From contig OX155980.1 in the NCBI GenBank assembly GCA_944548615.1, positions 4,500,069 through 4,564,068 on the forward strand: a stretch of 64,000 nucleotides of DNA, read 5' to 3'. Source of the stretch: Micropterix aruncella (Eukaryota; Arthropoda; Insecta; Lepidoptera; Micropterigidae). The stretch's first letter is position 1, and each line of letters opens with the position of its first letter. This document shows positions 1 through 64,000 of this stretch, one piece after another. The notes beneath the pieces are model-generated. The model made no database searches and had not been told where the DNA came from. It saw nothing but the letters and a program-made list of their open reading frames with translations. A program made the position numbers and the translations under genes.

Positions 1-247
1 ACGGTCTCGCCAAAGAAGTTTACGTGGCAAGCGATTGTCGTTCATTCGGCAAACATGGCCGAACCATCGTAGTCGACGTTTTTGTACTTCTTCTTCGATC
101 GCTGTTACTAGATCGCATCTTTCTCTAATGGTCTCGTTTCGAATGCGGTCGCGGAGTGAGACACCGAGAATCTGCCTCAAGCATTGCATTTGGAAGACTT
201 CGAACTTTTGGAAGCCAAAGATGCTGAAATTTTCTTTAAATTCCATA
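1..247 (-). pseudogene. Non-LTR retrotransposon reverse transcriptase, C-terminal part (cut by window edge)
   Basis: Read on the minus strand, this is an uninterrupted frame open to the window edge. It has the hallmarks of the region after the LINE polymerase domain: a FEVFQMQCLRQILG-like stretch, then RIRNETIRERC, then RRLRWFGHVCRMNDNRLP. The RRL-W-GH-RM block is typical of LINE reverse-transcriptase C-termini. About 124 bp are nearly identical, in opposite orientation, to the fragment at 40244-40592, so the two belong to one family. No catalytic YADD block is present here because that part would lie further 5'. The exact clade cannot be set from this tail. I am sure it is LINE-derived; whether the full element is intact outside the window is unknown. 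Confidence 0.8.
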
Positions 248-799
248 CCCTCGTAACCTCGCTTGCTAGAGTTATTCAGAGGACAGTTCATGCCTCCTTT
301 GTAGCCATTCTCCTTTGCACAGCAATACTTAGCCGGCTGCAGGTCGGCCTTATACCAAGGCTGTTGGGGTCAAAGTCGTCGCTGTTATTCGCGAGGTAAT
401 TAACCTCTCGGTGGCTCGTGCCAGCAAGTGTCTGACACTACCCTCCAAGCCCCCAATGCAGCTTGTGGGATAGCTCAAAAGGAAATAAACATTCCACTCC
501 AAAACACTGCCTACCGTTAAAACCTGTCCAGCGAGGCGACGACAGGGAGAAATGGCATATTGTGAATGTTTCTCTGATGGACACATTTAAGTGGCAATTG
601 CGCTTGTCAGGTCAAGACGTAATTTTGACATGTTAGCATCAGAAGGTAACACAGCCAGTACACAGAAATGTTATTTAACATCCACTGGAATATCGATGAA
701 ATTATTGGAATATTGCCAATGACAAAAATACCACAATAAATAATTTAACCGATTTTGTTCGTGTTCATTATTTAGAATATATACATTTTTGGCAGGAAA

Positions 800-930
800 A
801 TGTTTAAAATTTGGGGAAGGGTTCGGGAGGGGGGAGGATGGTTAAGAGGTTTGGCGGGGGGGGGGGGGGGGGCTTGCCGGGAAAGTCTTGGGGTAAAACA
901 ACCATTTTTTACCACGCTTTTATTAGGTCG
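800..930 (+). repeat. Family B repeat, 3' end fragment with a long G-run
   Basis: This stretch contains an uninterrupted G-run of about 18 near 860 followed by GCCGGGAAAGTCTTGGGG. The GCCGGGAAAGTC end motif recurs at 58666-58680 and, in a variant form, near 12650. It is the terminus of family B, an unclassified repeat with inverted termini. Only the end is recognisable here. Confidence 0.55.
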
Positions 931-1054
931 ACCTGTATGTAACTATGTAATGGAATCTAAGGTAACTAATTTAACCATCTTCCAAGGATCGTAGCGTCAT
1001 GAAAATTGGCAGCTGTATGTAGTTCTGATGACAATACAATAATATGGTACTGTC

Positions 1055-1265
1055 GAACTGATCTGATGATGGAGTCGGAAGATATGAACTGGAACTTCAT
1101 GATGGAACATCGTATCATAGCTGTGTTTGGACTTGTTGGAAAAGTCTTGGAATGAACTTTGACCACGATTAGGTTTCAATGTCTGATGATGAAGCCGGAA
1201 GATAGGCACTGACATTCCATGATGGAATATCGGATCATAGCCGTGTGTATGTGAATATCGTATCA
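1055..1265 (+). repeat. Two-unit degenerate tandem repeat (about 128-bp period)
   Basis: Two units share the blocks TGATGATG, CGGAAGATA, CATGATGGAA and ATCATAGC. A related single unit lies on the opposite strand at about 57133-57195, so this is an interspersed repeat with a local duplication. The small open frames here follow the repeat and show no protein family. Confidence 0.6.
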
Positions 1266-1279
1266 TAGCCCAAAAGCGT

Positions 1280-2400
1280 GTTTTTAGTGTTTTTTTAAAC
1301 TATTAATTGAAAACCGCTCGGTATAGGTTTCTATGGGTGATGAAAAAAACCGCTTGGTTTCAGACAAATGTACTCTATGATGATATCCTCTGATGACCTA
1401 TTGTGCTAGGTCGTTTCTTTTGTCTTGACGAGTGCATGCATAAAAAGGTGTTTTTAATATTAAGTAGTTTTGCTCTAACTAACGAATGAGTGCAGTATAC
1501 CGAATTTAATGTAATTTTAAACGTAGCAAAAATGGATACGTGGCATGCAACTAATGCTTTACAATTTACTTCTAAAATTAATTATTAAAAAGTTAAGAGG
1601 CAAAGTTTCTCAAAAATATTTTAAAAAAACGTTTTTTTTTAAAACAATGGGGGCAATATTGACAGCCGATTTTCTATTAAAGTAGCACTTTTAGCGTAGG
1701 CTCGTAATTTTCGAGAAAAATCAAAACATACATAAAATTAAGAATTTTTATGGGAGTCCCCCTCTCCCCCCTGGAATGTTCCTCAGAAAGTCTGAATATT
1801 ACTGCAGGTAGCCGATCTCGCTCGCATCGCTAATATTGCTAGTGGTCGCTGTATAGTTGCGTCGTGTAAATCAGCTGTATCTTCATAATTTCCCTAAAAT
1901 CAATTGATTTTGTAAAACGAAGCGGAAATGCCGCAAGTACAAAGTCGGCGACATGGATTTTGTCTGTACTTCAATAAAACTCAGCGATAAAGAGATAACG
2001 TAGTGTGTGATCTATAGTTGTATCATCCTAGAGCAGGATCCCAAGTATGTTTAGGCGACACCTTAGAAATACGCGTCCTAAGATGGTCGACAAACCACGT
2101 GAATATTTGAGCAGAAAATTAAATATTTGCACCAACAAAAACATATAGTAACAAACTGAAAAAATCTTCACTTTAATTCCACCGCTGTGGACATAGCTAA
2201 TATATGGTCGGTGAAAATGTGAGGAAATTTCTTTCGCAGACTCTCCTGTCAAATGACACTAACAATCGAAGAATCCAGCACATGGCTCAGGATCCCACCA
2301 ATTAATTGATAGAAATAACGAAAGGAAAAGTATTTGTACTTTAACCAGATGGTGCCACGAACAGCATCAAGGATGCACATCTCATCTGCTATTTACCTCT
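1280..2400. other. Unassigned AT-rich DNA
   Basis: I see no protein family, RNA gene or terminal repeats in this stretch. A minus-strand frame of 74 codons at 2028-2252 has no recognisable motif. Confidence 0.4.
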
Positions 2401-2429
2401 CCTTGATGGTAGTACTATCGTTGAACATT

Positions 2430-2525
2430 CATAGATATTAAATGACATACATAGATATATTATGAACCGATACGTAGATATATTATGTGCCGAAGATACA
2501 TAGATATACCTATTATGTGCCGTGT
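2430..2525. repeat. Three-unit short tandem repeat
   Basis: Three degenerate units of about 30 bp carry the core TAGATATATTATG followed by RCCG. The last unit varies to TAGATATACCTATTATG. Confidence 0.6.
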
Positions 2526-2579
2526 GAAAATTTTGGGTGCTACGACTTGGATAAGTTTTGGATCCCGAGTATGTTTGAC

Positions 2580-3508
2580 TGTCTAGACAGGTTCCTAATG
2601 GTTCCGTGCAGCTTAGGCCTGATGACCCACTTGTGTTCTTAGGTCGGCTTAACTCACGGTTCAGCTCCTATTCGGTAGCATCCTCGAAGAGCTTCAACCT
2701 GGAAGGGCCGCTGTGAACTCTGCCTGCGGCTGTAACCTGCAGTCGTAGGCGGTTAGGATCAGACGTGCGGATCCGGGGAGACACATTGGGCCTAACTGGG
2801 TGGTTTGCGTACCAGGCTGTGTCAGCCACGCTTATGCAACCCGGCGAATAACCGTAGGAGTTTTGAGACGTATGTATATTAGTGCGGAGTTAGCTGCTGA
2901 CCTGGCGCCACATATCCTTAACCTTTCGGAAGCCAGTCATTCCATGCAAACTTTTTGAAGACCTCGAAAATTTGTTTGTAGAAGGTGTGTGCAAGCATAC
3001 TGAATTATAACGGTGGATTATTCAATGGCAGGCTACAATGACAAGCTTTTACCGCAGTGGAGGAAGAAATAGAGCAGATAATTGAATAAATACAGATATA
3101 ATACGGATAATACGAAAAACGCCGATCGGCGTGCGTGGCCACCCAGGGGTTAAAAACGTTTCATTGGCTACCCAATCCCGAGTAAGCTTGACGGGCAAAG
3201 GAAGCCACGCATCCGGATAAATAAATTATTAATTACCGTTATCGCTTACGTCAATCTATGACCAGACTGGAGGATGGATGAATCCGTCTAAATCTAGTAG
3301 TAAGGGCGTGAGGTTGACCCGCTGCATTCACTTCCCAGTACCTCGCGGTAAGGCGTTGGGCTCTTACGAGCTTGTGACGTATTATAGACTGTGGACTGTG
3401 TTAGTAACTAAGCTTCTGAGTTCCTTCCACTGGAGATACGATGTCGTTATAACTTCCAGTGGTGACGGGTTCGCCTGTAATATTTGACAACCCGCAATGT
3501 ATAGACAG
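2580..3508 (+). mobile_element. Family A copy A1 (old, divergent) with target duplication
   Basis: This is a divergent member of the noncoding family A. It is recognised by GTGCAGCTTAGGCC near the 5' end, the GGCTACCCAATCCCGAGT and GGGCAAAGG blocks, a TCGCGGTAAGGCGTTGG block and the 3' hairpin GTGACGGGTTCGCCTG. The element proper is 2591-3497. It is flanked by TGTCTAGACAG (2580-2590) and TGTATAGACAG (3498-3508), an 11-bp direct repeat with one mismatch. At 907 bp it is longer than young copies because about 200 bp of unrelated AT-rich sequence lies around 2930-3130. Its close relative on the opposite strand is at 53765-54345. No conserved open frame is shared with other copies. Confidence 0.7.
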
Positions 3509-4059
3509 CCGACTACAACGCAGTCATATTGTAGTCACCGCTTCGAATTGCGGATGCTTCGCATTAAAATACAATGTATGACAGCAATGCGATTGTATAC
3601 TACTTGGCTAGACCTTTACCCCCTCGATATTGTTATTATCAAAGGACAACATTCGCTCCACACGATGCAGGCGTGTGACTATTATCATCTAAATGGTAGC
3701 TTTATATACATTGCGAAGTGATTTTACAGCTCGGGCGCATTAATGGCAGTTTTTAAATCATTTGTTTAAAGACTCCATTATAATAATATGTAAAAATATT
3801 CTAATCATCCGACGCTATAAGACTGGTCTTATTTTGTTTCGGTGAGTGACATTCAGAATGATAAAACAGACGGTTGTTTACACTACATATTATCTTTTCC
3901 GTAAGGGTCGGTACCATGTAAACCCGAAAAACAACACTTCGTAGGATCGCAACTGCTGAAAGGTTTGAATTATATAACTTTAAATTATACACAGATAAAG
4001 GACTAGTAAATTATTCACAGATAAAAGACGAAGTACATTCCGAAGTCTCATTTTGTTAT

Positions 4060-4270
4060 TTTTTATTTTTATTATTTTTTTAATTTATATATTTTGTGAA
4101 ACATACAGCGCATACAATATACATACTTATACAGGAAAAACGTAAAACATTCGACCGATAATCGTTTCCTGCAATAGCTACATTTTTAAGAGATATTAGT
4201 ATATTTACACTAAAAATTACGAATTTAAATTAAATATTGAGTTTAAATAGAAAGTCACTGAGAAAGGCGC
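4060..4270 (-). repeat. LINE 3'-untranslated fragment (family F)
   Basis: The segment matches the region near 52015-52110, sharing ACATACAGCGCATACAAT and CCGATAATCGTTTCCT. At 52 kb this sequence lies just 3' of a LINE reverse-transcriptase tail on the minus strand. The copy here is therefore most likely a 5'-truncated insertion of that LINE's 3' untranslated region. Confidence 0.55.
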
Positions 4271-4927
4271 TCTAAAGATAGTAAACCCAATAATTTTACA
4301 AATTATTCACAATCAATATGGATAATAAAATATGCTACATAATACAAAGAAAACAAAAAGTAATTTTTAATTTAGAAGTAAGTTCGCTTTGTGTCTATGG
4401 GGTTGTTGGTTTATGGGTGTTGGTGGGTTTGTGTGATGAGGAGCGTATTTGTGTATGTTTGGGTATCTGTTTTAAGCCATATGCGCCTGCCGTGCTCAAA
4501 CAGGGACACCTCAAAATATACCCTCATTTTTTTTTATTACCATGACAAGTTTATTTAAAGTACGGTATTGTTGAGGTGATTAGTGCGTCTTACATTTAAT
4601 ATCAAATATTTTGGATAAAATAATTCCTTAAAAGGTATTTTAGTATCAGGAATAAAGTGGATTAGCGAGTTGAAGTAACTATCAAGTGTTTTTTTTGTTC
4701 ACGTTAATAAAATCTTATTTTTTTGCTTAACCCTTTGTGAAACATTGTTTACTTTGTAATAAAAATAGGATATCATAAAAAATATAGTTTTCTGAGCCGT
4801 GAACTTTATATTGATGTCCCCAGTTAGAGACAGTGGGCACATGAGGAGTAAAATAGTCATCCATGTCAAGACAGGAGTTTGCAGTGAGTAACAATTACCA
4901 TAGACTCCGGAAGCCCTGGAGGCTATT

Positions 4928-5150
4928 ATGGGTGAAAAGGATTCAGACGTTGAACTTGATATTGTATTGTACCAAGTGTCCTCACTGATGAGGAAGAAGG
5001 CGATGAAGATAACAACGTTGCCAATGATATGCCAAGAGATATTCCTGGAAATGTCGAGGTTTTTATGAACAGAGAGGAAGAGAAATGGGTACAGATGAAG
5101 AGGCGACAAACCGATCTTGAGCCCCGGTGGGGTAAGTGCGATCCTACAGG
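4928..5150 (+). pseudogene. piggyBac transposase, acidic N-terminal part
   Basis: The frame begins MGEKDSDVELDIVL and shifts once. It then reads PSVLTDEEEGDEDNNVAND followed by MPRDIPGNVEVF, the acidic leader typical of piggyBac transposases upstream of the catalytic domain. A frameshift lies near 4970, and the frame dies about 60 codons later at the edge of the next insertion. This is a transposon remnant, not a domesticated gene as far as this sequence shows. The 136-codon frame on the opposite strand is its shadow. Confidence 0.7.
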
Positions 5151-5326
5151 TCCCGCAACGAGAGCTGCACGTTCACAGTACTCACACTAATGCAATGTCG
5201 TGACGCGCGACGTGACTTTCACTTGATGCGCATCATAAAAAGTCTTTCCGTCTCTCTCGCTCGCGCACTGTATAGTGACATTGCATTAGTGTGAGTACTG
5301 TGAACGTGCCAGCTCTTATCGCGTGA
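5149..5326. mobile_element. Small MITE with about 50-bp terminal inverted repeats
   Basis: The two ends are near-perfect reverse complements over roughly 50 bp. They begin GGTCCCGCAACGAGAGCTG on the left and GGTCACGCGATAAGAGCTGG when the right end is reverse-complemented. Both continue through a shared CACGTTCACAGTACTCACAC block. About 75 bp of unique sequence separates the arms. No clear target duplication is visible. It lies where the piggyBac N-terminal frame is interrupted, so it probably inserted into that element. Confidence 0.65.
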
Positions 5327-5454
5327 CCTGTACCTACGACCACACTACTTTTTTTGTGAATACTGTACAACAGCGGCGCGAAAAGCTAGTTACTGATTTA
5401 AAAAATAAAAATCCTGTTACAATTTTGGAAAAAAAAATTATCAGGAAGTAAAGG

Positions 5455-5492
5455 ATATTTATTTATTTTATTTATTTATTTATTTATTTATC
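5455..5492. repeat. (TTTA)n microsatellite
   Basis: About eight TTTA units follow GGATATTTA. It lies in the AT-rich part between piggyBac fragments. Confidence 0.8.
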
Positions 5493-5699
5493 CTATTTTT
5501 TATAGTTACATAAAAAAGATTGTGTTCATTTTTTTTAACACATTTTAAAAGAATACATATGAAGAAAATCGCGAAAGGGCATTAACTTGTCAGGATTACA
5601 TCACTCCACTAGGTATACGCCTGTGTTGGGGTGATGGATATATAGTTCTGTGGTATTATTTGCTGAGCCTGTAGCCTTGCCTGCTGTCCTTCTTCTGTC

Positions 5700-5940
5700 T
5701 TAAAAAAAAAACGATACGTAATATAATTTAGCATAATATAATATAAATAATATAATATAACATATTACAATATAATATAATATCATATGTTATAACATAT
5801 AAAATAATGTAGCATATTTATATATAATAGTATAATAGTATAACATAATAAAATATAACATATTATAATCTGTATATCTGTATACATATCCATAATTTAC
5901 ATCTATATATCCTATAATCTGTGGTTAGAAATAAAATATT
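5700..5940. repeat. Low-complexity AT-rich tract 3' of a LINE fragment
   Basis: The tract is dense in AATATAATATAA-type repeats. It lies immediately 3' (in minus-strand sense) of the LINE tail at 5941-6204 and may be that LINE's 3' untranslated end with expanded simple repeats. Confidence 0.5.
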
Positions 5941-6204
5941 TTAATATATCATACTTTCGTTCTCTTCTCTAGTATAATTTGAGAGCCAATGAGACACCCG
6001 TCTCTTGAACTGGTTGTCGGTTATGTTAAGATCTGAGTTAAATATATTATAGAGTTTAGGTCCGAGGTATGCGTAGTGTCGTTGTCCGTATACAGTCCTC
6101 ATTTTTGGTTGAATCTGTTTGTCTTTGTGTCTAGTGTTGTGTTTGTGCTCTGGTTTGTCTTTATCTTTATATGATTGTTTAATATTCAAAATTGTATGCA
6201 TCAC
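5941..6204 (-). pseudogene. LINE reverse transcriptase, C-terminal tail
   Basis: The minus-strand frame contains HNTRHKDKQIQPKMRTVYG, YLGPKLYNIFNSDL and FKRRVSHWLSNY. This is the arrangement found at the very C-terminus of jockey/CR1-type LINE polymerases: a tyrosine-glycine-rich block, a PKLYN block, then FK-R-WL. The fragment starts abruptly at the piggyBac core sequence (about 6204), so this 5'-truncated LINE copy most likely interrupts the piggyBac element. Only about 85 residues remain and no catalytic residues are included. Confidence 0.7.
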
Positions 6205-7130
6205 ATAAAAAGCATGATTTCGACATTACTGTTGAAGAACTGAAAACGTTTTTGGGCATTCTCGTTCTATCTGGTTATCACACTTTGCCTCGAGAACGTT
6301 TGTATTGTCTTTAGACAAGGATTGCAACGTGCCTATTGTTTCTAGGGCAATTAGAAGAAATAGATTTTTAGATATCAAGAAATTTCTACATTTCTGTGAC
6401 AATGCTGCTGCTGCCGAAACACCAGATAAAATGTTCAAGGTACAGCCTCTTACCGATATCCTCACGAAGAAATTTATACAATAGGGGATGTTTCATACGA
6501 ATCTGTCAATAGACAAATCAATGGTAAAATACTTTGGTCGTTATCCATCGAAACAATTCATTAGAGGTAATCCAGTACGCTTTTGTTACAAACATTGGAT
6601 GCTTGCTAGTGCTGATGGCTACTGTTAGCGTTTGATATTTACTGTGACAGATCACAGGTAACCAGTAATGAGCCGTTAGGCACAAGAGTGGTAAAAAACC
6701 TGTTGAACAAGCTCAATGCAGATCCTAAAGACCACATTGTGTTCTTTGTCAATTTTTTTACTAGCTTTGCATTGCTGCGGGATTTATGGAAATCTGGCTA
6801 CCGCGCCACTGGAACTGTGCGGGAGGGAACAACCAGCAAATGTCTGCTCATACCCGTTAAGGAGATAGAAAAAGAAAAATCGTACTGACTTTGACTTGAC
6901 TTTTGACACGGCCAACCAAATATTGTTTGTTCGCTGGCTGGACAGCAGCGTTTGCACCATGTGAACTAACTACGATAGTGTCCCTCCGTTGGGTAAAGTG
7001 AAGCGCTGGAGTTCAGTTGAAAAGAAGAAAACGGTCGTAAATATTCCGCAAGTATTTGTAAGCTATAATAAAGGTATGGGCGGAGTCGATCAAGCCGATC
7101 AGACGATTTCTTTGTATCGTACTACTATAC
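6204..7130 (+). pseudogene. piggyBac transposase catalytic core, broken
   Basis: Reading plus-strand frames in turn gives HDFDITVEELKTFLGILVLS, then DIKKFLHFCDNAAAAE, then NLSIDKSMVKYFGRYPSKQF and the hallmark block GMGGVDQADQTISLYRT. These are the DDE_Tnp_1_7 landmarks of piggyBac transposases. At least four frameshifts or in-frame stops lie between them, for example after LPRERLYCL and near 6484. The core stops within SLYRTT at about 7130, where an inserted sequence begins. It continues in the piece at 7675-7997. It cannot encode a working enzyme. Confidence 0.85.
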
Positions 7131-7674
7131 TATATCTACTCCCTACAAAATTTAAACAGCTGGAGGACAAAAAATAAAAATAAAACATCAAGGAGGTACT
7201 GATAGGACACCCTTTCTATAATCTGACCGAATTTGAGAGCCATGATTTTTCAAATATTCTGCTCATTTCAATTACTTAAAAAAGTAGAGCCTTATTGTCT
7301 GATTATTTTATATGGTCTTTTATCTGTACTTTTAGTTTAAAATGCATAACGTAGCTTTAATTTGATTATTTAACATTTTACTGACATTTTGAATATTACG
7401 ATGAATAATTTTACTATGTATCTTTTCGAATTACTAAGTCCTTCAAATATTAGGCTTCTATTTTGATTTTGATTATTTATATTTATAGTTTGACAATCTT
7501 AGTAGTTAATTCTTGACTACCTATGTATGTTCAGTGAAGAGTAGTAACGAGACACTACCTAACCCAATTATTTTGACACGTCCAAGAGCGGTTTTTAGCC
7601 GTCAATTGGACACGATGAAAATGTAATGTAATGTAATATAATACAAGGCGGGTAATATGACGGGTGTAATATAA
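7131..7674. mobile_element. Insertion inside the piggyBac core, probably a LINE 3' end
   Basis: The transposase reading SLYRTTI stops at about 7130 and resumes as KWWWVLFTYM at about 7676, so this stretch is an insertion. It has no coding signature. It ends in ACACGATGAAA followed by repeats of TGTAA, which looks like the short tandem tail of an RTE-type LINE in plus orientation. A clean target duplication could not be defined, so the boundaries are approximate. Confidence 0.5.
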
Positions 7675-7997
7675 TACAAAGTGGTGGTGGGTGTTGTTTA
7701 CGTACATGTTATATTTATCGAGTAATGTCTGGCGTATTTATATACATATAGTGTAACGACTTGAAGATGGACCAGCTACAGTTTCGACGTACCATTGCTC
7801 GCGATTACTTGCGACAGCAAATTGATCGACGTTCTCGTCCAACAGCCTCTCTAGTGCCAAGTCTGCGATATGATGGCTTTGGTCACTTTCCACAGAAGTT
7901 GACAAAACAGTTGCGATGTGCTATTTGCCACAGTAAATCACCTTGGCAGTGTAAAAAATGCATTAAAACACTATGTATTAAAAAACCATGTTTCTAA
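7675..7997 (+). pseudogene. piggyBac transposase C-terminus with cysteine-rich domain
   Basis: The piece resumes with KWWWVLFTYM and, after a frame change, reads MDQLQFRRTIARDYL, SRPTASLVPSLRYDGFGHFP and then CAICHSKSPWQCKKC. The last is the C-x2-C ... C-x2-C cysteine-rich DNA-binding end of piggyBac transposases, closing with a stop at 7997. The 78-codon frame from 7761 is intact. Upstream continuity is broken near 7740. Confidence 0.85.
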
Positions 7998-8234
7998 AAA
8001 TTTCATACTGAATGAGCCCAGTGTCCCGATTTAAGCACGGCATGTTTTTTCTTACTAAATAAAAAAAAAAAATGTTGTTTTATATTTGAACCCCTTATTT
8101 TCCATTAAATAATACAAGTAATTTCATTTTTCTAAGATAACTTTAGCCTTGGGTGCAAATGGGTTAATGTATGTGCATGTTTGTGCATGAGTAATGCAGG
8201 ATGCTAACACAACTCAATCTGATCTCCAACTGTT

Positions 8235-8296
8235 TACGTACCTCCTAACAATAGACCGACGACTATTGTCGTCGGTCTATTGTTAGGAGATACGTA
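8235..8296. repeat. Near-perfect 62-nt hairpin
   Basis: Arms of 28 bp (8235-8262 and 8269-8296) are reverse complements with one mismatch around a 6-nt loop. The left arm begins TACGTACCTCCTAACA. It lies just outside the right end of the piggyBac element. No protein or known RNA family is recognised. It could be a tiny snap-back repeat or the source of a small RNA. Confidence 0.85.
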
Positions 8297-8765
8297 AGTG
8301 GTTAAGTACCGTTTTAGCGGACTCTCAAGGAAGGAATACTACAATTTAATTTTCATTTTGCAGTTTTTAAAATATAAAACAAAATGTCGGCTTTCACAAA
8401 GTATTAGTAATATAGTAATATACACATAGTAATAGTAGAGTAACTTTCACATAGTAATATACATAATTTTACCCATTAAATATCCAGCTATACGAAAGCT
8501 ATAGAAATCGCGTCGAAATGTATTCGAAATACCTAGTCCATTCATAAGTTCTGTCGCGTTGTTTTTTCGTGATATTATGAAAACAACGCAAGATTTGTCA
8601 ATATTTTTTGTGGACATATTTATTGATTATCTATGAACACTTCAGCGACATATTATTCGAAATGGCCACTATTCTTCTTCCAGCACGACCGACGTTTTTC
8701 TGGCCACTCATCGGTCGCAGTACGCACCTCATGCACCTCATGCAAGTTTTGCATTGCTCGGACAA

Positions 8766-9120
8766 GGGCAAAATATGCTTTTGGTCCGCGATAGATTCAA
8801 ACCGAATCACCGCTGAACATACGTCAGGTAGAGGTCGCGCAGGTGACCTTGAATCCGTGACCAGTCGGGAGGACGGAGTTATACTGGAGGTTAATTTCAG
8901 ACGGAGATATTCTTCCAAAACTGGTAGTTAGGGAGAGAAGCTGGTGCCTTTCCCGGTGCCTCGCCATAAGGAGTTGGCCTCTAACAGGCTTGTTGGCGGA
9001 GCTAGACATTAGGTTGTCTTGTCTCTAAGTCTTCTACGCTCATCCCACGGCTGAAAGAATAATCACATATCGTTATACCAGCCTGGGATGACGTTCGCCC
9101 GTTGTAGTCGACACCGCCCT
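8766..9120 (+). mobile_element. Family A copy A2, 5'-truncated
   Basis: The copy starts within the family A centre (TGGTCCGCGATAGATTC-like) and runs through GTGACCTTGAATCCGTGACC, TCGCCATAAGGAGTTGG-like and the 3' end ACGTTCGCCCGTTGTAGTCG. It belongs to the subfamily with TCTTCCAAAACTGG also seen at 41.6 and 56.3 kb. It abuts copy A3. Confidence 0.7.
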
Positions 9121-9133
9121 ACTGCTTGGACAA

Positions 9134-9540
9134 GGGTGCTAATGGGCCCTGTTGCAGTTTGGACAAACGCACGGGTCAACACCCATCCGGCGGCTTCCAT
9201 GCAGAAGTGCGAGCCCGAGTAGGAGCGGGGGTAGTTGGTAACCTTACGGCAACTGCTTTTGAAACGGCCATTCGGCTACCCGATTCCGGGTGAAGAGCCG
9301 GGTAAAGGATGCTGTGGCCCGCGATAGATTCGGTAGACACCGTATCACCGCTACGTAACTACGTAAGGGAGAGGAACACGCAAGCGACCTCGAACCTGTA
9401 ACCAGTCGGAAGACCGGAGTAATCTGGTTGCAACTGGAAGTAAGGGCGCGGGTGTCGTCCCGCTGTTTGATAAACCTGGTTATCTCGCGGTAAGGCGTTG
9501 GTCTCTTAGGAGCGAGTGGCGTAACTAGACAGTCTTCTAC
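9134..9540 (+). mobile_element. Family A copy A3 with internal deletion
   Basis: The copy begins GCTAATGGGCCCTGTTGCAG, keeps the CGGGTCAACACCCATCCGG block, then skips about 130 bp to AGCGGGGGTAGTTGG. It continues to the TCGCGGTAAGGCGTTGG block. It ends at TAGACAGTCTTCTAC, where a mariner fragment begins. Confidence 0.7.
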
Positions 9541-9705
9541 CGAACGATTCTTCTACGGTGAAGATTTTCTCGTCAGTAAACAGAATTCTTCTGAGAGCAT
9601 TCTTCACGTACTGGCAACGCAGCGCTTTCGATTTTTGCTTCCGTTTTAGCTCCAACGCCTCCGCGAGTAGGTACCCGGTATGTTGCTTGTATTGTATGCT
9701 CGTAG
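9531..9705 (-). pseudogene. mariner-like transposase fragment
   Basis: The minus-strand frame reads ELKRKQKSKALRCQYVKNAL and then RRILFTDEKIFTVEESF. The ILFTDEKIFTVE block is the first catalytic aspartate region of mariner-type DDE/D transposases. Only about 55 codons are in frame; the sequence further 5' shifts frame. It is a dead fragment joined directly to a family A copy. Confidence 0.75.
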
Positions 9706-9719
9706 TCCTAAGTCATTAT

Positions 9720-10900
9720 TTATAATACCTTGGATGGTTACCGGTAGGTGTTCATCTCTCGCGTAGAAATGTATTCGGTAGATTGTGTGTAATTAAGCCA
9801 CAACTTGGGACAAACATTGTGAATGTAGTTTTTTTTTTTCGAACAGTTCCAATTACAGTTTTTTTATGTATTAGATACATATTTCTATAACCAAAAAAAA
9901 TCATACCTGTGTATACGTGCTTGGATAGGTATCTATGTACCTACTAACGAACTGATTTATGTATCTAAATGAGCTCAGGAATCACGCAATGTTTAAACTG
10001 TGCGAGAACAGTTTCACATAGTAACTACCTAATTTGGTCTGTAATTATGCTAGAGAAATTTAATTACTACATTAATAATTGTACCTTCTCTTGTTTTAAG
10101 ATCGACGTAATAGCAGGCCGAACCTTATGACAACGAATACTTACCCTCGAATATTATATGTATATGCTCTGTGGTGTAGCCCAGTCAAATTAGCTTAAAA
10201 CAGGTTAAGTGTATGTCATGCAGATACCTAGACAGAGAACTTAAATTGAAAAATCCAACAAATCGTATGTGTGCGGTTATATTCTTTGCCACCACGACGT
10301 ACCTACTAATTTTTAGCAGATACTAAAGCACAGATTACACAGTACATATTATCACTTTATAAATATGAAAATCTTTATCTCGTAAGAAATACATACATTC
10401 GTTACGATACGATTTACTGTTTTTTTTGGCATACATATGTATTCTGTTGTCTATGTACCCTATCCATTTAATGCAAGGTTCAAGTCTAACGCGACTGGAC
10501 TAGTAGGACAATGACCTTTGGCTGCGCAATGCGCAGGTCGCAGTAAAAGTCGGACACACATTTATTTATTTATTGAACATTGGTATTACTATAACAATTT
10601 AAAAAAAGTCTATCTAACTAGGCGAAAGCACATACCATGATATATTTCTGTGTTATGTAGCTATTGCCGCGCGCGTAATGTTTGAAGTGTGAGGTTGTAT
10701 AGGGATATAATATACAAAAATAAAACAAATCAAAACTATTTCATTTAAATTGCCATAATAATAATATAATAAATAAAGATATAATATAATATGAGTAATA
10801 AGTGAGTAATAAGGCTCACATGCTTAAACACATACAAAATATGTTCCTAATTAATCTTAACTGCTATAACAACATGCATAATATAGGTTATAATACACAT
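9720..10900. other. Unassigned AT-rich DNA
   Basis: I recognise no gene or bounded element. Short ATAATAATATAATAA tracts near 10760 and a TTTATTTATTTATTG tract at 10561 could be retroposon tails. Confidence 0.4.
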
Positions 10901-10903
10901 ACC

Positions 10904-11475
10904 TACAGGGTGAGTTTTTAATTAGTGACATTCTTGTAGTGGATGAATCAATAACGAACTAAGCAACTTTTGACAAAAAAAATGTGAAAAACATTTTTTT
11001 TAGTTTAATTTTCTGCACCTGCAAACCGCCCAGCGCTACAAACATTTAGAAAAAGATTGGATTTTTGTATCAAGCGGACCGACCCTAGCCTAAAAAAACT
11101 ACAGTACATCACTTACGACGCGCTACGCACGTACACGTTTTTTACTTAATGTTTCTGTTATTTTAACTTTAAGTTACAGGGTTTTTTGTTATAAAAAATA
11201 GTATAAAAAGCTATGAGCACGATGCTCTATCTAGCGATAGGTAAAATGTCGGTAATATTGTTTATTAGCGATATTTTACCTATCGCTAGATGTCGCAGCA
11301 CGCTCAACGTTTCTCAAACTTTTCTTCAATAGATTATACTTTTCTTCAATAATTTACAAATTTACCAAAAACGTTTTTTTTTTGTTTTTTCCATTTGTTT
11401 AAATTGAAAGTTGCTTACTTCGTCGTACTGATTTACCCACTAGAAGGATGTCACTAATTAAATACTCATCCTGTA
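10904..11475. mobile_element. Tc1/mariner-type MITE with TA target duplication
   Basis: The element (10906-11473, 568 bp) starts CAGGGTGAGTTTTTAATTAG. Its right end, reverse-complemented, reads CAGGATGAGTATTTAATTAG, and the inverted repeat continues for about 40 bp. TA dinucleotides flank both ends (10904-10905, 11474-11475). There is no transposase. A second hairpin lies at its centre. A related left end without an obvious right partner begins at 29157. Confidence 0.75.
11229..11291. repeat. Internal hairpin of the MITE
   Basis: Perfect 19-bp arms (ATCTAGCGATAGGTAAAAT and its complement) surround a 25-nt loop. A degenerate homologue lies at 35137-35199, outside any copy of this MITE that I could bound, so the hairpin may be a separate mobile unit. 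Confidence 0.8.
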
Positions 11476-11479
11476 TATC

Positions 11480-12190
11480 ATATAGATAGTATATATGTAT
11501 AGGTACATAATAATATAACGATATATTATACTCCTATTATATGACATTAAATGTTGGACGGTGTTAGGCAGCAAGGGACTATCCCACAAATTTTAGAGAT
11601 ATGTATGAAACTTAGATTATAATATTACTGCGATTTAAGAGTGCAGAATAGAACCACGTCATAGGAGTAGTTATAAGGCCATTACGCTAACGGAACCACT
11701 AACAAAGGAACTTTTATCAGTTTTTATACCTCATAAAACATCCATGTCTCTTAGTTGCTGGTACCTTTACCATTAAAGTTTCAAGACTAATGATTTCTCC
11801 CTCTCTTTTGTCACAGTCTTCAAAAATTTACGGCTAACGCTTTTGTGATGAGATATAAACTTTTTTATTTTTAAATTTAAGATGCAACATTACAATGTAT
11901 GCGACAATTGGCAATATGAGTGATATTTACGATTTCTTTCAACGTTTTAGTTTGGAATATTTGAATAAGAAATGAGCCTCAAACTTAGTTCTTTTTCTTA
12001 GAATACGCTTTGAGTTGTTTTCTAGCACTTATATATGAACAGCTAATTAGATCTCACAAAATAATCAGTATATAATATAATTCACATTTTCTTTAGTATA
12101 CGCTGGTATTTAAAAAAAAAAACTTAAATTTTCTTAATTTAGATGGCAGTAAGCAAGATTTTCTCATTTTTTTGCATTGAATAAGCCTTA
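11480..12190. other. Unassigned AT-rich DNA
   Basis: Nothing is recognised. A minus-strand frame of 70 codons at 12093-12305 overlaps the start of a family B repeat and is not coding by any motif. Confidence 0.4.
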
Positions 12191-12194
12191 CTTT

Positions 12195-12680
12195 TTTACT
12201 TTCCCGGCAGAGGAAAGTACCGTGAAGGCACTTCTGTGCGTCTGTGTGTTTTCCTCGACGATAGCCTAAACGCTTCATGCGATTGAGCTGAAATTTGGCA
12301 TGCATGCATTATTCGGTCATGGCAAGAATTGAAAAGATCTTGGTTGAAATCGGCCCATCAGAGGGCGCGCTAGTCATACTTCAATCTCGAAATATTGCAG
12401 TTAGAGATTTGAAATTTGGTACACAGTCTGATGCCTTTTTGGAACGAAATCACGTTATCTAATTTTGGTCGGAATAACTCGTATACAAGCGATTCAAAAA
12501 AGAAACCGTCGTATTTAAGAAAATACTTCATAATTTTTGGAAAAATACCCTTTTAATACCACGGAAATACTACGAAATAAAAAAATACTGCTTTTGCTTT
12601 AATAGTCACTTGACACAATCAGTATCGGAGGGAGGGGGGAGGGGTTGTCTTCTTGCCGGGACTTGGGGTGACAACCGTTT
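12195..12680 (+). mobile_element. Family B element copy
   Basis: The copy begins ACTTTCCCGGCA and ends near GCCGGGACTTGGGGTGAC, roughly matching the 15-bp inverted termini seen in the copy at 57471-58680. Internal landmarks are TCGACGATAGCC, GATTGAGCTGAAATTTGGCA, GTCATGGCAAGA, GGCGCGCTAGTCAT and CTCGAAATATTGC. No open frame is conserved between copies. It is most likely a non-autonomous DNA transposon; the superfamily is unknown. Confidence 0.6.
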
Positions 12681-13029
12681 TTTTTTTTCATAATCACTAT
12701 AAAGCAGAGGTTCACTTATAAAATGAAAAAAAAAATAAATTTAAAAGAATTTTTTTTCATAATACAAATTTCTGACATTTTACCTAAATCACGGCTTGAT
12801 TCTGGGAACGATTTAGTTTATAAAGCAATGTATGTATACTGCTTAGTGCAATCCAAATTTTATATATCGCTATGGTTATTTATTGAGCTCTCCGTTTCTT
12901 CTTTTCCGATGCCATTTTGTCAGATTTTTTTCTCTCTATATAGGTAGTCTTTAAGTTTACGCTTATTTCTTCCTTAATTATATTGTATATTAAAACTGCT
13001 AGGAAGGAAAAATGGTTTTGCGAGAATGC

Positions 13030-13700
13030 AGTTCTCTTTATAGCCTATTAGATTGCTCAGCGCCGTACTACGATTTGGCAATCAGAAGTTTGCTACTAAA
13101 CGCAACTTGAAGATGGCACTTACAGTTCCAAAAAAATATTTATTTCTATTATTATGTTCAATATGGCGATTTTTGTGGTATACAGTATTGCTGCACACCG
13201 TAGATATTGCTGCACACCGGTATTGCTGCACACCGTAAACACGCCTATACGGTACAAAATACGAGTAGTAATATAATAACAAACGAATTTTTAAGTCATA
13301 GCTCTTATTAAATTAATATTATTTACATGAAGATGTAAATTTTTTATTTAGTATACAGGTTTTTAAATACCTAATAATTACACACTTAAAATGTTAGGTA
13401 AACCAATAGGAGGCATTCAATCTCTCCGTATTATTTCTGTGATGTAATCAGCCTATATAAAATATGCAATAAATGGGGCTAATATTTGAATGTTATTATT
13501 GTTATCATTGGTTAAAATATTGTTTTTTTTTATAATCGATCAGTCCTTTATAAAAACCATTCATTATCAATGTTCTTATAGATGGTCAAATAAATTGCTA
13601 CGAGTGGCCGTCAATGCTATCAGCGCCTTGTGCGTTTCGCCGGCGCAGAAGGTCAGGGCAGGGTTGCCAAATCGTACTATGGGGTTGTTATCTAATACCA
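13030..13700. repeat. Family G repeat with inverted ends
   Basis: A left block (CGTACTACGATTTGGCAA, near 13064) and a right block (TTGCCAAATCGTACTATGG, near 13666) are inverted copies. Between them lie a three-fold repeat of ATTGCTGCACACCG and a GTAAACACGCCTATACGGTA block. Related sequence occurs at 33740-34290 and 36727-37015. It looks like a degenerate DNA-type element about 650 bp long. Confidence 0.5.
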
Positions 13701-14107
13701 TACATAATCAATGGTTTAATGTAGTCAGAAAAAATGTGATTTTTGCATAATATCTTTCAGTCAACTGTTTCACGCAGTTTTTTGGCGCGAACAACGACAG
13801 TGTGGTTTGCGATCAGCCCTACCCTGTTCGCAATTTAATACATAAATAAATAAAAATTAATAAATATATCGTATGGCCTCAGCTATTATATAGCAGGTAA
13901 TGCCCTTGGAGACATGTGTTTTAGCAGGATTGCGCTTACCAACCGCACTGCCCCGAAATTAAATCGATTGCTATTTAGGTATAGGCATTTACATGTATAG
14001 ATATATTTACAATTTATTTATTTATTTAAGAATTAATTACTATAAAACATTGATCAGCTTACAAAAATAACAGGAACCGAATGGAAAAACCTTAACCTTT
14101 TGCTTAT

Positions 14108-15470
14108 TAAGCAATTGCATAGCTTTTATCGCGGGCCTAGCCCAGCGCGGCGACCGAATGAAGAAATTTCTTAACGAAAATTAATGATTTTAAACTGATA
14201 ATTACGTCTAAACGAGTACTGCTTACGATTCGAAAAAAATATATGTTAAACAAGAACATTTTCCTAATACTCTTAGCTTTGAATATTTTAGATTTTGTTT
14301 ATATTACATAGTGTAATTAATTTGTGAAATTAGGTCTAACCGAACACAAAAACGACTACTACGCAAATACTATCTGGCGTATTATTATGAAACCTGCACC
14401 ATTTTAAAGATAATTTAATTATCTATCTTTTTATCTACGATTTTTTTCGATAAGTCAAAGAATAAAAGAATAATATCCGGTTTTGTTGCTTTATTGAATA
14501 ACATTCGTGCGCGGCGCTCTAGCGGAATTATTCCGAATCATTTGATTCCGAAGCTCCATAAACTTCGGAATAATTTCAACGTTTACCGATAGAGCGCAGT
14601 TATCTGATATCAGAAAAAATAAAATAAATAAATAATTATAATTGCATAAGTTGTTAAAAATGCTATGCAATAGCTTTACCGCGGCAGTCCCCGAGTGCCA
14701 CACGTATTTTTTTTGTTTCTGTCACCCAACTGGGGCTAGCCCGTTCTAGGGTGGACAGGACTCCAATATTACAATCAAGTTTACTTGATTGCTTGGTTGC
14801 TTACAAATGTACAAGTTTTAGTAAAATGCTAATAACACTAAATTGCCCTAAAATATGGTCTTCAAAATAAAATGATAATAAAAAAAAAATACGTGTGGCA
14901 CTCGGGGACTGCCGCGGTAAAGCTATTGCATAGCATTTTTAACAACTTATGCAATTATAATTATTTATTTATTTTATTTTTTCTGATATCAGATAACTGC
15001 GCTATATCGTAAAACGTTGAAATTATTCCGAATCATTTGCGGCTGCGGAAGCAAATGATTCGGAATAATTTAAACGTCTTCCGATAGAGCGCCGCGCACG
15101 AATTTTTTATTCGATAAAGCAAAAAAACCGGATTATTCGGAAAAAATCGTAGATAAAAAGATAGATAATTAAATTATCTTTTAAATGGTGCAGGTTTCAT
15201 AATAATACGCCAGATAGTATTTGCGTAGTAGTCGTTTTTGTGTTCGGTTAGACCTAATTTCACAAATTAATTACAGTATGTAATATAAACAAAATCTAAA
15301 ATATTCAAAGCTAAGAATATTAGGAAAATGTTCTTGTTTATCATATATTTTTTTCGAATCGTAAGCAGTACTCGTTTAGACGTAATTATCAGTTTAAAAT
15401 CATTAATTTTCGTTAAGAAATTTCTTCATTCGGTCGCCGCGCTGGCCTAGGCCCGCGATAAAAGCTATGC
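14108..15470. repeat. 1.36-kb inverted repeat: two opposed MITE copies with a 176-bp spacer
   Basis: The left arm (about 14108-14712) is an inverted copy of the right arm (about 14889-15470). Matching landmarks include CGGTCGCCGCGCTGG, CGTAAGCAGTACTCG, TCGGTTAGACCTAATTTC, ACGCCAGATAGTATTTGCG, TCTGATATCAGATAACTGCG and CACTCGGGGACTGCCGCGG. The arms differ by small indels, for example around the AATCATTTG palindrome. The spacer contains CACCCAACTGGGGCTAGCCC. Each arm ends in CTATTGCATAGC. The arrangement could fold into a very long hairpin RNA if transcribed. Confidence 0.85.
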
Positions 15471-15474
15471 AATA

Positions 15475-15976
15475 AAGCCGCGGTAAAGCTATTGCATAGC
15501 ATTTTTAACAACTTATGCAATTATAATTATTTATTTATTTTATTTTTTTCTGATATCAGATAACTGCGCTATATCGTAAAACGTTGAAATGATTCCGAAT
15601 CATTTGCGGCTGCGGAAGCAAAAAAAAAACGGATTATTTGAAAAAAATCGTAGATAAAAAGATAGATAATTAAATTATCTTTTAAATGGTGCAGGTTTCA
15701 TAATAATACGCCAGATAGTATTTGCGTAGTAGTCGCTTTTGTGTTCGGTTAGACCTAATTTCACAAATTAATTACACTATGTAATATAAACAAAATCTAA
15801 AATATTCAAAGCTAAGAGTATTAGGAAAATGTTCTTGTTTAACATATATTTTTTTCGAATCGTAAGCAGTACTCGTTTAGACGTAATTATCAGTTTAAAA
15901 TCATTAATTTTCGTTAAGAAATTTCTTCATTCGGTCGCCGCGCTGGCCTAGGCCCGCGATAAAAGCTATGCAATAG
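15475..15976. mobile_element. Third MITE copy, tandem to the inverted pair
   Basis: This repeats the right arm of the adjacent inverted repeat in the same orientation, from CCGCGGTAAAGCTATTGCAT to CCCGCGATAAAAGCTATGCA. It carries an internal deletion of roughly 80 bp after GGCTGCGGAAGC. The shared ends CTATTGCATAGC and GCTATGCAATAG act as about 12-bp inverted termini. It is non-coding. Confidence 0.8.
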
Positions 15977-15979
15977 CCT

Positions 15980-16630
15980 AAAAAAACGATGATTTCGGAA
16001 CTTTCTATTACAAAGAAAAAATGCGAAGTGATATTCCAATGTTCGAAAGTTTAATTGTTGGTTTCATCCGAATATCTAAATCGAATATCGACATAATTTG
16101 GGTATGATTGGGTATGATCGGACCGCCAATATACAGAGGTAATGTCCGCACAACCAAAACGTCAGTGCCTCATAAAGAAATCACTTGCTCACTACAAAAT
16201 TCCCAGGACGATAGAAACATCATCCTAGTCGTACTTAAAAACTTTAAGTCTTTATTTGAAGCATTCCTAACATAAATTTTGTTTGATAAATTTCCATTAA
16301 CTTGAATGCGACATCGCGTCGTTCGACTACACTACGTTTAATGTCTCGAAATACCGTGAAACAACGTCCACACCGGTAAACAATAATAATTGTTGCGCAC
16401 TTGATCGTTTCGCTTCCTGCTAGTCGCCAGGCGCAGATAAACATGATCGCAACACGTTAAATGTTTCAGAAACACTGCGAGCTATGTTGCGGTGATACCG
16501 AAATACACTCATTGTTGCAAAGCAGACTTGCGCAACAAATGTCTACCAGTATATATAAACGCCTTTAAATATTTACATTCAGCGAATGATAGGTATTCGC
16601 ACACATATTGTTTAATTTATGCATCTGTTG
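15980..16630. other. Unassigned DNA
   Basis: No recognised element. Small frames of 66 and 101 codons here lack motifs; the latter ends in a TA microsatellite. Confidence 0.4.
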
Positions 16631-16635
16631 TTTGT

Positions 16636-16906
16636 TTAACCCGTCGGACGCCAACAGTGCCTATAGGCGCTTTGCGTCGTTTGACAGATCCGCGCGTAAC
16701 CGTTTTGGCCGGCGCTCATATATATATATATATATATTATATAAATATCAATAATATATATTATATAATACGACTAACAAGATTTATTACCAGGTAACAA
16801 GAGGGAATACATGAAAAAAACGATGTAGTCAGTATTTATTTACAAAATCGACCAAAAAGTTGCGGCGCAGTTTTTTGCTCGCGAAGGCTGGCTTTCGACC
16901 GGTTAA
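16636..16906. mobile_element. piggyBac-type MITE with TTAA target sites
   Basis: The 263-bp element (16640-16902) is flanked by TTAA at 16636-16639 and 16903-16906. The ends are CCCGTCGGACGC and, reverse-complemented, CCGGTCGAAAGC, matching at 9 of 12 positions. It contains a (TA)n tract near 16721-16741 and no coding sequence. The TTAA pairing and CCCG-type ends suggest mobilisation by a piggyBac transposase, but the ends differ from those of the element at 4731-8163. Confidence 0.5.
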
Positions 16907-16909
16907 TGT

Positions 16910-17590
16910 ACCATACCACCGTACAAATATTATTTTAGGTATGCTACGTAGTTGGACGGATTGTAACCCTTCTTAATTCCTTACAAAATGAGAGACATAA
17001 TTTGTAAATCCCTTTGGTTGCTCAAAAAGTAACTTCCATGTACCTCGTTTTTATCTTAAATATGTTTTTTTTATTACCTATTTTTTATTTTCTTCCCTGG
17101 AAAGGGAAATAAATATAAAATATATGTCATTTTATAAACAGCATGTGCTGGTGCTGGGGACTCAATAATTCGATCCTGATAATTCATAAAGATATTTGCA
17201 TACTTTCTGGTAATGGTCTGTGTTTAATACACCGCCACCAAATTACAATTGTAACAGTTTTTTAAGGTGCAATTAGATGAGAGTGATAATAGCTGAAATA
17301 AAAAAAACATTAATTGCTTTTGGAACTTCTCTTGAGAGAACACTGGAGACACTTTTTTTTATTAAAAAAAAAGTTAATTTAAGGATCCGTAGAAGCAATT
17401 TGTTTTTTAGGGTTATTTTTCGAGGGCGTAAGCCTCTAATACGGTTATTAAACATCGATAAAAAATACCAATACATTCTAACTATGGATTTTGAGATTTT
17501 GTTTTTTTTTCTTTCATAAACGCAATTTTCACGTAAATTTGCACATGTTTTTCGTTGTTAGTGGGTATTTTTATTATATATATAATTTTA
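16910..17590. other. Unassigned AT-rich DNA
   Basis: Overlapping small frames on both strands at 17273-17519 have no recognised domain. Confidence 0.4.
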
Positions 17591-17596
17591 TTCTAT

Positions 17597-18347
17597 ACTG
17601 GCCCGTATTCCGTTTTTCGCGGGCTTAAACTAAGCTGGTGCTAAAAATTAAGAACTCAAGCACGTTCGTTATTTTGTTGGTATTCCGTTTCATCAAAATT
17701 AAGAACAGGTCTTAAATCTTAAAATTTCCGTTTTGTCTATTATGGCCGTTCTACAGCGGGGTCTTAATTTTGACAGCTCGCCGCCCAGTCAGTCGCCCGA
17801 TCGCTCGCCGCCGCCCCGTTTCGTGTTTGTGTGTCGATTCGCGTTTCCGTTTGTTTTGAAATAAAATGGCAAACAATAATAAAGAGAATGTGCCTAAACA
17901 AGAATATAGAGAGTGATTTATCATAACCTACAAAAAAAATACCCAGGATTTTCAGGGCAAGATATAGATATGAATAAACGATTACTTGCGTATAATCTGT
18001 GCTCATCATCCCTTCTTCGATTTAAAAGATAATGCTGAGAAAAGTCTTCGAAATCAAAGCAAAAACAAGTTACACGGCTGTCAGACGAAGACTGATCGAT
18101 TTTAGACCGTCCTTAGATAAGACCCCGAACATGACCCATCCACCATGACAGTTGTAGAAACGGAATATGAAAAAGGATCTCGACTGTGCTTAACGTTAAT
18201 TTAAGCACCTGATGATCTCTACATAAGCACGCGCCAGTTAGGACCCATGAAAGGGAATACCAAAACGTCACTTCAAAATTAAGCCTCGTTTTAGCGCCTT
18301 TTTAGACCCTATTTTAGTCACCTGCGAGAAACGGAATACGGGCCACT
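17597..18347. mobile_element. Harbinger-type non-autonomous transposon with 3-bp ACT duplication
   Basis: The element (17600-18344, 745 bp) has inverted ends GGCCCGTATTCCGTTTTTCG and, reverse-complemented, GGCCCGTATTCCGTTTCTCG. ACT flanks both sides (17597-17599, 18345-18347). A 3-bp duplication with GGCC-type ends fits the PIF/Harbinger superfamily. Inside, from 17866, a degraded frame reads MANNNKENVPKQEYRE before a stop. It could be a remnant of the Myb/SANT-like accessory protein these elements encode. No DDE transposase is visible. A related fragment lies at 48840-49320. Confidence 0.7.
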
Positions 18348-19310
18348 GTACACTCAACTTACAATATATGACTATTTTTATACCAGAACATTACGTATAT
18401 CCAGGTAAAAAATCTTTAGACCCCTTTTATTGCGAAAATCCTATACGTTTTGCAAGACGTGCGCCATTCGCCAGCCATAGATTTAGTCACATTTAAAATA
18501 TCTTAAATAGCAATACAAGAATATAAGCCATATTACATAAGCCCCAAGAATAAAGGCTCAAAATTAAATTTTAAATTGTGTATCTTGTCCCTTTTTATTT
18601 TTTGGTTAAAATTCTCCCCCGAAAAAAAATCTCTAGTGCCACCTTTATTAAATGCACTCTAGAATATGTCAAATTATTTCCCCGGAGCCGAAGTAGAACC
18701 TTCACTTCACACAGAAATACTAATAATGAGAATTTGTCCCCAATACTCTCGGCCAATATAAAAATGATAATACAGTCGTTAAAGTAGGGGAATCATAATA
18801 TTAAAAACTGATAAAAATGGCATTGTTGCGACGAGAGTCGGAAATCGGTTCTTCAATACGACAGAATGAGAATTTAATATCAAATCGTCAGTATCTACCT
18901 CGCTGTACTACATGTATTTGACATGAGAATGTTGCAGCTATAATTGTTGCCGCCGATGACAAAGTAAATTTTAAAATTCAAACAAAAATTTTCATATATT
19001 TTGTAAATTTGTAATTTTAAAGTGATATCTTTGTTAAAAACTAGTTCAGATAACTAAATAACTTTGTTAAAAACCCGTTCAGAGTTTCTTGGGCATCTTC
19101 TCTGGCGGTCGTAATCGAATGTCCACACACGGAATTATATAAAATTTAAACGATAATCCGAGCATCAAGAGAGATGAACTGGGTGGCATAAGAGGAGTGG
19201 ATGCCTGAAGCAGGCGTGTGAAGAGTGAGGCAGCTGGAGCAGCTGTAATTGAGAGAGATGGCGATAGACGCTTGTAGATTGGGAGCTAATGGGCGAGCTA
19301 TCGATTGGGA
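18348..19310. other. Unassigned AT-rich DNA
   Basis: No bounded element is recognised. Low-level similarity to other repeats cannot be judged by eye. Confidence 0.4.
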
Positions 19311-19316
19311 GCTAAT

Positions 19317-20612
19317 GGGCCCTTGCTGACTTGGCCACGAAGACCCGTTAGTTCGGGGTCGGTCACACTCGCGGGTCAACACCCATCCGGCGGCCTCCAC
19401 GCATGAAGAGCGAGTCCGGGTAAGACTCTGGCCTTAGGACTAGTTTCCCCCAGGAGTCAACCTTCTGGCGCTACTGGGCGGCCTGCGCACCGTGCGGCGT
19501 AAGCCAATCGATTGTGCATTCTGACTAACAGTCGGGGGAGTCTGGAAACAGTACTGTCTCCTATAGAGGGGAGCTAATGGGCCCATGATGAGGTGGCCAC
19601 GATGACCCATGTGTTCAGGGTCGGTCACACTCACGGGTCAACACCCATCCGATGGCCTCCACGCATAGGGTGCGAACCTGGGTAGGACACTGGGTCAACC
19701 AGTCTCCCCTGGGAATCAAACCTCTGGCGCTCCTGGACGGTCTGCACAACGAGCGGCGCAAGCCAATCGACTGTGCTCTCCGACTAACAGTCGGGGGAGT
19801 CTGGAAACTGTATTGTTTCCTATAGAGCGGGGGTGGTTGTCTACCTTACGGCGACTGCTCTTGAAATGACCATTGGCCATCCGATCCCGGTTCAGAGTCG
19901 GGCAAAGGACGCCTTGGTCTGCGATAGATTCGGTGCACACCGTTTCACCGCTTCGTAAGGGAGAGGACCGCTCAAGCGACCTCGAACTCGGAACCAATCG
20001 AGAGACCGGAGAAATCTGGTCACAATTGGAAGTGAGGGCGCGAGTATCTCGAGCCCGCCGGGTTTATTCCTGGCTCACTCGCGGTAAGGCGTTGAACTCT
20101 CACGGGTTGTGACGTAGCTGGACGTAGGATTGTACTGTCCAAAGTCTTCTACGTTCACTGCAGGGCGACAGAACGACTAATTGTTAAAACGTCCTGTGGT
20201 GACGGGCTCGCCCGTTGTAGTCGACACCGCAAGATGTCTCCTATAGAGCGGGGGTAGTCGTTGATCTTACGGCGACTACTATTGAAACGACCATCGGCTA
20301 CCCGATGCCGGTTGAAAGCCGGACAAGGGATACCGTGGTCCGCGATAGATTCGGTTGACACCGTTTCACCGCTACGCAAGGGAGAGGACCGCGCAATCGA
20401 CCTCGAGCTCGTAACCAGTCGCGAGACCGGAGTAATCTGGTCGCAACTGGATAAGGCGTTGGCCTCTTCCGTGCATGTGGCGGAGCTTGACGATGAACTT
20501 TTTTGTCCTCAGTCTTCTGCGCTCACCTCGTGGGAGACAGAACGATCATATTTCGTTAAAACTTCCTGAGGTGACGGGTTCGGCCGTTATAGTTGACAGC
20601 TCTAGTTGTAGC
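19317..20612 (+). mobile_element. Family A copy A4 (outer), interrupted by copy A5
   Basis: The 5' part (19317-19568) runs from GGGAGCTAATGGGCCC through the CTGGAAACAGTACTGTCTCC block. The 3' part (20235-20612) resumes at TGTCTCCTATAGAGCGGGGG and ends at GACAGCTCTAGTTGTAG. Just upstream a 26-bp partial duplication repeats GGGAGCTAATGGGC. Joining the two halves over one copy of the 14-bp duplication rebuilds the family order. Its own outer target duplication is unclear; only a short TTGTAG is shared by the flanks. Confidence 0.75.
19555..20248 (+). mobile_element. Family A copy A5 (inner, young) with 14-bp target duplication
   Basis: The element is 19569-20234 (666 bp), from GGGAGCTAATGGGCCCATGA to GTCGACACCGCAAGA. 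It is flanked by TGTCTCCTATAGAG at 19555-19568 and 20235-20248. It sits inside another family A copy at a position unrelated to the family's own ends. The 3' region carries GTGACGGGCTCGCCCG, which can form an ACGGG/CCCGT-type stem. Frames on both strands (up to 93 codons) shift between copies, so coding capacity is unlikely. Confidence 0.85.
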
Positions 20613-21479
20613 AAGCATCTATTAAGGCAACAAAAACAGCGTCGTGAGCGATGCACAGGGATTGCGGAAGGGCGCGTAACGCAGTCTGATTGATCGCTCC
20701 TCCGTATACTCGTAAAGCGACCGCTTGCGTTCTAATATCTTTTTGCTGGTTTTTTTTGTACGCGAACTGTTTGTTTTACTTCTTCGAATTCACATTACTT
20801 CTATCAACAAGCTATCGTGGTGTTGCTCATCACATCACAGGCCAACACCTTTCGTTCTTGCGACAGGTGAGCGCTAAGCAGGCGTTGAAATAATTAAAGT
20901 CCGGTCAGCATTAAACCTATAGCGCCAAGAGCGGCGATAACGGTGATGATGAGATTAATGCAATGCGTTTTTATTATTGAGAGAATCCGCGAGTGAGAGC
21001 GAGAATAAATAAAACATGAATTATGAGATGAAATAAACGTCAACAGTTTCAGAGTAGTTAATTATTATATCGCATGTTGCGGTCATTGGTCCGCCGCGGA
21101 GACGTCCGGATGGTAGTCGATTTATTAAGTGAAAACTGCAACCGTTTTCAGATCGTCCAAGAATGTTATGGTAAAAATGGGAGAATTCTCCCTTTCCGTA
21201 AGAATTTTTTCTCGGCGGACCCATACAATCTATCAGTTGTATTCTTTTCTTAGCTGCACTGGCCGTCATGAGAAGGTTCCTGTTGCAAGAGGAGAGCTGC
21301 TCATTCACGTGTATATTTTTCTTAGCGCACTGCATATCCAAGTCTGCGTCGATGATGGATGGCAGACAGAATGTGATGCTTTACTAGTCTGCACTTTAAT
21401 CTACAATGGATTTTGACCCCACCGGCAACCCAACCCAACCGGCAACTGTTGACTTTACATGGCTTGATAAAACTGGATG
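20613..21479. other. Unassigned DNA
   Basis: Overlapping frames of 95 and 106 codons at 21021-21416 on opposite strands have no recognised motif. I see no element ends. Confidence 0.4.
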
Positions 21480-21633
21480 TATTCCCGAGATACATTGACC
21501 ATTGGCTTGCCCAATTGTCATTATAATTCTTATTACCTACGCCTTTGTTTTGTGCTTTAGGTGCGTTGATTGTCTTCAGGTTATCCCATTTTTCCGTTTA
21601 TTGTGTTAAGCTCTCAACACGGGTTTCTTAAAA

Positions 21634-21705
21634 ATCGGTCGGTTGTTTAGTTTAGTTTAGTTTGTCTGGGCTTTTTCCCGCACTTGGCCTCATCGGTCGG
21701 TTGTT
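21634..21705 (-). mobile_element. 44-bp micro-insertion with 14-bp target duplication
   Basis: Within the LINE frame, ATCGGTCGGTTGTT occurs at 21634-21647 and again at 21692-21705. Between them are 44 bp that begin with repeats of TTTAG and end in CACTTGGCCTC. Read on the minus strand this is a short GC-rich stub followed by a (CTAAA)n tail, the form of an extremely 5'-truncated retroposon. Removing it with one duplication restores HGFLKNRSVVTNLAHF. Confidence 0.8.
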
Positions 21706-22524
21706 ACAAACCTCGCTCATTTTACTGACTATACTTTGAGACGTATGGATCGGCGTATTCAGGTGGACGCGATATATACTGACTTCTCAAAGGCCCTTGA
21801 TCGTGTCAATCATGTTGAGCTAATAACTCGTCTGTCGTCTATGGGCACACATGGAGATCTGTTAAGCTGGATAGCATCCTACGTATTCAACCGAAGGCAG
21901 GCCGTTGTCGTTGGTGGATTTAGATCTAGTTTTTTTGGCATTGAGTCTGGCGTTCCACAGGGATCCCATTTAGGGCCTTTGCTTTTTAATGTTTATATTA
22001 ACGACATTGGTACTTGCTTTAATCACTGCGACTATCTCCTTTACGCAGATGATTTGAAAATCTTCATGGGAGTGAAGAACCATGGCGACTGTCAACTGAT
22101 CCAGGAAGATTTCAATCGTTTCACTCGTTTTTGTGAACAGCGTAAGCTTTCTTTAAATGTAGCTAAGTGCCATAAAATCTCATTTTCGCGAAGTGTCAAT
22201 ATGATTATCGTTAAATATACAATTGTCAATGATGAAATTCTGGAAGTAGATCGAGTACTCGATCTAGGAGTCATTTTAGATCGCAAGCTTTTAATGGATA
22301 AGCACATTGATTCAGTCGTCAACAGGGCTTACAGCACCCTCGGTTTTATTATTATGAGAGTGTGTAGACCTCTTAAAAACACTCATTCTTTGACAACGGT
22401 TTATGTTGCATACGTACGCAGCCTGCTTGAATTTGCTTCTAATATTTGGTCTCCACAATATGCTACATACAAGCTGAGGATTGAGCGTATTCAAAAACGA
22501 TTTATACGTCATCTAAATTACCGC

Positions 22525-22596
22525 TTATTTTCCAACGGCTTGTCGTACGCTGAAGCTCTCTTATTTTCCAACGGCTTGTCGTACGCTGAAGGTCTG
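22525..22596 (+). repeat. 36-bp in-frame tandem duplication in the LINE frame
   Basis: Two adjacent 36-bp units beginning TTATTTTCCAACGGCTTGTC differ only in the final codons (GCTCTC versus GGTCTG). They add 12 residues without breaking the frame. Confidence 0.9.
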
Positions 22597-22919
22597 CAAC
22601 GCTATGGTTTAGAGTCATTTAGAGGATCGGCGAGTAGTATCAGATATGTCGTTTCTACATAAAATTGTTCATACTGGGTTGGACAGTCCATACCTCCTGA
22701 GTAGGGTGAGCATACGAGCGCCTTCCCGACACGCACGTGCTCACTCAACTTTTTACGTACCAAGGTTCAACACTAAATGGTTCCAATTCGTTATTGCCGC
22801 GCTTTATACATGCATACAATGTATGCTTTAACGATATTGACATATTTAACCATCAGAATAGTCGATCCTTTGTTAAGGAGGTACGTGAAAAGCTGATTAT
22901 CAGATCGGATTGAATTAGC

Positions 22920-23065
22920 ATGCACAAGCACTCACAAGCACATTCGCACTACAGATACACACACCCACACACACATACATACACGCACACACACATACAA
23001 ATACACATACACACACCCACACATATACGCTCTCCATCACACAAACACACACTAACATCCATACA
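22920..23065. repeat. (CA)n-rich microsatellite
   Basis: An interrupted CA/CACACACAT repeat of about 145 bp at the end of the LINE fragment. The 78-codon frame rich in His and Thr across it is an artefact of the repeat. Confidence 0.9.
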
Positions 23066-23566
23066 CTCGCACATAGCGATTTTAACTGTTACTTTTAAAT
23101 TCTTTTTGGTTTTCTTTGTATTGTATTGTTTAGCATATTTTGTAATCCTTATATAGCAAATAATTTAAAACATCATTGGCTTTGTTACTGGTACATTATA
23201 ACGGTGTTGGGGCAATCCAATTAAAGGCAACGCAACCGTCGATAAAGGTAGCGCAACTGCCATACTTGATACTGTGGATCACGAGCAAGAAATTGGGAAG
23301 CCCCTAAAGACACATATACTCTTACGAAAATTATGAATTATACACCACGTACGAGAAGGTTTTCTGAGGAAATAAATGAATAAAAAATAAAATAAATAAT
23401 ACCACCAACAGAATGACCAGGCAAACGATACGTAATCGAGAAATGTGTCACATCCTTTCCAGAAATAGCTTTTTTATTTTTATTTTTTAATTTTTTTTTA
23501 TTTAAATCCAAAATAAAAAATTACAATATTGATATTAATAATACAGTGTAGAAAAAAACAAATACT
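23066..23566. other. Unassigned AT-rich DNA
   Basis: No gene or element ends are recognised. It includes a T-rich tract at 23468-23510. Confidence 0.4.
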
Positions 23567-24616
23567 TAGGGGGAGTCCGGCAGAGTTTACCAGGGGGGAG
23601 GGAATAGCCACTGCTCATAGAATCTTTGTGGCACAATGTATTGCGACGTTGCTGCACTTTTTAAATGTCTCATACCCAACCCGTCCCTCTCACGCAATGC
23701 CATTGCATTTGGCAGTCAGGCTTGGAAGTGCGAAGTGATAACGTGTTTTTCCGTGCGGTAAGTGCATTTTAAAAATTTTGGACATTTGATTGGTGTTGTT
23801 TTGTATGAATAGATTCAAACAAGTTACCTATATAAATGGCAAGTGTATTTATCCTAGTAACACCTACAATACATTGATTTTATGAATGTGCCATAGTTTT
23901 AAAAATATATATATATATAAATAACAAACAGATTGGCGTAGATGGGAGACATTAGCCACACGTGGGGGGGAGACTTTACCCAGGGTAATCTCTCCCGCAA
24001 TTACCTTTTATAATGATTTCTTTTTTTTCCAGAAAAATAAATACCCAAAATAATATTTTGGTTTTCGTGGATATATCTTGGTAGACAGCCCGGATAAAAA
24101 TTTGACTAAAACACCAGAAAAACAAGACCTAATTATTAATTATGAAGCAAAAAATAAGAAAATGAAAGTAACTAAAAATAAAGGTAAAGAAAAGAAAAAT
24201 ACAGTTAAGAGACACATTTTACAGCCAAGTGACAGTGAGAGTGACCTCGAAGGAGAGCTGAAGTATGACGACAGCTCCGATAGCACATGGGACGAAGATA
24301 ATTGGTTTTGTTTCATATGTATAGAATAGAATAGAATAGAATAGAATAGAATAACTTTATTGTGCTATAAAAACATAACCTAATGAATATTACGCTGGTT
24401 TTATAAAAAAGACAATTTATGCACAAATGGCGGACTTATCGCTATAGCGATATCTTACAGTCAACCATTTGATAAAATAATTCCTAATTTTCACCGTACA
24501 ATACACAAAGAATTAGTAAAGTTAAATTTAAAATAAACTTATACAGATACATGTCAGTAACTTATGCTAAGGTTGCCCAGGGAAGGATAAAGGAGAGGAC
24601 AAGGTGAGGTATTTGG

Positions 24617-26022
24617 TTAGTGGCTGTGTAAAAATAGATGTTTCTTCAACAATTTTTTGAAAGTATGCAGCGAAGGTGCATGCCTGATAGAGTGAGGGAG
24701 CTGATTCCATAAACGAGCAGAATGGACTGTAAAAGAGTGCGTGTAAACAGAAGAATGATGTATCGGAATAGCGAGTGTGTTATCCCGGCTTGATCGAAGT
24801 GGAAGACCGTGGCCTCCCAAAGGGTGGAAATTCTCCTTTAGATAGGAGGGTGAAGTGGGGTTATTGAGTATGTTGTAGAGTAGCGACAACGTATGAAAAT
24901 TTCTTCGATTGCGAATAGGAAGCCAATGAAGTTGCTCACGAAAGCAGCTAACGTGGTCGAACTTTCGCAAATTAAAAACATACCTGAGTAAGATATTTTG
25001 CAGACGCTCCAGCTTATTCAAAATAACCTCACTGGCATCTATATAACAAACATCACCGTAGTCAAGTATAGGCGTTAAGAGTGTGGACACAATCATTTCT
25101 TTATGTGACATGGGGAGAAATCTTTGAAGCCGCCGGAGACTATGAAAACCATGGAAAATGCGACGACTTACTTGGTTTACTTGATCTTGCCAAGAAAGAT
25201 GTTGATCTATTAGAATTCCAAGGTTTTTAACATTTTTGGTATATTCGACAATTTTTCCATTTACGCAAATCGGCGGTAATGATGATGTGTCTATTTTTGA
25301 CAATGTTTTTTTGCCGCCTATAACAATTGCTTGCGATTTATTTGGATTTATGATTATACCATGTTTTGTAGCCCAAGCACATATTTGATCTAAATCGGAG
25401 TTCATTATAGACACGGCAGTGCAAAGGTCATCTGGCTTGGCATGATAATAGATTTGAAGGTCGTCAGCGTATAGATGGTATGATGATGTTAGGCCCTTAG
25501 CAATAGGGTTGATAAAAATTGAGAAGAGTAACGGCGATAAAACTCCTCCTTGCGGAACGCCGGCAGTAAGCTCAACCTGGTCCGATTTAATGTGGGAAGC
25601 TTTGACACACTGGCGGCGTCCACGTAAGTAGGAGTCAAACCATGTAATAACCTTTTCAGAGACATTGAGAGCACGCAGCCGTTCTAGAATAAGGTCAAAG
25701 TCAACTGAGTTAAATGCGCTACTGAAATCTAGCAAAGAGAGAATGGTAAGTTTTCTGTCATTCATTGCGCATCTAATGTCATCAGTAACTCTGACAAGAG
25801 CGGTGGTGGTGCTGTGTCCTGGGCGGAAACCTGACTGCAGGGGATCGAGCAGGTTGTTATGCGTAAGAAAGTAGTTTAGTTGAGAGTATACTGCGTATTC
25901 CAATACTTTTGAGAATACAGGCAAGATTGATATCGGCCTGAATTCTTTTACCGATTGTGGGACTGGTGTTTTTGGGAGAGGGATGATAAAAGCTTCTTTC
26001 CACAGTTTCGGTACAATAGAAT
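24617..26022 (-). pseudogene. LINE reverse transcriptase domain (3' portion of frame)
   Basis: Counting from the methionine at 25924, the protein shows SGFRPGHSTTTALV (residues 31-44), LLDFSSAFNSVD with the motif A aspartate at 66, GVPQGGVLSPLLF (122-134) and the catalytic YADD at 152-155. The usual thumb and tail follow, with LWNQLPHSIR near the C-terminus. The frame is open upstream of that methionine to 26022 (VPKLWKEAFIIPLPKTPVPQ), where the Tc1 element begins. The polymerase active-site residues are intact. The protein would copy LINE RNA at a nicked target; here it is separated from its N-terminus. Confidence 0.93.
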
Positions 26023-27397
26023 TACACCCTTGTGCAAATTAATGTGGACAAAACAATTTTTCTTAAAAAATGTGTTTTATTCTTACAAAAAATACAATCA
26101 GATACAAAGTCGTAACATTAATATTTGATATGTCCACCCTTGGCTTGCAGCACCATATTAATGCATTTCGGTATTGATTCTACCAGCGATTTGCAGTTGT
26201 TTTGAATTTTTGGATCCCGATGCCACACTTAAATCACTGACTCGATCAAGTTGGTTTTCGTTGCGCAGTCCATTTTTCTGAGCCTTGTCTTGGATGGACC
26301 ACAAATTCTTAGTTGGATTGAGGTCTAATGAGTTGCCAGGCCAATTAAAACGTTTATCCCAGTGTCGGTGCAGAATTATTTCACAATCATCGATGCATGC
26401 TAAGGTGCCAAGTCTTGTTGGAAAATGGGAGTTTCCAAATTTATTTTTGAGAGCTCAGGGACCATTTTATCTTGCAAATCCTTTATGTATTTTTTACTAT
26501 TCATCATCCCTATGATGGGTACCAATAGTCCTGTACCATTAAAGGAGAAACATCCCGAAAACATTTGCTTCACGGGGTGTTTGACTGATTGCTGAATGTG
26601 AGCTAATGAAAGTGATTCACCATCGGTCCGGCGAAAAAACTGATGACGCATGCCCTGGACAAAGAAATGGCTTTCATCTGAAAACAACACCTTTTTCCAG
26701 TCATCTTGGGTCCAGTCTTTATATTTATGTGCCCAAACCATCTTTTTCTTCTTCATCACAGCAGTTAAGAGTTGCTTCTTAAGGGGCTTTCGAGCCTATC
26801 GCCCAACTTTTAGCAGACGACGCCGCACTGCCGAGGCATGTACTGTTATCCCAGTAACAGCTAGCTCTCTCTGTAAGTCGTCGCTGGTCTTTGTGATTGG
26901 TCTTCTGGGATTTATTTTACTGTTTCTCAACTAAAACACATCATCTTTCTTAGTGCTTTTTATTTCTCGGCCACATTTTCCTTCTCTTCATGGTGAAATT
27001 GAGTCAGTTTCTCGATTGAGTTTGATCAGTTTGTTAACTGCACTTTTAGAAATGCCACACTCTTCTGCAAACTGCCTTTAAGTCTTTTCAATATGTTCAG
27101 ATAGTGTATTAACCTTAGAACGAACTTCTATTGAAATATCCATTGCTAACATACACCCAAACTGTCACTGAAAACTAATGAAAAAGTAAAAAATCTCAGA
27201 CGAATCGTCAAAAAGTCAAATCACTCAAAAATTTGTAAGCTACTCATGCAACAATACGCCTGTGTGCTTGACTAAGGTTAACTGACACTAATGTGACGTT
27301 GACAGCTGCTAATAGTGCTGACATAACGAAACGTGAAGCAAAATCTGTACCAGTATGAAAAATATGCTTTGTCCACATTAATTTGCACAAGGGTGTA
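26023..27397 (-). mobile_element. Tc1-like transposon with perfect inverted repeats and TA duplication
   Basis: The element (26025-27395, 1371 bp) has perfect 28-bp inverted repeats starting CACCCTTGTGCAAATT. TA flanks both ends (26023-26024, 27396-27397). Taking it out with one TA restores the LINE frame FSLNNSIVPKLW exactly, proving a clean insertion. The perfect termini contrast with its badly damaged transposase, so it was probably mobilised in trans by an active relative. Confidence 0.95.
26118..27143 (-). pseudogene. Tc1-like transposase pseudogene with altered catalytic residue
   Basis: A start codon at 27143 opens MDISIEVRSKVNTLSEH; a helix-turn-helix-like stretch (FAEECGISKSAVNKLI) follows. 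A 119-codon open piece contains FSDESHFF (first aspartate) and TPIFQQDLAP (second aspartate block). After a frameshift the third block reads NSLDLNPTKNLW, with lysine where the family has the catalytic glutamate (usually IENLW). The C-terminus SLVESIPKCINMVLQAKGG ends at 26118. In-frame stops occur near EHIEKT and after LLKVGR, with at least two frameshifts. About 340 codons in all, the usual Tc1 length. The protein would excise and integrate the element; this copy cannot. Confidence 0.92.
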
Positions 27398-27839
27398 TTC
27401 AGTGAAAAATTTATGAGATGAGTGAGTGTTGGCAGAATTACCTCTAAAATTGGCAGAATCAAGTCTTTGTTAAGGTCGTCACACCCAAATGCTTTCGACT
27501 TTATTTTTTTGAAGATGCGTCTGATTTCAGGTTGACAAGTATAACAGAATGTAAATTGGGGCCCACTGGTTTTTGAGTGATTTTCCTCGCGGATAGACTT
27601 CAGTGAAGCTTCTTTATCAGTGGGGTTGAACTTGAAGGGCGGTTGTGCAAAATGAATATTAAGGGTATTCGGATCGATACTCGATTCCGCAAGATTGTGG
27701 CTTGATTTCCCTACACCAATCGTATTTAGGAACTTCCACGTATCTTTTGCATCGGCAGTTTCCAAGTTTTTGCATATAAAAGCTTTCTTAGCATTACGGC
27801 AAAGTTGGTTACAGCGATTTCTTAACAGCCTAAATGAAT
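27398..27839 (-). pseudogene. LINE reverse transcriptase, N-terminal portion between two insertions
   Basis: The minus-strand frame reads LLRNRCNQLCRNAKKAFICK, then DTWKFLNTIGVGK and further on EIRRIFKKIKSKAFGCDDLN and PTLTHLINFSLN. This is the linker before the LINE polymerase core, in frame with the segment at 24617-26022 once the Tc1 element is removed. It also joins the short segment at 28253-28295 across the Penelope insertion. Confidence 0.88.
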
Positions 27840-28252
27840 ATAAAATCGAAGACTATCGCGGTTGTTTGACATTATAAATAGGATAGAAAACGAATTTACC
27901 GCGTGAAATTTGTAGGACCCGACGTTTCGGTGACGTTGCAGCCGCCGTTGTCCGAACACTAACGACGACAAAATTCGCGCGCGTTTTTTCCGCAAACGTT
28001 CGAACTGACGCACTTTATACGAAACTTCCTCTCCGTAGAGGCTCGTAATATAAAATCGAAGACTATCGCGGTTGTTTGACATTATAAATAGGATAGAAAA
28101 CGAATTTACCGCGTGATATTTGTAGGACCCGACGTTTCGGTGACGTTGCAGCCGCCGTTGGACAACGGCGGCTGCAACGTCACCGAAACGTCGGGTCCTA
28201 CAAATTTCACGCGGTAAATTCGTTTTCTATCCTATTTATAGCCTAAATGAAT
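27827..28252 (-). mobile_element. Penelope-like pseudo-LTR unit with 13-bp target duplication
   Basis: The insert (27840-28239, 400 bp) is flanked by AGCCTAAATGAAT at 27827-27839 and 28240-28252. It holds two direct copies of a unit (from about 27840 and 28047) containing GACTATCGCGGTTGTTTGAC, AACGAATTTACCGCGTG and CCCGACGTTTCGGTGACG. An inverted copy of about 77 bp follows (28163-28239). The same unit flanks the GIY-YIG fragment at 45644-46206. Tandem plus inverted terminal units are characteristic of Penelope-like retroelements. There is no coding sequence in this copy. Confidence 0.8.
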
Positions 28253-28424
28253 TCCATGTAGCGTCAGAAGGAGCAGTTTTGTGCTTTGTTTTTAAATATG
28301 TCAGACGGACGAAAAATTAGCCATGCGACTGTGTGCTGTTTGTGGCAAATATGTCCATGAAATGTTTGTCGGACTAACTAGGTATGATAAGGAAGAGTTT
28401 ATTTGCCCTCATTGTTCTAATTAA

Positions 28425-28650
28425 GAAAAGGGAAACTGTTCTGATCATTGTTCTAAGCTGCTCATTGTTCTAATTAAGAAAAGGGAAACTGATTAAGTTT
28501 GTGATCATTTTTAATGTTGATTTTCTTGTTTTGAATACTCAAAGTTCCTAATTTTCTCATTGTATTAAGTAATAATAAGTGCCTTACTTTGTATTAAGTA
28601 ATAATAAGTAACCTTTTTTAAGAATTACAGTTTTTTATTTATTATTTTAC
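28425..28650. repeat. Short tandem duplications downstream of the zinc-finger frame
   Basis: ATTGTTCTAATTAAGAAAAG is repeated at about 28411 and 28463. TTTGTATTAAGTAATAATAA is repeated at about 28558 and 28586. They occur in the presumed 3' untranslated part of the pogo-like element. Confidence 0.75.
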
Positions 28651-28905
28651 CCATTTTTGAACCCGGGTAATGGCTCCCTACTTTGAGGGTAAAGTCTCCC
28701 ACCCAGGCGGGAGAAATTAGCCAAAATCATTTTTGGGACAATTCTTTAATAACTGACAAATTATTAAAGTTATATCAAACGTTTTTAAGTGAAAATATAG
28801 ATAAATAGTGCAGCTTAAAGACACAATTCATAGAAAATACCAATTATGTAAGTATAAAAAATATGCGTATTTTAGTGGAGGGCGGGTAAACTCTCCCGGA
28901 CTCTA

Positions 28906-30390
28906 AACATTGTTTGCCAAGCAAAGAAAGTACAGATTTACTAGACTACAGTCTGTTCTGGAGTGATACCAGTGCTATATTTGTTACATAGTACACATTT
29001 TTATAAATTTTCGGTTAAAATAATGAAAATATTTGACATCATAATTTAGAAAATTTGAAGAAAAAGACATCTATTGTTAGTTAGTAAAGCGCTAATAATA
29101 AAAGGATAAAGGGATAATTATCTACATAGGCATTATGATAAAATAGATACATATACGGGGTGAGTTTTAATTAACCGGCATCCTTGAAGGGAGTGAATCA
29201 GTACGATCAGGGCATCTTCCGAGATCAGGTTTTCTTCGCAATTTGCGTATTGGCATTTCAGTATGGTGGTTATGATGAATATTTCTTCTATACTATTATA
29301 ATAAAAACATGCTTTATAAAAATGATTTTTTTAAAATGCTGATACGATTTTACTAATATATCACAAAGAAAAAACAGCCAAAGCGCCGTGTATATGAACT
29401 CGTTCTATTTCATGTAAACTGATCGTGATAACCGCTGAGCTATGTGATGGTTACATCAAATATCAGCCGTGATGTGCTGCTATGTATATTGTTGTCGGAA
29501 ATTCGGTGCGCGTTTGACGGGTAGGCGTTTTTTGCTAGCTTTTTTTTGCTACACACAAAAATTGACATTTAAGACACTTTAGACACCGATTTTAGACACT
29601 TCACTATTAGCGAACATTTAGACGACTAGAATGTTTGAACCGCTGTATTTTAATGCTGACTTTTGAGTGGTTGGCGTAGGTTTTTCGAATGTTTTAACAA
29701 AATTTGTTGGACCGTTCAAAATGACAGCTGTCTATTTAGACGCGCGCGCTCTCACCAAACCACACGACGGACAGCCCCCGAAATTATATGGCTTACCTAA
29801 AAATCCAATCATATGGCTTACCTAAAAATCCAATCATATGGCTTACCATTGAGACCGATTCCCAATCGACAACCCAATCGATATAACCTTTGTCCTAACA
29901 CTAAGCTGGTATCCCCCAACTGTTTACAGACAACACGAAGTGTTACGTAAAAGACTCACGGCTATATACTTTTAAAAATTAAAATAATTAGGTACTTACT
30001 AATTAATTTTCTTCTTCAAAAATATATTAGGAACCTAATAATATTGACGAGAAAAAAAATATATATTTGGTCATTCCCATAATGCGTCATCAGCCCCATG
30101 TGCGGCATATTTGTACAGTTCGCACATTTTACATTGATCTTACGTCGCTATAATTAAAAAGTAGGAACTACAAATTGCAGAATGAGCATTTAAACAGTTT
30201 TTTGTCTGCAATCGTAATGTCCCGTCGCACACATTCTACAAGATACCACTCATAGTTACAATGTAGGTGTTCAGCAACCGAGCGCGAATTTCATGACTGA
30301 AACAGCTGCGCTTTGGTAACACCCGCTCAACTTTTAGATGTTTAGAATTGAAAAATATGAATGAAAAAGATCTTAAAAAATCTATGACAT
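28906..30390. other. Mostly unassigned DNA with one MITE end
   Basis: From 29157 CGGGGTGAGTTTTAATTAAC resembles the left end of the TA-type MITE at 10906, but I could not find its right end. At 29786-29847 there are 2.5 units of a 25-bp tandem repeat. The rest shows no gene. Confidence 0.45.
29786..29847. repeat. 25-bp tandem repeat, 2.5 units
   Basis: Identical units beginning ATATGGCTTACCTAAAAATC occupy 29786-29810 and 29811-29835, with a 12-bp partial third. Confidence 0.9.
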
Positions 30391-30391
30391 C

Positions 30392-31064
30392 ACTCATTTG
30401 ATCGCTGTGCAGTCCTACAATTATTGTACAATATTGGACTTTCGGACATGTCTACGGATATGTCTACGGATTATGCAGAGAGAGCGACAAAACACAAAGT
30501 ACACTTTTTGTATGCAAGACGTGCCTTCTTGGACAATATCTTCCTATATAAAATTTTAAATAACCATATAAATTCTGCACCCCTTTTGGCCAGAAATATT
30601 TTTAAAATTCCTCGGTCTCCCTCTTCTCGTTCAAAAGATACATTTTATATACCCTCTTTTCACACGAACTATGCGAAAAATACCTTTTTCAGACGGTCAT
30701 GTTTACATTATAATAAAGCTTCGAATGACCTCGACATATTTTCCGACACGTTTATTAGTTTTAGGGGCGATTTGTTGTTGCATTAGCTTATAGTTTAATT
30801 TGTTTTTAAGTGAAACTTTTTGTTTTTTGGTTGCATTAGTTTGGTTTGGTTGCTTGGTTTATTGTTATAAGTTATTAGTATAATTTTGATTGTAATTTTC
30901 CCTTTGCTACTATTTATAATGTTTTCAAGTTTTTAATGGTAATATAGGTCTATTTGTATTATGTATTTTTTTCACATAAATGTATACGACTGTTTCTACA
31001 TAAATAAAAATAAATAAATAAAAATAAAACAATAATTGTAAGGCTGCACAGGGATCAAATGAGT
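30392..31064. mobile_element. LINE tail bracketed by 36-bp inverted repeats
   Basis: The segment 30392-30427 (ACTCATTTGATCGCTGTGCA...) is an inverted copy of 31029-31064 with about three mismatches. Between them lies a LINE reverse-transcriptase tail and its A-rich end. No target duplication is visible outside the repeats. Either a LINE landed at the centre of a small palindromic element, or this is a DNA transposon that acquired LINE sequence. Confidence 0.65.
30424..31028 (+). pseudogene. LINE reverse transcriptase C-terminus and 3' end
   Basis: The 120-codon frame (30424-30786) includes RRAFLDNIFLYKILNNHINS, then SRSKDTFYIPSFHTNYAKN and FFRRSCLHYNKASNDLDIF. This is the C-terminal pattern of jockey/CR1-type LINEs: a LYK-LN-H block, then a block ending in R-N-DIF. 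The start contains a tandem MSTDMSTD from a 12-bp duplication. The 3' untranslated region ends in TAAATAAAAA repeats at 31000-31028. Confidence 0.75.
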
Positions 31065-31099
31065 TATTTGATTATCAAAATTATTAAAATCTGCTACGA

Positions 31100-31137
31100 T
31101 TTTGTGGTACTAGTGAATTATTCAATAGTACCACAAT
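31100..31137. repeat. Small hairpin
   Basis: TTGTGGTACTA and its complement TAGTACCACAA form 11-bp arms around a 13-nt loop directly upstream of the 5S-derived segment. Confidence 0.7.
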
Positions 31138-31140
31138 ATT

Positions 31141-31240
31141 GTAGCCGCGTTGAAACACTGGCTCACGTCAGATCACCGAAGTCAAGCAGCGTCGGACGAG
31201 GTTTATTAGTGCGGAAAATCGGTCGTTGGGTAGACTCGCT
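31141..31240 (+). pseudogene. 5S rRNA-derived segment (possible SINE head or 5S pseudogene)
   Basis: About 95 bp resemble animal 5S rRNA: TTGAAACAC, CACGTCAGATCACCGAAGTC followed by AAGCAGCGTCGGACG, then TTAGTGCGG and TCGTTGGGTAGAC. The GATCACCGAAGT-AAGCA block covers the internal box A region, and TTGGGTAGAC matches the position of box C. It carries several substitutions and one extra base, and lacks the gene's first approximately 20 bp, so it is not a working 5S gene. A downstream tail to about 31330 suggests a 5S-headed SINE, but I found no second copy in this window to confirm that. Confidence 0.65.
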
Positions 31241-31334
31241 GAAGACAATAAATTATCATCGAGCGTTGCTCAGGAAGGGCGGGCAAAAGAAATGCGGCCC
31301 GGTATATCAAAAGGCTTTTAACGAGTGATGGCCA

Positions 31335-31700
31335 CCTGATTTTCTACGTCGAAGTTGGTTGGTTTTTCATGAGAATCAGGGACGATTGATAGAGAAAATA
31401 TATTTTGTGATCCAATATTACTGATGGGCTGGCATGTACATTTGGACGTTAAAATACATAAGATAAAGTTGCTGACAACACAAAAATACGTATATTTTTT
31501 CTCTCTCCTAAAGTATCAAATTTTTCTATGATTTAATCAAAATGAGGGTAAAATTAAGAAATGTCGAAGATGTATTATCATAATAGTATCAATTCATAGT
31601 CATTCCATAACTATAGAAATAAAAGACAATCCTGGCTGTCGCTCGAACGATTGCCAACCTCACCGCTAGATCGATGCTTTTCCGCTTTTCGGTAATTTAT
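31335..31700. other. Unassigned DNA
   Basis: No recognised features. Confidence 0.4.
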
Positions 31701-31701
31701 G

Positions 31702-32456
31702 AAGCGCTGGGTGTAGCTTTATTATGGTAGCTAATGCAGTTGGCCACGAAGACCCATTTGTTCGGGGTCGGTCACACTCACGGGTCAACACCCATCCGGC
31801 GGCCTCCACGCATGAAGTGCGAGCCCGGGTAAGACTCTGGCCTTAGGATTAGTTTCCCCCAGGAGTCAACCTTCTGACGCTCCTGGACGGTTTGCGCACC
31901 GTGCGGCGTAAGCCAATCGATTGTGCATTCTGACTAACAGTAGAGGGAGTCTGGAAACAGTACTGTCTCCTAAGGAGCGGGGGTAGTCGGTTGACCTTAC
32001 GGCGACTGCTCTTGAAACGACCATCGGCTACCCGATTCCGTTGACACCGTTTCACTGCTACGTAAGCGCTGAGTGTACCTTTATTATAGGGGCTAATGGG
32101 CCTTGTTGCAGTTGGCCACTAAGACCCATTTGTTCAGGGTCGGTCAAACTCATGGGTCACCACGTATGAAAAGCGAGCCCGGGTAGGACTCTGGCCTGCT
32201 GGCTGATTTACCCCAGGAGTCAATCTTGTGGCGCTCCTGGGCGGTTGGCGCACCGGCGGCGTCAGCCAACCGATTTTGCATTCTGACTGACAGTCAGGGG
32301 AGTCTGGAAACAGTTCTGTCTCCTATAGACCGGGGGTAGTTGCTTCACCTTACCGGGACTGCTCTTAAAACGACCAATAGGCTACCTGATTCCGGGTAGT
32401 AGCCGGATAAAGGGCGCCGTGGTCCGCGATAAATTCGGCAAACGTCGTAACACCGT
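31702..32456 (+). mobile_element. Family A copies A6 and A7, 3'-truncated, with a 24-bp direct repeat
   Basis: A6 (31726-32063) starts TGGTAGCTAATGCAGTTGG, lacks about 55 bp of the centre and stops in the middle of the family. A7 (32088-32456) starts GGGGCTAATGGGCC and stops soon after GATAAATTCGGC. The sequence AAGCGCTGGGTGTAGCTTTA with ATTAT precedes A6 (31702-31725) and recurs with two changes before A7 (32064-32087). This repeat could be a target duplication of A6 or a segmental duplication. It does not start with TGT, unlike the intact copies. Confidence 0.65.
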
Positions 32457-32459
32457 TCT

Positions 32460-33735
32460 TGGTAGTGTGGCGTCTTCACTACAACAAATTGTACACCCCA
32501 GAGACTGGCCTGCTAAATAATGTAGCCATTCGCAAAGCCAGAACATGTTGCCATTTGCAACGGCAGAAAATGTTGCCAGCGCAAGTTAAACGCAAACACA
32601 GCGGACAGAATTCGCACACAAACACAGCGTTCGCTCATACAGTTACAATAAAAGTTTCTTACAGAGCACACACTGCGTTTTAATAACCACTGCACTGACC
32701 GCGCCCGTGACGACCACGAGGCGCGGCACTCGCGATTCAATCGAAATAACAACGTTATTAGGTCCATAGGGCCTAACCCTACAAATGGTATAAAATGTCT
32801 AACCCTACAATGGTATAAAATGCCAAAAACTGGAAAAAGTTTAAAATTTAATGGTTTTTTAAGAATTTAAAAATGATCCGGAGGTTTTCCGAGGTGGAAA
32901 AATTGGATTTGTCACTACTTCTCATCATCTCATACAACATATAAAAAAATCAGAACCCTATGTGGTGCAAATCTATGTATCTTGTATGGTACGATTTCCA
33001 TGGGCTAGTGCTGGAGTTTGACTAGGCCGATTGACTGGGGTTTTGCTTCAACAAAATTCGGAATCTTCGACTTTACATATAAGCATAGTCAATTCAAGAA
33101 GAATGTAAGAACATAATTCAACTCGGTAATAAAATCGTTTTTTAACCATGCAATGTTCTAAAATTTTGGCTGTGGTGGCTAAGGGGACTCTATTCCACTA
33201 TTCTAATATCTGAGAAAACTTGGGAAGTGTTTCGTGATGCAAAACAATCTTGTCACGACAATTATATCCACGACGCCATAATGGTTCACAACTACTGATC
33301 TAGCTAGACATCTAGCTAGCTAGTTTTGTCTTAAAATGTGCAATAAAGAATTTCTATCTACCTAACTTCACCCCCCCCCCCCACCCCTCCCTCCCTTCCC
33401 CCATCGATTTCATCGAAACATTTCTGCCAACCATGGAGTGTAGTGTGGGCAGTGCGTGCGCCCGCCCGTACTCGGAGCTGCATAACCGTGAAATCGCAAT
33501 ATATTTGATAGAAGTAAAGTCTCATGATCACATCGCTTGGTCACACCGCTTGATGCGCCGAATAGTGATTGACTCGTATACCAAGTATCTGGTTAATAAT
33601 AAACCGAATATATTGCCGAATATCCAGTTAAACCAAACAGATCATTTATTTGAAATAATTACTATCAAGAAATGCATAGAGTTGCCACGTGCAGAGGGGT
33701 GGGGGGGGGGGGGGGGGGGGGAGGGGGGATAAACT
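32460..33735. other. Unassigned DNA with long C- and G-runs
   Basis: No gene recognised. A C-run lies at 33370-33382 and a G-run of about 19 at 33703-33721. The 99-codon frame at 33433-33732 ends in a poly-glycine artefact of that G-run. Confidence 0.45.
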
Positions 33736-33739
33736 ACAG

Positions 33740-34290
33740 CATGTAACTGTAACTTGTTACCATTGGTTAAATTGTTGGGTTTATATAATAAATCAGCCCA
33801 TTATCAAAAAAACCTTTTAAGTACCAATGTTATTATAGATGACCAAATAAATTGGTATTAGTTTCGCCGTATCAGTGTCACCTGCATGTCGCCGTCGCAG
33901 AAGGGTTGCCAAACCGTACTATAAATTTTTACGCATGAAATCTGTATATCACCGTAAATATTACGCATTGAAACCTGTACATCATATTAAAAAAAAATGT
34001 TATCTTTATATAAATAATATTAAAGTAATAAGAGCAAATCGTTTGTTATTATATTAATATTTTATTTCGAGATAGTATACCGTATAGGCGTGTTTATAGC
34101 GCCATCTGTAGTGCGCCGCCACCGCCATATTGCTATACCACAAACGCCGCCATATTGAATATAAAAGAAGATTAATCAATATTTGGAACTATGAGTGACA
34201 TCTACCCGTTACATTTTGAAGTAAAATCCTAGCTGCCAAAACATACTATGGCATTGAGCAATCTAACACTGCATATAATCAATGCTAGCA
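33740..34290. repeat. Family G repeat copy
   Basis: It shares ACCATTGGTTAAA, ATAGATGACCAAATAAATTG and GGGTTGCCAAACCGTACTAT with the copy at 13030-13700, and TATAGGCGTGTTTATAGCG with all three copies. It is degenerate and non-coding. Confidence 0.5.
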
Positions 34291-34294
34291 GTGC

Positions 34295-35630
34295 AGTGGA
34301 GTTAGCTCATTCCAAACAGGGTATCGAAAAACGTTTGTGTAAAAAGTGCGATCTGCGTACAGGAAATTTGAAATTACTATTTGGATCGGGCTAACTTGAC
34401 GGATCTGTGCTTCCATGACTAGACTAGACATTCGTCGACTACGCGTCGATTCTTTGTTTGCGAACAATCAACCGTTTTGCATTGTGCATTGTGTATTTGA
34501 CTTTTTGCTTCTAGGAATGTTTTGAAAAGGCTTCCACCTCGCTGCCAAATGTTATGGATATTGCTCTGCGCCCTGTTGATCTATACAAATAGAAAATACG
34601 AATTTTTATCAAAATACAATATGGAGGAGATACAATTTTAAAACTACATGCCCCAATGCATAGTCATATTTCGGATAAGTTTTAAATTCTCCTTTGACAT
34701 GTCATACTGCAAATGTATGTGATATCTACAGGATACTTGCAACAGGCGAACATTCCCTTCAAGGGGTATATAAAGTACATCTCAACAAGATTTTTTTTTA
34801 AACTTTTGACGTGACAACGTGTTATAAATCAATGGAGCCTGCTGCACGCACGAAAAAACATGACTCATGCGGCGTTACCTCGCTCTGAGGCGTTCCATTT
34901 ATTATACTTATTATTTTATATAAATGCTGTCATCTACCGGTTGCGACAAGAATTATTTACTAACCTCAGTCTAAAATAGTACGAATGAAAATCACTAGAT
35001 TGAGTTAAATTCTTGACATAATTTTATATGTATTCTTGATATACCGAATGTTATTACTGAACGGACAATTTTCTTGTGGTGGTAAGCAACTTTTATAAAA
35101 AAAAAAAAGTATGAAAAGCTATCATTACGATGCGCTATCTAGCGGTTGGTAAAATGTCGCTGATATTGTTTATTTACGACGTATTACCTACCGCTAGATG
35201 GCGCAGCGTGCTCAAACGCTTCTCAAACCGTTATTTAACAGTTTGAGATATCAAACTTTCAAATTAAAAAAAAAACAATAAACTTTAAACAATAAACAAT
35301 TATACAATTATACTGCTGTACAATAATACATTTACATGTTGTAGTCAAATCGGTGAGTATAAAAGCATATATTTTTGGGTGTGTGTAATAAACAATATCA
35401 GAATCCTAAATGAAACTGCTTTAAATGCAACCATTCCATCAGTATTTTCTTATGACGTTGTCACGTTCAACTATCGTCAGTAAACCGACTTTACAGACAA
35501 CCGATTTTTTTCTAATATAATCAGCATGATATATACGGCCCTGAAGTCTTCTTTGGTTATACATAATGACTACAAATCGACAAGACATGACACTATTTTT
35601 CATTAGTGTGGACTTTTGTTTCAGGATTTT
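34295..35630. other. Unassigned AT-rich DNA with one hairpin
   Basis: No gene. At 35137-35199 a hairpin (arms starting ATCTAGCGGTTGG) is homologous to the one at 11229-11291. Confidence 0.45.
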
Positions 35631-36255
35631 TGAATGTTTGTTTGAAAAATTTTATTGCCACAATAGAGTACAACACGGTGGGCCTAAAGCCAAGTGGCAA
35701 TATCTTTCGGCTATACCGCCAAGATTATTGTGACTAAATGTTTATGTGGGTAATTTGATTTATAAAAGAAGTAATTTTAAAATTTAGTGGAAGTCGTAAA
35801 CGAATACACTTACAAAATCTCGATGTCGAAGGGAGGAACGAAATAAGCAAAGGAGACGGAAGGAGGGAGAGGGGTTATTCATGAGTTGAGTAAATGTCTC
35901 TTTAGAGATTTTTAAAACCCGCTCAGGTTTTCAAGTTGTCTTATGGGCAAAGGCACGGAATTCCAGAGTCTGGGCAGGGCGCAGGGCTGCCTGTACTGCG
36001 AAAGATCTGGACATTAAAGTTGATGAATGGGTATAGTCAGTAATAGATTTTCCTGAGTGCGCAATGGAAGGCCATGGGATGAAAGCGGAGAGCAGAGATT
36101 ATACAAATAAGAAGGCATGTTTGACTGTAGTACACGGAAGAGTAGGGCAAGTATGTGAAAATCCCGACATCGTCTAATGGGGAGCCGCTGCGAAAGGTCT
36201 ATATGTGATCAAACTTATTTCCAGATTGTGCGCTTTCCTCTCCTAAGTCATAACA
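35630..36255 (-). pseudogene. CR1-type LINE reverse transcriptase C-terminus and 3' end
   Basis: The minus strand reads RRCRDFHILALLFRVLQSNM, then PSYLYNLCSPLSSHGLPLRT, IPIHQL and, after a stop, LWNSVPLPIRQL and KSLKRHLLNS. This is the tail arrangement of CR1/jockey-type polymerases (R-D-H block, LWN-LP block, LK-HLL end). At least three in-frame stops or shifts are present. A 3' untranslated part with GCCACAATAGAGTACAACAC follows to about 35650. Confidence 0.7.
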
Positions 36256-36259
36256 GTCC

Positions 36260-36725
36260 ATAGTTTATTTTGTTTGCAATATTTACACGGGAAACCCGCT
36301 CAAATTACCGCATTTCACCCAGCCTACAACCGCGATCAAGCAGTTTTACAGCTGCTAAATGAATTCTTGCACCAAACATACGTCTGATTTTGTAATTCGC
36401 TGGATTCGATGTGCCAAGGTACATTATGAATCGATCGAAGCGATTAGGTACTTACATAGTTCATGGATATGCAAATATGTAGTTGGAATTTTGTATACCT
36501 AGGTAGGATGACGCGATCAAGGAGGGGGGGGGGGATGGGGGGGGGGGTATTAAAAACACAATTCTCTTCTTCATCACGCGTCGACTCCAATATTAGGCGT
36601 CGGCAGCAGTGACTGCATATATCATTTCCTGTTCTTTGGAGGCTTTAATTAGTCGATTTATATTCGCAGCCCTCGGAGAAGTAGGAAAATTGGTGTAACG
36701 GTTGGAAAATAACGTAATATTATTG
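36260..36725. other. Unassigned DNA with G-runs
   Basis: Contains two G-runs at about 36526-36550. No gene recognised. Confidence 0.4.
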
Positions 36726-36726
36726 A

Positions 36727-37015
36727 TTATATAGCGTATTAGATTGCTCGAGGACTAACTACGATTTGGAAACTTGTTTTTTATTACGAAACGCAACGTG
36801 TAGATTTCACTTATAGTTCCTTCTTCAATATGGCGACTTTCGTGACATAACAGTATGGATGCGCACTGTAGATGGCGCTGTAAACACGCCTATATGGTAT
36901 AAAAAATAGTAAAGGAATTTTTAAATCATAGCTCTTATTATTTGATTATTATTTACTCGTAACTAAAGATGTCAATGTTTAATTTGGTATATAGGTATAT
37001 TAGGTTTTTGTAATA
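36727..37015. repeat. Family G repeat, third copy (partial)
   Basis: It shares ATTAGATTGCTC, ACTACGATTTGG, AACGCAACGTGTAGAT and GTAAACACGCCTATATGGTA with the copy at 13030. It ends in the AATTTTTAAATCATAGCTCT block also seen there. Confidence 0.5.
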
Positions 37016-37214
37016 GCAGTCGTGTTTTTAATTTTACTTTCCCTGCCCACCAACCGACCAGGGCGGAAAGTTTGTGAACGCGCTAAATATTTTTTTTCGA
37101 TATTAGAGGGAAATATCCATTATGAGCCCCCTGAGACGATTAAGACCATTTCCAGGTTAAAGTCTATCTGTGTTTTTGTATGTGTGGCTGTATGTGTATC
37201 TGTGCCTCTGTGTG

Positions 37215-37806
37215 TAGGGGGAGTCAGGGAGAGTTTACCAGGGGGGAAGGAATAGCCACTGCTCATAGAATCTTTGTGACACAATGTATTGCGACGTTGC
37301 TGCACTTCTTAAGTGTCTCACACCCAACCCGTCCCTTTCAAGCAATGCCATTGCATTTGGCAGTCAGGCTTGGAAGTGCGAAGTGATAACGTGTTTTTCC
37401 GTGCGGTAAGTGAATTTTAAAAATTTTGGACATTTGATTGGTGTTGTTTTGTATGAATAGATTCAAACAAGTTATCTATATAAATGGCAAGTGTATTTAT
37501 CCTAGTAACACCTACAATACATTGATTTTATGAATGTGGCATAGTTTTAAAAATGCTTTAAAAAAAACTTTACCTACTTGGAGGGTAAAGTCTCCCACCC
37601 AGGCGGGAGAAATTAGCCAAAATCATTTTTGGGACAATTCTTTAATAACTGACAAATTATTAAAGTTATATCAAACGTTCTTAAGAGAAACTATAGATAA
37701 ATAGTGCAGCTTAAAGACACAATTCATAGAAAATACCAATTATGTAAGTATAAAAAAATATGCGTATTTTAGTGGAGGGCGGGTAAACTCTCCCGGACTC
37801 CCCCTA
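37215..37806. mobile_element. pogo-type MITE with TA duplication
   Basis: The element (37217-37804, 588 bp) starts GGGGGAGTCAGGGAGAGTTT and ends with the inverted match AAACTCTCCCGGACTCCCCC. TA flanks both ends. Its left 340 bp and right 245 bp correspond to the outer ends of the element at 23569-28903, so it is an internal-deletion derivative. The 68-codon frame in its left arm (AHRIFVTQCIATLLHFL) is conserved with the other copy. That is expected from shared ancestry and is not evidence of coding. Confidence 0.9.
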
Positions 37807-38005
37807 TGTATTATTCCACGTTCCTCCACGATATCGTCGAACGCTTAATCCGATTGAGCAAGCATCATTGGTCATGGCAAGAGTTGAAAAGATTGTGGTT
37901 AAAATCGGTCCACCAGGAGGCGCACTAGTCATATATCATACTCGAAATATTGGACTTAGAGACTGGAATTTAGTATACAGATACATTTTTGGGCCAAAAT
38001 AACAT

Positions 38006-39381
38006 TGTGAAATTTGGTGGGAGTTAATGGGCCCTTGCTGAGTTGGACAGGAAGACCCATTCTGTTCAGGGTTGGTCACACTCACGGGTCAACACCTATC
38101 CGACGGCATCCACGGATGAAGTGCGAGCCTGGGTAGGACTCTGGCCTTATGGTCAGTTTCCCCTGGGAATCAAACTTCTGGCGCTCCTGGACGGTCTGCG
38201 CAGCGTGCGGCGTAAGCCAATCGACTGTGCACTCTGACTAACAGTCGGGGGAGTCTGGAAGCAGTACTGTTTCCTATAGAGCGGGGGTGGTTGTGGACCT
38301 TACGGCGACTGCTCTTGAAACGACCATCGGCCCTCCGATCCTGGGTGAACAGCCGGGCAGAGAACGCTGTGGTCCGCGATAGATTCGGTATACACCGTTT
38401 CACCCCTTCGTAAGGGAAAGGACCGCGCAAGCGACCTCGAACTCGTAACCAATCGAGAGACCGGAGTAATCTGGTCACAATTGGAAGTAAGGGCGTGAGT
38501 GTCGGCCCGCCGGGTAACATTTCTGGCTATCTCGCGGTTAAGGCGTTAACCTTTTACGGGCTTGTGACGTAGCTAGATGGTGGACTGTTTTGTCCCCAAG
38601 TGGAGCTAACGGGCCCATTATGAGTTGGCCACGATGACCCATGTGTTCAGGGTCGGTCACACTCACGGGTCAACACCCATCCGACGGCATCCACGCACGG
38701 GGTGCGAACCTGGGTAGGACACTGGGTCAACCAGTCTCCCCTGGGAATCAAACCTCTGGCGCTCCTGGACGGTCTGCGCACCGTGCGGCGCAAGCCAATC
38801 GATTGTGCTCTCCGACTAACAGTCGGGGGAGTCTGGGAACTGTATTGTTTCCTATAGAGCGGGGGTGGTTGCGTACCTTACGGCGACTGCTCTTGAATTG
38901 ACCATTGGCCATCCGATCCCGGTTCAGAGCCGGGCAAAGGACGCCTTGGTCCGCGATAGATTCGGTGTACTCCGTTTCACCGCTTCGTAAGGGAGAGGAC
39001 CGCGCAAGCGACCTCGAACTCGGAACCAATCGAGAGACCGGAGAAATCTGGTCACAATTGGAAGTGAGGGCGGGAGTATCTCGAGCCCGCCGGGTTTATT
39101 CCTGGCTAACTCGCGGTAAGGCGTTGGACTCTCACGGGTTGTGGCGTAGCTAGACGTTGGATTGTTATTGTCCAAAGTCTTCTACGCTCACTGCAGGTCG
39201 ATAGAACGACTAATCGTTAAAACGTCCTGTGGTGACGGGCTCGCCCGTTGTAGTCGACACCTCAAGATGTCCCCAAGTCTTCTACGCTCACTCCATGGAG
39301 ATAGAACGACTAATCGTTAAAACTTCCTGAGGTGACGGGCTCGCCCGCTGTAGTCGACAACCCAAGTTGTGAAATGTTGGT
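38006..39381 (+). mobile_element. Family A copy A8 (outer), interrupted by A9
   Basis: The element is 38019-39367 including A9, and 672 bp without it. It starts GGGAGTTAATGGGCCC and ends GTCGACAACCCAAGT. The flanks TGTGAAATTTGGT (38006-38018) and TGTGAAATGTTGGT (39368-39381) are a 13-14-bp duplication of the family B target, differing by one base and one indel. The unoccupied target sequence can be read in the other family B copy near 58474 (TTGTGAAATCTTGGTCGG), confirming the insertion point. Confidence 0.87.
38591..39278 (+). mobile_element. Family A copy A9 (inner) with 11-bp target duplication
   Basis: The element is 38602-39267 (666 bp, the same length as A5), from GGAGCTAACGGGCCC to GTCGACACCTCAAGA. 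It is flanked by TGTCCCCAAGT at 38591-38601 and 39268-39278. It lies in the 3' part of copy A8, which resumes with CTTCTACGCTCACTCC. The sequence is close to A5, so both belong to a young subfamily. Confidence 0.9.
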
Positions 39382-39429
39382 TGGAATATCTCATATACAA
39401 GTTGCACTAATATTATTTCAATTCATTGT

Positions 39430-40240
39430 AATCTAATATTAACGCCGAGTTGCGCGAGACTAGCCGAGAAACGAACCGCGTTCGACCCAGCCGGGTTCGA
39501 CCGCCAGCCGAGTGAGGGCGCTCATCGCGGCTATTATTCATGATGAAATTAGTCTTGGAGTGACACACCCGATGTTTAAAACGAATATTGTTCTTGTTTA
39601 TTTCTGTAACGTTCATTTTCGTATGGAAAACACATCGTTATCCCACGACCACCCGTCGGATCATACGCTCATCGAGACCAAAAGGAGTGGTATCATACGC
39701 CACGGGATCCTCTATTGCACCCAGTTAAATATTGCACCGATGACGGCATGCGCTTTATATTAGCCACTCGCGAGCGTCTCTATAAACATGATGTCAGAGT
39801 ACTAAAATTCAACCCGCCGCATATGAATTGCGATTGCAAATGAAGGCAAACGAAGCTTAATCGACCCCAACAACAATAACAACAAACACGTTTCACAACA
39901 ATCCATTTAAAAGTTCTTTTACATCGATCACCATCTTAGTTTAGTCAGAGATATATATTACAATTTAAAATAAAAACATTAAATAAAATAGTATCTAACT
40001 AAATTACTGACAGACAGCAAGAAATCAAACTCAACTATTAAAAGATGTTGACTGTCCGATGTTGTTCAACTAAGAAGAGCTTGTGCTTGGGCGGATATTT
40101 TATAAATATGAAGTAACATCAAATAGTGTGTGAATGCGTAAAAAAAGTAAAAGGTAAATAGCAATTTCATTTAATATATAGGTAAAATTAATAAAAATAA
40201 GATTCAACCATGAAAAATTCAAAATTACAATCTATACATA
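39430..40240. other. Unassigned DNA
   Basis: A GC-richer patch at 39440-39540 precedes AT-rich sequence. Overlapping frames of 67 and 83 codons have no motif. Confidence 0.4.
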
Positions 40241-40243
40241 TAA

Positions 40244-40592
40244 AGAAAGATGCGATCTAGTAACAACGATCGAAGAAGAAGTACAAAAACGTCGACTACG
40301 ATGGTTCGGCCATGTTTGCCGAATGAACGACAATCGCTTGCCACGTAAACTTCTTTGGCGAGACCGTCCGACAGAATGGAGAATTCAGCGATCGGCACCG
40401 AAGAAAACCTGGCTAAATACCATCAAAGGCGACCTTAAAAATCAACGATTGTCGGCTAGGGATGCTCGAGACGTGGCAAAAAATCGTCAAGAATGGAAGC
40501 GAATCGTGAATGGAGTACGAGATCCAGCGGCACCGACAGCAGCGTATTGGCTGCGAGGGCGACCCCCTCCCCAATCGCCGGCTACGGAATAA
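40244..40592 (+). pseudogene. LINE reverse transcriptase C-terminus with stop and 3' tail
   Basis: The frame is open from 40244 to the stop at 40590-40592: RCDLVTTIEEEVQKRRLRWF, GHVCRMNDNRLPRKLLWRDR, then an APKKTWLNTIKGDL block and an RQEWKRIVNGV tail. It is followed by AATAAT repeats. The first 120 bp match, in inverse orientation, the fragment at 1-124 with one or two differences. That points to recent activity of this LINE family. The fragment is 5'-truncated and lacks the catalytic core. Confidence 0.85.
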
Positions 40593-40599
40593 ATAATAA

Positions 40600-41450
40600 A
40601 AATAATACATATAAAACAAAGTCGGGTTTGTTTGAACACGTATAACTCGAGAACGGCTGGACCGATTTTCATGGGTTTTGATTTGTTGTATTTGTCTCGT
40701 CCCGAATAGCAGAATAACTTTTTAAAACAAAAATTGGAAAATTGACGAAAAATTTATATAAAAGAAAAAAAAATCCCATAAAAAATGTAAATCCGTGTTT
40801 TTCTCATGGTCAGTACGTGGCATATTCACGTGTCGAAAAATCATCCGCTTTATTTATTCTTGCGACTGATAAAAAAACAAAAAATGTCGAATGTGACATT
40901 TGAAGCACCTTGTGACGAGGTGCTTCAATGAAGCAGAGTTGGCAAAAACCCGGGTTTTATCAAAAAATATCTGCCCACAAAAAATATTTCGGGGATTTTC
41001 GGGCTTTTTTGGGGAATTTCGGGTTTTTTCGGAGGTAATGAGAATTTTAAATTAATATATTTTAATTTTACATTTTATTTTATTGCATATATTGCAGTTT
41101 TTCTCCCAATCCAAATCTATTTACTACTGAATAAAGTTGTAACACTACCATGAAGAGAATTCCCCCGAAAATCGTTATTGTCAGTTGTCGGGGAGATTCC
41201 CTTTATTTTCACAACAGGATAAGACTTAACACTAACGACCGCTAGTGGCGCTGTTTCGGCGCGAAAGTATTGAGTAGTAGTGCAAACGATTTTAGAACTA
41301 AATAGTGTATATTGAAGTGTGTATAAGGGTCTTTGTCGCTTGAAGAGTATTGTAATAGTTTTGTAATAAATCAAGTTGAGTGTTCTACCGTGTTTTTGCA
41401 TCTGCTGCCTATCCACGTAACAATATTATCCATAAGTTATCTTAGCCAAC
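40600..41450. other. Unassigned DNA
   Basis: It includes repeated TTTCGGG-type blocks at 40980-41035 and a GCACCTTGTGACGAGGTGC hairpin near 40908. No gene is recognised; the 99-codon minus-strand frame at 41117-41416 has no motif. Confidence 0.4.
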
Positions 41451-41880
41451 TGCTCTTGAAACGACAAGTCCGTCACCCGATCCGTCACCCGATCCCGCAT
41501 GAATAAGCTTGGAATAGAATGCCGTGGTCCGCGATAGATTTGGTAGACACCGTATCACCGCTTCATAAGGGAGAGGACCGCGCAAGCGACCTCGATCCTG
41601 TAACCAGTCAGGAGGTAGAAGGTATCCTCAAGGTTATTTCCAGACGGAGATATTCTTCCAAACTGGTAGTCAGGGTGCGAGGCTGCCCGCTGGTTACCTT
41701 TCCCGGTGCCTCGCCGTTAAGGCGTTGGCCTCTGACGGGCAGGTGGCGTAACTAGACTGTGGATTGTTTTTCGTCCCAAGTCTTCTGCGCTCACATCACG
41801 GGAGACAGAACGATCAATATAGTTGAAACTTCCTGAGGTGACGAGTTCGCCCGTTGTAGTTGACAGCTCTAGTTGTAGGC
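41450..41880 (+). mobile_element. Family A copy A12, 5'-truncated
   Basis: It starts AACTGCTCTTGAAACGAC and runs through CCGCGATAGATTTGG, GGGAGAGGACCGCGCAAGCG and TTAAGGCGTTGGCC to GACAGCTCTAGTTGTAG. It has the TCTTCCAAACTGGTAGT variant shared with A2 and A11. Confidence 0.75.
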
Positions 41881-41884
41881 CTGT

Positions 41885-42404
41885 GTAATATATAAAGAAT
41901 TTTAAGTAGTTTAAAAAATTAAATCATGAAATTGTATCTTGATTTTTTCATTGTAAGAGGTCAGTCGAAACTACGTCAGCTCAACCGCGAAGCTCGACTC
42001 GCGTATAGCTGTATGTCTGTCATTGCGCAACCCTCGTTTTGTGTACCATGTCGCTAATGAGAGAGCGCGCTTCCGCTTCGTGCGTCATTCACTGCAATGC
42101 GAGGAGCCGACGCCGGGAGCCCGCCCCGCCCTTTCACCGCCTATCCCGCTTTCATCTCTCCACTTTACAGCAGAGCGCCAGTCACATTGAATGCGAAATT
42201 ACTACATTCCCTTCCCAATCATACCGGATCAGAAACGGTCGCGTGGGACGAACTGCTGCGTGGGATGCGGTCGGTGGTTTCGCGACTGAGTTTCCCATCT
42301 GTAATCCCCGACCTTGTCACTAACGAATCTTCTTCGGTTTTTATTGCGTCCGAAAATTGCAGGAACAGTTGGGGAGCCAGCGACGAAACTGTGCAAGAGT
42401 TTTG
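41885..42404. other. Unassigned DNA, locally GC-rich
   Basis: 42030-42330 is GC-rich with overlapping frames on both strands of up to 105 codons. I recognise no family, and the frames continue into the MITE arm downstream. Confidence 0.4.
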
Positions 42405-43445
42405 TAAAAGCTGATACTTTCATATCAGACAGTATCTTGGTTATAGAATGCTGGGGTAGAGTCAGCAAACCAGACTCCGGGACACCCGGCGCTGGCGTAC
42501 TAGGAAAGGTGTATCAGTAGACAGTGGGCCCGATTGCGTTTCCTTGTGAACTAAGACTAAAATTAGTCCAAGCGAACGAGACAGAGCAATACGTTAGAGC
42601 GGTATATGAAACGAACGATCGTCGTTAAATACTACCTGCCGAACTTATACTCGTCCGAATAAATTCGAGCATATTTCGTGCGGTGTAAGATGTGACCTTG
42701 GCGGGCAGTTTTAATGCAAAAAGTGACAACCGGTCATCTCACACTTCGCTCTAGCGTATTGCCCTGTCTCGTTCACACGGACTAATTTCTGATTTTAGTT
42801 CACGAAGAAACGCAATCGAGCCCAAATACTACCTGCCGAACTTATACTCGTCCGAATAAAGTGGAGCGTATTTCGTGCGGTATAAGATTTGACCTTGGCG
42901 GGCAGTTTTAATGCGAAAAAGTGACAACCGGTCATCGCACACTCCGCTCTAGCGCATTGCACTATCTCGTTCACACGGACTAATTTCCGATTTTAGTTCA
43001 CGAAGAAACGCAATCGAGCCCAGTGTATGCAATAAAGAACTCGAAACAAATGGTCAGACTGCTTAACAATAAACGCGTGGCGTTAGCATCACTCCATACA
43101 TGTCACAAAAATAAAGTCCTTACAAATACGCCGGTACCTATTTTTCGGTAACTATTACGCATCGGTCTGATGCGCCGCGCAATATAATGGGACTTCATTC
43201 TGGACAAGCAGTCTGACCATTAATTTCGAGTTCTGTATTGCATCCACTGTCTGCTGCTTGATGAATTTTCACTGATGAATTTTCAGCTTTTCCAAAACCC
43301 TTTGGGGCTACTAGGTAAAATTACACCTTTCATAGTACGCCAGCGCCAGGTGTCCCAAAGTCTGGTCTTCTGACTACCCCAGCATTCTATGGCCAAAATA
43401 CTGTGATCTGAAAGTATCAGCTTTTTCAAAACTGCACTGTTTGTC
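42405..43445. mobile_element. Palindromic MITE (family J), copy 1, with an insertion in one arm
   Basis: The outer arms, near 42405-42520 and 43255-43445, are inverted copies sharing GATACTTTC, GCTGGGGTA, CCAGACT, GGGACAC and GGCGCTGGCGTACTA. The inner arms, at 43021-43064 and 43206-43249, are inverted over about 44 bp (CAGTGTATGCAATAAAGAAC... and its complement). Copy 2 at 44798-45313 has the same plan without the insertion. It is non-coding. A 24-residue match between small frames in the two copies reflects the repeat, not a gene. Confidence 0.75.
42522..43025. mobile_element. TIR element (family D) inserted at CAGTG, with a 197-bp tandem duplication
   Basis: The insert (42527-43020) starts GGCCCGATTGCGTTTCCTTG. 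Its right end, reverse-complemented, reads GGCTCGATTGCGTTTCTTCG. CAGTG flanks both sides (42522-42526 and 43021-43025). The right 197 bp are present twice in tandem (42627-42823 and 42824-43020), each ending CGCAATCGAGCC. Without the duplication the element is 297 bp. It has no coding sequence. Confidence 0.8.
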
Positions 43446-43449
43446 GCTG

Positions 43450-44195
43450 CCTCTTGAACTAAAAGAGTTTCTATTGTTCAAACTTAACAGTTGCCTGTGC
43501 TGGATTATGTCCACGTTAGTTACTCAGATTTCAACGAAACCATGTTAGATAATTTAGAGAGACTTTTGACTTAGATCTAATCAATGCATAATGACTGATC
43601 TTAATCATGAGCCGTTTCTGAGTTATATCCTATTAAAGATGGCTTATTACCTATATCCCCTAAAGTGCCGGATTTAGATTTGATAAGGTCCTAAGCTTAT
43701 TGAGGTATGGGTGACGAGTATGAGACATTACGGACGTGCGGCATTGGATTTTTTTGGGGGGCTCCCAAGAAAGTGGGGGCTCTAAGCTTTATGTAGCTTG
43801 TGTAGCTTTTACGTAAATCTTGCATTGATCCCCTAGGTTAGCATTAACATATCCAAGCAATGTATTTATAAAAACTATTTAAACGAAAACCGTCGCTGAA
43901 TACCCTAACTAAACGATAAAATTCTTACGCTGCGTGAGTAAAAACTATTAAATATGAATATATTTCTAAGAATGATCAACTTTTTGAAAAATACTTGAAT
44001 ATGTTGCTTGAACTGTAATGAGTCTAATGATTTAATTCCCGCTCTGTTTCCTTAAGTATGTAATGTGCTAAGGTCAGATGTCCAGCATGGTGCGTCCAGT
44101 GACCGTACATCGTAGTAATATACTATCTTTTATACATAGATCTTCACTGCAAATTATATATTTTAAATAAATAATTTTGATGGGGGTTGTTTTCG
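43450..44195. other. Unassigned DNA
   Basis: No recognised gene or element boundaries. Confidence 0.4.
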
Positions 44196-44199
44196 TGTA

Positions 44200-44640
44200 A
44201 TTTGCCATATTTATGAAGATTCCAAACTTCAAAACTCCATGAGAGCCCTATCACGGGACTGTTCTTTGGTTTCGGGGTCATAGCAATGAACCCACGTAAA
44301 TATTTTGCCGATAAAATCTTCACCACCCTATTAAAACAGCTCAAGATTTTCTTTACAAATGTTAACTCGGCTTTTGGGGTCATAGCAATGAACCCAAGTA
44401 AATACTTTGCCGATAAAATCTTCACCTCCCTATTCAAACAGCTCAAGATTTTCTTTACAGATGTCAACTCGGCTTTTCTTCTGCAGAGCTGTGAGCATTC
44501 TAGGGACCCACCTTGCACTGGCATTTGTCATCCCCAAATTTGTATGTATAATTTGTAATATTGATGGTTCCGAAACTCCACACTCCTTTGCTAATTGAGA
44601 CAGTTTTACTCGCATATTTTTCATAACCATCTTTGATAGC
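44200..44640 (-). pseudogene. mariner-like transposase pseudogene with internal duplication
   Basis: The minus strand reads MRVKLSQLAKECGVSEPSIL and QIIHTNLGMTNASARWVPRM, then LTALQKKSRVDICKENLELF. These are the helix-turn-helix and WVPRML linker typical of mariner transposases. After a frame change, YDPETKEQSRDRALMEF corresponds to the YDPE-K-QS block after the first catalytic aspartate. Between them a 102-bp segment is duplicated in tandem (44274-44375, 44376-44477), repeating the VKILSAKYL reading. The catalytic aspartate context (normally DETW) is not recognisable. The element is dead. Confidence 0.8.
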
Positions 44641-44797
44641 TGATTTACACTCGCGCCTCGCGCCTCGTGTCCGTGTCTCGTCTTGCGCCTCGCGTGATCG
44701 ACGGAAAATGAGTTTCTGTTTACACTCTCGTGGTGCGTGCGAGCTAGCACATATATATGCCAAGAGCCAGCGACAAAAAATTGAAAGAGTTTTGGAA

Positions 44798-45313
44798 AAG
44801 CTGATACTTTCCGATCACACAATATTTTGGCCATAGAATGTCGGGGTACAGTCAGCAGGCTAGATTTCGGGACACCTGGCGCTGGCGTACTAGGAAAGGT
44901 GTAATTTTAATTATTATCCCAAAGTGTTTTGGAAAAGCTGAAAATTCATCAGTGATGCAATAAATAACTCGAAACATATGGTCAGACTGCTTCATAACCA
45001 AACGCGTGGCGTCAACATCTCCATACATGTCACGCATCGGTCTATGACGTATCGGTCTACTGTGCCGTGCAATATAATGATACGGACATGCTGACGCCAT
45101 GCGTTCGATTATGAATCAATCTGACTATTTGTTTCGAGTGCTTTATTGCATCCACTGTATACTGATTAATTTTTAGCTTTTTCAAAATACTTTAGGGGTA
45201 ATAATTAAAATTACAACTTTCCTAACACGTCAGCACCAGGTGTCCCGAAATCTGGCCTGTTGTAACCCCACATTCTACGGCCAAAATACTGTCTGATCTG
45301 AAAGTATCAGTTT
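44798..45313. mobile_element. Palindromic MITE (family J), copy 2
   Basis: Outer arms (about 44798-44949 and 45158-45313) and inner arms (44950-44993 and 45115-45157) are inverted copies. Landmarks are GATACTTTCCGATCA, TTTTGGCC, GGGACACCTGGCGCTGGCGT and CAGTGATGCAATAAATAACT. It lies beside a mariner pseudogene, so it may be a mariner-derived MITE, but I found no TA duplication to prove it. Confidence 0.75.
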
Positions 45314-45319
45314 TCCAAT

Positions 45320-45625
45320 AATCATCACTCTTTGACTACGAGAATGCATGAATACAAAAATAATATCAAGCAAAACCATGCAGGAATCAAAGTCTTATGA
45401 CTGTTTTTCGTATGAACACGCGCGAAACGGTCCTCCAACTCCGACTCGCCTCCTTTGCGTTCGATGTGCGGACGCAAACCGGTCGGCGAAGGCTGGCGGG
45501 GGGAGAATTACACACTAAATAAAATACTTAACGCATGTGCGACGTACACTCACAGAAATACGCTGATTTTCCATATTAGGAACCCTTCCATATTCGGTAA
45601 AGTTCCTCTAGTTTAGGCGTTTACA
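45320..45625. other. Unassigned DNA
   Basis: A GC-rich patch at 45418-45500, otherwise nothing recognised. Confidence 0.4.
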
Positions 45626-45630
45626 ATAAT

Positions 45631-46219
45631 AATAATTAAATATTATAAATAGGATAGAAAACGAATTTACCGCGTGAAATTTGTAGGACCCGACGTTTCG
45701 GTGACGTTGCAGCCGCCGTTGTCTAGGGTAGACTGAAGAGCTGTCAGTCCGTTGTTTTGCGGGTAGGCCGCAAACCGCTGCCGCCACTGCGTAGGTTATA
45801 ACGGTGGTGGGGGGCTGGGCTCGGAGCGCGGGAATTTTTAAAATCCGTCTTGCACACAACACTCACTGTATCCTGTTTTACGTCTTTGCGTTCGGCGTTC
45901 GGCGGCGGGAACATTTTAAGAAGAGGGTTCCACGTAGAAGAGAGTTTGTAGCCGTCGTCTCTATTGAAGTTCGGAGTTCTTCTTATTTCAATGGCTTCCC
46001 GGATCATGCGAGGAAAGTAGAATTGTTCCTTGGATAGAACAATGGGATTTTGAAACTGCATCCAGTGGTTACTTCCGCTATCCAATATATGTTCGCAGAT
46101 CGCCGATTTTTCTCGCTGAACGTTTTTAACAGCTTTGATGTGTTCTGTCAGTCGCGTTTCTATCCTATTTATAATGTCAAACAACCGCGATAGTCTTCGA
46201 TTTTATAATAATTAAATAT
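45631..46219 (-). mobile_element. Penelope-like element, 5'-truncated, with 13-bp target duplication
   Basis: The insert (45644-46206, 563 bp) is flanked by AATAATTAAATAT at 45631-45643 and 46207-46219. In minus-strand order it begins with part of the pseudo-LTR (GACTATCGCGG...), goes directly into a GIY-YIG endonuclease tail, then ends with another pseudo-LTR portion (CCGAAACGTCGGGTCC, CGCGGTAAATTCG). The 13-bp duplication length equals that of the insertion at 27827-28252. The polymerase part is missing. Confidence 0.88.
45744..46184 (-). pseudogene. GIY-YIG endonuclease C-terminus of a Penelope-like element
   Basis: The 146-codon frame reads RIETRLTEHIKAVKN, then SAICEHILDSGSNHWMQF and FYFPRMIREAIEIRR. 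NFNRDDGYKLSSTWNPLL follows. The R-x-R-x-x-EH and REA-EI-x-P-NFNRDDG-L-x-S-W order is characteristic of the endonuclease at the C-terminus of Penelope-like retroelements. The GIY-YIG core itself is lost: the frame begins in fused repeat sequence (MFDIIN). The catalytic arginine/glutamate region is retained. It would nick target DNA to prime reverse transcription, but this copy is partial. Confidence 0.85.
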
Positions 46220-46384
46220 TTTTGTAATGGCAAATTTTAGGGCCCATACGGCTGTTGACATTTTCCATCTCTCCGTCCTGTGGCGTACCAAATGGCGTCT
46301 CGCTCGCACGGGCTCCGCTAATGCCCGAAAACCCAACATATTTAAAATCAAATTCCTAATAAAATTTCTTATAACAAATAGTTA

Positions 46385-46512
46385 CTGTATCTACAAATGG
46401 TTAACAGTAAGATATCGCTATAGCGATAAGTCCGCTATTTGTGCATAAATTGTCTTTTTTTATAAAACCAGTGTTTTTATAGCACAATAAAGTTATTCTA
46501 TTTAATTATTCT
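46385..46512 (+). mobile_element. LINE 3' end, same family as 24321-28295
   Basis: About 120 bp match the reverse complement of 24321-24480: GATATCGCTATAGCGATAAG, TTTGTGCATAAATTGTCTTT, and GCACAATAAAGTTATTCTAT followed by short TATTC-like repeats. A strongly 5'-truncated insertion. Confidence 0.85.
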
Positions 46513-46514
46513 AT

Positions 46515-46767
46515 TTATATACTTTCTTGTCTATGTAAGGAATGCTATTTCCGAGTAACATCGACTCAAACGATAAATAAAGACTTTAGTTTTTATCTAT
46601 TTTCGTAATAAAGAAATGAAAATATCGAAACACTGACTCGGTATGTAGCTCGGGAAGGATTTTAAGATTCAAAATCAGATTTTCATTTACCGCAATATAA
46701 AGCCGTCGCTGAATGGCCGACGCTATTGACTCTGTAAAAACGGTGAAAACGGTGGGTCACACAGTCG
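46515..46767. other. Unassigned DNA
   Basis: Nothing recognised. Confidence 0.4.
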
Positions 46768-47715
46768 CCTCAAGGGAAATAACAATATTTTAAACCTTGC
46801 AGTGTCGATGTGCATTCGCGCACCGATGCGCGCAGACATTCTCCAGACTTATGGCGATCCTGGGTTATTAAAAATTACCCTATTTGTCGGGACACTATTG
46901 AAGTTTAAAATAAAAAAGATGAATCGTTAAAACTTCCTGAGGCGACGAATTCGCCTATATAAATGTGACAAATATATCGTATCTTTTGAAATATAAAATT
47001 TAAAAGTTTATGTATGGAGATCCCAGAGAGAGAGAGAGAGAGAGATAGAGAAAGAGAGACATATAGAGAGAGGGTGTGGTTTAAGGGGTTATTTTATTGT
47101 ATTATATTATTTCTCCTTTTTTCGTTCGGTATTCACGCACGACATTTGCGCGGGATAATTAAATACACACGCTAATTTTCTCTCGTAGTGGGGATGACAG
47201 ATCATTACATACCTATTTTGGGTACTGCATACCTGAATGAACCCCTAAATGAAAACAACCTTTGACACGGGATTAGGAACAGCGAGTCCCCTGTCCTCTG
47301 CTGTATATGGGTGTAATGACACCCCTTATACAGCAGAGGACAGGAGTAATGAGCGTACAAGGAGCATTTTTTTAAAGGAAGAAATCATTCATTTTATTTG
47401 CATAGTTTTAATCTAGAATTTAAATAAAATATCACAAAATGCTCTCTCTCTCTCCCCCCCCTCCCTCCCTCCCTCCCTCCCTCCCTCCCTCTCTCTGGGA
47501 TCTCCATACATAAACTTTTAAATTTTGTCACTACGATATGTTTGTCACATTTATATATATTCATCTTTTTTATTTTAAACTTCTATATTGTCCCAACAAA
47601 TAGAGTAATTTTTAATAACCCAGGATCGCCATAAGTCTGGAGAATGTCTGCGCGCATCGGTGCGCACATGCACATCGACACTGCACGGATTAAAATATTT
47701 TTATTTCCCTCGAGG
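46768..47715. mobile_element. Element with about 280-bp terminal inverted repeats
   Basis: The left arm (46768-47045) and right arm (47440-47715) are inverted copies, starting CCTCAAGGGAAATAA and, reverse-complemented, CCTCGAGGGAAATAA. Shared landmarks are GCAGTGTCGATGTGCA, AGACATTCTCCAGACTTATG and TATGTATGGAGATCCCAGAG. The inner ends carry (GA)n and (CT)n/(CCCT)n repeats. The left arm alone contains about 34 extra bp resembling the family A 3' end. The 390-bp centre holds a hairpin at 47290-47344 and no transposase. No target duplication is visible. Confidence 0.8.
47290..47344. repeat. Hairpin in the centre of the long-TIR element
   Basis: Arms of about 25 bp starting CCTGTCCTCTGCTGTATA pair with TATACAGCAGAGGACAGG; GGGTGT and ACACCC extend the stem around a small loop. 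Confidence 0.85.
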
Positions 47716-47719
47716 AATG

Positions 47720-48350
47720 AATAAATATTTGCATTAAATATTTTAGTTTAAAGTCAAGAAAAAGCATTTTTCGTTCAACTTTTAGGTTATTATTTTTTAT
47801 CTTCTCAATAATTATACCAAAGAAGTGGCAGATGATTTTATTTATTTCATATTTCATATCGTATAATTCAACTATGGATACACTGGCTGCAAATGGCATT
47901 TAAAATTAGAAATACAGCGACAAATAGGTTCACCCCAATCCCTTGCAACCCGAGGTCGGTCATACGTCCAACTAGGCTTACGCCTGTACTTAGATGTGCG
48001 ATTTACGACGTTATTTGGATTGCGAGTTGACATTTAAAAAAAAGAGTTTGTAGAGATTAAAAAATAGATACATATACAATATATTTACTATCCATTTAAA
48101 GTTTTTTAGTTTAGTTTTTAAGATTTTCAAGTTAGTTTTTCGTGTAGAATAATCTCCTCTGAAACAAAACTCCTAATGTTAAAAAAAAACATTTTTATTG
48201 TTCAGTTTCTTATTTGGAAAGGATGGACGTACTCTAATAACAGCCTGTATTTGATTTTCGCCTGCTTTTCTTAGTGTAGATATGAGTAGACCAGTAGACT
48301 AGTTCATATGAGTAATAATGTAATGTTCATATTAGTAGACCACAGTCTTT
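47720..48350. other. Unassigned AT-rich DNA
   Basis: Nothing recognised. The small minus-strand frame at 47690-47899 has no motif. Confidence 0.4.
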
Positions 48351-48354
48351 CAAA

Positions 48355-48605
48355 ACGGGGAAATTTTTATGGGAGGGGAAGGAGTGACTGTTAGCGTCGA
48401 GTTCAATCGGATGAAGCATTTGTGCGCCATCGTGGATACGTGCAGACAATACATACGGACAAACAGACAGACTTAAATCTGGAAACGGTCTTAATCGTCT
48501 CAGGGAGGTTCAAAATAGCTATTTCTGTCTTTATGTCGAAAAAAAATTGCGCGTTCACAATACTTTCCCTCCCTGTCGGTTAGTGGGCCGGGAAAGTAAA
48601 AAAAG
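48355..48605 (-). repeat. Family B repeat fragment
   Basis: On the minus strand it starts ACTTTCCCGGCCCACTAACC and includes TGTGAACGCGC, CCTGAGACGATTAAGACC and the TCTGTCTGTTTGTCCG tract. These correspond to the 5' part of the copy at 37033. Confidence 0.65.
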
Positions 48606-48839
48606 ATAGCCAATGAAATAAGTTGACCCACTGTGCGCCGGTGTATTTTCGGGTATTCAGTACCGGTTTGCCTTGACTTCCAAAATGTAGGCACTGACTG
48701 CCATGGCGTGTGTTTTGATCGACACGATGCAGCCGCCACGCTTGGCTCACTCGGCCGCTCACTCATGCCGTTGGCCTCGTTTTTTTCACGGAGCGGCGTT
48801 AGATGTACCTATTCATAATGCATGCCAAAGGACCAGACC

Positions 48840-49320
48840 AAACTGGGTCGTATTCCTTTTTCTCGCAGGCCTAAAATAAGGTGGTGCTAAAAATTAAGAA
48901 CTTAGCACCTTCGCTATTCTATTGGTATTCCGTTTCATCAAAACGGTCTGACATCTAAAAAAATCGTTTTGTCTATAGCCGTTCGACAGCCGTTTTGACA
49001 GCATTGTTACTCGTCACCGCACTCTGATTGTCGCCACGTTTTCGTTTGTTTTGAAATATACAAGGCTTTTTATCATACAACATACAAGGCTAAAAAATAT
49101 ACAAGCGATTTATATATTTTTATTATAGTTACAAAAAATATTGACACAGGATTTTCAGGGCAAAATGTAGATATATAATAATGTAGATATATAATAATAA
49201 TTAATGATTGCTTACGATAATGGGCGCGCATTGTCCCTTATTCGATTTAGAAGCCAATACTGAGCAAACATCTTTGAAATCGCTAACCCCAAGTTTCAGC
49301 TGTCTGCTCATAACAAAAAG
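48840..49320. mobile_element. Harbinger-type element fragment
   Basis: It starts TGGGTCGTATTCCTTTTTCT, like the GGCCCGTATTCCG end at 17600. It shares GGTGCTAAAAATTAAGAAC, GGTATTCCGTTTCATCAAAA and CAGGATTTTCAGGGCAA with that copy. The right end is not found. Confidence 0.65.
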
Positions 49321-49324
49321 TTAA

Positions 49325-49600
49325 AAACCTCGAAATTGCATTATTGGTTTTCTGCCTACCATTTTTTTCGAGGTTCTTGCGGGTTACTAATAACAATTAT
49401 TGGAAAATCGTTAGTTTTCGATACTCTGGTGTTGAGGGGATCCAGACCCCTTAACCGTTTTTAGTGACAAATATATTTCGGCAAAATATTCTAAAATGCG
49501 AAAAGAAAAATCTATTTTTATAGATATTTATATGAACAACAAAAAAATGTGTCATTTCTGTAAAAATACTCCAATTTTCATATTTTTTCAATATTCTCTT
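49325..49600. other. Unassigned DNA
   Basis: Nothing recognised. Confidence 0.4.
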
Positions 49601-49605
49601 CAATA

Positions 49606-51579
49606 GGTTTCAAGGGTCCCTACAGATTTGCCGCATCCCATTTTGCCGCTTCCAGTTTCGCCGCATCCAGATTCGCCGCAAAATGAACCTTCCAGTTTTG
49701 CCGCATCCCAATTTGCCGCTTCCCACTACTCCGCGTCCAGTACAATCCCAAACAGCCGCATCCAGATTTGCCGCAACATAAAACTGTCAAACGTCGATTT
49801 GGTGTTGCCACCATGCAATTGTTGATAAAGCAGCGTTTTCACAATGCAGAATTTGTTGCAACGCTTTGTCAGAACGATTGGAATTATGGCAATTCCGACA
49901 ATTTTATAAATGTCAACCTGTCAAAATTATTTCACCGATTTGAGGTTATAATAACAATCAGCAATAATGTTATACGATAAAAAAAGTTCCTTTGTGATCG
50001 GGCTTCCGTTCATAAATACATATAGGTATACAAAGGACATAATATCAGTCAAACATAATATGTTCGAGCAGAACGAGTATGTTCGAGTGAAGGAGTTTAT
50101 TTATTTTTGTGTAGGTACAATGGATCATATAAAAACGATTTTTAAGAGACATAACATCTTACTGGTTTCAGATTTCGTATCGAATTCAAGAATGTGGTTA
50201 ATAAGATTAATATACTAATAATAACAACGATAAAAATATTTTTTATTGAAACAAAAAAGACGTCTTACTACAAATAGTTTTGAATAATATAAAAGAACAC
50301 GGACAACGATCAGTGGTAGCTTACCGATCGGCACTAAATTTTCAGCCCCTTAAACACAATGTTGGTTGTTGTACAAAATAGGTAGGTAGGTACCTACTTA
50401 CTATGTTCCTTGCTTGCAAATTGGTATAATTGTCATGAAGGGATTTAAATGTAAGGAGTAGTCATATAAAACAGAACGGCTGGGCTTTTTTTATCAGGCC
50501 CAATGTGCCAAGTTAGCTTTCTCCTAGATCAATTTTGAGGTTATTTCGGGAATATGACTATTTTCTACTGTTTCTTATATTCGCTGCGGCGGAAGGAGAA
50601 ACGCGACCCATTTTAAGGGAAGTCCCATATTCATCTTAATGTTTTATGGAATCTATGAAGTTTACTAATAAGCTAATTAACCTATCGGCATCCGGTGGAT
50701 CACTAAATAGGAAGCTACTTAAAGCTACAGGTGGCAATTTTCTCCCCTGCCAAACTATCATCGAAAGTTTACTCCAGGAGACGTCTTACCAATCCAGGAG
50801 ACGTTTAACCCCTAGAGCCCCAATTGGCCGATATCGACCACAACACGATTCAGCGTGACTGTTGTATATAAGTAGGTAAAAATGTTGGTATACCTAGGTA
50901 TTTTGTTGGTTCTACATGCTCCTGTTTTCTATTTTCAGCCTATTTCCCATATACTTTCAACCCTCCGATCCCGACCCCCTGACCTGTAATCAAGGTTCTA
51001 TTGTACACAATAAAACTACTACGTTTAAATAAGTAACTATTGTCAAGAAAGTGATTTTATTCATATTAAACTAAAGCGACACCAAAATAAACCATAGGTA
51101 ATGATATAACTTATCAGAAAAAATATCGATAAACCTATTCAAAACATCCCCATAGCGTAGTATCTTTTTGTGAGCGAAAGGAGATCCACTTATTGCCATG
51201 TCAAAAAACCTATGAATATTTTAATGATTTCGTCCCAATATTAATTACTTTTGATATTTGATACATACGGTTTTAAACTGAGGAAATTAGTTTAGGTTTG
51301 GTATGTATCGAAATAAAAAAAATATTATGTAGCGGTTCGTTTTCGAAAAAATATTTTTCATGTAACCGTGGCCTAAGTATCCTTCATTTGCGGCAAAATG
51401 GGACGCGGCGAATCTGAACGCGGCGAAATAAAATGCGGCAAATTGGGATGCGGCGAATCTGGAAGCGACAGAATAGATGCGGCAAAACTGGAAGCAGCAA
51501 ATCGGGAAACGTCAGTTAGCTGTCAAAATCGCCTTGCGGCAAATCTGGATGCGGCAAATCTGGATGCCCCCGGTTTCAA
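49606..51579. mobile_element. Foldback-like element with inverted arrays of short tandem repeats
   Basis: Both ends are arrays of a degenerate 16-17-bp repeat, roughly GCGGCAAATCTGGATGC. About 170 bp are on the left (49625-49792, complementary strand) and about 180 bp on the right (51389-51570), in opposite orientation. GGTTTCAA flanks the element at 49606-49613 and 51572-51579. Large inverted termini built of short tandem repeats are the defining trait of foldback elements, known in Drosophila (FB, Galileo). The 1.6-kb centre has no recognised transposase; frames of 70-83 codons there lack motifs. Class by architecture only; a transposase superfamily cannot be assigned. Confidence 0.75.
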
Positions 51580-51629
51580 ACACATACCTACCTACAAGCG
51601 CGACGGCGCTCTTCGGCACTGATTCACTG

Positions 51630-51955
51630 GGGTAGCTACCACTCAATAAAATGGGTCATTCTTCGCACCTTTATGGTTCTATTCGGTGAAATTTGTGCAG
51701 GGAAATTGACATTTCCGACGCTGACGATTTTACGTAAAATTATGCAATATTGTAAAGTAGCTTCCCGTGAGATTTGGTTGCTGATCTCTGCATGCTTTTA
51801 ACCCCTCAAACGGTGGGTGTAAATCTTGGCAGTCACCTGTCATTTCTGAGAGTTGAAGGTCAAAAATATAGCTTTTAGAAAAACGATCATAAGAAAGAAC
51901 TACTTGATGGATCGTGAAAAGAAGAATTGTAGAATGTTCGCATTGCAATTTGAAA
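51630..51955. other. Unassigned DNA
   Basis: Nothing recognised between the foldback-like element and the LINE tail. Confidence 0.4.
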
Positions 51956-51959
51956 TATA

Positions 51960-52655
51960 CAACATTAAAACCTCATTTTGTAAAACAATTAGATTTTATT
52001 TTTATTTTATTTCTGGAAACATACAGCGCATACAATTGACATACGTGTGCAAACATAATGTAGAAAAAAAGAAAAACATTACGCCGATAATCGTTTCCTA
52101 CGAAAGTATTTCCGCATATTTATACATTTGAATTTCGGCATATTACACTTAAAAAATAACTGTAAATAAGTTCATATTAAATATAAAATTAATATAGTAA
52201 AACGATGGGAGAGGTAGGGAATTGGAAGTGATTAGGAAAAAGGAGTTAGACGATGGTATGTGTATATGTATATAGATATAAATAAAGATAGGTCGTATAG
52301 TGGACATATAGATACAGATATTTATTGATGTTTATAGATATTTATAGATACATAATAAATATTTATAGATATTTATAAATATTTGTAGTAGCTACTGATA
52401 TGTTGCCTGAAAAGTATATAACTAAGAACGATAGGTATTAACAAGCTCGTTAGGTGCAATTGAATTTAATAATTCTTTAACGAACGTCGGTTGGTTGAGG
52501 TTGAAAATGTCGATGGTGGAGAAACGAGAGTCGTACGTGCACATCAGCCTATAAGCGATGGAATTTTTCCCGTAGTTGGTATTGGCACGAGAGACCTCAA
52601 AAAGGCGTGAATTGCGAATTAATCGCGGAGGAATGAAAAAACGTAAGTTTTCAAC
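51960..52655 (-). pseudogene. LINE reverse transcriptase C-terminus and 3' untranslated region (family F)
   Basis: The minus strand (52655 down to about 52440) reads LVENLRFFIPPRLIRNSRLF, then EVSRANTNYGKNSIAYRL and STIDIFNLNQPTFVKELL. This is the C-terminal tail of jockey/CR1-type LINEs: PRRLIRN-LF, R-TNYGKNS, DIFN. About 450 bp of AT-rich 3' untranslated sequence follows, rich in TATAGATATTTATAGAT repeats at 52270-52390. The distal part is shared with 4060-4270. 5'-truncated. Confidence 0.8.
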
Positions 52656-52659
52656 AAGG

Positions 52660-53480
52660 TATGGACTATATATGGTTAAAAAGTTGGAGAACTGAAAAAA
52701 CTTACTTATTTAGCGATATCGACCTTTTATCCCAAAATACGAAACCCTATCTAGAATTTTTAAACACATTTGTGTACGTTATTACATGCTTTACCAAATC
52801 TATTAGTTCGTTTTATTTATTTTCATACATATATCCGAAGAGAAGCACAGATCCGAGCAATGGCAGCACTCGACTAAGTGCCCCCAGAATACAAACAATT
52901 ATATTAGGGATTCTAGACTGCGAAAAGCACGACTGAATAATGGTACAATACAGAATTTATCCGTCTTTCTCGCACATATCTATCAATGGGGTGATTGCAC
53001 TGTGATTTTGGTGTAAATTCAGTTCGTTGAGAGCGCGGTTTGTCGCGCCGCTCTCGTACCCGTTTTGGGACGTTACTGAGCATTGACGGCAATACATTGT
53101 ACCCGATTCGGGACGTTACTGTCTTGAGGGGTAAAGAACATTTTTAAGAACAAATTTCATAACACTTCCTGTCCGATTTCAAAAATCCTTTTACCAATTT
53201 CTTTTATTTGTCAATAAAAGGGTTCTGCAGCAGCCCGATGAATAGCATGCATTTTGAAAAGTACGTTTCAGCATCCTATTAGTTTTGTAGGTCTCAAATT
53301 CTTCTAATATTGTATATACTTACATAATTTCTTTTGTTTCAGAATCATTGAAAGCCGATCCATTCCCGTCCACGCCGCGTTTATAACGCCCAGGTAAGCT
53401 CATTATATTTGTTTTATTAAGTCGATAGTTTTGTGAACTTGCTTTGTCTGTCCGGGATTATCCATTGTTGTGCTGTAGCA
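52660..53480. other. Unassigned DNA
   Basis: No motif in the 91-codon frame at 52661-52936. CCGTTTTGGGACGTTACTG and CCGATTCGGGACGTTACTG form an imperfect direct repeat near 53062 and 53104. Confidence 0.4.
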
Positions 53481-53489
53481 AGAGCAATA

Positions 53490-53760
53490 GTCAATTCTGG
53501 CCAATAGTTACTATGTCTCTTTCGAAGTACCCTTCATTAGAAGCCACAAATTTCTTCCAACGATCCTCTGACCTTCCGAAACACTTGTTATATTCAACGT
53601 TCAGAATTATCTAGTAGCTGCTTCGTCCCATTCCGTTTCGTTGCGTCTACGTCGTCAAATCTTCTCCTTTTAAAACAAACTTGAGAGCATATAAATCCCA
53701 CATGCTTGAATTTTTGTAAACATTTAAAATATCTCAAAAAATAGAATGTTTGGTCAAATT
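53490..53760 (-). pseudogene. mariner-like transposase C-terminus
   Basis: The minus strand gives KRRRFDDVDATKRNGTKQLL and, after frame changes, RSEDRWKKFVASNEGYFERD. GRRFDDVD-IK-N-KQLL followed by W-K-VAS-G-YFE-D is the typical C-terminus of mariner transposases. Two frameshifts or stops separate the pieces. The fragment adjoins the 3' break of family A copy A13. Confidence 0.75.
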
Positions 53761-53764
53761 CAAA

Positions 53765-54345
53765 TTCACAGTCAGTCTTCGCCATCAGCCCGTAACAGTA
53801 CAACACCTTACCGCGAGATACTGGGAAGTGCAACCAGCAGGCGAACCTCGCGCCCTTACTCTTAGATTTGGACGAATTTCTCCAGAATTTCTGCAGGACA
53901 AATTTCTCCGAATTACTCCGCTACCTGATGTAGACGGTAATTAAGTTACTGAATTTATCGCTGATCCTTGGGATCCTTTGCCTGTCAAGATCACTCGGGA
54001 TCGGGTGGCCAACGAATAATTTCTAAGAATAGGTGACGCCAGGTTAACAGTTACCCTGCTTCTTAGAAAACATACGTCTCCAGACTCCCCCGGTTATTCG
54101 CCGGATTGCGTTAGCGTGGCTGACACAACCTGGTACGCAAACTGCCCAGTTCCGCCCGAGTTGTTCCCCGGATCCGCGCGCCTGATTCCAATTCTACAAC
54201 TGCAGCCGCATGCAGAGTTCACAGCGGGCCTTCTATATAGGTCAAGTACCTATTCGAGGAGTTTACTGGGTGGGAGCTGAACCGTGAGTTAGGCCGACCT
54301 AAGAACATAGTAGGCCATCAGTCCCCAGCTGCACGGAAGCATTAG
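53765..54345 (-). mobile_element. Family A copy A13 (old subfamily), 3'-truncated
   Basis: On the minus strand it starts GGTTTCTAATGCTTCCGTGC and passes through GCCTACTATGTTCTTAGGTC, CCTGTCAAGATC-complement blocks and GGATCAGCGATAAATTCAG. It ends at the TCTCGCGGTAAGGTGTTG block without the 3' hairpin. It is the closest relative of A1 at 2591. The 64-codon frame at 53750-53944 is its antisense shadow. Confidence 0.7.
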
Positions 54346-54349
54346 AAAC

Positions 54350-55170
54350 CAATGTTGCATAGTCGTACTAATAAGAAAACACTATAAGAGTTCTAACATA
54401 TGAGCAGATTATACTTGCCCGTTGAACTCACTCACGTTGAACGCCCGTTGAGCCCGTTGACTATTATGGAAACGGCGAAAAAATAACTCTCCTTATTGTG
54501 TTCGAAAAATGCAAACTGAAGACTTCATTGACTGTAAAGGATTATCTGGAAATAAAAATATGCATACTCAATAATGACTGGGACAAGATATTTTCACAAA
54601 AGAATAAAACAATAAAAGTACCTACACGATTTTGAACACAAGACACAACGAAAGGTCACCCTCAAAACCCACCGAACTTTGAAACACTTTACATTGCACT
54701 TATTATTAATTCATGACATGCAAATTATTTTGTTTATTTATTTATTCGCAAAACCCCATTATAGTTAAAAGGATCACAAATCTTTATCACACATTGACCC
54801 GTATTAGGATTAAATTATCAATCGCGATTAATCGCGTCAATCGTGATTAACTATAGTCAGGATTAATTAATCGTGACTATAATACGTGACTTTTAATACA
54901 TATCTCCAAAATTTATATTATCACAAATGTGAGCTTTCACCTTACCACCCATTCACTCGAAGGGGGAGTGAGTGGGTGGTAAAGTGGACGCTTATTATGT
55001 GGCAAAACAGCCGTCATAAACCTACCATAATCGGTCGTTAGTCCGGAATCCATTGCTTACCCCCCGGAAGTGTAAAATAGGGACCGACTCCGGTCTGTAA
55101 ATTCCATGGCAGCTCCGTTTTTGTATTTTATTTATATGTAGGTACATAAACTTTCATCGTAGAAAAGCTT
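54350..55170. other. Unassigned DNA with palindromes
   Basis: Repeated GATTAATCG-type blocks at 54818-54880 and a hairpin at 54938-54986 are the only structures seen. Confidence 0.45.
54938..54986. repeat. Hairpin
   Basis: CACCTTACCACCCATTCACT pairs with AGTGAGTGGGTGGTAAAGTG with two mismatches around a short GC-rich loop. Confidence 0.8.
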
Positions 55171-55174
55171 GAGA

Positions 55175-55773
55175 GGTGGCCATTCTACCTAAAGGCCCTC
55201 CACGCGAATCTGGGAAGAGCGCTCGACACTGATTGGGAGGTTCGGACTTCACTTTCGCACGGCTGATAACGCCGAGTACCGCTTCATCCGGTAGGAGCTC
55301 GTCCACCTCATCTCCGGGCTAGCCGACCGCGACTTTGAGGTCACCTACGCCCGGATGATTTACGGGGGGGGGGGGGGGGGGTATTACGCCGTCCATCAGA
55401 AGATCGAGCGCTGGCGCGGAGTGGCTGACAGAGTTGCACTTCATGAAAGTCACCGCGGAGGCTTGACGAGGCAGGAAAGGCCTGAAACAGCGGCACCGCT
55501 GCCAGAAATTTAGGCACAGCAGTCACAACTGCCACCGGTCGCCAGCGTGCGTACGATTTGCGGTGAAGAGCATGCGGCCAAGGACCGCCCGCCATGCCGA
55601 AGACCTCCGCGCCTACTTGCGGAAACTGCGGGCAGCACCATCCGGCGAACAACCGGGGATGCCCCTGCTTCCAGGCGTGGAAATCCGCCAGACAAAACAG
55701 CAGCAGCAAGGTACTCCGCGAGCAGTGTCCGCCGTCCCTACGGTATACTGACTAGCCAGGTTTTCGGTCTCGG
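55175..55773 (+). pseudogene. jockey-type LINE ORF1 (gag-like) fragment with zinc knuckles
   Basis: In shifting plus-strand frames it reads LKALHANLGRALDTDWEVRT and EVTYARMIYGG, then RTICGEEHAAKD and TCGNCGQHHPANNRGCP. The last is a C-x2-C ... H ... C zinc knuckle (55618-55665) like those in the nucleic-acid-binding ORF1 protein of jockey-clade LINEs. A G-run of about 18 at 55363-55380 and several frameshifts break the frame. It would package LINE RNA; here it is dead. A family A copy interrupts the region at 55789. Confidence 0.7.
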
Positions 55774-56518
55774 TGTCGGTCGAAAGGTTGGTGGTGAACG
55801 GTTTCGTGCAGCTTGGGCCACAAGATCCATTTTGTTCTCGGATCGGCTCAACTCCTCGAGTGGAAGGCTACCCCGGGTAAGACTCCCGTGTCTCAGGCCT
55901 CAGCGCTGGTGGATTGGTTTCTCTCGGCGGGATTGCATCCCGGCGCCACTGGACATTTTGCGCACCGGTTGGCGAAGCCAATCGGTTGTGCATTCTGACA
56001 TTCTGCTGAAGGAAATTCTGACATTCTAGATTCTGCTGAAGGGGTCTGGAGACTATGGAAATACACTGTTTCCTAAGCAGCGGGGGTGGATATTTCACCT
56101 GATGTCATGCCACTCTTGAAATGACCTTGGTCCACTCGATCGTGTGTAGTACTACGGGCAAAGAACGCCCAGGTCAGCGATAAAGTCAAACTGAATTACC
56201 GCTGTAATACAACAGGTAGAGGTTGCGTAAGCGACATCGGACGCGTAACCAGTCGGGAGGACGGAGGTATCCTGAAGGAGATATCCTGCCAAAACTAGTA
56301 GTTAGGGGGTGATGCTGCCCGCTGGGTTCCTTTCTCGGTGCCTCGCTATAAGGCGTTGGTCTCTAACGGGTTGCTGGTGAACTAGACAGTAGATTGTTTT
56401 GTCTCCAAGTCTTCTACGCTCATCCCACGGCTGAAAAAACGATCTATATCGCTATATCAGCCTGGGGTGACGGGTTCGCCCGTTGTAGTCGACACCGCCA
56501 TCCTGTCGGTCGAAAGGT
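55774..56518 (+). mobile_element. Family A copy A11 with 15-bp target duplication
   Basis: The element is 55789-56503 (715 bp), flanked by TGTCGGTCGAAAGGT at 55774-55788 and 56504-56518. It belongs to the older subfamily (GTGCAGCTTGGGCC near the 5' end). It carries an internal duplication of GAAGGAAATTCTGACATTCT near 56000. The 3' end is GTGACGGGTTCGCCCG followed by GTAGTCGACACCGCCATCC. The 160-codon frame at 55547-56029 crosses from the LINE fragment into family A and is an artefact. Confidence 0.88.
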
Positions 56519-56519
56519 C

Positions 56520-57000
56520 TTGAGTTCTCACGAGACCTTTCAAGAATCAAAATCGTTGATTAGTCTCGGAATCGCTCATTGCTAGTATCAACTGCTCAAA
56601 TTGTCTTTTTTTTTTTGATAAATGAGCTCAATAAGAGAAAAAGAATATTTCATTAGAAGCTGCCATACTAAAAGGAACCTAGCCCATCGTATGCGTGTGT
56701 TGAAAGTACATAGCTACGTGTACGCTTAACTTACTTCTAGTTATTCTTCTTTTTGCCATGTGGAAATGGCCCACCTTGTCGCCTAATGGCAACCACTTCC
56801 AACCGCTATCCGTCGATCATCAATCTACGTATTTATTGACCGCTCCCAGGACTGCTTAACTTCGGTGACCTGGCGAGAGCAGGTATTACAAAATTATTCG
56901 AGTGACGCGAATGTGAATACTGAGTTAAGATTACCTACTCGCGAGTATTGATTGCACTCCAAGTCCGCGACGACGTTAGGCCGTGGAATATAATAATAAC
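56520..57000. other. Unassigned DNA
   Basis: Nothing recognised. Confidence 0.4.
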
Positions 57001-57004
57001 TAGA

Positions 57005-57115
57005 ATATAAGCGTGTTCATAAAAGGATATTTGCTATGCATAGGAGCCGCATTTCTATTTACGTTTATCGGCCGATCCCAAAAAGGACTATTTTTGAAGT
57101 GTATATAAATAGTTA
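57005..57115. repeat. Family I repeat
   Basis: GCGTGTTCATAAAAGG, TTCGCTATGCA-like and GGCCGATCCCAAAAAGGACT blocks recur at 59584-59680. Only fragments are seen. Confidence 0.5.
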
Positions 57116-57199
57116 AAAAAAAAACACTAAAAACACGTTTTACACGGCTATGATACAATATTCCACCATGGAATGCCAGTGCCTATCTTCGTGTTAAAA

Positions 57200-57330
57200 A
57201 GATTATAGTTGAAATCGGTTCACCAGGGGGCGTACTAGTCATATATCATCCTCGAAATATTAGACTTAGAGACTTGAAATTTGGTATACAGATGCATTGT
57301 TGGGCCGAAATCACGTTCACATTGTAGATA
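57200..57330 (+). repeat. Family B repeat, internal fragment
   Basis: It matches the central part of family B (GTTGAAATCGGTTCACCAGG, CTCGAAATATTAGAC, GACTTGAAATTTGGTATACA). It is separate from the copy that starts at 57471. Confidence 0.7.
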
Positions 57331-57470
57331 TTATTCCGAGTGGGTACTGCAGCAATGGCGGGTCAAAACAGGTTAAACATTTGCTTTTATTATGTTTATT
57401 TGATAGCTTTTAGATGTATGAGTGTATTTTAATTTTCGTTACAATTTAAAAAGAATGGTTTTGCCAGCCC

Positions 57471-58680
57471 AAGACTTTCCCGGCAAGTAACCAAAGACTG
57501 ATTTCTTCGCAATATTAATCTTAATGTCTGTCTGGCTGTGTAACTGCTTGTCTCTCTGTCTGTCTGTCTGTCTGTATTACTTGGGAGTTAATGGGCCCTT
57601 GCTGGGTTGGCCACGAAGACCCATTCTGTTCAGGGTTGGTCACACTCACGGGTCAACACCCATCCGACGGCCTCCACGCATGAAGTGCGAGCCTGGGTAG
57701 GACTCTGGCCTTGGTCAGTTTCCCCTGGGAATCAAACTTCTGGCGCTCCTGGACGGTCTGCGCACCGTGCGGCGTGTGCCAATCGACTGTGCACTCTGAC
57801 TAACAGTCGGGGGAGTCTGGAAGCAATACTGTTTCCTATAGAGCGGGGGTGGTTGCGTACCTTACGTCGACTGCTCTTGAAACGACCATCGGCTATCCGA
57901 TCCTGGCTGAACAGCCGGGCAAAGGACGCTGTGGTCCGCGATAGATTCGGTATACACCGTTTCACCGCTTCGTAAGGGAGAGGACCGCGCAAGCGACCTC
58001 GAACTCGTAACCAATCGAGAGACTGGAGTAATCTGGTCACAATTGGAAGTAAGGCCGTGAGTGTAAGCTCGCCGGGTAACACTCCTGGCTATCTCGCGGT
58101 TAAGGCGTTGGCCTCTTACGGGCTTGTGGCGTAGCTAGACGGTGGACTGTATTGTCCTCAAGTCTTCTGCGCTCACTACAGGGAGATAGAACGACTAATC
58201 GTTAAAACTTCCTGATGTGACGGACTCGCCCGCTGTAGTCGACAACCCAAGTTGTCTGTATTCCTCTACGATAGCGCCCAAACGCCTAATCCGGTTAGGC
58301 TTTTGGCATGCAAGCATCATTGGCCATGGCAAAATGAGCAAGTTGAACAAGTTGAAAAGATTGTGGTTGAAATCAATCCACCAAGGGGCGAACTATTCAT
58401 ATATCAATCTCGAAATATTGCACTTAGAGACTTGAAATTTTGTACCCAGATTCCTTGTTGGGCTGAAATCAAATTGTGAAATCTTGGTCGGAATGTCCCA
58501 TGTACAAGCTACAGTAATAATATTTAAATCCCGCCATACATTTAAATCAAATATAAGCGCTGTCTGTTGGCGCTTAGAGGGGCGCTTTTCGATTTTATTT
58601 GTGAAATTAATATTCAGATGAAATCAGTCCTTGGCTAAGTAACCGAGGGACTGATTCCCGACAAGTGCCGGGAAAGTCTT
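57471..58680 (+). mobile_element. Family B element with 15-bp inverted termini, hosting family A copy A10
   Basis: The left end AAGACTTTCCCGGCA (57471-57485) and right end TGCCGGGAAAGTCTT (58666-58680) are perfect inverted repeats. Excluding the family A insert, the element is about 525 bp. A (GTCT)n tract at 57550-57575 precedes the insertion. Non-coding; no target duplication outside the termini was identified. This is the clearest evidence that family B is a TIR-type DNA element. Confidence 0.75.
57569..58266 (+). mobile_element. Family A copy A10 with 10-14-bp target duplication
   Basis: The element is 57583-58252 (670 bp), GGGAGTTAATGGGCCC to GTCGACAACCCAAGT. The exact flanking repeat is TGTCTGTATT (57569-57578, 58253-58262); allowing two mismatches it extends to 14 bp. 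It is the most complete young copy not interrupted by another element and a good reference for the family. The 122- and 116-codon frames on opposite strands are not preserved in A5, A8 or A9 as one shared frame. Confidence 0.88.
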
Positions 58681-58689
58681 AGGGTGATA

Positions 58690-59580
58690 CAATCGTTTTT
58701 TTTTAAAAAATATTCTAGAATAATATCAGGCTGCTGAATTTTACAGTTTTTTTTGTGCGATATTATAACTAGTACCTACATACGTAGCCAGATATACTCG
58801 TATCATTAGGATAATAGAATTCTAAATAATTGTTTAATTGTTAGTTCTGTACCCTTTTTGGGGTTTATTTCAAATTAATATAAAGTTTGTACGTTAACTC
58901 AAAACACCCAATTTTGCACATTGGTGGTTTTGCTGACGCTGACGAATAGGCATCGATATATAAGGGCATAGATGGACCTTTCGCGCGAAAATGACCACTT
59001 CAATACCAATACGGATCGCCGCCAGTAGTAGTTCGCCAGTGCTTCCCAATGTGAACGGTCCCGCGATGAATATTGCGGTGCTATTGTCTCGCATACTGTA
59101 CAATATATTGCTCTCTCTCTCTGTCACATGTTTTTACGCGCAACGGATATGACCCAACTCATTTGTACATGAGGGCCTTATATATCGATCGACGATAGGT
59201 ATGCTATCCAGAAAATTGTATACGCTCCGAACTGTGTGTGGGACAGCGGCCTTATATTATGGCCGACGAAAATAAATATCCATCGGACCGATTGGGGGGG
59301 CGAAGTGAGGGAGGGGTCAGTGCCAGAGGGGGGGCGGGGCGGACGAGCGACAGGGACACAGCATCCGCCCCAGGCGCTAATTGGCAGGCTACCTGTGCAG
59401 CCGCTCTTCACCCCCCGTTTTCCCAACTGACACAGCTGTATGCATATTTATGTGTATGATCGGGATGCACTCGGGCAGGTTCCATCGAGACAGCCTCTGA
59501 TTTGTTTGAGCTCGCCGCGTATAGACTGTCCATGATTCAAGCGACGCGTCACCAGCGTAATTTATTCATTTACTAGAATA
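58690..59580. other. Unassigned DNA, GC-rich at 59280-59420
   Basis: Three overlapping frames at 59178-59459 arise from a GC-rich patch; none shows a domain. Confidence 0.4.
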
Positions 59581-59583
59581 TTA

Positions 59584-59680
59584 GCCCGGTCATAACGGGC
59601 TGTTCGCTATGCACGAGAGCAGAATTGATTTAACTTTATTGGCCGATCCCAAAAAGAATCTTTATGACGTGCGAATGTCA
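59584..59680. repeat. Family I repeat, second copy
   Basis: It shares GCTGTTCGCTATGCA-like and GGCCGATCCCAAAAAG sequence with 57005-57115. Confidence 0.5.
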
Positions 59681-59883
59681 ATCGCTCGGTACTGTTGTTG
59701 AAGACAACACCGATAATAAATAATCCTCGTGTGTCGCTTAAGATGGCAGGTAAAAAGTATCACTAGAGATCAAACGGTCCGCTCATCGACTCGGCCCGGT
59801 CCGGGCCCGGCGTCTCGTTGACTGGGCGCTAAGCCAGGTAGTCCGGAAACCTCGCCTCACGGCTGACCTAACGTGGCAAACAT

Positions 59884-60447
59884 ACAGGCTAAGAGCAAGC
59901 TGAGACGCAGGTGACGCAGCGCAACTTAGTACAAATTTTGCAAGGCAGGGCAGTTAATCAGATATAGGCCGCGAGCTTATGCTGCGACGCTCGCGGCGAC
60001 ACATACTTACAATCATTCGCGTCCTAGCTAGTACAAAAAAATATACAGTTTTCGAACTTGGCGAGAAAAATGAGTTCAGAGTCAGAGTCTGCTACTGTAC
60101 AGTTTGCCAAAGCGTAAAAAACTCTTTCGAAAAGTGATTATCTAAAAAATCGTTCTACTTATGGAGAATGTATACTCTGGAGAGGGATATCTGGCAAACA
60201 ATTTAAGAATTTAATTAAATGTTCTCCCATTTTTGCAGTAAAATTTTAAAATCCAGCTAAAAACACGTTTCGCAGAAATCTGTGCTGGCACTGCAACGAG
60301 GCGCAGAATAGGATGGACACATGTCTGCGTTACACGTGCCTGCGTCGCAGCGTGCGCAGTTCTCAATACGTTCATGCATTACATAATCTGCTCTGACCTG
60401 CGTTGCTCGGAACTGCGCCACCCGCGTCTCAGCATACGCTTAGCCAC
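59884..60447. mobile_element. TIR element, about 560 bp (family H)
   Basis: The left end reads GGCTAAGAGCAAGCTGAGAC and the right end, reverse-complemented, GGCTAAGCGTATGCTGAGAC. The inverted match continues through GC-rich CGCAGGTGACGC. The centre is AT-rich with CTGCGTCGCAGCGTGCGCAG-type subterminal blocks. No target duplication is clear and no transposase is present, so the superfamily is open. Confidence 0.6.
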
Positions 60448-60449
60448 AA

Positions 60450-61250
60450 TGTTGGCATGATGCTATTAAAGTTTCTTTACATTTGAATCGCTTAATGTAT
60501 ACGCTGGCAACGTTAACAAAACTGTCAACATAGCTGCGCGCGGTGCGGAGGCATATCACACGGCATGCTACTATTTTTCACTGCAATAACATACCTTAGT
60601 ACGCTATAGAGAAAACACGTTTCAAGCGTAGACTTTGAGAATGTGAACAGTAAAACGTGGGTCGGTGTGGTGAATGATTTCATACGTTTTAAACACAGAA
60701 AATGTTAATTGACGGTGTTAATAATCCGGACGAAGCATATAAAACAGAATATATTTATTATTTATTTCATTCAAGCACCAACGCGCGTCACTATATTAGA
60801 AATTAGATTGCTAATAAATGTGTAAATATTGAAAAAATACTAAATATTTTTTTATGGTTGGTTTCCTTGTCAAACACCAATTCTGATACAACTTTGGTCT
60901 CGAGCTATTTAGGTAAAACTCGAGTTCTGCGTGCTGAAAGGAAACACTAACCCTGCTTATTATACGTAAAAGATTTATTTTATACATTTTATATTATTTC
61001 ACTGCTACTTTCCACTGCTAATCAGAAAAAAACTAAATACTTTAATTGATTTCATATACCGCATATCCGGTTAATATTAAAGCAAATACCCGGTTAAACC
61101 GAATTGTTCGTTTATTTGAAAGAATTATTGCAAATTTGCAGAAAGAGACCGGTGAATAAATTTGTAGGGATGGGAAATGAGCGAGCACGTGTACCTAACT
61201 GCGGATTTACGCAACTTAGATGCCTACTCTAAACGTTGGCCAATGTTGGA
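60450..61250. other. Unassigned DNA
   Basis: Nothing recognised. Confidence 0.4.
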
Positions 61251-61254
61251 CCAT

Positions 61255-61617
61255 ATCGCTAAGGTGGATGCGAGTTGGCACCAGTGAGACAAATGTACGG
61301 GCAATTTTTGTATGTTGGCCGACGTGTAGAGTACGCACTACCCTTATGCCACTACGGCTTTATCTGTCGACTAGTGTCAACAGTTTGTCGCGAAACGCGC
61401 CGAGCGATGTCACTGTTGGCATTACTGTGACATCGCTAAGGTGGAAGCGAGTCGGCTCCACTATATCTTGTGAAAAATGTACGGGCAAGAAGGAGAGATG
61501 CATAGGCATTTAACACGTATATTAGCCGACGTATAGAGTGGGCATTACCTCTATACAACTATGATTTTATCTGACGACTAGTATCGACAGTTTGCCGCGA
61601 AATGCGCCGAGCAGAGG
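61255..61617. repeat. Two-unit tandem repeat, about 177-bp period
   Basis: Units start ATCGCTAAGGTGGA at 61255 and 61432 and share AAATGTACGGGCAA, GCCGACGT-TAGAGT and CGCCGAGC. AGCGATGTCAC and GTGACATCGCT at the junction form an 11-bp hairpin. The 97-codon frame over the repeat has repeated blocks for this reason only. Confidence 0.75.
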
Positions 61618-61624
61618 GCGGTTT

Positions 61625-63220
61625 CCGTGTTTCATCGGCGGTTTGTTTCGTTTTTATTATATCAGGGGTTTCCAAACTTATTTAAGTCATGACACCCTTG
61701 ATATAATTAGAATGTTCTCACACCCCTGGTGATATCATATCTATATGTGTCATACAATATATATCTATATTTAACTATAGTACCTACCACCATCAAGCAA
61801 ACGTACATAACAGTGGCCTCATCTGGTTGAAGTCCAAATTCATCTGGTTGAAGTCCAAAAATCAATTTATTTTTAGGAAAAATGTTTAGGTACAGCTTTC
61901 TTACACGACTTACAATTTTACAGTGACTACTAGCGAGTTACGAGATTGGCAAAGTGCACGAATATTCAGACGTTCTTACCAATCGGGGGATCATGGGCGC
62001 TTCGCGGCGCCCCTTGTGTATTTACGTGGCACCCCATGGTGCCGCGGCGCACACTTTGGGAAACTCCTGCGTCGTATCATTAAAGATCTAAATCAATAAA
62101 TAAGTCGCGTAAGAGGTCATGGCTGGTGGACATTATTGGACGATGTTAAAATTATATGTAGATCTATTGTGTATCCTGATCTCAACGTGTGTATGATAAA
62201 ATGATTATTACTCAATCGAATATTCCTGTGCATAAACCGGATATTCGCCGGATACCGATTATGTAAAATATCGCCGGATATTCGGTGTTTACAATTCGGC
62301 ATTCGGCTTATCACTACTAATAGGTGAGAGACTGGTGGAAACGTTTTTTAAATTTTAATTTAACAATTTTATTTTTATATCCTAAACTACTATTATTACT
62401 ACTGGATGGATTTGATTGGACATTGGCATAGGATTAGTACATCAGCACCAAAAAAGATTGGGGTCTTACAATAAAAAGGGAAGTTTCAAATCAAAAACTC
62501 GAAAAAAATGATTTTGTTTTGTCAATATACGCTTGCATGATTGCGATATTGCGCGACCTACGACAGGATTGACCATTACTGTAGTCCTTTCAATTCATCG
62601 ATTTATCGATGTTTCAATTAAGTTCAGTGGCATCTCAGAGACTATTTTTAACAGTTGAACTTATCCATAATCTGATATTTGAAATAAAATTTTCTATTGT
62701 TGACTACATATGTATAACTACATGTCAAATCTCAAAGAAATATCTAATAATACGTAAATAAACAAAACAGTTTTATTTAAAAATATATATGGTAATTAGT
62801 AGGTTAATAAACACCTAATATAATAACACCATAACACCAAATAACACCATATAATTAGATTCCCTATGTAGTACGAGTATGTATATTACGACCCGGAAAT
62901 TATTTGCTGTGCAGCAGTCATATTTGGCAAAGTTTTATGGAAAGTGAATGAATCAAATCAGAACTGACAATAATCGGAATCGTATCGGCGATTATTTTTC
63001 AAAATAATCGGAATCGTAATCAGTAAATCAATAATCTTTGCATCGCTAATTATAACGGTTCTTTTGTAGAAATAGATTCTCCTGCATTCAGGAGATGTCT
63101 AATATCTGCTACGATTTAAACACGAAAGTGTATACGAAAGTAAATAAAACACATAGTTCCTGTAAGAAAGAAAACAGATCAAACTTTAGTTTCGTTTTTC
63201 GTTTAGTCTCTATTGGTTTC
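61625..63220. other. Unassigned AT-rich DNA
   Basis: A short direct repeat (CATCTGGTTGAAGTCCAAA) occurs twice near 61820-61860. No gene is recognised. Confidence 0.4.
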
Positions 63221-63227
63221 TGCCATT

Positions 63228-63277
63228 GCTCTCGCTATTGTGACTTGGTTATCTGACCAAGTCACAATAGCGAGAGC
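63228..63277. repeat. Perfect 22-bp-arm hairpin
   Basis: Arms 63228-63249 and 63256-63277 are exact reverse complements (GCTCTCGCTATTGTGACTTG...) around the loop TATCTG. Confidence 0.92.
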
Positions 63278-63279
63278 GC

Positions 63280-64000
63280 CGAGCTCCGATAGAATGTCGG
63301 CCGGTCGGCAGACACGCAACCGATCAACCGGCAAACTCTGAGACGAGATTAAAGTTAAAAAAAGTACCATTGTCTGTGATAATAGGAACAAGTGATCTGC
63401 ATAATTCAAGGTAGGAGCGATAACAGGAACAAGTAATCTATTGTACATAATTAAGGGGGAAACAATATTACGTAAAATATTTCCTCACACCTACCACCGA
63501 ATAAGTACAAATAAAACTTAGTCGACCCCCCCCCCCCCCTCCCCTCCTCTTACCCGCCTGTTCTGACTGCCTCCTTACGTAATATTTCGCATTACTGTCA
63601 GGAACATCAGGCAGAAGGAAAATGTAAAATTTCGGGACTTGTTCAAAAACATGCCCAAAGTTGATAAAACTGGTTGTATGATAAAAATTTCCCCCCTCTT
63701 TCTATCCCCATCGCGGTAATAGATAATAATAATAAATATAAGCTTTTTATTGATTAAGCAAGCTATTACTAAACTATCTATTAAAGTTTTTTTTGTTTTT
63801 AGGTGGAATGCATTTTATTTACAAAAGCCTGCAGTTTTTTCAGCGATTGTGGCTATTCGACTATGGCTGATTGATAAGAGTAATAAGTTTAAAACGAAAA
63901 AAAAACGACAGATTTTCAGCCTAAAATGTTTTTTTTATATATTTCAATATTTACCTAGAAATTACTTCTATCCGTATTTGGTCAATGGCTCACAGAAACT
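63280..64000. other. Unassigned DNA with C-run
   Basis: A C-run of about 14 at 63525-63540. No gene or bounded element is recognised up to the window edge. Confidence 0.4.

What the first reader, a model, noticed from the sequence alone, without database searches (positions are those of the whole stretch)
2580..58266. Family A: an unassigned retroposon-like family whose target duplications all begin with TGT
Six copies with both ends readable have direct target duplications: TGTMTAGACAG (A1, 2580/3498), TGTCTCCTATAGAG (A5, 19555/20235), TGTGAAAT... (A8, 38006/39368), TGTCCCCAAGT (A9, 38591/39268), TGTCGGTCGAAAGGT (A11, 55774/56504) and TGTCTGTATT (A10, 57569/58253). Length varies from 10 to 15 bp, yet the first three bases are constant. 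Variable-length duplications with a constant 5' triplet next to the element 3' end (CAAG followed by TGT) fit target-primed reverse transcription, with annealing of the RNA 3' end to a nicked TGT site. Young copies are 666-672 bp with constant ends (GGGAGYTAAYGGGCCC to GTCGACAMC...CAAG), have no shared reading frame and carry a conserved 3' hairpin (GTGACGGGYTCGCCCG). I recognise no named family. An A-box-like TTGCTGAGTTGG and a weak B-box-like GTTCAGGG near the 5' end hint at a tRNA-type promoter, but weakly.
Basis: partly seen in the sequence, partly recalled or inferred. Interest (0 to 1): 0.85.

Follow-up and report, generated by a model that had tools for sequence, protein, structure and literature searches.

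The report
Abundant tail-less non-coding retroposon family
About four percent of the DNA sampled from an insect-like genome belongs to one family of roughly 670-base non-coding "jumping" sequences that copy themselves through RNA, mostly into sites reading TGT and without a poly(A) tail; which enzyme moves them was not found.

Summary
All six duplications are at the stated places. Of 41 full copies (3 from the window), 33 carry a duplication, against 0.85% of mismatched flank pairs; lengths are 9-18 bp in 31 of 33, median 14. "All begin with TGT" is too strong: of the 33, TGT stands on both sides in 14, only at the 3' junction in 6, not at the 3' junction in 13. Duplication copies disagree at the first three bases in 14 of 99 comparisons, at positions 4-10 in 7 of 229, so these bases are partly copied from the element's RNA end; targets also favour C|TGTC. 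This fits target-primed reverse transcription with short 3' annealing. The consensus is 672 bp. The family covers 4.0% of 200 kb sampled; a 3' motif occurs 29,881 times. A 3' stem shows compensatory changes. Four loci or regions gave no small-RNA match in Rfam; the tRNA-type promoter is weak. None of the few LINE and Penelope-like 3' regions seen shares the tail. I file it as a new, long, tail-less SINE-like family; repeat databases were not available.

The parts
2591..3497 (+). copy A1, older subfamily, 907 bp, TSD 2580-2590 / 3498-3508
8766..9119 (+). 3' half of an A11-type copy
   Evidence: blastn and nhmmer
9159..9557 (+). partial family A copy (consensus 54-120 and 261-559), no 3' end
19307..20609 (+). 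older host copy (19307-19571 and 20235-20609) split by copy A5
19569..20234 (+). copy A5, nested, TSD 19555-19568 / 20235-20248
31738..32036 (+). 5' part of a family A copy (consensus 23-321)
32094..32455 (+). 5' part of a second copy (consensus 7-387)
38019..39367 (+). copy A8 (38019-38601 and 39268-39367) split by copy A9, TSD 38006-38018 / 39368-39381
38602..39267 (+). copy A9 nested in A8, TSD 38591-38601 / 39268-39278
41489..41876 (+). 3' half of an older copy ending GACAGCTCTAGTTGT
53743..54348 (-). A1-type copy, partly preserved; outer limit approximate
55789..56503 (+). copy A11, older subfamily, 715 bp, TSD 55774-55788 / 56504-56518
57583..58252 (+). copy A10, young, 670 bp; TSD 57569-57578 / 58253-58262 with four extra bases ACTT before the head
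58172..58244 (+). 3' stem-loop region of A10: long stem with compensatory changes, inner hairpin, small hairpin with GGG/CCC stem, then GTAGTCGACA; outer limits approximate
   Evidence: fold and pair counts on 34 tails

Best explanation
Family A is a non-autonomous, non-coding retroposon (a long SINE-like element). Its RNA, whose 3' end can fold into a conserved stem-loop plus a small GGG-YUCG-CCC hairpin followed by GUAGUYGACA..HAGUUGU, is recognised in trans by the reverse transcriptase of an autonomous element not identified here. The endonuclease nicks the bottom strand at C|TGTC sites (bottom strand 5'-GACA^G). The freed ..ACA-3' end pairs with the UGU at the RNA 3' end and primes cDNA synthesis; the top strand is cut some 9-18 bp away, giving variable duplications. 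Synthesis often reaches the RNA 5' end, sometimes stops early or adds a few bases. Shown: ends, duplications and their variable length, target bias, excess mismatch at the first three junction bases, truncations, compensatory changes in the stem, abundance in a sample. Inferred: the trans-acting enzyme, the nicking, the order of cuts, the role of the stem-loop.
For: 33 of 41 copies have duplications against 0.85% of mismatched pairs, median 14 bp. Target logo C|TGTC. The two duplication copies disagree in 14 of 99 comparisons at junction positions 0-2 but in 7 of 229 at positions 4-10 (Fisher p 0.0004), so the first bases are partly not target-derived; TGT only at the 3' junction in 6 of 33. 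5'-truncated copies: L042:8130-8185, about 64 bp with TGTTACTGCGCCTA/TGTCACTGCGCCTA read by eye, and a copy at about L008:2439-2680 (-) that starts near consensus 430, its duplication not checked. 3' stem: 31 cells changed on both sides against 11.8 shuffled, 0 of 500 shuffles, 3-14 when slid. No terminal inverted repeats reported for A10.
Against: 8 of 41 copies show no clear duplication. Single-base differences at the junction can be later mutation: of the 6 cases with TGT only at the 3' junction, 4 differ by one base and only L008 and L021 by more. No partner: ten stretches downstream of RT-like matches gave no tail except one that is a neighbouring family copy, and four further LINE 3' regions show other ends. 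No orthologous empty site from another genome was available. Compensatory changes partly reflect subfamily ancestry, and two of the five measures do not exceed shuffles.
Confidence: 0.85

Rival explanations
1. It is an internally deleted derivative (SIDE) of a LINE: its head is the LINE's 5' region and its last 160 bp the LINE's 3' region, and that LINE is now rare or extinct.
For: No similarity to small RNA genes in the stretches tested; head and last 160 bp can be aligned between the young, A11 and A1 subfamilies; such elements exist in Lepidoptera (Persaeus from the CR1 element Zenon, PMC6740152, abstract and part 1 of the Results read).
Against: No LINE sharing head or tail among the few seen; no recurring foreign sequence upstream of the tail in the listed part; Persaeus and Zenon have poly(A) tails per PMC6740152, family A has none.
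Confidence: 0.3
2. It is an ordinary tRNA- or 5S-derived SINE with an unusually long body.
For: TTGCTGAGTTGG in the young head fits an A box; 12 of 500 shuffles give as good an A+B pair.
Against: No tRNA or 5S match in Rfam at E<=1 in L006, L023, L058 and window 55700-58300; ARAGORN finds nothing in the window; the best boxes lie elsewhere in A11 and A1 (17 and 60 of 500 shuffles as good).
Confidence: 0.12
3. It is moved by the very young, very abundant Penelope-like element of this genome.
For: That element is the youngest retroelement I saw: most of the 150 scored rows are 99% identical to the window piece, nearly all without stops.
Against: Its 3' end in two fetched copies, L089 and L090 (..CCTATTTATAATGTCAAACAACCGCGATAGTCTTCGA), is unlike family A, and the window copy seems flanked by a 15-bp repeat ATATTTAATTATTAT, no TGTC site (read by eye, few copies).
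Confidence: 0.05
4. It is a DNA transposon or Helitron derivative.
For: High copy number of a non-coding element with fixed ends.
Against: Variable duplication length, 5' truncation, no terminal inverted repeats reported for A10, excess mismatch at the first junction bases.
Confidence: 0.02

Closest known systems
Lepidopteran SINEs PxSE1-5 and relatives (PMC8010984; abstract and passages read)
   Same: Non-autonomous and abundant; PxLINE1.1, with 13-bp duplications, is the proposed partner of PxSE5; one relative (EpSE1) is said to lack poly(A), poly(T) or simple repeats at its 3' end
   Different: The ones in the passages are 252-389 bp with tRNA or 5S heads, and tails seen there include GT and ATGT repeats; family A copies are 670-907 bp, with no such head recognised and no tail
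Persaeus SIDEs and LINE Zenon (PMC6740152; abstract and part 1 of Results read)
   Same: Non-coding, no Pol III promoter, no small-RNA similarity, up to 115,283 copies and 3.68% of a genome
   Different: 263-386 bp in the paper's table, poly(A) 3' end, T6 duplication in the first copy described, both ends traced to Zenon; family A is longer, has no poly(A) and no LINE found for its ends
Stringent-type SINE/LINE pairs sharing a 3' stem-loop (recalled; title and start of abstract of PMC5135761 seen in the listing)
   Same: Conserved 3' stem-loop expected to be read by the RT
   Different: Partner LINE with the same tail not found

Membership tests
TPRT-type non-LTR retroposon | Variable-length target duplications | tested here: met
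   33 of 41 copies; 31 of the 33 are 9-18 bp, the others 21 and 25; median 14
TPRT-type non-LTR retroposon | 5' truncation with intact 3' end | tested here: met
   L042:8130-8185 and a copy at about L008:2439-2680; how frequent it is was not measured
TPRT-type non-LTR retroposon | No terminal inverted repeats | tested here: met
   none at the ends of A10 among the pairs (one copy tested)
SINE (small-RNA-derived) | Head derived from tRNA, 5S or 7SL RNA | tested here: not met
   no such Rfam match at E<=1 in L006, L023, L058 or window 55700-58300
SINE (small-RNA-derived) | Internal Pol III promoter | tested here: inconclusive
   A/B boxes weak and in different places in the three subfamily heads
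SINE (small-RNA-derived) | Tail shared with a partner LINE | tested here: inconclusive
   none found, but only a small part of the genome's LINE 3' ends was seen
SIDE (internally deleted LINE) | Both ends match an autonomous LINE of the genome | tested here: inconclusive
   none found among the few LINEs seen
Catalogued repeat family | Match in Repbase, Dfam or SINEBase | not testable with these tools
   no such library on hand

The most novel reading that the evidence does not exclude
The last 40 nt (GGUGACGGGYUCGCCYG..GUAGUYGACA..UUGU) behave as a detachable priming module: reverse transcription starts on this tail and can jump, at its 5' edge, to the 3' end of other RNAs, including 3'-shortened and oligoadenylated family A RNAs and possibly a polyadenylated host RNA. 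The module would be used by an enzyme that is not one of the LINEs examined here.
Probability: 0.15. Interest if true: 0.65.

Novelty: new member of a known kind. Interest (0 to 1): 0.42.

Why it matters
A non-coding element that makes up about 4% of the DNA sampled from a gigabase genome, without poly(A), microsatellite tail or recognised RNA-gene head, is a clean natural data set on how an RNA 3' end meets its target nick: many young insertions, readable duplications, and junctions that disagree with their target and so separate RNA-derived from target-derived bases. Finding its enzyme would define an RNA stem-loop and a four-base target for TPRT.

Tried and rejected
Rfam on the whole window at gathering scores: 0; at E<=1 on L006, L023, L058 (one weak bacterial hit, L058:6056-6261, outside the family) and on window 55700-58300 (0). 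ARAGORN on the window: 0. IMG/VR scan with the tail: 0. HDV-like ribozyme at the 5' end: by eye no partner for GGGAGTT in the first 100 nt, none in Rfam. LINE partner: alignment of the tail to ten stretches downstream of RT-like matches (the single hit, L056, is a neighbouring family copy), upstream inspection of tails in held loci, a pattern with three non-family letters upstream (467 matches; of those listed most read as family A with indels or joins, a few have upstream letters I cannot place, no foreign string recurs), 3' regions of four further LINEs (ends judged by eye), a LINE near an ATTGT repeat: no partner. Penelope-like partner: tail and target differ in the few copies seen. The window piece 46925-46955 looked like a second element with the tail but is about 30 bp inside a MITE-like repeat. 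Template jumping: 109 matches of a tail with upstream letters other than CCTG against 29,881 with CCTG; the 20 fetched were picked by me, A-rich ones first, so their A-richness proves nothing, and some (CGTTAAAA then tail) may be plain 8-nt deletions; other junction positions were not tested. My notes say hits in 14 of 20 random stretches; the listing gives 12 of 20.
Full report
Setting. The window lies at G000:C51:4500069-4564068 of a 1.08-Gb genome in 742 contigs. (TTAGG)n arrays near both ends of contig C1 (the listing covers C1 only) point to an arthropod; many contigs of 15-43 Mb plus one of 85.7 Mb look lepidopteran to me, which is inference from contig sizes only.

Observation. I fetched the 40 best matches to copy A10. 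The 672-bp consensus starts GGGAGTTAATGGGCCC and ends GTAGTCGACAACCCAAGT; the 40 copies are 96.3-98.4% identical to it over the aligned part. For 41 full copies (3 from the window, 38 from elsewhere; L001 and L040 dropped as duplicates of other rows, partial copies left out) the best duplication score was compared with all mismatched pairs of flanks: 33 of 41 reach 9, against 0.85% of mismatched pairs; 8 of 41 do not. Duplication lengths are 9-18 bp in 31 of 33, 21 and 25 in the others; median 14. The ungapped matching can take in a base or two of the element.

The TGT. At the 3' junction TGT stands in 26 of 41 and TG in 34 of 41, against 1.85% and 5.8% in 200 kb of the genome. Where the duplication is clear (33), TGT is on both sides in 14, only at the 3' junction in 6 and not at the 3' junction in 13. 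The six (L004, L005, L008, L021, L029, L034) had TGC, CGT, ATA, GCT, GGT and TCT in the upstream copy. Four of them differ by one base, which later mutation could explain. As a set, however, the two copies of the duplication disagree in 14 of 99 comparisons at the first three junction positions and in 7 of 229 at positions 4-10 (Fisher p 0.0004); L008 and L017 differ at all three bases. So part of the junction letters come from the RNA. The empty-site logo is C|TGTC. Both target choice and RNA end therefore contribute. Among 56 tail ends matched in held loci, the letters after the AG are TTGT in 29, TTGC in 6 and ATGT in 3 (some copies are counted more than once).

Abundance. In 20 arbitrary 10-kb stretches the consensus covers 7,953 of 200,000 bases (4.0%), with hits in 12 of 20 stretches and none in the reversed control. 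The exact motif CCTGNGGTGACGGGYTCGCCYG occurs 29,881 times, control 0. If the sample is fair this is about 43 Mb and of the order of 100,000 copies or fragments; that is an extrapolation. 10 of 41 full copies have other family sequence within 120 bp, partly by self-insertion (A5, A9, L002).

Anatomy. Three subfamilies appear in the window: young (A10, 670 bp), A11 (715 bp) and A1 (907 bp); the head and the last 160 bp can be aligned between them. Across 34 tails an 11-pair stem has 31 cells changed on both sides against 11.8 in shuffles (0 of 500 reach it), and 3-14 when the partner is slid (these totals cover the whole 20-pair structure, and the double changes all lie in the 11-pair stem). 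Two measures, pairs with a double change and further pair types, do not exceed the shuffles (283 and 246 of 500 as high), and related sequences inflate the rest. The inner hairpin and the GGG/CCC hairpin show no double changes.

Origin. No tRNA, 5S, 7SL or ribozyme match at E<=1 in L006, L023, L058 or window 55700-58300. The A/B-box test gives 12, 17 and 60 of 500 shuffles as good for the young, A11 and A1 heads, with boxes in different places.

Partner. 36,393 first-look RT candidates exist; 150 were scored. Four LINEs with long frames appear, by eye and from one copy each, to end in AATG, AAAT, AACT and AAG repeats. Ten stretches downstream of RT-like matches in held loci show no tail of their own. 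A pattern for the tail behind non-family letters gives 467 matches; in the listed part no foreign upstream string recurs. The partner is unknown, and most LINE 3' ends of the genome were not seen.

Joined tails. 109 tails follow letters other than CCTG, control 0. Of 20 that I picked, most join the tail to a shortened or altered family A body at differing points, some after an A run, and L065 joins it to a sequence with AATAAA and seven A. This fits template jumping but also deletion, and for L065 a truncated tail insertion; it is 0.4% of the counted motifs and other junction positions were not tested.

Literature. The listings of searches show no title or abstract start describing this family; that is limited to the open library and to those terms. 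Repeat databases could not be consulted.

Verdict. A real, abundant, non-coding TPRT retroposon family with a strong but not absolute TGT signature; new to me, of a known kind.

Noticed in passing
window 45744-46202 (-), about 45650-46210: 3' end of a Penelope-like element (identified from recall; no Pfam hit). Most of the 150 scored genome rows are 99% identical to it, nearly all without stops, frames up to 912 aa, often as inverted pairs about 1-4 kb apart; several of six fetched copies carry inverted pieces of the element at the 5' side.
   Followed up: partly
window 46925-46955: A 30-bp piece of the family A tail (with a compensated stem change) inside a MITE-like repeat whose inverted copy at 47532-47715 lacks it; no duplication seen.
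   Followed up: partly
L065:350-421: Sequence with AATAAA and seven A directly followed by the family A tail; possible mRNA-tail chimera, or a truncated tail insertion with an unclear duplication.
   Followed up: partly
L005, L008, L017, L007, L014, L025 five-prime junctions: Extra bases ending TTTT or TTA between the duplication and GGGAG recur, perhaps added at the cDNA end.
   Followed up: no
window 19555-20248; L069: Two family A insertions (A5 and L069) with the same internal TGTCTCCTATAGAG site of an older copy at their 3' flank.
   Followed up: no
window 44430-44906 (-): Frame that looks like part of a DNA transposase (mariner-like, recalled; no Pfam hit).
   Followed up: no
G000:C1 ends: (TTAGG)n arrays near both ends, broken into blocks, as in insects with telomere-inserting LINEs (interpretation recalled).
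   Followed up: no
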